DNA of 32,748 nt from Eubacteriales bacterium (GTDB lineage: Bacteria; Bacillota; Clostridia; Lachnospirales; Lachnospiraceae). This document shows positions 1-32,748 of this stretch, one piece after another. The notes under the pieces were generated by a model. That model saw only the letters and a list, made by a program, of their open reading frames with translations, was not told the DNA's origin and ran no database searches. The translations under genes and the position numbers were made by a program. The stretch's first letter is position 1. Each line of letters starts with the position of its first letter. Location: positions 1-32,748 of the forward strand of contig JAUNJG010000018.1 of NCBI GenBank assembly GCA_030533385.1. Direction: 5' to 3'.

Positions 1-2
1 TG

Positions 3-53
3 ATCTCTTCCCTTTATTTTTTTCTTTTTTGCCAATGATAATTATACTCTAAG
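3..53. repeat. Left copy of 51-bp terminal inverted repeat
   Basis: These 51 bases are the exact reverse complement of 32698-32748. The sequence is AT-rich, with a pyrimidine tract followed by GCCAATGATAATTATACTCT. Similarity stops abruptly at base 54. Two more bases lie outside it on the left, but the window ends before the other copy could show whether they match. The simplest reading is that the contig breaks at both ends in copies of one dispersed repeat, lying in opposite orientation. The identity of the repeat is not recognised. Confidence 0.95.
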
Positions 54-59
54 GTACCT

Positions 60-87
60 TTGAGATTTTGTATCCTTCTGGTATAAT
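60..87 (+). promoter_or_regulatory. Sigma-A promoter for the first gene
   Basis: A -35 box TTGAGA (60-65) is separated by 16 bases from a perfect -10 box TATAAT (82-87). It would start a transcript about 60 bases before the ATG at 156. A 7-bp hairpin (104-110 with 116-122) lies in the leader but has no T-tract behind it. The promoter begins just 7 bases inside the repeat, so the repeat edge sits directly against it. Confidence 0.7.
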
Positions 88-155
88 GGGAACAGAAAAA
101 GGCGTTTTTCCGGGTGAAAAACAAGATAAAAAAGTAAGAATGGAGTAGACATAGA

Positions 156-722
156 ATGATTGTTGCAAAAATTGTTTTTGCCTTATGTGCCTGCCTGCTG
201 GCAGTCGGCATAGTGCAATGGAAGCATCAAAATGGAAAAAGAGAAAAACAAAAATACATTCTGGAATATGCGGAGAAGGTGACGGATTTAGAGACGCAAA
301 AAAAGGAAGAACAGCGGCGGCAGACGATGGAAGAAGAAAAAAGACAGAAGTTCCGCACATTCCAGCTGGATTTTATGATAACCCATGGATCTGCTTTTGG
401 AGGGTGTTGCGCCATCTGTGCGGATGGCCGCAGAAGGAAAGGATCTGTACCTCTTGACCATGTGTTGATGTACGGAAAGCATCCTTCCGGAAAGGATTTT
501 ACTTATTACATCGAGGAGCAGGGCCTGGAGATTAGGGCTTCGGAAGAGCCGGATGCACTGCTGGTTCGCTCAAAGGAAGCTCCCTTTGAGATAAGAGAGG
601 AAGGCATGGGACGAGACAGGGGCGTTTCGCTACATTCCGCCCTCATAAAAAAAGATATTTTATACTATATTATATTGGAGTCCCGCCATGAAATATCCAT
701 CAGGGCGACAAGGACATGCTGA
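156..722 (+). CDS. Membrane-anchored coiled-coil protein, unknown function
   Basis: A 188-residue protein that I do not recognise. Residues 3-20 form one hydrophobic helix without a lipobox, so it is probably a type II anchored protein. Residues 25-66 are a Lys/Glu/Gln-rich segment likely to be coiled coil. The C-terminal 100 residues are rich in alternating hydrophobic residues (for example KDFTYYIEEQGLEIRAS and KDILYYIILESRHEISI), suggesting a small all-beta domain. The anchor, coil and beta-domain layout is the same as in the FHA protein at 5884, but the FHA signature residues are absent. It is the first gene after a strong promoter, 64 bases ahead of the GTPase gene, so it probably belongs to the same transcript. 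The ATG at 156 has a GGAG site 10 bases upstream. Membrane placement is an inference from the single helix. Confidence 0.65.
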   Translation: MIVAKIVFALCACLLAVGIVQWKHQNGKREKQKYILEYAEKVTDLETQKKEEQRRQTMEEEKRQKFRTFQLDFMITHGSAFGGCCAICADGRRRKGSVPLDHVLMYGKHPSGKDFTYYIEEQGLEIRASEEPDALLVRSKEAPFEIREEGMGRDRGVSLHSALIKKDILYYIILESRHEISIRATRTC

Positions 723-786
723 GAACGGGACAAAAAGCTGTAAAAAGCAAAGAAGAGAACAGATGCACAGGAGGAAGACATAACAT

Positions 787-2208
787 ATGCAGGAAACAAA
801 AAAAATAAAAAAATGTCCCTATTGTTTTCGGAACATAGCGAATGACGAAGCAGGTTTTTTGCTCAGGCCGGACGGCGCCAGGTTTCTGTCTCCGGCATTG
901 AATGAGGTCGTTTCTCCGAAAAGAGATTTGGCCTATCTGTATTTTTGGAATGCCATGGGTGTTCCGGAGGAACAGGTAGATGACAATCGGATTTACATCG
1001 ACAATCAGGGGATGACTGAGTTAAATCAGGAGTTGACGGCGGCGGGGAGAGAGTTGGCGGTCAAGCATTTTGATACAGAAAGCCTGGGATATTCCTTTCA
1101 TGTGGAGGAGGGGGCGGTGACCCTTTATTCTAACACGATGATATGTCCGCATTGCCATAACGTGCTGCCTCATAATTTTTTTAAATATGAGATGCTCATG
1201 ATTGGGCTGGCGGGCAGCGTGGCCTCCGGAAAGACCGTCTACCTCTCTTCCCTGATGATGAACGGCTTTGATGCCATGCAAAGAGAAAACCTGGTGGTGA
1301 GGAACGCCGGGGGCAATCCTCATGACAATTATAAGGTGGAGATGGAAAAAAATGCAGATCGCCTGATGAAACGGGGCATTTGTCCCGGCTCCACCAACAA
1401 AACATTCCGAAAACCTATCTTTTTGGAGATCACTTATCGGGTGGAAGAAAAAGGGATGAGCATACTGACTGCCATTTATGACGTGGCGGGAGAGTTGATA
1501 CGGGAGAGTGCGGGAGTAGGACGCACCGGCTTTGTCCGCCACATGGATGGATTTATCTGTCTGGTAGATCCGTCTCAGATGCACCTGGAACATTCTTTCA
1601 TCACAAAGCAGATTCCCGAAGAAGAAAAGGTGCTGGAGAAGCTGCGCCTGATGTCCAAAGAAGAACAGATATCCATACAGAGACTGAGCAACCAAAATGG
1701 GAAACAGGTGATGGGACAGGGAGACTATCTGGTGGAGAAGGAAAACAGCGAAGAATATTTGTATGAGAGAAGGGCGGAGACCATTCTGGAGGCAATCCGA
1801 AGCGGAGTTGGCGATTCGGAGCTTGGAAAAAAATATATGGCTTTGACCATTGCAAAGAGCGACCTTCTGGAGGAGCTGGGAGAAATCCGGGGGTACTGCG
1901 GAAGCAGCCTGCTATTTGAGAGAAGTCGTCCGGTGTATGGCTTTATGAATATGGATCATCATTTTCTCAGGCAGGAGATTTTGAAACAAATTTTTGATAA
2001 AAAGGTGTTCCGGTTACAGAGAAATCTGGATGATTACAAGGAGAGCAGCCTGTTTGCCGTCTCCGCTCTGGGCTGTGAGACAGAGGAAGTCCGGGAGGAC
2101 GGAGGCGAAGTGACGAAGGCGGTGGGAAAGGTTCGTCCGATTCGGGTGGAAGAACCGGTACTTTGGATGGTTATGAAATATATGCGGGAGAGAGGGTGGC
2201 TGGAATGA
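787..2208 (+). CDS. Zinc-ribbon TRAFAC-type GTPase (double-GTPase 2-like)
   Basis: A 473-residue P-loop GTPase. A zinc ribbon is split in two: CPYC at residues 10-13 and CPHC at 120-123, with about 105 residues inserted between. The G1/Walker A motif GSVASGKT is at 143-150. The G3 motif follows a hydrophobic strand as YDVAGE, then comes the strand FICLVDPSQ. A G4-like motif AKSD is in the sequence TIAKSDLLEE. Among known families this combination best fits the TRAFAC-related GTPases that Aravind and co-workers grouped with GAP1 partners; the exact family cannot be fixed by eye. No membrane helix is seen, so it is probably cytosolic, perhaps recruited by the membrane partner encoded next. Its stop overlaps the next start as ATGA, which implies translational coupling. 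The start at 787 follows AGGAGG with a 12-base gap. Confidence 0.8.
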   Translation: MQETKKIKKCPYCFRNIANDEAGFLLRPDGARFLSPALNEVVSPKRDLAYLYFWNAMGVPEEQVDDNRIYIDNQGMTELNQELTAAGRELAVKHFDTESLGYSFHVEEGAVTLYSNTMICPHCHNVLPHNFFKYEMLMIGLAGSVASGKTVYLSSLMMNGFDAMQRENLVVRNAGGNPHDNYKVEMEKNADRLMKRGICPGSTNKTFRKPIFLEITYRVEEKGMSILTAIYDVAGELIRESAGVGRTGFVRHMDGFICLVDPSQMHLEHSFITKQIPEEEKVLEKLRLMSKEEQISIQRLSNQNGKQVMGQGDYLVEKENSEEYLYERRAETILEAIRSGVGDSELGKKYMALTIAKSDLLEELGEIRGYCGSSLLFERSRPVYGFMNMDHHFLRQEILKQIFDKKVFRLQRNLDDYKESSLFAVSALGCETEEVREDGGEVTKAVGKVRPIRVEEPVLWMVMKYMRERGWLE

Positions 2209-4217
2209 AAGCAGAATATTTAAGGCATGAATATACCTGGTCAAATCATTGTATCACAGGAAATTCTGTTGGATGGGGAATGACAGCGTCCACCTGTCCG
2301 GAAAAAAAAGAATTGCTCAGAGAGCTGGAAAAGACGGCCTTTGGGGCAGAGCCGGACAAGGCGGGACAGATGATGGTGGAGGAATTAAGCTACAATCCCT
2401 CCGTTGGTTTTGTAAAAATGACGGTGGTTCCCTGCAAGGCGGGTGAGGATAAGAGACAAAATAAAAAAGTATTTCTTTATCAGCCGAGGAGAGGAAAGCA
2501 GGCCGGGCCGGAAGAGTACATCGCCCCCTCCGGAATCTGGCAGGAGGAAGGAAAAGATGGATACCTCTCTTTGGTGGAGAGAGAGGTCATCGAAAAAAAT
2601 CCAGGAGACATCCTGGAAAAATGGAACATCTATGACCGGCTGCCGGATTTTTTGCGGGCGGTTTTTTGGTGTCTGTCAGAAAAGAGACAGGGGGTCAATA
2701 TTGTGGCTTCCTCCTGGGAGAAAAAAGAGTTTGCCAAAAATGCCGGGGAACTGATGTATGCGATTCATTCGCTATTGCCGAAAGAGTTGAGAAAAAAGGC
2801 GGGATACCTTTCCTATGCGGAGCAGGAGGAGACGAGAGAGTCTTTCTTTTTTTCCAAAAGGCCCTGTGGAAAGAATGTAATGTATTTAGATAAGATAGAA
2901 GACTTCCGAAAGGCATCGGAATCTCCTCTGGAAGAATATTTTTTCTATCATCTGGCCAGGCTCCTCGTGACAAATCCATCGGCCTACGCATCCTTTTTGG
3001 AGGAAGCTGACGGCTATCTGAAAAAATATGAGGGAAGCGGGAATATCCAAAAGAAGCTGGAATGGCTGTTCTATGATTTTTCCCGCCGAAATTCCGGAGA
3101 AGTGCTGGAAAAGGCGAAGCTGTTTTCGGAGATGGCCGAACTTTTTTACTGGGCTGCAAAAGAGCCGGAACTTAGGAAGGTTTCGGAGCGAATGATAAGG
3201 CAGTTCAGGGAGGACAGTTGGAGCGAGGAAGAAAAAGAAAATTATCTGTGCGCCCTTTTAGATGGAGTGACAAAAAGGGGACAGGAGACCATCTGCCGAG
3301 AGCTGGACTGGATTTTGCAGGGAATTTATGAGGCGGACAAGGAACGGTTTTTGGTGCAAAGAGAGATGGTAAAGGAGAGAAAAAAAGGGGTGTACGGTCT
3401 GCTTCTCCTCCTGCATCCGGAGCAGGAGGGAAGTTGGCAGGAGGCTGTCCTGGAAGAACATCTGGGTTCCTTTGAAGCGTTGGAAGAATACGTCCGCACC
3501 GTAGATCAGGAGAAGATACCGGAAGAGCTGGCCGAAAAAATCATGAACGGAGGAATCCGTCTGCTCAACGGAGATATTTTTTTGAAAAAGAGTTATGAGC
3601 AGATGGAATCTTTGATGTTATCTTTGCAAAAAAAAGAGCAGTGGGCGGAGATACTGGACACTGTGGTCAGACAGATGGAGCCGAAGGCGGAGACGTTTGA
3701 TGATGGGGAGGCGGAGACTGCCTGCTATGTGGAGGAACAGCTCGACCGTTATCTTCCGGGGGCGTCCCGGGGGATTCTCAGAGAAGAGTATGAAAAAAGA
3801 CAAAAGGCAGATGTGGAGCCTGCGGAGGAGATGGCTTTGGTTCCGGTGGAAGAAGAACCGGAAAACGGACGATTGGCAGACGCTTTGCTGGTGGGATATC
3901 CCCAGGGATTTCTAACCGGTTGTGCGCTCTATCTGTCCGGCTATTCCCTCGCCATCGGCCATTGGAAAATTGCCGTAGGTATGGGCGGGATGTGGTTGTT
4001 GTTTATGTTGAATTATTATTATATGCTTCTTCATAAAGAAAATCAGTATCCGTTTTGGAAAAACCTTGGCCTTTGTCTTCTGGAAGGATATGTGATTCAG
4101 TTTGTCGGAGGGTTGTTTTTGGCTCAGCAGCTTCGTCTCTACTATTTTCTTGTTCTCGGCGTACTGGCGGTGGGGATGCAGATTTTTAACATTGTGAGAG
4201 CGGGGCAAAAATCGTAA
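2205..4217 (+). CDS. GAP1-like GTPase-associated membrane protein
   Basis: A 670-residue protein. The ATG at 2205 overlaps the GTPase stop by four bases and has GAGAGGGTGG upstream; an in-frame ATG at 2163 would add 14 residues inside the GTPase gene and is less likely. The N-terminal ~90 residues form a mixed domain starting with an aromatic-rich strand (EYTWSNHC). Around residues 170-210 is the stretch HSLLPKELRKKAGYLSY, a pattern reminiscent of the LP..LR..LSF motif in GAP1-type proteins. A long helical middle part follows, and residues about 560-668 hold four hydrophobic helices. Known GAP1 proteins are encoded next to dedicated GTPases, which is the arrangement here. I infer that it is the membrane-bound partner or effector of the GTPase. 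The family call rests mainly on context and weak motif resemblance. Confidence 0.6.
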   Translation: MKAEYLRHEYTWSNHCITGNSVGWGMTASTCPEKKELLRELEKTAFGAEPDKAGQMMVEELSYNPSVGFVKMTVVPCKAGEDKRQNKKVFLYQPRRGKQAGPEEYIAPSGIWQEEGKDGYLSLVEREVIEKNPGDILEKWNIYDRLPDFLRAVFWCLSEKRQGVNIVASSWEKKEFAKNAGELMYAIHSLLPKELRKKAGYLSYAEQEETRESFFFSKRPCGKNVMYLDKIEDFRKASESPLEEYFFYHLARLLVTNPSAYASFLEEADGYLKKYEGSGNIQKKLEWLFYDFSRRNSGEVLEKAKLFSEMAELFYWAAKEPELRKVSERMIRQFREDSWSEEEKENYLCALLDGVTKRGQETICRELDWILQGIYEADKERFLVQREMVKERKKGVYGLLLLLHPEQEGSWQEAVLEEHLGSFEALEEYVRTVDQEKIPEELAEKIMNGGIRLLNGDIFLKKSYEQMESLMLSLQKKEQWAEILDTVVRQMEPKAETFDDGEAETACYVEEQLDRYLPGASRGILREEYEKRQKADVEPAEEMALVPVEEEPENGRLADALLVGYPQGFLTGCALYLSGYSLAIGHWKIAVGMGGMWLLFMLNYYYMLLHKENQYPFWKNLGLCLLEGYVIQFVGGLFLAQQLRLYYFLVLGVLAVGMQIFNIVRAGQKS

Positions 4218-4244
4218 ATCAGTCAGGAAGCAGAAGGAGAAAAG

Positions 4245-5810
4245 ATGAAAACACAGGAGAACACGGACCTTTTTTTAGAGCGGATTGAACAGAAGTTGGC
4301 GGGGGCCTATCAAAACAAGGTGCCATTTTCCAGATTTTTAGAAGAGAAGATGGATTGGTTTGACTATAGCAACACTGCCCTGGCAAAGAAAGTATTTCAC
4401 CGGGTAGAAAAAAAGGGGGAGGATGCCGCCCGGTATGTGCCGGTGACAAGGCAGACCATCGGTGCATGGTTGAAAGGCTCTATGCCTTCTTCCCGGGAAA
4501 TCTACATTACGCTGGGGATGGCCTTTGAGATGGGGCTGGAAGAGATTAACTATGTATTGTTAGAAACCTATATGGGGTATGGTCTGTATTGCAAAAATAT
4601 AGAGGACGCCCTTTGGATTGCCCTCATCAACGGTCTGTTCTCCATTCATGAGATGGAGCAGGTGAAGGCGCACATTGAAGAATTGCTGGACGGGCCGGAG
4701 CAGGAGGAAGAGAGAAGCCTTGCCACCATGGATTTGTGGGTGATGCTGTCAGAGGCCCGCTCCCTGGAACAGTTTTATGATTTGGTGCAGGCTTACAAAG
4801 AAGAGTTTCGGGATGGAGCAAAGCGGTTTGGTCAGTGTCTGGAGGAAGTCATTGAGGAGGAATACGGTTACTATGACAAGGCGGCGTGGATGCTCAGGGA
4901 TATCGGCCTTTTGCACTACGAAGCACAGTTTTCCAAGATAAAGGCCGGAAAAGCGGTAGTGACGAGAGAATGGCTGCTGCGCTTTTGCATCGCATTACAG
5001 CCCGGAATCTCCTCCATCGAAAAGCTTCTGGCAAAAGCCCAGATGGAACCGCTCGGAATCACTCCCGCAGAAATCATCATTGAGATGATCGCAAAATACA
5101 AGGCGGATACGGTGGCAGACAGCCAGAAAATATGGATGATGATAGAGTCGGCAGCGACGGCGCTGGGAAAAAGAGGGTATGAGCTGGAAGAAGATTTGTG
5201 CAGAAAATATGACTCCGTCTACAACCTTCCTTTTGCCCAGAAGTTGTGGTTCTCTATTTGCGTGGGACAACAGCTTTTGGAAAATCAGAAGAAAAAAGAT
5301 TACGGATACGAAAAAAACGGCTACTGCCGCTATATCATGACTGACAGGGTCTTGTTTGACGACGTGAATCGGAATAAGAAAAACAGCCAGTTTAAAAAAG
5401 ATGCCCTGAAGCTGACCTCCCATAAAAAGCCGGACAGCCTTCCCTCCTGTCAGGAGGTTCCCTCTCTGTCAATAGAAAGGGGATTTCAGCCGGACGTCTT
5501 TGATTTGGAGAAATTTGAGGACTACTGCTACATGAGAAGACCAAGCCGTTTTTCCAAAGACTTTGTGAGAAATGACCTCTATTATTACTGCGCCTTACTC
5601 TATTCCATCTGGTGTGGGAAATGTTTTCAGAAAGAGAAGGTGAAAGCGGAGGTGGAAGAACTAAGGGAAGAGTGGGAGAGGGAAGGCATCTGTTCTCAGG
5701 AACTCATAGGAATGTTGTCTCACAATCTGACGGAGGGAACGGCTTATGAGGAAGACTGTGACATTGTTCACATTGTGGAAGCTTTTTGTGCGTGCGGCAA
5801 AAGTGAATAA
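4245..5810 (+). CDS. Protein with two HTH-like repeats, unknown function
   Basis: A 521-residue protein, not recognised as a named family. Residues about 40-105 read like an XRE-type helix-turn-helix (ALAKKVFHRV, then VTRQTIGAWLKGSMPSSREI). A second segment at 232-270 (IKAGKAVVTREWLLRFCIAL) lines up with residues 77-114: both have K-x-G, then T/S-RE, a hydrophobic helix, G, and I..LL. This suggests an internal duplication of the HTH region. The rest is mainly helical, with a Tyr/Cys-rich C-terminus (DLYYYCALLYSIWCGKC). It starts 27 bases after the GAP1-like gene with AGAAGGAGAA as ribosome site. It may be a DNA-binding regulator of the locus, or a protein-protein adaptor that uses HTH folds. 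A regulatory role is an inference. Confidence 0.6.
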   Translation: MKTQENTDLFLERIEQKLAGAYQNKVPFSRFLEEKMDWFDYSNTALAKKVFHRVEKKGEDAARYVPVTRQTIGAWLKGSMPSSREIYITLGMAFEMGLEEINYVLLETYMGYGLYCKNIEDALWIALINGLFSIHEMEQVKAHIEELLDGPEQEEERSLATMDLWVMLSEARSLEQFYDLVQAYKEEFRDGAKRFGQCLEEVIEEEYGYYDKAAWMLRDIGLLHYEAQFSKIKAGKAVVTREWLLRFCIALQPGISSIEKLLAKAQMEPLGITPAEIIIEMIAKYKADTVADSQKIWMMIESAATALGKRGYELEEDLCRKYDSVYNLPFAQKLWFSICVGQQLLENQKKKDYGYEKNGYCRYIMTDRVLFDDVNRNKKNSQFKKDALKLTSHKKPDSLPSCQEVPSLSIERGFQPDVFDLEKFEDYCYMRRPSRFSKDFVRNDLYYYCALLYSIWCGKCFQKEKVKAEVEELREEWEREGICSQELIGMLSHNLTEGTAYEEDCDIVHIVEAFCACGKSE

Positions 5811-5843
5811 AAACAAAATTTGAATCAGAGAAAAAACCATGTT

Positions 5844-5883
5844 ATCCTCCTGTTATACCTATGTAGAACAGGAGTGATTTTTT
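5844..5883 (+). terminator. Terminator-like hairpin enclosing the FHA ribosome site
   Basis: CTCCTGTT (5847-5854) pairs with AACAGGAG (5867-5874). Outer ATC (5844-5846) can pair with GAT (5876-5878) around one bulged T. Six T residues (5878-5883) follow and run directly into the ATG at 5884. The only good Shine-Dalgarno sequence of the FHA gene, GGAG at 5871-5874, is inside the 3' arm. The element could act as a terminator between the GTPase half and the FHA/FtsW/PBP half, as an attenuator, or as a translational switch that hides the ribosome site. Confidence 0.7.
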
Positions 5884-6624
5884 ATGTCCATTTTATCGCA
5901 GATCGGCGTTGTCATATTGATTGTCTGTATCATCTTTATCTTGGTTCGGGCAAATCGCACTCTGGAAGATGCCGCCCGGGAGGGAGAACATTTTGTGGAT
6001 GAGTGGGAGCTTCGTCAGCAAAAAAAGGAGGAGCGGCTGCTCCAAAAGAAGGAGAAGGCGGAAAAGAAAAAGCTGGAAAGGAAAGAGACGTGGCGGCGGG
6101 CGTCTTCCCCTGGAAGTGGAGAGGAGAATTTGCTGTCAGAAACCTGGAAGGAAGAGCCTAAACCTAAAGAGGAAGGAAGCGAAGAAGAATGTTTTGTTCA
6201 GGCTGAAATCGAGGCAGTGGAGGAGGAAGCAATCTTTTCTTCAAAAATTGTCTCCATGCGCCGGTATAAAAATCCGGGGATTGTTCTTGTGGAGATGGAT
6301 GTAAACCACCGTCCGGTACGCCGGATACCGGTGGAACGGCTGCCCTTTACCATAGGAAGAAGCCCGGACAACATGCTTGTGCTGGATGATCTGTATGTGG
6401 CAAGGAAGCATGGAAGAATCGTGGAAGAAGGAGGAAATTATATTCTGGAGGACATGGGGACGGCCAACAAAATTTTTGCCGATGGCAAAGTGACAGATCG
6501 GGTCACTCTGTCTCATAAGCAGACATTTTATCTTGGAAATGTAGAGTTTTGCGTGGAGCTGGAAAAGGAAGGGGCGGGCGCTCCTTTCCGCTATCAGAGG
6601 GCGGAGGAAGAATACTATGAATAA
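5884..6624 (+). CDS. Membrane-anchored FHA-domain protein
   Basis: A 246-residue protein. Residues 5-22 are a membrane helix; 40-70 are almost entirely Lys/Glu/Arg and should form a coiled coil; 80-120 are acidic linker; 140-230 are an FHA domain. FHA signs are FTIGRSPDN (G158, R159), VARKHGRI (H176, G177), then YILEDMGTANKIFADG, where the NG-type turn is present in modified form. FHA domains bind phosphothreonine; the probable writers and eraser (kinases, PP2C) lie downstream in the same locus. The Ser that normally precedes the RxH motif and touches the phosphate is Ala173, so binding may be altered. The gene overlaps the FtsW-like gene by 8 bases. It likely serves as the phospho-dependent scaffold that recruits FtsW/PBP regulators at the membrane, by analogy with FhaB of Actinobacteria. 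Confidence 0.85.
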   Translation: MSILSQIGVVILIVCIIFILVRANRTLEDAAREGEHFVDEWELRQQKKEERLLQKKEKAEKKKLERKETWRRASSPGSGEENLLSETWKEEPKPKEEGSEEECFVQAEIEAVEEEAIFSSKIVSMRRYKNPGIVLVEMDVNHRPVRRIPVERLPFTIGRSPDNMLVLDDLYVARKHGRIVEEGGNYILEDMGTANKIFADGKVTDRVTLSHKQTFYLGNVEFCVELEKEGAGAPFRYQRAEEEYYE

Positions 6625-8257
6625 GAAAGGGGACGCAGATACTGTGTTTTCCGCAGAAAGATTTTTATGGGAGCTGCAAAGGGCTTTTTACTCTATGAAA
6701 AACAGTCCTGTTTTGGCAGTAATTTTGTTTGAAGGTGCGGCCTTTATCGTGGTGCATGCCAAGGGAGCGGGAAAGATATACGGGGACATGATCGGCATTT
6801 TACTTCTTATCACCCTGCTTGGCTGGCTTTTGAACTCAATGATGCACGGGAACAAGAAAATAGTGACGGGGGCGTTTCTTCTTTTGACGGTGGGAACAAT
6901 GCTGCAATGCATCATGAAGCAGGAACAGCTGATAAAAAATCCGGGAACAGGGCAGACGGGCAATCCGGCAGCGGACTTGCAGATACAATATCTGGCAGCA
7001 TTTGCCGCCGCAATTGTTATGGCGACGGTCTACCGGAAATGTCCGAAGATTGCGAGTATGAGGGCATGCCGGATTCTCACGGCATCTGCCCTGTCCCTCT
7101 CTGCCCTCACTTTGATTGTGGCGAAAGGAGTGGGCAACGTAAAAAACTGGATTCATATCGGAGGCATATCCTTGCAGACGACGGAGATAGTAAAATTGCT
7201 GTATGTCTTTATTGCGTCGGCTTTGCTCGGGACGACAAAGCAGCCCTCCCCGCAAAGAATCCGGGTGTTTTATGGCGTCACAATTGCAGAGGGTTTCTTT
7301 TTGGCAATGCAAAGTGAATTTGGAACGATGCTCCTGCTTTTGATGGTATTTTTCACCTATGTGTTTTTGTTTCTCCCTGATATCAAAGTTTTTTTTAAGA
7401 CGATGGCAGTTCTTGGGGTGTGCGTGACGATCGCCGTGATGGCGGGAATCCAGCTTGACCGGTGGCGGGAAGCCGGTCTTTTTCTGGGAACCAACCCAGC
7501 TGCTGGTCTGTATTTATCCAATTACCATAAAATAACCAATCGCTTTATTTACTGGATGAACCCGGAAAAAGATGCCCTGGGGCTTGGATACCAGCTTTTA
7601 AAGGCGAGGGAATCCATCGTGCTTGGCGGATGGTTTGGAACTGCCTCCGTGACAGATTTGCCGGTGAAAACCAGCGATTTGGTTTATCCGGCTCTCATTC
7701 AGCGATGCGGCATGGTGTTCGCACTTTTGATTTTTTTTGTGTACATTATGATGTGGCTGGAGGGAATCCGCCTTGTCATCCGAAAGCAGGATCGATACCA
7801 TCAGGCGGTGGGTGCCGGACTGATTTTCATGTTTTTTGATCAGACGTTGATTATCATCGGGGGAAGTACCGGACTTTGTCCGTTGACGGGAATCACCCTG
7901 CCCTTTATTTCCAGCGGGGGAAGCTCGCTGATGGTTACCTTCATGACAATTGGGCTTTTGCTGGCAATTTCCGGGAACATAAAATGGAAAGGAACCGTAC
8001 AAAATGAAGAAGATGAATTTTTTAAAGAGAATGCAATGGCTGCAAAGTGTTACGCTGCTTTGCGTCATTTTTATGCTCATCTCCCTCGTCCGAATTTCCG
8101 CCCTGCTGCCGGGAGTCTCCGAGGAGGCGGACAGACAGAAAACGAAGGCAAAGGAAAAGATGTATGTCAGAGAGTACATAAGAGGGAGCATCAAAGACAG
8201 AGAGGGAAACATTCTGGCGGCTTCCGAAAAACCGGGAGGAAAAAGAAGGTGCAGTGA
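6617..8257 (+). CDS. FtsW/RodA/SpoVE-family peptidoglycan glycosyltransferase
   Basis: A 546-residue multi-pass membrane protein of the SEDS family, which polymerises lipid II into glycan strands together with a class B PBP. Family signs: KNWIHIGGISLQTTEIVK (the usual QPSE is QTTE), the loop KTSDLVYPALIQRCG with the putative catalytic Asp354, and the C-terminal signature ITLPFISSGGSSL before the last helix. An N-terminal extension of about 80 residues adds extra helices compared with minimal FtsW. The family core ends near residue 455. The reading frame continues for another 84 residues (basic, Gly/Arg-rich) that overlap the PBP gene for 254 bases. That tail is either a shadow extension or the mark of a lost stop codon. 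The gene sits between an FHA gene and its PBP partner, the arrangement of actinobacterial rodA-pbpA. Confidence 0.88.
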   Translation: MNKKGDADTVFSAERFLWELQRAFYSMKNSPVLAVILFEGAAFIVVHAKGAGKIYGDMIGILLLITLLGWLLNSMMHGNKKIVTGAFLLLTVGTMLQCIMKQEQLIKNPGTGQTGNPAADLQIQYLAAFAAAIVMATVYRKCPKIASMRACRILTASALSLSALTLIVAKGVGNVKNWIHIGGISLQTTEIVKLLYVFIASALLGTTKQPSPQRIRVFYGVTIAEGFFLAMQSEFGTMLLLLMVFFTYVFLFLPDIKVFFKTMAVLGVCVTIAVMAGIQLDRWREAGLFLGTNPAAGLYLSNYHKITNRFIYWMNPEKDALGLGYQLLKARESIVLGGWFGTASVTDLPVKTSDLVYPALIQRCGMVFALLIFFVYIMMWLEGIRLVIRKQDRYHQAVGAGLIFMFFDQTLIIIGGSTGLCPLTGITLPFISSGGSSLMVTFMTIGLLLAISGNIKWKGTVQNEEDEFFKENAMAAKCYAALRHFYAHLPRPNFRPAAGSLRGGGQTENEGKGKDVCQRVHKREHQRQRGKHSGGFRKTGRKKKVQ

Positions 8258-9374
8258 TTCCATGGCATATTCTAACCTGATTGGCTACTGGTCCATAAAA
8301 TATGGAACTTACGGAATCGAGGACACCTTTGATGAACTATTGCAACATAGTGCCTCTCCGAAGGGAGAAAAGCGGGGGGCCGATGTGACCTTGACCTTGC
8401 GGGAAGATTTGCAAAAAGAGGCCTACCGGCTCATAGAAGACATGATCGGGTCTGTGGTCGTTTTAGATGTGAACACCGGGGAGATTCTTGCCATGGCTTC
8501 TTCTCCGTCTTTTTCTGTAAACGAGCTGGAGGAAAAATGGGAGGAAATTAATCAGACAGATGGGGTGTTTTATTCTAACGCATATCAAAATCCGGTTTCG
8601 CCGGGATCGGTTTTTAAGTTGGTGACTTCCAAGGCGATTCTTGAGGAGGGAATGGAGAAGGAGAAGGTGGATGATGAGGGAAGCATGGTCATCCACGGCC
8701 AGACAATCCGAAATTATAATGGTACGGCTTACGGCCCACTGGATTTTGAGGGAGGATTCGTCAAATCTTCCAACGTATACTTTATGAACCGGGCGTTAAA
8801 GATGGGGGGAAGGAGATTGCAGGAGGCAGCGGAAAGCTTCCTGCTGGGGCAGGAGATCGCCCTTGACTTTGGGACGATAAAATCTACGTTTCATCTGGAT
8901 GATTACAATGACAACCTGGTGGCGGCCACCGCCTTTGGGCAGGGAGAGACGCTGGTGACACCCCTGCACATGGCGATGATCGTGCAAAGCATTGCCAACG
9001 AAGGCAAGATGAACAAGCCTTACCTGATACGGTCTGTCGTCAATGCAAAAGGAAAGGTGATACAGGAAGGAAAAGAAGAGATTTTGACAGAGACCATGGA
9101 GGCCTCCACGGCAAAGAAAATCCGGGAGGTAATGACAAAGGCCGGGGAAGCCTACGGGCTAAAGCAGGTGGGAAAAGATGGTAAAATTGCTGCCAAGACG
9201 GGAACTGCCCAGAGGGGAGACGGCACCAACAATGCGTGGCTTGTGAGTTTTGCTCCCGCCCAAAATCCCCGGTACGTCGTCGTGGCAAATCGTTTAAAGA
9301 CAAAGGAAATCGGAAAATCGATGGCCCCGGTGGTGGAGGCGCTCTATGAGAGTCTGTTTCAGCAGGAGCAGTGA
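8004..9374 (+). CDS. Class B penicillin-binding protein, PbpA-like transpeptidase
   Basis: A 456-residue D,D-transpeptidase that cross-links peptidoglycan. Residues 11-34 are a membrane anchor. YIRGSIKDREGNILA (58-72) is the usual motif after the anchor. The short following part (SNLIGYWSIKYGTYGIED) resembles the small N-terminal domain of actinobacterial PbpA rather than the large dimerisation domain of PBP2 or PBP3. Catalytic motifs are complete: SVFK (S202, K205), SSN (255-257) and KTGTAQ (from 398). The start overlaps the FtsW-like frame by 254 bases, but the anchor and RGxI motif show that the PBP frame is the true one here. An AAAGGAACC ribosome site lies about 10 bases ahead. Its last 16 bases overlap the convergent kinase-like gene. 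It is the probable dedicated partner of the SEDS enzyme. Confidence 0.9.
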   Translation: MKKMNFLKRMQWLQSVTLLCVIFMLISLVRISALLPGVSEEADRQKTKAKEKMYVREYIRGSIKDREGNILAASEKPGGKRRCSDSMAYSNLIGYWSIKYGTYGIEDTFDELLQHSASPKGEKRGADVTLTLREDLQKEAYRLIEDMIGSVVVLDVNTGEILAMASSPSFSVNELEEKWEEINQTDGVFYSNAYQNPVSPGSVFKLVTSKAILEEGMEKEKVDDEGSMVIHGQTIRNYNGTAYGPLDFEGGFVKSSNVYFMNRALKMGGRRLQEAAESFLLGQEIALDFGTIKSTFHLDDYNDNLVAATAFGQGETLVTPLHMAMIVQSIANEGKMNKPYLIRSVVNAKGKVIQEGKEEILTETMEASTAKKIREVMTKAGEAYGLKQVGKDGKIAAKTGTAQRGDGTNNAWLVSFAPAQNPRYVVVANRLKTKEIGKSMAPVVEALYESLFQQEQ

Positions 9375-10054
9375 GAGAGCATCTGAAAAAAAGTGTCTAA
9401 ATCCAGGTGGGGAGAGGGGGTTCTTCCTGTCTCCAAAAGGCGGAACAAGGAGGAGGGAGGATTGCTGATGCGCTCCTGCTCCATCAGTTCGTAAAATAAG
9501 AGGGTCATCTCCTGAATGAGAAGTTGCTGACCCTTCAGGGCGGGAGACAGATTGTAAGAAAAACGCAGGGAATAGGCCGGACGAGGATTGTGCAAAAAAT
9601 AATAGCAGTAAGTATAATCGACCAGTTTTATCTTCCAGTCTTCATCCTGGCGAAAGACGATCAAATTAGAAGGATTCAAATCTGTGTAAAGAACACCATG
9701 TTCCAACAGATAGCGCAGCACGTCAAAGACGGAGAGCATTACCTCCTTTAGTTCTGCCAGAGAAAGAAGGCGGCCGGGAGACGGTTTTTGGCAGTCTTCC
9801 ATGCAAAGAACCAGAGACGGTTTTTCCTGTCCGGGAAGGAGCATTTCTTCGACCAGAGCATAGTATTTGGGGACGGAAGGGTGAGAGAGGGAGGATAAAA
9901 TATAATATTCATCATAAAAAGCCTGTTTTATGGCGGTATCTTTTGTTATAATAGATTTCAGAATGTAATCGCGGGAGGCGTCCGATGCCCGGTAGAGGGT
10001 GATATCCTTCTTTTTTTGAAAAAATGTGATGGATGTGAGCTGGTCTGGGTGCAT
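9359..10054 (-). CDS. Small divergent Ser/Thr kinase-like protein
   Basis: A 231-residue kinase-fold protein. DYILKSI places the beta-3 Lys at residue 33. The catalytic loop is YTDLNPSN (D125, N130) in place of HRDLKPEN, and the metal-binding DFG is VDY at D146. The core Lys/Asp/Asn/Asp set is therefore present, so activity is possible. No glycine-rich loop is visible, and the C-lobe is short (typical domains have about 260 residues). The gene runs against its neighbours: its stop lies 16 bases inside the PBP gene end. The chosen ATG at 10054 has AGGAGG about 7 bases upstream and a promoter 34 bases further up; a longer in-frame extension runs antisense to the PP2C gene and is rejected. Separate transcription suggests control independent of the plus-strand genes. 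Confidence 0.8.
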   Translation of the reverse strand: MHPDQLTSITFFQKKKDITLYRASDASRDYILKSIITKDTAIKQAFYDEYYILSSLSHPSVPKYYALVEEMLLPGQEKPSLVLCMEDCQKPSPGRLLSLAELKEVMLSVFDVLRYLLEHGVLYTDLNPSNLIVFRQDEDWKIKLVDYTYCYYFLHNPRPAYSLRFSYNLSPALKGQQLLIQEMTLLFYELMEQERISNPPSSLFRLLETGRTPSPHLDLDTFFQMLSHCSC

Positions 10055-10087
10055 GGGAGTCCTCCTGTCTGAAAAATTGCTGGGGAC

Positions 10088-10116
10088 AGTGTAACACAAA
10101 GAAGGGGAATTGGCAA
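10088..10116 (-). promoter_or_regulatory. Sigma-A promoter for the kinase-like gene
   Basis: On the minus strand, TTGCCA (10111-10116) is followed by exactly 17 bases and TACACT (10088-10093). Transcription would start about 30 bases before the ATG at 10054. No equally good plus-strand promoter for the PP2C gene was seen in the same 129-base divergent gap. Confidence 0.65.
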
Positions 10117-10183
10117 TTGCTTCGGTGGGGGGAGCGGTCTCCCTTTGGCAGATGAGGATGTAAAATACGAAGGAGGGAGAAGG

Positions 10184-11122
10184 GTGGCATTCTATTTTGA
10201 GACAGAGAAAAATAAGCGCTCCGCAAACGAGGACAGTTTTTGCCACATGGAAATGAGAATCAATCTGGAGGCGTCTGTCAGCGCCATGGTGGTGGCGGAC
10301 GGCATGGGGGGACTTTCCGACGGAAAGATGTACTCGGAGACGGCGGTGGAGCTTTGGTACCGGGGACTTCTTCAGACGATGATGGGGGAAGGCTTCCGGG
10401 ATTGTTCTTTGCATCAGCAGATTGAGACGCTGGAAGAATATTCAGAGCATATTTTTGAAAGGATAAACCGTCGTCTTTATAAAAAGGGGCTGGACGCAGG
10501 CGTAAAGGGAGGGACGACTCTGTCCACGGCAATCCATTTCTGGGATACCTGGATTATTGCAAACTGCGGGGACAGTCCGATTTACGGAATGAAAAACGGC
10601 GTGCTTTCACTTCTTGGCGAGATACAAAATGTGGCAAACCAGATGGTGAAAAAAGGAACGACAAAAGAAGGAAGTTCTCTTTTTTACCAAAATAAAAACC
10701 GTCTGACGGACTATCTGGGAAAGAGGGGGGAAGTTCACCCGTTTTGTGCCCGTCTGTCGGAAAAGGAGGCGGACTGCATTTTGATAGGGTCAGACGGCGC
10801 CTTCGGCAATCTGGATTTGGATGCCATAGAGAAGATTTTTAATACCCAGCAGGCGCCGGGACAGATGATAAAGGAATTGTTTGAGCAGGCGAGGGCATCA
10901 GGGGAGGAGGACAACCAGACGGTGATTTTGTACCAAAAGGATGAGGAAAAAGCCATGGAGATTTTCCAGTCGGATATGTATCAGGAGCTGAAGCTGGAAG
11001 AAGCCTTTTCGGGAGCAGTCACTCCTCTTTGTTCTTACACGGAGGTTCCGAAACAAAAAAAAGAACCCGGTCTGATGGATTGGCTGTTCAGACACCGAGG
11101 CGGGGGAGGAAAAAATAAATGA
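10184..11122 (+). CDS. PP2C-family Ser/Thr protein phosphatase
   Basis: A 312-residue metal-dependent phosphatase that should reverse phosphorylation by the neighbouring kinases. The motifs appear in family order: RSANEDSF, VADGMGGLSDG, GGTTLSTAI, ANCGDSPIYG, LIGSDGAFG and GEEDNQTV. All the metal-binding Asp positions are thus present. No membrane helix is seen, unlike PstP of Mycobacterium, so the enzyme is probably cytosolic. The GTG at 10184 is chosen because AGGAGG ends 7 bases before it; an upstream TTG at 10145 would lack such a site. The stop overlaps the start of the kinase gene as ATGA, showing tight coupling of eraser and writer. Confidence 0.92.
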   Translation: MAFYFETEKNKRSANEDSFCHMEMRINLEASVSAMVVADGMGGLSDGKMYSETAVELWYRGLLQTMMGEGFRDCSLHQQIETLEEYSEHIFERINRRLYKKGLDAGVKGGTTLSTAIHFWDTWIIANCGDSPIYGMKNGVLSLLGEIQNVANQMVKKGTTKEGSSLFYQNKNRLTDYLGKRGEVHPFCARLSEKEADCILIGSDGAFGNLDLDAIEKIFNTQQAPGQMIKELFEQARASGEEDNQTVILYQKDEEKAMEIFQSDMYQELKLEEAFSGAVTPLCSYTEVPKQKKEPGLMDWLFRHRGGGGKNK

Positions 11123-12345
11123 ATCAATATTTTGAGGAGGGAGAAATTTTTACCTGGGTAAAGGATCGGGAAAAAAACGAGCCGTCCCTTGTCATCGCCT
11201 TGAAAATGCAAAAGGAAAGCTATCGGAATGGAAGCAAGCAGGCGATGATTGCACAGGACATCCGCACCGGGAAAAAATATTTTCTGAAGGTGCTGTTTTG
11301 CAGTAATCTGGAACAGATTTATGTGGAGAAAGAAAGCAAGGTACAGCTGTATTCCCCCTACATTATCCGCATTTACGGAGGAATGCTGGATGAGAAGAAT
11401 CGCAGGTTCATCACCCTTGTGGAATATATTGAGGAGAGGGATTTGTCAGATCTGGTGAGCGGCCGGGGGCTTGCGGGCAAGACATGGAATGAAAAGCTGA
11501 AAACCTGCCATATCATCGCCTTGAAGTTTTTGTACGGCATTGACCATTACAATTCCCTGCATGGCAGGGATCCCATCGTGCATCGGGATTTAAAGCCGGA
11601 AAACATTCTGGCTTCGCCGGACGGAAGCACGGTAAAGATTATTGATTTTGACTGGGTGCATCTTCACGATTCCAACGTGACGGTCATGTACCGGAGGGAG
11701 CAAAAAGGGACGCCCGGCTACGCAGACCCCCATTATTGGAACAGCTACATCTGCCGCCGGGAGATGGATATTTATTCCGCCGGCCTTGTGCTTTATTTTT
11801 TGTATACAGGAACCCATCATTTTCATGGGAACGAAGAATTGCAGCGGTATATGCTGGGGGATGATTACGCTTATGAGATTAAGGAGATGCCCGGCATTGA
11901 TGAGCGGCTGACGGCGATTTTGGCAAAAATGATTGCCAGGGAAGAATACAGATACCGGGATATCCGGGAAGTGATTCGGGATATGGAGGCCTACCTCCGC
12001 TCCATTGGAAAGCTGCCGGAACTGCCGGAACTGTTGAGGCAGGAGGAGGGGAAGGATACGATACGCCTTTCTTACAAGGTGGGTGACGTCAAGTACAGCC
12101 CTTACCTGAAAAATTATCGGTTTGTTCCCATTGAGTTTGGGAAAAAACAGGAAAGAAGCCAAAACGGAAAAAAGAGCGGGCATATTTTGTCCTTTTACCG
12201 CATGGGAGATTGTATCAAGGCGGTGATTTTTCATGAGGATTGTCACAGGCTCATAGAAAAAATTCCGGGCAGGGTCAGCGAGGGAGACCTGTTTTCCTAC
12301 GGGGGAGTCAACATAGAGATATTGCAGATAAAGAAAAGAGGATGA
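11119..12345 (+). CDS. Hanks-type Ser/Thr protein kinase
   Basis: A 408-residue kinase. Beta-3 Lys57 is in KKYFLKVL; the catalytic loop VHRDLKPEN has D157 and N162; the metal site is IIDFDWV, so DFG is DFD; the activation segment ends KGTPGYADPHYW; MDIYSAGLVLY is the alpha-F helix. A clear GxGxxG loop is missing in the N-lobe. There is no membrane helix and no PASTA repeats, so this is not the usual PrkC/Stk1 of Firmicutes. Residues about 310-408 form an additional domain with beta character (SGHILSFYRMGDCIKAVIF and onward) of unknown type, perhaps for substrate or scaffold binding. It overlaps the PP2C gene by four bases and is followed after 21 bases by the vWA gene. Confidence 0.92.
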   Translation: MNQYFEEGEIFTWVKDREKNEPSLVIALKMQKESYRNGSKQAMIAQDIRTGKKYFLKVLFCSNLEQIYVEKESKVQLYSPYIIRIYGGMLDEKNRRFITLVEYIEERDLSDLVSGRGLAGKTWNEKLKTCHIIALKFLYGIDHYNSLHGRDPIVHRDLKPENILASPDGSTVKIIDFDWVHLHDSNVTVMYRREQKGTPGYADPHYWNSYICRREMDIYSAGLVLYFLYTGTHHFHGNEELQRYMLGDDYAYEIKEMPGIDERLTAILAKMIAREEYRYRDIREVIRDMEAYLRSIGKLPELPELLRQEEGKDTIRLSYKVGDVKYSPYLKNYRFVPIEFGKKQERSQNGKKSGHILSFYRMGDCIKAVIFHEDCHRLIEKIPGRVSEGDLFSYGGVNIEILQIKKRG

Positions 12346-12366
12346 GGATAGCAGGGAGGATGCAAA

Positions 12367-13047
12367 ATGAAGGAAGAATGGAATCCGGAGATTCCTTATG
12401 AGATACAGCAGCAGTTTTTAAAAGAGAAAGAGCAGGCCTTTACTTTATATCTGGATTTTGTGGTGGACGGAACGGCGTCCATGTACACCGTGTTTCCGGC
12501 GGTTTACTATGCGGCGACTCATTTTCTGGAATGTTTGTCCAAGTATGAGGTGTATCCGAAAATGGGGCTGACGATTATCAGGAATGAATTGGCCGGGGAG
12601 GAGACGGGAAAGGTCGTATTTGAGGACGGCAGCTTTTTTACGGGAGAGCTGTCCGTATTTTTAAAAAAATTAAAGTCCGTTCCTCTGTATGGAGGCGGGG
12701 AAGATGGAAAAGAGTCGGTGCATACCGCCATAAAAAAATCGCTGCGAAAATTTCCGATGCAGGGAAGAAACCGGGCTGTCTTTGTGTTCACCGACGCCTA
12801 CGGAAGCTGTGATTATGAGGAGTTTACCGACGAGCCTCTGGGGCAGGTCATCTTTTTTTCCACGGAGGAGATGAGTGAAGAAGATTTTCGCTTCTGTTTC
12901 ATGAAGGCAGACGGAGAGCTGGACGAGGAGGCCTCTCCTATGTTTGTGGACTTTTCTATGATTTTAAAGCCTATGAGCGCAGAATTTTTAGATAACATTG
13001 TCAAACCGCTGAAGGATTTGGTGAAGGGAGTTTCGATTGGTGCATAG
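12367..13047 (+). CDS. von Willebrand factor A (vWA) domain protein
   Basis: A 226-residue protein that is essentially one vWA domain. The metal-ion-dependent adhesion site is DGTAS (34-38, matching DxTxS) after the strand LYLDFVV. GGEDGKESVHTAI supplies the central loop and VFVFTDAYG the later Asp strand. Intracellular vWA proteins of this size often act as metal-dependent adaptors; several are encoded beside Ser/Thr kinases and PP2C, as in ter-type and vWA-MoxR-type loci. No signal peptide is seen. A GGGAGG ribosome site lies shortly ahead of the ATG. The end overlaps the next gene by 8 bases. A role as adaptor for the kinase is an inference from position. Confidence 0.85.
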   Translation: MKEEWNPEIPYEIQQQFLKEKEQAFTLYLDFVVDGTASMYTVFPAVYYAATHFLECLSKYEVYPKMGLTIIRNELAGEETGKVVFEDGSFFTGELSVFLKKLKSVPLYGGGEDGKESVHTAIKKSLRKFPMQGRNRAVFVFTDAYGSCDYEEFTDEPLGQVIFFSTEEMSEEDFRFCFMKADGELDEEASPMFVDFSMILKPMSAEFLDNIVKPLKDLVKGVSIGA

Positions 13048-14320
13048 AGAAAATGAGACGATAGGTATGCTTCCGGAATCGAAGGAGGAGTTTTTTCAGA
13101 GCGGCCATCCGGTCATTCGTCAGCTCAGGGAAATCAAAGAAATTATATTTGAAGACGAAAAAGAACTGCCGCCGGGCGTGCTGTCTTTAAAAAAGCTGTT
13201 TCAGAGAAAGCAGATGGATGAATACCACATTGACTGCCTCGTTCTTTATAAGATTGCGCTGGGCGTGCTGAAAATCCTGAGAAAATTGTCAGATATTCCT
13301 GTTTATCCGGGGTTGATTGACCTGGAAGATTTTTATGCAGATATCAGAAGTCTGTCTCCCCGGGTGTTTTTAAAAAATCCCGGGCGATTTCAGATTTTAC
13401 ATTATGAGCAGGAGTACGAGTGGTATCCCGAGGATGAGAGAATGTTTGGGGATGTGGTGCTTTTTGGGGAGGAGGAGCAAAAGAAGGCCGATGTCCGCTT
13501 GCTTTACAAAGTGCTGGTGGCCAGCGCAAAGGGAAATGTGCGGATTCCTCCGAAGATGAACCAGACGGACTATTCGGAACTGTTTTACCAGACTCTTCCT
13601 GACGAGTGGAAACAGATATTTGAGGGCAGGGCCGACGTTGATTATGAGCAGATGGAACTGTTGTTGCGGGAATCCATCGAGATGGAGGAGAACTTTGCAA
13701 GGAAGGCAAGAGAACGGCGCTGTGAAAAGGCGGGGAAACATGACAAAAAGGAAGAGTGGGGAGCAGAGCAAAAGCAGGGAGTGGGAAAAACATTGTTTTG
13801 CTTGCTGGTTATTTTGCGGACGGAGCTGGAGGAAGCCGGAAAAATCAGCAGGCTTCTCTATCAGCAGCAAGACGAGTTGGAACTGGAAGCTTCTCTGTCG
13901 GGGTTGTCCTGTGAGCAGGCTTTTATCTATGGGAGTACCACCATATCCCTGCGGAAATTTCGCTCATATCCCCCGGGATTTCGATGTCAGTGTATACAGC
14001 AGATCAAAGAATATTCTGTCGGGGAAGCCTTGATTTTGGCCGCAGACTACATGGAGCAGACGATGGGCAGCCGGGGAGAGGGAGAGTATCGCACCTATCT
14101 CATTGCCGATGGGAGGCTGGAAAATGACAAGGTGTTTCAGGTTGCCGCAGATTTGCTGGAAAAAAGGCAAAAGGAGGGAATGAGGCTCTACCTTGTCTCA
14201 GGAGAAGACAGTCAGTGCGAAGCCTTTGCCAGGCTGGAAAAGCTGGTGGAACATCAGGAGGAAGGAAATGTTAATTCGGGCAATTCGACGATTTCGGGAG
14301 AAGACCGAGCAGGAATATAA
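13040..14320 (+). CDS. Unknown protein, possible pseudokinase plus degenerate vWA
   Basis: A 426-residue protein counted from the GTG at 13040, which has GAAGGGAG nine bases upstream; a TTG at 13037 or an ATG further in are alternatives. I do not recognise it. Residues about 60-200 are weakly kinase-like: a helix ALGVLKILRKL, then VYPGLIDLEDFYADI at the place of a catalytic loop, and DVRLLYKVLVASAKGNVRIP at the place of helix F, but no catalytic residues. Residues 225-250 are charged. The C-terminal 170 residues contain YRTYLIADGRLENDKVFQVA and MRLYLVSGED, which resemble late strands of a vWA domain without a MIDAS. Both readings are tentative. It overlaps genes on both sides, so it is part of the kinase operon. 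Confidence 0.6.
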   Translation: MHRENETIGMLPESKEEFFQSGHPVIRQLREIKEIIFEDEKELPPGVLSLKKLFQRKQMDEYHIDCLVLYKIALGVLKILRKLSDIPVYPGLIDLEDFYADIRSLSPRVFLKNPGRFQILHYEQEYEWYPEDERMFGDVVLFGEEEQKKADVRLLYKVLVASAKGNVRIPPKMNQTDYSELFYQTLPDEWKQIFEGRADVDYEQMELLLRESIEMEENFARKARERRCEKAGKHDKKEEWGAEQKQGVGKTLFCLLVILRTELEEAGKISRLLYQQQDELELEASLSGLSCEQAFIYGSTTISLRKFRSYPPGFRCQCIQQIKEYSVGEALILAADYMEQTMGSRGEGEYRTYLIADGRLENDKVFQVAADLLEKRQKEGMRLYLVSGEDSQCEAFARLEKLVEHQEEGNVNSGNSTISGEDRAGI

Positions 14321-14747
14321 GCGTTTGGAACAAGAAGGAATGGAGCAGTGGAAAAAGGATGTCATGCATCTTCATGAGAGGGCGGAGTTCCTTTTTTATT
14401 ACGAGGAGGCGGACACCGTGCAGGGAAGCCTTCTTCAATTTCAGCTGACGGGAGAGCTTGTCAAAGGGCGAAGAGAGGCCGGGGACAGGCTGTATCTTTA
14501 CAGCGGAAGAGGAGAATGGCTGGCGGAGGCGGAATATATCAGGGAGGAAGAAGAGGAGGAAGAACGGCATCTGGGCGTACTTCACCGAAAACAAAATCGC
14601 TTCGTCATCAAGATTCGCAGCTTATGCGGAGAGGAGGTGGGGACGATGGAGGTGGGGCTGTACCGGAAAAAGGTGTCGGAAATGTTTTCTTCCCTGTCTC
14701 TTCTTGCAGACTGCCCGCCTGTGCAGTCCCGCTCCGGGGCGTCGTGA
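14268..14747 (+). CDS. Small protein with coiled coil and possible EF-Tu-domain-2-like barrel
   Basis: A 159-residue protein of unknown function. The ATG at 14268 has AGGAGGAAGG directly upstream and lies 53 bases inside the previous gene; a longer in-frame start at 14193 has no comparable site. Residues 5-45 are charged and helical. Residues 55-90 read LLQFQLTGELVKGRREAGDR and so on, which fits the G-x-V..G....GD-x-L pattern of EF-Tu domain 2-type beta barrels. An acidic run (EEEEEEE) follows, then more beta strands. There is no GTPase domain in it. It closes the plus-strand run of the locus and ends 3 bases from the convergent gene at 14751. The barrel assignment is a pattern-level guess. 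Confidence 0.6.
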   Translation: MLIRAIRRFREKTEQEYKRLEQEGMEQWKKDVMHLHERAEFLFYYEEADTVQGSLLQFQLTGELVKGRREAGDRLYLYSGRGEWLAEAEYIREEEEEEERHLGVLHRKQNRFVIKIRSLCGEEVGTMEVGLYRKKVSEMFSSLSLLADCPPVQSRSGAS

Positions 14748-14750
14748 GGG

Positions 14751-15260
14751 TCACTGCCTCTTGACAAGTTCAAGGAGTGCTTTCAGGGTGTCTGCATTGG
14801 AATCTTCACTGTTCATCAGTGAATTTAAAAGGAGAAAAACAGAGGGGTCGGCGTAAGTGTCAGAGCAATCGCCGGCCTCTTTTTCTGTGGCGGAAATGCT
14901 CTGGGAAAAAAGCTGCATCAATTCGGGATGAGATCGGAAGAGACCCTGCCATTGAGAAAAGAGGCGGAAGGTGGAGAGCGTTTGCAGCAGTGCGTCAATC
15001 TGCTTTGCCTTTTCCTCGGAGACAGAGTCCCGGATGGAGCGGAGAACACTTTCTGCGTCGGAGGAGCTGTTTTCAAATCCGCAGGCTTTTAAATATGGCT
15101 CGTCGTTGAACCCTTCCATGATTTTTTGGATTTCCAGCGCCTTCATCCTAAGAGCGATGATTTTTGCCAGAGGAGGGGGACAGCAGGGAAGAAGCTGTTC
15201 CATGATGGTCAGGGAATCGTCTTGCAACAGTTTGGATAAAGGAGAATTTTCACGATACAT
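14751..15260 (-). CDS. Hypothetical helical protein
   Basis: A 169-residue, mostly helical protein that I cannot assign. It contains a CCPPP turn near residue 25 (LLPCCPPPLAKIIALRMKAL) and an acidic-polar middle. Neither a signal peptide nor a membrane helix is seen. The start at 15260 is chosen for the AGGAGG 7 bases upstream; the frame runs further upstream but without any ribosome site. It converges on the last gene of the signalling locus with only three bases between the stops and no terminator, and it diverges from the small gene at 15432. Confidence 0.55.
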   Translation of the reverse strand: MYRENSPLSKLLQDDSLTIMEQLLPCCPPPLAKIIALRMKALEIQKIMEGFNDEPYLKACGFENSSSDAESVLRSIRDSVSEEKAKQIDALLQTLSTFRLFSQWQGLFRSHPELMQLFSQSISATEKEAGDCSDTYADPSVFLLLNSLMNSEDSNADTLKALLELVKRQ

Positions 15261-15302
15261 AAGTACCTCCTGATGATGAAAATTTGTTTTGCCAAAAAGC
15301 TC

Positions 15303-15331
15303 AGGACAAAAAAGAAGCTGTGACATATAGT
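15303..15331 (+). promoter_or_regulatory. Putative promoter for the 71-residue protein
   Basis: AGGACA (15303-15308), a 17-base spacer and TATAGT (15326-15331). The -10 box is part of a short direct repeat, TATAGTATAGTG. Transcription would begin about 90 bases before the ATG at 15432. Confidence 0.45.
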
Positions 15332-15431
15332 ATAGTGTATGGAGACAGATGGGTCGATGTGTCTCTTTTGCACAAGAAAAAATTTGACGGTTCTGACAGT
15401 ATGGAAAAGAAAGAAAAAGGGAAGGAATATC

Positions 15432-15647
15432 ATGAAAGAAAATATTATTATCGACGGGAATACGATTTATGAGCTTGATCCGGAATGTATGAAGCATCAG
15501 GGAGGATGGGAGGAGTCCCGGAGGGAGGGAAAGGAGCCTTGTTCCAGCGAAAAGAAGGAGGGACAGGGCAGGATGTCCGCTGTCGGGGCAGCAAATGGAT
15601 GGTGGATTGTTTTGTATCTGCTCATGAGAAAAAGAACAAAAAAATAG
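15432..15647 (+). CDS. Small protein with C-terminal hydrophobic segment
   Basis: A 71-residue protein of unknown function. The N-terminus is MKENIIIDGNTIYELDPECM, then a polar charged stretch, then ANGWWIVLYLLM followed by a basic tail RKRTKK. The layout is that of a tail-anchored mini-protein with its N-terminus in the cytosol. GGGAAGGAA lies just ahead of the ATG. Its neighbours on both sides are also small unknown genes. It could be a sporulation or envelope small protein; nothing in the sequence decides this. Confidence 0.5.
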   Translation: MKENIIIDGNTIYELDPECMKHQGGWEESRREGKEPCSSEKKEGQGRMSAVGAANGWWIVLYLLMRKRTKK

Positions 15648-15684
15648 TCAGGCGGGCAGCAGGTCCGCCGTAAAGAAAGGAGGA

Positions 15685-15707
15685 GGAATCCTGCACAGCA
15701 GGATTCC
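15685..15707. terminator. 10-bp perfect hairpin between convergent small genes
   Basis: GGAATCCTGC (15685-15694), loop ACA, then GCAGGATTCC (15698-15707). On either strand no uninterrupted T-tract follows directly, although A-rich sequence lies to its right. Its position between two convergent stops (15647 and 15727) suggests an mRNA end or a weak bidirectional terminator. Confidence 0.5.
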
Positions 15708-15726
15708 GAAAAAAGGCGAAAAAGGA

Positions 15727-15954
15727 TTAGCAGCAGCAGCTGTTGTTGTTGAAGCCGAAGCCTCCGCCGCAGCCACAGCAGGAGAGGATGAGAATCAGCC
15801 AGAGAATGTCACAGCCGCATCCACCGTTACCGCCGGAGAAAGAACCGTTGCCACCACAGCAGCAGAGCAGTAAAATGAGAAGAAGGCAGTCGGAAATACC
15901 TCCGTCACAGCCGTTTCTTGTATTTTGGCAGTTAGCAGCAGCTAAATCACTCAT
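15727..15954 (-). CDS. 75-residue Cys/Gly-rich protein
   Basis: A short protein with 16 cysteines. It is built from two similar blocks: an Ile/Leu-rich stretch (CLLLILLLCCC and DILWLILILSCC), each followed by a Gly/Asn/Cys-rich stretch, and it ends in SCCC. The N-terminus MSDLAAANCQNTRNGCDGG is polar, so this is not a classic signal peptide. The composition is reminiscent of small cysteine-rich spore-coat or crust proteins of Firmicutes, but I cannot name a family. The ribosome site GGAGGT (15962-15967) is strong. A sigma-K-like sequence lies upstream. Expression in the mother cell during sporulation is an inference. Confidence 0.7.
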   Translation of the reverse strand: MSDLAAANCQNTRNGCDGGISDCLLLILLLCCCGGNGSFSGGNGGCGCDILWLILILSCCGCGGGFGFNNNSCCC

Positions 15955-15984
15955 AATTGTTACCTCCAAGGGGTATTTACACTT

Positions 15985-16012
15985 TATATTATGTCCGAGG
16001 GAAAGAAAGTTT
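15985..16012 (-). promoter_or_regulatory. Sigma-K-like promoter sequence for the Cys-rich gene
   Basis: On the minus strand CATAATATA (15985-15993) matches the CATAnnnTA -10 consensus of the sporulation factor sigma-K. AAAC at 16009-16012 lies 15 bases upstream, close to the short AC-type -35 box of that factor. The -10 match is exact, the -35 match is loose, so this is a suggestion only. It lies 31 bases before the ATG. Confidence 0.4.
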
Positions 16013-16170
16013 CCAAAAAAACGGGAGGGAGAAAAATGCAAAAAAAAGGACGGTGGAAGGGAGACAAAAGAGCGGGTGAGAGGATATGCAAGTTGAGATG
16101 GAAAATATTTCATGAAAAAAAGTTTTATAGCGTCACATTTCTTTTTTTTGGTAAAAAATGAAGAAATGCC

Positions 16171-16199
16171 TTGTATTTTATGCAGATATGACATACAAT
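16171..16199 (+). promoter_or_regulatory. Sigma-A promoter for the aminotransferase transcript
   Basis: TTGTAT (16171-16176), 17 bases, then TACAAT (16194-16199). It implies a 5' leader of roughly 200 bases before the ATG at 16405. The bases between the Cys-rich gene's promoter region and this site (about 16013-16170) contain nothing I can identify. Confidence 0.65.
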
Positions 16200-16205
16200 A
16201 GGGAA

Positions 16206-16404
16206 AGTATTTCACCGATATCGACGGTGGTGTCTCTCGGGAGGAGACGGCGGTAACGCCAAAGAATCGGAGATGAGACGGTGGAGAGGAAGAGAGTGAT
16301 AGATAAAAACAGAAGCGTGACATGAGAAATATATCCGTCCGGGCATATCGGGATATCACCCGACGGCCCCGGGGAGATGAGCAGAATTTACAGGAGGCAA
16401 TAAG
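16206..16404 (+). ncRNA. Long structured leader or small RNA
   Basis: Starting soon after the promoter there are three successive short hairpins: CACCG/CGGTG (16213-16217, 16225-16229), GTCTC/GAGAC (16232-16236, 16244-16248), and GGCG-GTAA-CGCC (16249-16260) with a GNRA tetraloop. After an unstructured purine-rich middle, CCGT..CGGG (16335-16343) pairs with CCCGACGG (16359-16366), enclosing an inner ATATC/GATAT pairing. CCCCGGGG follows, then the ribosome site AGGAGG. I compared it by eye with common riboswitch and T-box signatures and found no match. It may be an unrecognised cis-regulatory RNA of the aminotransferase. Confidence 0.45.
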
Positions 16405-17697
16405 ATGAAACCCTATCAGGAACTTACCAGAAAAGAATTACTAGAATTACAAAAAGAATTGCAGGCAGCCTATGAGGAACAGAAGAAAAAGGGATGGAAG
16501 CTGGATATTTCCAGAGGAAAGCCGGGAAAGGAGCAGCTTGACCTCTCCATGCCGATGCTGGATGTACTCACGAGCAAAGACAGCATGTATGCGGAAGATG
16601 GCACCGATGTGAGAAACTACGGGTTGGTGGATGGAATCCCTGAGGCAAAAAAAATGATGGGAGACTTGATGGGGGCAGACCCTTCTCAGGTGATTGTCTT
16701 TGGCAATTCCAGCCTGAACATGATGTATGACTGCGTGGCCCGCTCCATGATTTTTGGAGTGTGCGGGTCTACGCCTTGGGCGAAGCTTCCTGAGAAGGCG
16801 AAGTTTCTCTGTCCTGTTCCGGGATATGACAGACATTTCGGCGTGACGGAACAGTTTGGCCTGGAGCTGATTAACGTGCCGATGCTGGAGGACGGCCCGG
16901 ACATGGATGTGGTGGAAGAATACGTCAACAACGATGCGTCCGTAAAGGGGATGTGGTGCGTTCCGGTTTACGCCAATCCGACGGGAGCCGTTTATTCCGA
17001 GGAGACCGTAAAAAGGCTGGCTGCCTTGAAGCCTGCGGCAAAAGACTTTAGGATTTACTGGGACAATGCCTACGTCATCCATCATTTGTACGAGGAAGAA
17101 GAAAAGCAGGGCAAAGTGTTAAATATTTTGGAAGAGTGCGAAAAGGCCGGAAACCCGGATATTGTGTACCAGTTTTGTTCCACTTCCAAAGTGACGTTCC
17201 CGGGGGCGGGCGTGGCAGCCATGTCTTCTTCCCCGGCGAATATCGCGGATATCAAATCAAAAATCCAGTGGTCCACCATCGGGCCGGACAAGATCAATCA
17301 GCTTCGCCATGTGAAGTTTTTCAAGGATGTAAATGGTTTAAAAGAACATATGAAAAAACATGCGGCCATCATCCGTCCTAAGTTTGACATTGTGGTTGAG
17401 ACGCTGGAAAAAGAGCTGGGAGCTCTTCAGATTGCCTCCTGGACCCATCCGGTGGGAGGATATTTCGTATCCTTTGACGCAATGGAGGGATGTGCGAAAA
17501 ACATCGTGCAAAAATGCAAGGAGGCCGGGCTGGTGCTGACGGGAGCGGGTGCGGCATTCCCTTATGGAAAGGATCCGAAAAACTCTAACATTCGGATTGC
17601 TCCTACCATGCCTGGCATAGAGGAATTGAAAGAGGCAATGGAACTGTTCGTCATCTGTGTGAAGTTGGCGTCCGTGGAAAAACTGCTGGAGGCATAA
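16405..17697 (+). CDS. Aspartate aminotransferase (PF12897-type, fold type I)
   Basis: A 430-residue pyridoxal-phosphate enzyme of the aminotransferase I family with the MocR-like variant fold. It should convert aspartate and 2-oxoglutarate to oxaloacetate and glutamate. The N-terminus DISRGKPGKEQLDLS is typical of this subgroup. VPVYANPTGAVYS and YWDNAYVIHHL give the substrate and ring-binding residues (N and D). STSKVTFPGAG holds the PLP-binding Lys262, and NSNIRIAPTMP contains the C-terminal Arg for the carboxylate. Length is normal for the subgroup. It has its own promoter and a structured leader; the downstream murF gene is separated by 165 bases that contain a second promoter and a hairpin. 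Confidence 0.88.
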   Translation: MKPYQELTRKELLELQKELQAAYEEQKKKGWKLDISRGKPGKEQLDLSMPMLDVLTSKDSMYAEDGTDVRNYGLVDGIPEAKKMMGDLMGADPSQVIVFGNSSLNMMYDCVARSMIFGVCGSTPWAKLPEKAKFLCPVPGYDRHFGVTEQFGLELINVPMLEDGPDMDVVEEYVNNDASVKGMWCVPVYANPTGAVYSEETVKRLAALKPAAKDFRIYWDNAYVIHHLYEEEEKQGKVLNILEECEKAGNPDIVYQFCSTSKVTFPGAGVAAMSSSPANIADIKSKIQWSTIGPDKINQLRHVKFFKDVNGLKEHMKKHAAIIRPKFDIVVETLEKELGALQIASWTHPVGGYFVSFDAMEGCAKNIVQKCKEAGLVLTGAGAAFPYGKDPKNSNIRIAPTMPGIEELKEAMELFVICVKLASVEKLLEA

Positions 17698-17738
17698 GAG
17701 AAGAAAGCACATGACAGAATCGTTGTGCAAATAAAAAC

Positions 17739-17767
17739 TTGAAACAAAGGCGGGATTGTTGTAGGAT
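17739..17767 (+). promoter_or_regulatory. Candidate promoter upstream of murF
   Basis: TTGAAA (17739-17744), a 17-base spacer and TAGGAT (17762-17767), a 4 of 6 match to the -10 consensus. It lies before the terminator-like hairpin, so any transcript from here must read through it to reach murF. Confidence 0.4.
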
Positions 17768-17804
17768 AATATCTTAGAGACTACAGGAATTCCATAGAAA
17801 GAGA

Positions 17805-17843
17805 GGATAAATACAAATGATATCGTTTGTATTTATCCTTTTT
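17805..17843 (+). terminator. Intrinsic-terminator-like hairpin just ahead of murF
   Basis: GGATAAATACAAA (17805-17817) pairs perfectly over 13 bp with TTTGTATTTATCC (17826-17838), with an 8-base loop and then five T residues. The T-run ends 19 bases before the murF ATG at 17863. It could terminate the aminotransferase transcript, but there is no room for a promoter behind it, so it more likely works as an attenuator or permits read-through. Confidence 0.8.
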
Positions 17844-17862
17844 GTGCGAAAGGAAAGATACG

Positions 17863-19263
17863 ATGGAGAACATGACCATTAAAGATATTGTGGAAGCCGC
17901 CGGAGGTGTGCTGCTTTGCGGTGATGAAAATAAAATCATCCGGGAATTTTCGATTGATTCCAGGCAGGGCGGGGAGGACAGCATTTTTGTGCCCATCATC
18001 GGGGAGCGGGTGGATTCCCACCGTTTTATTGAAAGTGCCCTAGAGATGAATGGTGCCACCTTCACCTCCCGGCATCGCCCGGATGGGGCGGACAGGCCCT
18101 GGGAAAGGCAGGAGGCCATGAAGCCGTGGATTTGGGTGGAGGACACCATAGAGGCCATGCAGAAGGTGGGAACCTGTTATCGGAACCGCCTCTCCCTGCC
18201 GGTGGTGGCTGTCACGGGAAGCGTGGGAAAAACTACCACCAGGGAGATGATAGCCGCAGCTCTCTCCGCAGAAAAAAAGGTTTTTCAGACTATGGGGAAC
18301 CAGAACAGCCAGGTGGGAGTGCCGCTCACCTTGTCCCACATGAGCGGGGAAGACGAGATGGCGGTGCTGGAAATTGGCATGAGCGAGCGGGGACAGATTG
18401 AGAAGCTGACCCGGATGATTCGCCCGGACATGGCCGTTGTGACGGTCATCGGTGTCAGTCATATCGCACAGCTTAAAACCCAGGAAAACATTTGCCTGGA
18501 AAAAATGGATATTGTAAAGGGGCTGCCGAAGGACGGCCGGTTGTTTTTAAACGGGGATGATCCTTTTCTTGCTTCCTACCGGGGAAAGACAGAGCATGAG
18601 ACTTATTTCTACGGCATGAGCCGGGACTGTGATTACCGGGCGGAAGATATCCGGATTGCGGATGGAAAGACCACCTTTGTATTTTGTGCCGGGGAGATTC
18701 GCATGCCGGTGGTGCTTGGAGCGCTGGGAGAGCATAACGTGAGAAATGCGCTGGCGGCCCTGGCTGTCGCCCATCAGTCCGGTGTCTCTTTGGAAAGGGC
18801 GGCGACGGTGCTTGAAAATTTCTGCGGACAGCGTCAGAAGCTGGTTTCCTGTGAGGAATGTACGGTGCTGGATGACGCCTACAACGCCAGCCCGGATTCC
18901 ATGAAGGCATCGATTCATGTTCTCTCCTCCATGGAAGGGGTGACAGGAAGAAAAATTGCCGCCCTCTCCGACATGCTGGAGCTGGGAGAGGGAGAAAGGC
19001 AGTACCATTATGAAGTGGGACAGTACATAGGCGGCAGTGCCATTGACGAGGTGGTAGTGTTCGGAGAACTTTCCGAAGAAATTTTGCGGGGAGTCGCCGA
19101 CGCAGACAAAAAAGGGCGGATTCGTCTGACAAAGGTTGGGAGCAGAATGGAGATGAAGGACTATCTGCTGTCAAGCGTCAGGCCGGAAGATGTGGTGCTT
19201 TTTAAGGCGTCAAACGGCATGAATCTGTCGGAGGTTGTCCGTGCGTTTACACAAAGACAGTGA
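17863..19263 (+). CDS. murF: UDP-MurNAc-tripeptide:D-Ala-D-Ala ligase
   Basis: A 466-residue Mur ligase that adds D-Ala-D-Ala to the UDP-MurNAc-tripeptide, the last cytosolic step of the peptidoglycan precursor pathway. Residues 1-100 are the substrate-binding domain with IDSRQGGEDSIFVP. The ATP loop TGSVGKTTT is at 118-126, followed by TMGNQNSQVGVPLTL, which is diagnostic for MurF. LGALGEHNVRNALAA and LDDAYNASPDSM are further family motifs. The ATG at 17863 has AAGGAAAG as ribosome site; an ATG three codons later is an alternative. The gene is followed after 35 bases by the topoisomerase B subunit, so they are probably co-transcribed. Confidence 0.92.
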   Translation: MENMTIKDIVEAAGGVLLCGDENKIIREFSIDSRQGGEDSIFVPIIGERVDSHRFIESALEMNGATFTSRHRPDGADRPWERQEAMKPWIWVEDTIEAMQKVGTCYRNRLSLPVVAVTGSVGKTTTREMIAAALSAEKKVFQTMGNQNSQVGVPLTLSHMSGEDEMAVLEIGMSERGQIEKLTRMIRPDMAVVTVIGVSHIAQLKTQENICLEKMDIVKGLPKDGRLFLNGDDPFLASYRGKTEHETYFYGMSRDCDYRAEDIRIADGKTTFVFCAGEIRMPVVLGALGEHNVRNALAALAVAHQSGVSLERAATVLENFCGQRQKLVSCEECTVLDDAYNASPDSMKASIHVLSSMEGVTGRKIAALSDMLELGEGERQYHYEVGQYIGGSAIDEVVVFGELSEEILRGVADADKKGRIRLTKVGSRMEMKDYLLSSVRPEDVVLFKASNGMNLSEVVRAFTQRQ

Positions 19264-19298
19264 CAGGAAGGCAACAACAGGAAGATGAGGGGGGAGCC

Positions 19299-21212
19299 AT
19301 GAATCAACAGACTTATAATGCAAACAGTATATCCGTTCTGGAAGGGTTGGAGGCCGTCAGGAAGCGACCGGGCATGTACATCGGAAGCGTGTCGGTCAAA
19401 GGGCTGAATCACCTCATTTATGAGATTGTAGATAACTCTGTGGATGAGCATCTGGCCGGATATTGCCACAATATTCGGGTGGTTTTGGAGAACGACGGCA
19501 CGGCGGTCATCTCCGATGACGGGAGAGGAATTCCCGTGGGAGTCAATGACAGAACCGGACTGACGGCGGTGGAGGTGGTGTTTACCATGCTTCATGCCGG
19601 AGGAAAATTCGGAACCGGCGGCTATAAAATTTCCGGCGGACTTCACGGGGTGGGTGCCTCGGTGGTCAATGCTCTCTCTCTCTGGCTGGAAGTGAAGGTG
19701 CGATCGGAGGGAAAAGTGTACCGCCAGAGGTACGAAAAAGGAAAGCCGGTGACGTCTTTGGAGGTCATTGACAAGTGTCGGAAGGAAGATACCGGAACCA
19801 CCGTGACCTTTTTGCCTGACGGAGAAATTTTTGATAAAACTTATTTTAAGGCGGAGGCGGTAAAAAGCCGCCTTCATGAGACGGCCTATCTGAATCCGGG
19901 TCTGTCCATCACCTTTGAAAATCACCGGGAGGGGGAGGAGGAAACCATTCTTTTCCATGAGGAGGAAGGGCTGAAAGCCTATGTGAAGGATTTAAACAAA
20001 GGCAAGCCTGCGGTGGGCGAGGTCGTTTATTTTAAGAAAAAAGTGGAGGACATCGAGGTGGAGGCCGCTTTTCAGTATGTGGATGAGTTCCAGGAGATGA
20101 TTATGGGTTTTTGCAATAACATCTGTACGATGGAGGGAGGCACCCACATTACCGGATTTAAGACGAAGCTGACCTCGGTGATGAATCAGTACGCCAGAGA
20201 GATAGGGATTTTGAAGGAAAAAGATCCGAATTTTACCGGAGCAGACGTGCGAAACGGACTGACGGCAGTGCTTTCTGTCAAGCACAAGGATCCGAGATTT
20301 GAGGGGCAGACCAAGACAAAGCTGGACAATCCCGATGCGGGAAAAGCGGTGAGTGAGGTTCTGGGCGAGGAGCTGATTCTTTATTATGACAGAAATCTGG
20401 AAGAATTAAAAAAGGTGCTGGCCTGCGCCGAAAAATCGGCCAAAATCCGAAAGGCCGAGGAGAAGGCGAGAACCAACCTCATCACCAAATCCAAATTTTC
20501 CATTGACACCAACGGCAAGCTGGCCAACTGCGAGAGCCGCAAGCCGGAGGAGTGCGAGGTATTCATTGTGGAGGGAGACTCTGCCGGAGGCTCTGCCAAG
20601 ACGGCGAGAAACCGGCGAACGCAGGCTATTTTGCCTATCCGGGGAAAAATATTAAATGTGGAGAAGGCATCCATGGACAAGGTGCTGGCCAATGCGGAAA
20701 TCAAGACCATGATTCATACCTTCGGCTGTGGATTTTCCGAGGGATACGGCAATGATTTTGACATCAGCCGTCTGCGTTACCATAAAATTGTCATCATGAC
20801 CGATGCCGATGTGGATGGCGCCCACATTGCCACCTTGCTGCTCACCTTCTTTTACCGGTTTATGCCGGACTTAATCCATCAGGGGCATGTATATCTCGCC
20901 ACTCCGCCTCTTTATAAGGCGGTGCCAAAGCGGGGGAAGGAAGAGTACTTGTATGACGATAAGGCGCTGGAGAAATACCGGAAAACCCACAAGGGTCCGT
21001 TTACCTTGCAGCGGTATAAGGGGCTTGGAGAGATGGACGCAGACCAGCTCTGGGAGACGACCTTAAATCCCGAAACCAGAATCTTAAAGCAGGTAGAAAT
21101 CGAGGACGGAAGGATGGCGTCCGCCGTCACATCCATGCTCATGGGCAGCGAGGTGCCTCCTCGCCGGGAGTTTATTTATGACCATGCGAAGGATGCGGAT
21201 CTGGATGTCTAG
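19299..21212 (+). CDS. parE: Type IIA topoisomerase B subunit (ParE/GyrB-like)
   Basis: A 637-residue ATPase subunit. The N-terminal GHKL ATPase carries VLEGLEAVRKRPGMYIGS, IYEIVDNSVDEHLAG, DDGRGIPV and GGLHGVGASVVNALS. The TOPRIM domain has VEGDSAGGSAKTARN, LPIRGKILNVEKA and TDADVDGAHIATLLL. YKGLGEMDADQLWETT is near the C-terminus. The length has no room for the insert of proteobacterial GyrB. Clostridia usually have gyrBA near the origin and a second pair elsewhere; the pairing here with an A subunit lacking a GyrA box favours topoisomerase IV or a related second enzyme. The start at 19299 follows a G-rich site; an upstream GTG at 19260 lies inside murF. Confidence 0.88.
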   Translation: MNQQTYNANSISVLEGLEAVRKRPGMYIGSVSVKGLNHLIYEIVDNSVDEHLAGYCHNIRVVLENDGTAVISDDGRGIPVGVNDRTGLTAVEVVFTMLHAGGKFGTGGYKISGGLHGVGASVVNALSLWLEVKVRSEGKVYRQRYEKGKPVTSLEVIDKCRKEDTGTTVTFLPDGEIFDKTYFKAEAVKSRLHETAYLNPGLSITFENHREGEEETILFHEEEGLKAYVKDLNKGKPAVGEVVYFKKKVEDIEVEAAFQYVDEFQEMIMGFCNNICTMEGGTHITGFKTKLTSVMNQYAREIGILKEKDPNFTGADVRNGLTAVLSVKHKDPRFEGQTKTKLDNPDAGKAVSEVLGEELILYYDRNLEELKKVLACAEKSAKIRKAEEKARTNLITKSKFSIDTNGKLANCESRKPEECEVFIVEGDSAGGSAKTARNRRTQAILPIRGKILNVEKASMDKVLANAEIKTMIHTFGCGFSEGYGNDFDISRLRYHKIVIMTDADVDGAHIATLLLTFFYRFMPDLIHQGHVYLATPPLYKAVPKRGKEEYLYDDKALEKYRKTHKGPFTLQRYKGLGEMDADQLWETTLNPETRILKQVEIEDGRMASAVTSMLMGSEVPPRREFIYDHAKDADLDV

Positions 21213-21231
21213 GAGTCGACGTTTTTTCTCA

Positions 21232-21253
21232 GGCGGCGGGTTTGGGTGCCGCC
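21232..21253. terminator. GC-rich hairpin between the topoisomerase genes
   Basis: GGCGGC (21232-21237) pairs with GCCGCC (21248-21253) around a 10-base loop. The downstream CGCTTGTTTG is only moderately T-rich, so it would be a weak terminator at best and may tune the ratio of the two subunits. Confidence 0.4.
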
Positions 21254-21317
21254 CGCTTGTTTGTGATAAGTAGGATAAGAGGACGATGGAAAAGACAGAG
21301 AAAAATTGGAGGAAATT

Positions 21318-23573
21318 ATGTCAGAACAGATTATAAAAACAGAGTTTTCTGATGTCATGCAGAAATCCTATATTGATTATGCCATGAGCGTCATCTGTCA
21401 GAGGGCGCTGCCGGACGTGAGAGATGGCTTAAAGCCGGTGCAAAGAAGGGTGTTGTATGCCATGCAGGAGCTGGGTCTGAGTGCTGACAGACCTCACAGA
21501 AAATCAGCCCGTATTGTGGGAGATACGATGGGTAAGTATCATCCCCACGGCGACAGCTCCATTTATGAGGCCCTCGTGGTCATGGAGCAAGAATTTAAAA
21601 AGGGGATGCCCCTGGTGGACGGCCACGGCAATTTCGGCTCCATAGAGGGAGACGGAGCGGCGGCTATGCGTTACACCGAGGCGAAACTCCAGAAGTTTAC
21701 CCAGGAAGTATATCTGGCAGATATGGATAAGAATGTGGTGGATTTCCGACCGAACTTTGATGAGACGGAGAAGGAGCCGGAGGTGCTTCCGGTGCGGATT
21801 CCCAATCTTTTGGTCAACGGAGCCGAGGGGATTGCCGTCGGCATGACCACCAACATTCCGCCTCACAATCTTTCTGAGGTGGCTGACGGCGTGATGGCCT
21901 ACATGGATGATCCGGACATCACGGTGGAGGGGCTGATGAAATATATCAAGGGGCCGGATTTCCCTACGGGGGGACTGGTGGTCAATGAAAAAGAGCTGCG
22001 CTCCATCTACGAGGAGGGAAGCGGCAAGTTGAAGCTTCGGGGAAAGATTGTCTTTGAAAAAGGAAAAAAGCGCTCCGAGAGGGATCGACTTGTCATCACG
22101 GAAATTCCCTACACCATGATAGGGGCGAACATTGGGAAATTTATCGCCGACGTGGTGGGATTGATTGAGAATAAAAAGACGACGGATATCGTGGACGTGT
22201 CCAACGAATCTTCCAAGGAGGGGATTCGCATCGTGCTGGAACTGAAAAAGAATGCCGACGTAGATCGTCTGAAAAATCTGCTCTATAAAAAGACAAGGCT
22301 GGAGGACACATTCGGTGTCAATATGCTGGCCATCTCCGATGGAAAACCGGAGCTTTTGAACTTAAAAGACATCATTCGTCTTCACACGGCCTTCCACTAT
22401 GAGGTCGTCACCAGAAAATATACCACGCTTCTGGAGAAGGAAAAGATACAAAAAGAAATCAAGGAAGGGCTGATTGCGGCCTGTGACAGCATTGACCTGA
22501 TTATTGAGATTTTGCGGGGCAGCAAGAATCTTGCGGAGGCGAAAAAATGTCTCATCTCCGGGGACACGGGAGCCATCCGATTTAAAACTCAAAAATCAAA
22601 AAAGGCCGCTTCCCGTCTTTCTTTTACGGAGCGGCAGGCCACGGCGATTTTGGAAATGCGCCTTTACCGACTCATCGGTCTGGAAATTCTGGCTCTTCAG
22701 GAAGAATATGCAGAGATTTTGAAAAGAATCGGGGAGTATGAGGATATCTTGTCCAATCCTGCCTCCATGAAGCGGGTCATAAAAAAAGATTTGCGGGCCA
22801 TCAAAAAGAAGTATGGTTTTGAGAGGAAAACAGTTCTCGTCAATGCGAAAGCTGCCGTGGTGAAGGAAGAACCGGTGGAGGAAAAGGAGATGCTCTTTGT
22901 CATGGACCGATTTGGCTATGGCAAGTTATTGGAAAAAAGTACTTATGAGAGAAACAAGGAGGCGGTGGAGGAGGACTACCGCACCATTTTGTCTTGTCTT
23001 AACACAGATAAGCTCTGCCTGTTTACAGAGGAGGGCATGATGCATCAGGTGAAGGTGCAGGAGATTCCTGTCGGCCGGCTGAGGGAGAAGGGTGTGCCTT
23101 TGGATAACCTTTCCAACTATGACAGCCGGAGTGAGCGGATTTTGCTGCTTTTGCCGGAAAGAGAATTAAAGGAAAAGGAGCTGTTGTTTGTCACGGCATC
23201 CTCCCTGTCTAAAATTGTGTCCGGCCGTGAATTTCTTGTGCAGAAAAAGACGGTGGCGGCGACCAAGCTGGGCGAGGGGGACGTGCTGACGGCAGTGATA
23301 CCCGTGGATATAGAGAAGAAGTCTTCCAGTTATCTGGTGCTGCAGAGTGAGGAAGGATTTTTCCTGCGGTTTCCTCTGGAAGAAATTTCCATGAAGAAAA
23401 AGATGGCCCTCGGTGTCCGAGGGATGAGGCTCGGGGAAGAAGACAAAATTTGTCATGTGTACCTGACGGAGGCCGGAGCGGGAGATTCCATCATGTATAA
23501 AGAAAAGGAATTGGTTTTACAGAAGCTGAAACTGGCGTCCAGAGACGGAAAGGGAATAAAAGTGAGAAGGTAA
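21318..23573 (+). CDS. parC: Type IIA topoisomerase A subunit (ParC-like)
   Basis: A 751-residue DNA breakage-reunion subunit. Family signs: [31 protein letters not shown], the quinolone-region helix [14 protein letters not shown], and the catalytic Tyr119 in AAMRYTEA. The C-terminal domain shows several beta-pinwheel blades (for example [15 protein letters not shown] and [15 protein letters not shown]) but no GyrA box of the QRRGGKG type, so DNA wrapping and true gyrase activity are unlikely. The ATG at 21318 has GGAGGA four to five bases upstream; a TTG at 21306 is less likely. Fluoroquinolone-contact residues are Ser, then Glu four positions later, which is a sensitive-type pair. Confidence 0.88.
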
Positions 23574-23600
23574 CTGATATAAAGATTCTCCCGAAAATAA

Positions 23601-23683
23601 AAAAAGGATTTTTGCACAAGATAGCCGTTGGACTGATGGATGAGAACATCAGGCGCTATGGCTATACCGCAAAAATCCTTTTT
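23601..23683. terminator. Extended bidirectional terminator hairpin
   Basis: Nested pairings: a perfect 15-bp outer stem (23601-23615 with 23669-23683), then ATAGCC/GGCTAT (23621-23626, 23660-23665), then CTGATG/CATCAG (23633-23638, 23647-23652) around an 8-base loop. A T-rich run follows the outer stem on the plus strand (TTTTTGTTTTTG), and an A-rich run before it gives T's on the minus strand. It lies between the convergent parC-like and L,D-transpeptidase genes. Confidence 0.85.
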
Positions 23684-23706
23684 GTTTTTGTCAGAAAGAC
23701 AGCCGC

Positions 23707-25167
23707 CTAATAAATGACGACCGGGAATCCGGCGTCCACATATTTGTAGAGAGTGGCAGCGGCAGAATATGGAAGGTTGACGCAGCCGTGGGAACCGTTG
23801 GTCTTGTAAATGGAACCGCCGAAGCTGCTTCGCCAGGAGGCATCATGAAGTCCCTGGTTTCCGTTAAACGGCATCCAGAAGGTCACTTCGGAGCTGTAGG
23901 AGCCGCCGCCTGCGTTTGGTCCTCTCAGCACGTCCGGACTTTTTTTGTAGGTGATGGAGTATACGCCGGTGTAGGTGGAAGCGTTTGGAGGCGTTCCGGT
24001 CACGCAGGAAGAATTCATCTTACATTCTCCGTCAATGTAAAGCCAGACTTCCTGGCTGGCGATGCTGATTTCCACATAGGAGTCACCGATGTCATCTCTG
24101 GCGGAGTTTCTGCAAAGCGCTGTGTAGGAGTAGACCGGTTCCCGGTTGACGTCCTTTCCGCTTTTTAGGTTTTTCATGAGCCTTTCTTTTTCTTTGTCAA
24201 AATAGATTTTCCATCCGTAATCGCCGCCGTAGGCATTGATTTTTCTTCCGTAGGATGTGGTGAAATCCCGGGAGCCGCCCATGGTGTTATATTTTTTCCC
24301 AAGTTCCTCCACATAGTCGCCCACCTTGCTGTCGGAGATGGAAACCTTAAAATTATCAGAGATGGAAATCCAGTCCTTTGTGGTGGAATAATCCAGAGTT
24401 TCCGTAGTGTAGGAAAAGTCATAGGTGATGGTGCCATGGGTGTACTGATTGGCCTGAGCCAGAGCGTTTTGCACATCCTCGTCTTTTTCATAGTGAGACG
24501 GCAGTTTGTATAAATCCGCCTGCTCAAAATCAATGCTGGTCTGGCAGGTTGCCAGAGCGTTGCCGATGGCGTCTATGAGCTGTTTTTTCTTGACGGTGTT
24601 CCCAAGAACTTCGGGAACAATCTCAAACTGAGACTCTCCGGCCTGTATGTAGGCGTCTTTTGGGGCCTGGACATTTTTTTTCGCAAAACATTCGAGATCG
24701 TTGACAACGGCCGTCAATTCATCCTCGTTGTAGGTGACGTCGAGGGTGATGGTGTGTTCCTCCCGGCCCAGGAAGTGGGTGAACCATGTCCATGGGCTGA
24801 AGGAGCGGTGCAGGTCAGAAATCTGGGAGCCGATGTGGATGACGGCGTCCACATCCTGGGGATCGATGATCTCGGTGCGCTCCTTTTCTTTCAGTGCGAT
24901 TTTGTGGGAATCCAGATCTTCCACAAAGGTTTTTTCCGCTTCTTCTACGGTCATTCCACCCAGCTTAATGTTGTTTACGACGATGTTTCTCTGAAAATGG
25001 CTACTGTAATGATAAACGCCGAAACCGTATCCAAAAAGAAGAAGGGCGGCTGCGGCTGTGGCAATCCATTTTGCTTTTCCGGAGGAGGACGCTTCCGAAG
25101 ATGTTGTGCGCTGCTGATTTATTTCTGTGGCGTTGTTTGCCTTATGTTTGGTGCGTTGTTTTTTCAT
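23707..25167 (-). CDS. L,D-transpeptidase (YkuD domain)
   Basis: A 486-residue cell-wall enzyme that forms 3-3 cross-links or attaches proteins to peptidoglycan. Residues about 34-54 are a membrane anchor (WIATAAAALLLFGYGFGVYHY, shown in part). The middle 300 residues, with NIKLGGMTVEEAEK, match the PG_binding_4-type repeats usually found before YkuD. The C-terminal YkuD domain has VEISIASQEVWLYIDGE, MPFNGNQGLHD and the catalytic SHGCVNLP (H460, C462). The start at 25167 is chosen for AAAGGA 8 bases upstream; an ATG two codons earlier has too little spacing. Convergent to the topoisomerase genes, with its own structured leader. Confidence 0.92.
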   Translation of the reverse strand: MKKQRTKHKANNATEINQQRTTSSEASSSGKAKWIATAAAALLLFGYGFGVYHYSSHFQRNIVVNNIKLGGMTVEEAEKTFVEDLDSHKIALKEKERTEIIDPQDVDAVIHIGSQISDLHRSFSPWTWFTHFLGREEHTITLDVTYNEDELTAVVNDLECFAKKNVQAPKDAYIQAGESQFEIVPEVLGNTVKKKQLIDAIGNALATCQTSIDFEQADLYKLPSHYEKDEDVQNALAQANQYTHGTITYDFSYTTETLDYSTTKDWISISDNFKVSISDSKVGDYVEELGKKYNTMGGSRDFTTSYGRKINAYGGDYGWKIYFDKEKERLMKNLKSGKDVNREPVYSYTALCRNSARDDIGDSYVEISIASQEVWLYIDGECKMNSSCVTGTPPNASTYTGVYSITYKKSPDVLRGPNAGGGSYSSEVTFWMPFNGNQGLHDASWRSSFGGSIYKTNGSHGCVNLPYSAAATLYKYVDAGFPVVIY

Positions 25168-25198
25168 GAGCATATCCTTTCTTGATGTAATCACAGTC

Positions 25199-25277
25199 AA
25201 AGCCAACACAATGCGGAACCGCCTGTCAGGCTCAGTGCGAAACGTGGGCCTTGTTGGATCCGATAGAAGTTGGCTTT
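25199..25277 (-). promoter_or_regulatory. Structured leader of the L,D-transpeptidase
   Basis: AAAGCCAAC (25199-25207) and GTTGGCTTT (25269-25277) form a 9-bp stem that encloses further pairing, including GCCTG-A-CAGGC near 25221-25231. A perfect -10 box TATAAT (minus strand, 25289-25294) lies just upstream, though no good -35 box was found, so the stem would be at the very 5' end of the mRNA. No known riboswitch signature was recognised. Confidence 0.5.
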
Positions 25278-25339
25278 AATCGCATATCATTATAGTATAT
25301 TTATAGAAAAAATGGTACCGGTGAAACCTTACAATTGTG

Positions 25340-25819
25340 TTAAATATCTTTAAACAATTCGCGGATTTGTGCCGGGGTATTACAACTTAGATTGGAATTA
25401 TGAAAGCGGAAGTCAGTGGTCACTTCTCTTCCAAACCATTTCGGCGGAATATACTGTTCGGCCTCTGAGAGGGAAGGAAACTCCACTTCCGCCAACACCA
25501 GTCCGTCATAAACCCCGTGAAATACATCAAGCTCAATGACATAGCCTTTGTCATCGGGGATGCGGTAGCGGTTTTTTTCTATTACTATGCCCTCTTTTTT
25601 GGAGAAAAGATGGAGATATTCTTCTTCGGTGAGGGGAAGTTCCAGCTCTTCCCGGGCCATGGCTCCCTTGGATTTTACCGTCAAAATCCAGGTGTCGTCT
25701 TTTTGGCGGATGCGGATGACCGGGCTGGTGTTGACGTATGCCTGGGAGATGGTGTGGTGAGGGTAAGAAGTCAAAGACTCCGGCAAGGTGTGAATTAAAA
25801 ATTTGCGTTCTATTTCCAT
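25340..25819 (-). CDS. CYTH-domain protein (triphosphate tunnel metalloenzyme)
   Basis: A 159-residue protein beginning MEIERKFLI, which gives the ExExK signature (E2, E4, K6) of the CYTH superfamily. Alternating charged strands follow (VIRIRQKDDTWILTVKSKG, REELELPL, YVIELDVFHG, LVLAEVEFPS), as expected for the tunnel-forming beta barrel that binds triphosphate and metal. Bacterial members hydrolyse inorganic tripolyphosphate or thiamine triphosphate, or cyclise ATP; the substrate here cannot be decided. It has its own promoter and a ribosome site AAAGGAG before the ATG. Confidence 0.9.
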   Translation of the reverse strand: MEIERKFLIHTLPESLTSYPHHTISQAYVNTSPVIRIRQKDDTWILTVKSKGAMAREELELPLTEEEYLHLFSKKEGIVIEKNRYRIPDDKGYVIELDVFHGVYDGLVLAEVEFPSLSEAEQYIPPKWFGREVTTDFRFHNSNLSCNTPAQIRELFKDI

Positions 25820-25875
25820 GATGCACTCCTTTCATGAGATGACAGTTCCGAAAACGACCGGAAAAATAAGAGAAT

Positions 25876-25904
25876 ATTTTATCTAGTATACATGATTTTA
25901 GCAA
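25876..25904 (-). promoter_or_regulatory. Sigma-A promoter for the CYTH gene
   Basis: On the minus strand TTGCTA (25899-25904), 17 bases, TAAAAT (25876-25881). The spacer also contains TATACT. It lies about 55 bases before the ATG at 25819. Confidence 0.6.
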
Positions 25905-25933
25905 AAAAGGGAATACAAAGCGAGTGCTGGCGC

Positions 25934-25962
25934 TTGCGTAAAAGCGATAATTAAGTTACAAT
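25934..25962 (+). promoter_or_regulatory. Sigma-A promoter for the DJ-1/DUF1189/CobU/sortase operon
   Basis: TTGCGT (25934-25939), 17 bases, TACAAT (25957-25962), then AGGAGG (26001-26006) six bases before the ATG at 26013. It is divergent from the CYTH promoter, with 29 bases between the two -35 boxes. Confidence 0.7.
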
Positions 25963-26012
25963 GCTAATGAACTCCATCGGGATAGAATAAAGTTTTTTAT
26001 AGGAGGTTTTCT

Positions 26013-26558
26013 ATGAGTTTAGTATATGTTTTTTTGGCAGATGGATTTGAGGAAGTGGAAGGGCTTACCGCGGTGGATTTGTTGAGAAGAGCCGGAGCCG
26101 ATGTCAAAACCGTTTCTATCATGGGAAGAAAAAGGATTACCAGCTCTCATCAGGTTGCGGTGGAAAGTGATTTGATATTTGAGGAGATTTCAGAAAAGGC
26201 GGACATGCTGGTGCTTCCGGGAGGATTGCCGGGAACTACGCATCTTAAGGAGCATGAAGGACTTTCTGAGCTTTTGAGAGAGCAATACGAGGCAGGAAGG
26301 TGGGTGGCGGCCATCTGTGCGGCGCCTTCTGTCCTTGGAGCACTTGGTTTTTTGAAGGGAAGAAAGGCAACCAGCTATCCGGGCTTTGTGGATGATACCG
26401 TGTGTGGACAATATGTGGAGGATGCTGTGGTGGTAGACGGAAATGTGGTCACCAGCCGGGGACTGGGAACGGCCATTCCCTTTGGTCTGACTTTGATAGA
26501 GCTTCTGTTTGACAAAGAAAAATCAGAAGAGATTGCGCACTCTATCATGTACCGGTAG
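26013..26558 (+). CDS. DJ-1/PfpI family protein
   Basis: A 181-residue cytosolic protein of the DJ-1 (ThiJ/YajL) group. ADGFEEVEGLTAVDLLRRAG is the N-terminal signature and holds the conserved Glu. DMLVLPGGLPG leads to the elbow AICAAPSVL with the reactive Cys102. VTSRGLGTAIPFGL is the C-terminal signature. Members act as glyoxalases, deglycases or oxidative-stress chaperones; which applies is not visible. It is the first gene of a four-gene operon, 15 bases before DUF1189. Confidence 0.9.
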   Translation: MSLVYVFLADGFEEVEGLTAVDLLRRAGADVKTVSIMGRKRITSSHQVAVESDLIFEEISEKADMLVLPGGLPGTTHLKEHEGLSELLREQYEAGRWVAAICAAPSVLGALGFLKGRKATSYPGFVDDTVCGQYVEDAVVVDGNVVTSRGLGTAIPFGLTLIELLFDKEKSEEIAHSIMYR

Positions 26559-26573
26559 GCGGGAGGCGCATAC

Positions 26574-27365
26574 ATGGAACAGGAAAAAAAGACCGGTTTC
26601 TTGCATCAGTATTTTGTTGCATGTTTTCAGCCGGCGAATTATAATCTGCTGTTAAATAAAAGGCGCGGGGGCCATATGCTGTATTTGCTGCTGCTGATGG
26701 CCTTTCTCGTGTTTATTGATACAGTCATTCCAATCACGGCGTGGACGACCAGTGTGGGAGGGCTAAAAAGGTTGTTTCTGGAGAGGGTTCCTGCCTTCAC
26801 GCTGGAAGATGGCAGCTTTCAAATCGCTTCGCCTCTGTCGTTTCATGTGGGGCCGGCCATTCGGGTGGAGATAAATTCCGGGGAGGAAGCATATGCTCCG
26901 GCGGCTTTTGAAGCGGAATATCAGGAGGAAATTCTTGTCAGCAGGACGAATGTTCTTGTGAGGGCGGGAGACAGGATGGCGGAGGTGCCGTTTTCTGCTT
27001 TAAAAAATATGAAGATGGATAACCAGAGCCTGGTGGCGATGATTCCATCTGTTATCACCCTGTTTTTTTTCTATTGTCTCATCGGATTGCTCAGCAAGGG
27101 AATCCAGTATGTGCTGATCGCTTTTGCCTTTGGGATGATATGCCGGGCGGGGGTTCGCTCTCCCGATGGCAGGTTTGTCTCCATGAAGGAGTCTTTTTTA
27201 ATCGCCTTTTATGCAAAGACGCTGTTTGCTGTTATCGGAAGCGTCAACGCCTGTCTGGGGTATATGGTTAGCAGCTTTTGGATGACGATGGTTTCAGTGA
27301 TGATTATCATGGGTTATATTTATAAGGCGGAAGTATCCGTGTTGAAAACACAGGAGATTTCCTGA
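26574..27365 (+). CDS. DUF1189-family membrane protein
   Basis: A 263-residue protein. One helix at about residues 35-57 (MLYLLLLMAFLVFIDTVIPI), then an extracytoplasmic domain of about 90 residues with LEDGSFQIASPLSF, then four helices (about 150-250). This is the layout of the DUF1189 family, common in Firmicutes and of unknown role. The ATG at 26574 has GGGAGG about 7 bases upstream. It is placed between the DJ-1 and CobU genes without promoter gaps. Confidence 0.75.
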   Translation: MEQEKKTGFLHQYFVACFQPANYNLLLNKRRGGHMLYLLLLMAFLVFIDTVIPITAWTTSVGGLKRLFLERVPAFTLEDGSFQIASPLSFHVGPAIRVEINSGEEAYAPAAFEAEYQEEILVSRTNVLVRAGDRMAEVPFSALKNMKMDNQSLVAMIPSVITLFFFYCLIGLLSKGIQYVLIAFAFGMICRAGVRSPDGRFVSMKESFLIAFYAKTLFAVIGSVNACLGYMVSSFWMTMVSVMIIMGYIYKAEVSVLKTQEIS

Positions 27366-27379
27366 GAGGAGGAAAGATT

Positions 27380-27934
27380 ATGTCGAAAGTGATTACAATT
27401 ACCGGCGGAAGCCGGAGCGGAAAGAGCGTGTTGGCGGAGAATAAGGCGGTAGAACACGGCGGAAGGAGTGTTCTTTACATCGCCACTGCCATTCCCGTGG
27501 ATGAGGATATGAAAGAGAGAATCCGCGTTCATCAGGAAAGAAGGGATCCGGAGTGGGGAACTTATGAAGGCTATCACTCCCTGGGAGAGGTTATCAAAAA
27601 TACAGAGAAAGATACCATTCTCCTGGACTGCGTGACGGTGCTGATCACCAACATTCTTTTTGAGGAGGAAAGAAATTTTGAGGAGCTGTCCCAAAGAGAA
27701 GTGGAGGATTTGGAAGCGCAGGTGATGATGGAGTTAAGCGATGTGATAAAAGGAGCCAGGGACGGCAACAAGACGCTGATTTTAGTGACCAATGAAATCG
27801 GGATGTCTGTGGTGCCATCCTACCGTCTCGGAAGAATTTTCAGTGACATGGCGGGAAAGGCCAATCAGTTCATTGCATCTTTGAGCGATGAGGCTTACAT
27901 TTCCATCAGCGGAATTCCTCTTCGATTAAAATAG
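27380..27934 (+). CDS. cobU: Adenosylcobinamide kinase / guanylyltransferase
   Basis: A 184-residue enzyme of cobalamin assembly and salvage: it phosphorylates adenosylcobinamide and then transfers GMP to it. The P-loop GGSRSGKS is at 9-16. IRVHQERRDPEW contains the conserved His that takes the guanylyl group. LLDCVTVLITN replaces the usual DCLT.W strand, and LVTNEIGMSVVP plus the GKANQ helix are C-terminal family motifs. No other cob gene (cobS, cobC, cobT) and no cobalamin riboswitch is in this window, so the gene stands alone between envelope genes. AGAGGAGGAAAG precedes the start. Confidence 0.92.
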   Translation: MSKVITITGGSRSGKSVLAENKAVEHGGRSVLYIATAIPVDEDMKERIRVHQERRDPEWGTYEGYHSLGEVIKNTEKDTILLDCVTVLITNILFEEERNFEELSQREVEDLEAQVMMELSDVIKGARDGNKTLILVTNEIGMSVVPSYRLGRIFSDMAGKANQFIASLSDEAYISISGIPLRLK

Positions 27935-27942
27935 GTGGCTCT

Positions 27943-28743
27943 ATGAAAAAAAAGAAAGAAAAAGGAAAGAATCCCCTGTCCACGCTGCTTCTCCTGATAT
28001 GCCTTGCCGTTGCCGGTTTTTCGGCATATAAGCTCTATACCTTTTACCGGGGATATCATGATGCCGACGAGGAGTATGAGGCGTTGACTGATTATGTGAA
28101 CATTGAGGAGGAAGAGGAGACCGAAGATGGGAAAAAACAAAAGAAGTGTCCCATCACGGTGGATTTTCCTTCTCTGCAAGCGATAAACCCTGACGTGGTT
28201 GCCTGGATTTATATTCCAAAAACCCAGGTGAACTATCCGGTTGCCCAGGGAGAGGACAATGAATATTATCTGAATTACAGTTTTGAGAAGAAAAGAAATT
28301 TCTGCGGGGCCATCTATCTGGATGCAAAATGCCAGCCGGATTTCTCTTCGGACAACAGCATTGTGTTCGGACATAATATGAAGAACGGTTCCATGTTCGG
28401 GGAGCTGAAGACGCTTTATGACAAGGCATACAACGAGGGGGCAGACTGGAGGAAGCATCCGGTGGTGTGGGTGGTGACGCCCCAGTGGAACATGGAGTAC
28501 AAAATATATGCGGCAAGAGAGATTGAGACGGGACTGGATGAGGACGTCTATATGATTGATTTTGCCCAGAGGGAAGGATATGCCCGGTGGATAGAGGAGC
28601 AAAAGCAGGCGTCTCAATATAAAACGAAGGCAAGCACAGAGTCTTTGGAGCCGTCCCTCACGCTTTCCACATGTACTTCCACGTCGGAAAACGGCCGCTT
28701 TGTCGTTCATGCCATCCGAGTTGGAAAAACGGCTCGCCAGTGA
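27943..28743 (+). CDS. srtB: Class B sortase
   Basis: A 266-residue cysteine transpeptidase that anchors surface proteins or pili. Residues 11-33 are the membrane helix, 40-70 an acidic linker. The catalytic triad is His144 in VFGHNMKNG, Cys244 in LTLSTCTS, and Arg252 in GRFVVHAIR. The long segment between His and Cys with an amphipathic helix is typical for class B. No sorting-motif substrate is encoded nearby. The gene starts 8 bases after cobU and is followed by 91 bases without an obvious terminator, so read-through into the LtaS-like gene is possible. Confidence 0.88.
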   Translation: MKKKKEKGKNPLSTLLLLICLAVAGFSAYKLYTFYRGYHDADEEYEALTDYVNIEEEEETEDGKKQKKCPITVDFPSLQAINPDVVAWIYIPKTQVNYPVAQGEDNEYYLNYSFEKKRNFCGAIYLDAKCQPDFSSDNSIVFGHNMKNGSMFGELKTLYDKAYNEGADWRKHPVVWVVTPQWNMEYKIYAAREIETGLDEDVYMIDFAQREGYARWIEEQKQASQYKTKASTESLEPSLTLSTCTSTSENGRFVVHAIRVGKTARQ

Positions 28744-28834
28744 CGGGCATGGGACATCGTTTTCTTTTTCTTTGAGAGCGCCTTGTCCGGAAGGATAAGC
28801 GAAACTGGAGGAAATGAAATAGAAAGGTTAAGTC

Positions 28835-30865
28835 ATGAAGAAGAAAATATGGAATTCTTCTAACCGAAAGGTGATTTTTTGTAACAGTATCACGGCGTTG
28901 CTTCTCAACATTTTTTTGGAGTACATGGAAAGAAAGTCGATGGAAGCGGTGCTTCAGTTTATTCATGAAAGAACCTTCGTTTTTCTTTTTAATGCGCTGA
29001 TTCTTTTTATGTTCTTGTCCCTGGTCTTTTTGGCCAGAAAAAAGGTGTTTACCTATGCGATGATAGCCGGAGGATGGTTTTTGATCGGCGTGACCAACGG
29101 AATCGTCTTAAACGGACGAAAGACGCCCTTTACCGCCGTAGATTTGACGCTGGTAAAATCCATCCTTCCGATATTGAACAGCTATCTGGAACTGTGGCAA
29201 ATCCTTCTTATGGTCTTAGGAATCATAGTCGTTGTGGCGGTGATTGTCTGTCTGTATCTATATTCCCCCGAAACAAAAAAAAGTTTTGACATGAAAACGA
29301 ACCTTGGGATTGTGGCAGTGTTGTGTCTTTTTTTTGCGGGCGTCTCTTATGTGGGGGTAGGGAGAGGACAGCTTATCAAAAAATTTGACAATTTGATTGC
29401 GGGCTATAAGGATTACGGGGTGGTCTATGGTTTTTGTGTCACGGCCTTAGACACAGGCATTGACCGGCCCATCAATTACAGCAAGGAGCGAATGAAAAAG
29501 CTGGAGCGAAAAATAGAGACAGCCCTGGATAAAGACCAAAATAAGAAGCAGCAAAAAACGCCGAATATCATTTTTGTGCAGCTGGAATCTTTTTTTGATA
29601 TCACGAAGGTCAAAGGGCTGCATTTTTCAGAAGACCCGATACCGAACATGCACCGTCTGCAAGAGGAGTATACGTCAGGCAGATTGAAGGTGCCCGTCTA
29701 CGGCGCCGGAACCATCAATACGGAATTTGAAGTCATTACCGGGATGAACGCCGGTTTTTTTGGAACGGGAGAGTATCCCTACCGAAGCGTCCTTCAAAAG
29801 AAGACCTGCGAGAGCATAGCCTATTGGCTGAAAGACCTGTCTTATGAAAGCACGGTGATTCACAATAACAATGCGACATTTTATGACAGGAATAAGGTGC
29901 TTTCCAATCTCGGATTCGACAATTTTCTCTCGATAGAGAACATGCAGGTAAAATCGAAAAATGAAGTGGGATGGGCGAAGGATTCTATGCTTACGGATTA
30001 TATTTTGGATACGATGAGGCAGACGGAGAAACAGGACGTGATATACACGATTTCTGTGCAGGGACACGGAGATTATCCGACTCATGCTCAGGAAAATGCC
30101 AAAATCCAGGTAGAGGGAGTAAATCGGGAGCAGTCCTACTTAAATCAGGTCACTTACTATGCCAATCAGCTGTACGAGATGGATCAGTTTATCGGAGATC
30201 TGGCCGGGCAGCTGGCACAGTGGGAAGAAGATGCCGTGTTGATTTGTTATGGGGATCATCTTCCGGGGCTTGACATTGAGACAAAAGGCTTGTCGTCGGG
30301 AAGCAAATATGAGACGCCGTATTTTATATGGGATAATTTCGGCTACAACAAAGAGCATAAAGAGGCGGAGTCAGAAGATGTCGCAGCCTGGCAGCTGGCC
30401 TCCAAAGTGCTTGCCCAGGTGAACATAACGGAGGGAAAGGTCAATCAGTTCCATCAGACCATGAAGGGGACGAAGAACGAAAAAAACAATCTGAAGCTTT
30501 TGCAGTACGACATGCTTTACGGCGCAGATTTTATCCGGGAGGGAGAGGAAGAATTAAAACCGACGACCCTTTGCTATAGTCTGGAACCGGTGGAAATCAC
30601 TAAGATAAAGACGGTGGAAAAGAGGCTTCTTTTGCTCGGAAATCATTTTAATCGGTTTAGCCGGGTGTATGTCAACGGAATACAGATATCCTCTGTGCTA
30701 AAAAGCAGCAAAGTGATGGAGATCAAAGCGTCTTCTGTGAAGGAAGGAGATGAGATTACCATTCATCAGGTGAGCAAGACCAATGAAAAAATTACATTGA
30801 ACCGGTCGGCAGCCTACGAGTTTTCCATGGAGAAAACGGAGCCTTTGTACAAAATCTCAAAATAG
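28835..30865 (+). CDS. LtaS-family sulfatase with C-terminal IPT/TIG-like domain
   Basis: A 676-residue polytopic enzyme of the lipoteichoic-acid synthase / phosphoglycerol transferase family. Five membrane helices fill residues about 10-170. The extracytoplasmic sulfatase fold has FVQLESFFD (metal-binding Glu), GAGTINTEFE with the Thr at the nucleophile position of LtaS, VIHNNNATFYDRN, GHGDYP, and CYGDHLPG (metal Asp-His). After it, residues about 575-665 (EPVEITKIKTVEKRLLLLGN, VYVNGIQISSV) look like a small IPT/TIG-type beta sandwich, absent from S. aureus LtaS. It probably adds glycerol-phosphate to a lipid or glycan; the exact acceptor is open. putP starts 30 bases downstream. Confidence 0.85.
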   Translation: MKKKIWNSSNRKVIFCNSITALLLNIFLEYMERKSMEAVLQFIHERTFVFLFNALILFMFLSLVFLARKKVFTYAMIAGGWFLIGVTNGIVLNGRKTPFTAVDLTLVKSILPILNSYLELWQILLMVLGIIVVVAVIVCLYLYSPETKKSFDMKTNLGIVAVLCLFFAGVSYVGVGRGQLIKKFDNLIAGYKDYGVVYGFCVTALDTGIDRPINYSKERMKKLERKIETALDKDQNKKQQKTPNIIFVQLESFFDITKVKGLHFSEDPIPNMHRLQEEYTSGRLKVPVYGAGTINTEFEVITGMNAGFFGTGEYPYRSVLQKKTCESIAYWLKDLSYESTVIHNNNATFYDRNKVLSNLGFDNFLSIENMQVKSKNEVGWAKDSMLTDYILDTMRQTEKQDVIYTISVQGHGDYPTHAQENAKIQVEGVNREQSYLNQVTYYANQLYEMDQFIGDLAGQLAQWEEDAVLICYGDHLPGLDIETKGLSSGSKYETPYFIWDNFGYNKEHKEAESEDVAAWQLASKVLAQVNITEGKVNQFHQTMKGTKNEKNNLKLLQYDMLYGADFIREGEEELKPTTLCYSLEPVEITKIKTVEKRLLLLGNHFNRFSRVYVNGIQISSVLKSSKVMEIKASSVKEGDEITIHQVSKTNEKITLNRSAAYEFSMEKTEPLYKISK

Positions 30866-30895
30866 AGGAAAGATAAGAAAGAGAGGAAACATACT

Positions 30896-32440
30896 ATGTC
30901 TATGACAACAATTGCGATTTTAATTGCCTTTGCCGCCTATCTGGCAGTTATGATAGGAATCGGCATCTGGTCCATGAAAAAGACCGTGGGGGCGGATGAT
31001 TATTTCCTTGGAGGGCGGGGATTGTCCGGTCCGGTGGCCGCTCTTTCTGCTCAGGCGTCCGACATGAGCGGATGGCTTTTGATGGGTCTGCCGGGTTCTG
31101 TCTACGCTCTTGGAACGGGACAAGCGTGGATAGCGGTGGGACTGGGGCTTGGAACCATCGCCAACTGGCTGATTGTGGCAAGACCACTCCGCGCCTATAC
31201 GATTGTGGCGAACAATTCCATGACGTTGCCGGAATTTTTCGGAAACAGATATCATGATGAAAAAAAGATACTGCTCGGAGTGTCCTCCGCAATTATCGTC
31301 ATCTTTTTCCTCGTGTACACCGCTTCTGCTCTGGCATCGGGAGGAAAACTGTTTAACACGGTGTTTGGCATTGACTATCATGTGGCGTTGTTGCTGGGGG
31401 CTGCGGTTATTTTGATTTATACTTTCATGGGAGGATTCCTCGCTGTTTGTACGACAGACTTCGTGCAAGGCTCTATGATGTTTCTTGCCCTTCTCGTGGT
31501 GCCGATTGTAGCGTGGAGCTATGTGAGCGGTTCCTTTGAGGATCTTTTGATGCAGACGGGGGTAGACGCCGCCCATTATCTCAGTTTTACTTACAATGGA
31601 GACCATCCGATTACAGCGGTGGAGATTATCTCCAACTTGGGATGGGGACTTGGATATTGCGGAATGCCGCACATTTTGGTTCGTTTTATGGCCATCAAAA
31701 ATGAAAAAGAGCTGAAGAAATCTTCTGCCATCGCCATCATATGGGTTGTGATTTCTCTTTCTCTGGCGGTGATTATCGGCCTGGTGGGCAGAGCTTTTCT
31801 CTTCCCGGTGATTCTCGGGGAGACGGCGGGTGCCGCCTCCGCAGAATCCGTTTTCATTGAGATGATTCAGAAAGTATTTATGGAACACCTTCCGATGCCT
31901 TTTGTTGCAGGCTTGTTCCTCTGCGGCATTTTGGCGGCCATCATGTCCACCGCCGATTCTCAGTTGCTCGTATGTTCTTCCTCCGTGTCCACAGATATCT
32001 ATAAAGATATTATGAACCCGAAGGCTTCTGAAGAATCGGTGTTGAAGGTCGGGAGGATTACTACGACGGCGGTGGCCTTGCTTGCCATCTTTATCGCCTG
32101 GAATCCGGAAAGCTCCGTTATGGGGCTGGTTTCCAACGCCTGGGCGGGCCTGGGTGCGGCTTTTGGTCCTCTCGTGGTGATGAGTCTGTTTTGGAGAAGG
32201 ACGAATCTGACAGGAGCTATCGCCGGCCTGGTGTCCGGTGCAGGTACGGTGCTTGTGTGGGATTATCTTCCGCTGGCAGGCGGACAGACCATAGGGGCTG
32301 CAACGGGACTGTATTCTCTGGTGGCTGGATTTGTGGTAAGCCTTGTGTTTATTGTGGTGGTCAGCCTGGTGACCCGGGCGCCGGAGCAGGCCATCCTGGC
32401 TGAATTTGACGAATATAAAAATTATTCGGACAACAGATAA
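30896..32440 (+). CDS. putP: Sodium/proline symporter (SSS family)
   Basis: A 514-residue transporter with about 13 membrane helices, importing proline with sodium. PutP signs: DYFLGGRGLSGPVAALSAQASDMSGWLLMG at the start (given by position: residues about 35-64), TLPEFFGNRY, and STADSQLLVCSSSVSTD near residues 350-366, which holds the Na2-site Ser/Thr pair. The length is normal. GAGAGGAAA precedes the ATG. It probably shares a transcript with the LtaS-like gene and ends at the terminator at 32475. Confidence 0.88.
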   Translation: MSMTTIAILIAFAAYLAVMIGIGIWSMKKTVGADDYFLGGRGLSGPVAALSAQASDMSGWLLMGLPGSVYALGTGQAWIAVGLGLGTIANWLIVARPLRAYTIVANNSMTLPEFFGNRYHDEKKILLGVSSAIIVIFFLVYTASALASGGKLFNTVFGIDYHVALLLGAAVILIYTFMGGFLAVCTTDFVQGSMMFLALLVVPIVAWSYVSGSFEDLLMQTGVDAAHYLSFTYNGDHPITAVEIISNLGWGLGYCGMPHILVRFMAIKNEKELKKSSAIAIIWVVISLSLAVIIGLVGRAFLFPVILGETAGAASAESVFIEMIQKVFMEHLPMPFVAGLFLCGILAAIMSTADSQLLVCSSSVSTDIYKDIMNPKASEESVLKVGRITTTAVALLAIFIAWNPESSVMGLVSNAWAGLGAAFGPLVVMSLFWRRTNLTGAIAGLVSGAGTVLVWDYLPLAGGQTIGAATGLYSLVAGFVVSLVFIVVVSLVTRAPEQAILAEFDEYKNYSDNR

Positions 32441-32474
32441 GAACCGCAGAAGATTTCTTTTGCAGGACAAGACA

Positions 32475-32509
32475 AAAAGCCTTCCTCATCGATGGGGAGG
32501 GCTTTTGTT
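32475..32509 (+). terminator. Intrinsic terminator of putP
   Basis: AAAAGCCTTCCTC (32475-32487) pairs with GGGGAGGGCTTTT (32494-32506) over 13 bp including two G-T wobbles; loop ATCGAT; the T-tract is TTTTGTT. The group IIC intron fragment begins immediately afterwards at 32511. Confidence 0.88.
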
Positions 32510-32510
32510 G

Positions 32511-32612
32511 GTGTGTCTGGCGGCGCACGTTTCCAACAGGTGAAAATCCCGAATCCGCCCGGTAGTGGGAAAGATATAGCCGAAGGCAAGGGTGTCCATT
32601 GTGAGGGGGAAG
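32511..32612 (+). mobile_element. 5' fragment of a bacterial group IIC intron
   Basis: The segment begins GTGTGTCTGG, in line with the GTGTG intron start and the following domain I stem of class C introns such as that of Oceanobacillus. AGGTGAAAATCC and, further on, GCCGAAGGCAAGGGTGTCC followed by a GTGAGG element match the domain I core known from many Firmicute introns. The expected next block (of the type GGAATCTGAAGGAAGC) is not there, so similarity is lost near 32612. No reverse transcriptase is encoded. Class C introns insert just behind terminator stem-loops, which is exactly its position. The 3' part has been lost or lies elsewhere. Confidence 0.75.
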
Positions 32613-32697
32613 AAACCGAAAACGAAAATGAGAAATGTCAAAAGAGTATCAGTGTCAATCATGACGACAGTTTCCGAAAAAAGAACTGCTTTTCCGA

Positions 32698-32748
32698 CTT
32701 AGAGTATAATTATCATTGGCAAAAAAGAAAAAAATAAAGGGAAGAGAT
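32698..32748. repeat. Right copy of 51-bp terminal inverted repeat
   Basis: Exact reverse complement of bases 3-53. It begins with CTTAGAGTATAATTATCATT and runs to the last base of the window, so its true length is unknown. The 85 bases between the intron fragment and this repeat (32613-32697) contain no gene or motif that I recognise. Confidence 0.95.

Follow-up and report, generated by a model that had tools for sequence, protein, structure and literature searches.

A candidate GTPase- and phosphorylation-gated accessory cell-wall synthase encoded by a conserved Anaerobutyricum locus

The DO-GTPase/GAP1 systems, in which GAP1 stands for "GTPase-associated protein 1" (a name that implies no demonstrated GTPase activator), have been predicted from genome comparison to be conflict systems (Kaur 2020, PMC7159879). 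Some DO-GTPases of the DO-GTPase/GAP1-N2 systems are fused to peptidoglycan-binding domains, and the systems are predicted near the membrane (PMC7159879). The GAP1-N2 theme with a kinase, PP2C and vWA (theme 3) is the closest described kind to the locus presented here (Kaur 2020, PMC7159879). An earlier sequence-only reading of this DNA had noted that GAP1-GTPase-vWA modules are known from conflict-system work. A further point of comparison is the TerY-P triad of vWA, PP2C and Ser/Thr kinase, in which the kinase has a C-terminal zinc ribbon (Anantharaman 2012, via PMC11090510).

Here, we propose, giving the idea an even chance, that a 13-protein locus of the genus Anaerobutyricum (Lachnospiraceae) would form an accessory wall synthase that is gated by a GTPase and by phosphorylation and acts as one membrane-based unit. 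The locus occupies 156..14747 of the window, by which we mean the whole 32,748-nt stretch analysed (JAUNJG010000018.1, assembly GCA_030533385.1). Every gene named by the sequence-only reading sits where it was placed, with families assigned by Pfam, and the GTPase and GAP1 by profile-profile comparison:

60..87, plus strand: predicted sigma-70-type promoter ahead of ORF188 (TTGAGA-16-TATAAT, TG before the -10; 11/12 matches)
156..722, plus strand: ORF188, with a TM helix, a coiled coil and an FHA-like C-terminal domain (predicted fold)
787..2208, plus strand: DO-GTPase2-type GTPase with two CPxC zinc knuckles (profile-profile comparison, motifs)
2205..4217, plus strand: diverged GAP1 (GAP1-N2/M-like) with C-terminal TM segments (profile-profile comparison; TM by hydropathy)
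4245..5810, plus strand: putative HTH/XRE-like protein, strongly conserved (alignment; weak HTH_3 match of a distant relative)
5884..6624, plus strand: FHA protein with N-terminal TM and FhaB-like layout (PF00498, E 9e-12; TM by hydropathy)
6617..8257, plus strand: SEDS polymerase, FtsW/RodA family (PF01098, E 9e-43); at its 3' end the ORF runs into the PBP gene
8004..9374, plus strand: PbpA-like class B PBP, a transpeptidase (PF00905, E 8e-55; PF21922, PbpA dimerisation domain, E 8e-8)
9359..10054, minus strand: KINm, minimal protein kinase, antisense (PF00069, E 1.5e-12)
10145..11122, plus strand: PP2C phosphatase, start codon uncertain (PF13672, E 7e-6; NCBIfam Stp1, E 1e-33, below its cut-off)
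11119..12345, plus strand: KIN2, cytosolic Ser/Thr kinase (PF00069, E 7e-24)
12367..13047, plus strand: standalone vWA protein with partial MIDAS (VWA_4, E 1e-5, just under cut-off)
13037..14320, plus strand: U427, probable pseudokinase-vWA fusion (predicted fold)
14268..14747, plus strand: U184, small conserved protein, last gene of the run (13 orthologues aligned; no Pfam or NCBIfam match)

With theme 3 the locus shares a zinc-knuckle DO-GTPase2, an adjacent GAP1 with membrane segments, an active-looking kinase, PP2C and a standalone vWA. Theme 3 has been reported as confined to Actinobacteria and is described, in the accessible part of the source, without wall synthases (PMC7159879), whereas the present locus is from Lachnospiraceae and additionally encodes a SEDS-PBP pair, a putative HTH protein and two proteins of FHA type. 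Family profiles alone leave the assignment short: the GTPase reaches 22 bits against a Pfam DO-GTPase2 cut-off of 27, Pfam gives no match for the GAP1-like protein (its GAP1-N2 model matches 0/5 genomes) and VWA_4, the only Pfam match of the vWA, stays below cut-off. In contrast, profile-profile comparison with canonical DO-GTPases gives probability 100 (E 1.4e-42) and with canonical GAP1 proteins 95.8 (E 7.5e-9), the latter falling to 92.5, over the middle part only, when the distant sequence from genome G141 is removed; three unrelated profile pairs used as controls gave 0.1 each. The P-loop, YDxxGE and KxD motifs of the GTPase are kept in 24/24 alignment rows. Unlike GAP1-N2 family members, the locus GAP1 is too diverged for Pfam. 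The FNIII component of GAP1-N2 systems found no FN3 match among the 13 locus proteins (Pfam, E 0.1); the locus is therefore a related variant of the GAP1-N2 GTPase-centric systems and not a member.

The tubulin-type GAP1-N2 systems share the DO-GTPase2-GAP1 pair, and a vWA protein lies near the GTPase in one of them (L057), as a TM-vWA protein lies directly upstream of the GTPase in G141, but the locus has no tubulin. At E 0.01, none of the HTH, FHA, SEDS, PBP, KINm, PP2C or vWA profiles matched in the 21 loci inspected among the other DO-GTPase hits (L056-L058, L075, L079-L082, L131-L143, some just 3-5 kb long). A GTPase/GAP1 pair combined with kinase-PP2C and SEDS-PBP was not found described in the open-access literature, in agreement with the earlier remark that this is not a named system.

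The mycobacterial locus reportedly comprises fhaB-pstP-rodA-pbpA-pknA-pknB, in this order. Common to both are a TM-FHA protein, SEDS, a PbpA-type PBP, PP2C and kinase genes lying together; compared with that order, the genes here are arranged differently, the small kinase is inverted, KIN2 and KINm are without PASTA (Pfam) or TM (hydropathy), and GTPase, GAP1, vWA and HTH genes are extra. A PASTA kinase is encoded elsewhere in the same genome. The FHA protein differs too: FHA domains usually carry a phosphate-contacting Ser, and here Ala stands at the canonical position in 16/16 genus rows. Because of this replacement, and because the G141 protein in the FHA slot goes unrecognised as FHA (no Pfam FHA match; genus FHA profile E 0.05), phospho-threonine docking by the locus FHA protein seems doubtful.

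The FHA/rodA/pbpA/pstP/pkn set had been called the hallmark of Actinobacteria, which the survey of PBPs does not support in that form. Matches to the locus PBP profile at E<=1e-40 occur in 108/120 sampled family genomes (own included), a SEDS gene adjoins the PBP in 10/10 such loci inspected (neighbours of ordinary PBPs were checked at 10 loci), and the PbpA dimerisation domain is present in 2/2 PBPs tested. A PBP tree built without actinobacterial PBPs, in which L055 (the G141 locus) is a long branch and row HK_L173 is 12% filled, splits 16 system PBPs from 36 others by one branch (100/100). Plain transfer of actinobacterial type was rejected on these two results, the family-wide PBP matches and the separate branch in that tree. 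Kinase, PP2C and vWA together are closer to GAP1-N2 theme 3 (PMC7159879) and to TerY-P triads (PMC11090510) than to the actinobacterial set.

The description of the synthase pair as "dedicated" has fared better. The locus SEDS-PBP is an extra pair beside an ordinary one on another contig (C148), with 4 SEDS genes in the genome in total; G141 likewise has another PBP besides its locus copy. The SEDS motif PEKD..G.GYQ is present in 17/18 rows and the PBP catalytic motifs SxxK/SxN/KTG in 16/16, and in one relative (L046) the two proteins form a natural SEDS-PBP fusion.

The signalling enzymes are similarly intact in their motifs: the catalytic Lys, Glu, Asp, Asn and Asp of KINm are kept in 17/17 rows, HRD..N and DFD of KIN2 in 15/15, and DGMGG, GDS and [ST]DG of PP2C in 16/16. 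The vWA protein has DxTxS and [ST]D in 15/15 rows, with part of the MIDAS absent. PP2C, kinase and vWA genes are adjacent (10145-13047), as in the TerY-P triad (PMC11090510); unlike there, the KIN2 tail has no paired cysteines, i.e. no C-terminal zinc ribbon (read from sequence), and the trio lies inside a locus of GTPase and wall-synthase genes. Where two kinase-fold proteins had been counted, Pfam recognises KIN2 and KINm, and the predicted fold of U427 suggests a third, probably a pseudokinase-vWA fusion. U427 compares with a 467-aa protein in genome G473 at probability 35.8 (E 4e-4) and with a 180-aa protein after the vWA in G141 at 7.9 (sequence profile E 8e-5, weak). The fold predicted for ORF188 suggests a membrane-anchored FHA-like protein; against the C-terminus of a 907-aa vWA membrane protein in G141 it gave a profile-profile probability of 1.5, the real score being reached by 6/1765 scored shuffles (2000 made). 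The "double-HTH" label has only indirect backing: HTH_3 (Pfam) has E 0.09 in the distant G141 relative, and the window's protein itself has no Pfam HTH match. A relative in a G473 kinase/PP2C/vWA locus matches this protein at probability 96.6 (E 5e-10).

How widely is this arrangement conserved? The GTPase is found in 24/24 Anaerobutyricum genomes. Contigs of 13/23 relatives span ORF188 to vWA and have one gene order, inverted kinase included (13/13), the remaining 10/23 ending inside the locus. What had been called one tight run is not a single run, since KINm (9359-10054) is on the minus strand with the other locus genes on the plus strand; it is inverted in 17/17 loci reaching it (15 genus loci, G141 and the window). 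The flanks are alike across genus genomes, and distances of seven locus proteins track those of a flanking gene (r 0.72-0.85; pairs not independent, vWA not among the results); these sequence comparisons argue for vertical inheritance within the genus. Where obtained, dN/dS was 0.04-0.38; as most pairs had saturated synonymous sites or none to use, these values were given no weight. A scan with two peptide patterns gave 21 loci with a GTPase 64-86% identical to that of the window. Rows below 75% of length, interrupted by stops, duplicate (L054) or fused (SEDS of L046) were left out of the profiles.

G141 (locus L055) belongs to another family and has nine recognisable genes in the order and on the strands of the window, from which it follows that the arrangement is old and not a local accident. 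The initial profiles of ten of the 13 proteins held the G141 sequence, making its survey scores high by construction; profiles built without it gave 3e-36 (GTPase), 8e-27 (GAP1), 5e-24 (HTH), 2e-36 (SEDS), 2e-100 (PBP), 8e-17 (KINm), 5e-43 (PP2C), 2e-44 (KIN2) and 5e-17 (vWA). ORF188 proper, U427 and U184 were unrecognised there, bar the weak U427 match. G141 is the one genome outside the genus with the locus among surveys of the class (391 genomes), the order (344) and its own family (58); after it the GTPase matches drop to 65 and 58 bits, and surveys of this kind could overlook a more diverged copy. Each half does have relatives apart from the other (GTPase-GAP1 with tubulins; the HTH protein with kinase/PP2C/vWA in G473), but their adjacency is conserved in the genus and in G141. 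The halves are one conserved unit, and the possibility that they are independent and adjacent only here therefore fails.

In light of this conservation, what might the locus do? Gene content, conserved order, the extra SEDS-PBP pair, the kept motifs and the SEDS-PBP fusion are computational observations; an action of the switches on the synthase, and its direction, we infer. In the gated-synthase proposal, SEDS polymerase and PbpA-like transpeptidase would form an accessory peptidoglycan synthase, and two switches would gate its activity or assembly. The DO-GTPase with its membrane GAP1 partner would report a signal at the membrane, and KIN2 and KINm, opposed by PP2C, would determine which state the synthase or its anchors adopt. 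Docking scaffolds may be provided by the FHA-type proteins anchored in the membrane (FHA and ORF188), the vWA protein and the pseudokinase-vWA U427; the HTH protein may be a regulator or one more scaffold. Threonine phosphorylation controls other membrane machines, such as PpkA/PppA/Fha in type VI secretion and PknB/PstP/FhaB in mycobacteria, and by analogy the locus would work in the same way. Genes in one run may, of course, share regulation without sharing a mechanism. More tentatively, and with rather less than even confidence, we suggest that a conflict-type GTPase/GAP1 switch was domesticated into genus-core growth control, with pseudokinase-vWA and non-classical FHA scaffolds, as a separate GTPase-centric lineage whose output is peptidoglycan synthesis and not cell killing.

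One alternative is that the locus is itself a conflict system against phage or envelope attack, in which GTPase, GAP1, kinase and vWA sense an invader or wall damage and SEDS-PBP carries out the response, either by repairing the wall or by arresting growth on purpose. The prediction made for DO-GTPase/GAP1 systems (PMC7159879) and the tie of TerY-P-like modules to defence (PMC11090510, citing Gao 2020) speak for it, as does the best PADLOC model of KIN2, the defence kinase MAD6 (E 6.5e-26), a model where many kinases may score. We consider it unlikely, however: defence islands are patchy, whereas this locus is in 24/24 genus genomes, between the same flanking genes and apparently inherited vertically; in 13/13 locus proteins no family of nucleases, pores or peptidases exceeds its Pfam cut-off, and PADLOC matched only the two kinases among the 10/13 proteins scanned (all but SEDS, PBP and U184). 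It is quite unlikely, too, that the locus regulates growth constitutively as a counterpart of the mycobacterial FhaB-PstP-RodA-PbpA-Pkn locus, with GTPase and GAP1 merely co-transcribed for another job. The shared FHA, SEDS, PbpA, PP2C and kinase set, the separate occurrence of relatives of both halves and the sigma-70-like promoter fit such a regulator; in 17/22 genus regions upstream of ORF188 the best-scoring site has TATAAT and a 16-base spacer. As for the special state that the sequence-only reading considered, this conserved promoter carries no sign of a sporulation sigma factor. Yet GTPase and GAP1 stay beside the other half in both lineages (genus and G141), and the locus kinases lack the PASTA and TM features, with the ordinary PASTA kinase elsewhere.

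A TerY-P-like stress-signalling module, sensing metal or oxidant via vWA and having the wall synthase as its chance target, would account for the succession of PP2C, kinase and vWA and for the company of the HTH relative in G473, but is improbable given a KIN2 without the zinc ribbon of TerY-P kinases (PMC11090510) and a vWA that, in Pfam, matches VWA_4 only, weakly. As for accidental or assembly-made juxtaposition, the window comes from a draft assembly in 174 contigs, of which it makes up one, and many relatives' genomes are metagenome assemblies; the same order in A. hallii DSM 3353 (L039), in a one-contig 3.5 Mb genome (G005/L040), in 13/13 genus contigs and in G141 refutes it, leaving it hardly any probability.

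Under the gated-synthase proposal, a conflict-type GTPase switch is tied, at a constant place in the chromosome, to wall-synthesis enzymes that look intact in 24/24 sampled Anaerobutyricum genomes, which suggests, from sequence comparison, a new way to control cell-wall growth. This would offer a concrete target for what DO-GTPases sense and control, and possibly a new route of SEDS-PBP synthase regulation in Firmicutes, beyond PASTA kinases.

Across the window, no RNA family or tRNA reached gathering score. Promoter-like sites overall were no commoner than in shuffles (12 vs 16.0), and only the conserved one before ORF188 was relied on; terminator-like sites numbered 32 against 17.8 expected. 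The bacterium is a gut inhabitant, and its genus includes named strains, A. hallii DSM 3353 among them.

Here, we propose that the locus at 156-14747 encodes a membrane unit in which a GTPase-GAP1 pair would gate an accessory wall synthase at the membrane, the kinases and PP2C would likewise gate it, and the FHA-type, vWA and pseudokinase-vWA proteins may act as scaffolds, a reading whose chances we consider evenly balanced. The parts and their conservation were observed by computation, and the gating is what we infer. The window is a complete contig, C94, from a draft genome of 2.7 Mb, and the locus comprises thirteen genes, in this order after the promoter:

60-87, sigma-70-type promoter ahead of ORF188
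ORF188, predicted FHA-like membrane protein
DO-GTPase
GAP1-like, diverged GAP1 membrane protein
HTH-like protein
FHA protein
SEDS protein, frame 6617-8257
PbpA-like PBP, 8004-9374
KINm, minimal kinase, minus strand
PP2C
KIN2, second Ser/Thr kinase
vWA protein
U427, probable pseudokinase-vWA fusion
U184, small conserved protein

The best promoter site is TATAAT with a 16-base spacer in 17 of 22 genus upstream regions. Several adjacent genes overlap by a few bases, as read from the sequence. The earlier description of one tight run does not hold for KINm, which lies on the minus strand. The end of the SEDS frame overlaps the PBP gene by about 250 bases, in a different reading frame, and most genus members have SEDS frames of similar length.

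A scan of named genomes with a GTPase alignment gave 21 loci with 64-86% identity to the window GTPase, three of them from Anaerobutyricum (including A. hallii DSM 3353) and the rest titled Eubacterium, Lachnospiraceae or similar, and it is from these that we take the genus name Anaerobutyricum. In another search, the GTPase was present in all 24 genus genomes and in 3 of 121 others. Among 23 relatives' contigs examined, the 13 that span ORF188 to vWA have identical gene order, and the other 10, which stop within the locus, agree up to their ends; KINm is inverted in all 15 genus loci that reach it, as it is in the window and in G141, a genome from a different family within the same taxonomic order. 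Upstream, an NTP-transferase-like gene is found in 20 of the 21 named loci (one partial), with AraC-like and CTP-synthase-like genes, named by eye, beyond it; downstream, aspartate aminotransferase, murF or gyrB was reached within the stretch examined in nine of the 13 full contigs, one of which (L044) lacks the aminotransferase. Distances of seven locus proteins track the NTP-transferase-like flanking gene (r 0.72-0.85). Given this constant order, constant flanks and tracking of distances, the locus looks like one that is vertically inherited at a fixed chromosomal site. We consider a role in defence less probable, given that every genus genome searched has the locus and that its flanks are constant. 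Two further minus-strand genes are each conserved in part of the genus: one at the locus end (14751-15497; no Pfam match above cut-off) and, upstream of the aminotransferase, one for a short protein rich in Cys and Gly that contains runs of CC and CG (15727-15957; no Pfam match).

The same arrangement is found in G141. Window proteins directly match eight of its genes (25-36% identity), and profiles from which the G141 sequences were left out recognise nine (GTPase, GAP1, HTH, SEDS, PBP, inverted KINm, PP2C, KIN2 and vWA), with order and strands as in the window. Its FHA slot holds a 208-aa protein with a hydrophobic N-terminal stretch that is not recognisably FHA by Pfam or genus profile, and the place of ORF188 is taken by a 907-aa membrane vWA protein. 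G141 is the only one of 58 genomes of its family with the GTPase, and samples of 391 class and 344 order genomes gave no further match close to its own. That two such distant lineages keep one gene order argues for a functional unit. After the vWA region of G141, a large open frame without Pfam match (L055:17864-19999) runs to the contig end and has, by eye, a Walker-A-like, helicase-like stretch.

Catalytic motifs are kept in the GTPase (P-loop, YDxxGE and KxD, 24/24 rows), the PBP (SxxK, SxN and KTG, 16/16), KIN2 (HRD and DFD, 15/15), KINm (Lys, Glu, Asp, Asn, Asp, 17/17) and PP2C (DGMGG, GDS and [ST]DG, 16/16; the first NxD motif lies outside four rows, whose starts were placed downstream of it). 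Gly-Arg is conserved in 15 of 17 rows of the FHA protein, and all 16 genus rows carry Ala at the position where FHA domains are expected to have a canonical Ser. Together with a vWA protein without the middle MIDAS threonine, this weakens a simple phospho-threonine docking model.

The locus SEDS-PBP is an extra synthase beside an ordinary pair, which lies on contig C148 of the same genome; this genome has four SEDS genes in total, as well as a PASTA kinase adjoining rsgA on contig C130. Of 120 family genomes sampled, its own included, 108 have PBPs matching the locus PBP profile (E 1e-40), and in all 10 such loci inspected, one in this genome, a SEDS gene adjoins and the remaining 11 locus profiles have no match. 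The sequence-only reading had described an actinobacterial-type FHA-SEDS-PbpA-PP2C-kinase set; FHA, SEDS, PbpA and PP2C are indeed shared with the mycobacterial locus, but the PASTA kinases of that locus are absent here and such PBPs are this widespread in the family. G141, too, has a second PBP of this type. In a tree of 52 PBPs with long branches for L055 and one poorly filled row, a single branch separates the 16 system PBPs from 36 others (support 100/100). A natural in-frame SEDS-PBP fusion of 908 codons in one species (L046:8802-11528, metagenome assembly) supports the two probably working together. Elsewhere in the window, 23707-30865 holds more envelope genes: an L,D-transpeptidase (YkuD, PG_binding_4), a sortase and a sulfatase-family protein that resembles lipoteichoic acid synthases.

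Among known systems, the GAP1-N2 passages of Kaur et al. (2020; PMC7159879) describe neighbourhoods, limited to Actinobacteria, that combine a standalone vWA with a kinase and PP2C, and they note that some GTPases of GAP1-N2 systems carry fused peptidoglycan-binding domains; the FHA passage there concerns effectors of a different system, and 'penicillin' does not occur in the main text. These systems, as described there, have an FNIII component, whereas the locus proteins have no FNIII match in Pfam, and we therefore do not class the locus among them. The TerY-P triad, in the passages on it (PMC11090510), shares vWA, PP2C and kinase, but its zinc ribbon is absent here. In agreement with the earlier view that the combination is not a named system, no description of it was recognised in searches of open-access literature. 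We regard the locus as a variant related to known GTPase-centric systems, with a predicted function.

Related pieces are also found apart. We inspected 21 other DO-GTPase loci: no match to the HTH, FHA, SEDS, PBP, KINm, PP2C or vWA profiles (E 0.01) appeared in any of them, while one locus (L141) matched the GAP1 profile and one (L079) the KIN2 profile. Tubulin-like proteins accompany other DO-GTPase2s or their neighbours in four tested loci (L056, L057, L075 and L131). Thus the locus is a combination of modules, one that is old and kept: of the refuting condition set earlier, that its halves be found independently and side by side only in this genome, the first part is borne out by relatives of the halves, and the second is contradicted by adjacency across the genus and in G141. 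In the genome G473, where the 20 kb examined has no GTPase, SEDS or PBP profile match, an HTH relative is grouped in one run (L076:7138-15644) of PP2C, HTH relative, a 467-aa protein without Pfam match, vWA, a second PP2C and a kinase, with an FHA gene adjoining, which is possibly an undescribed signalling module.
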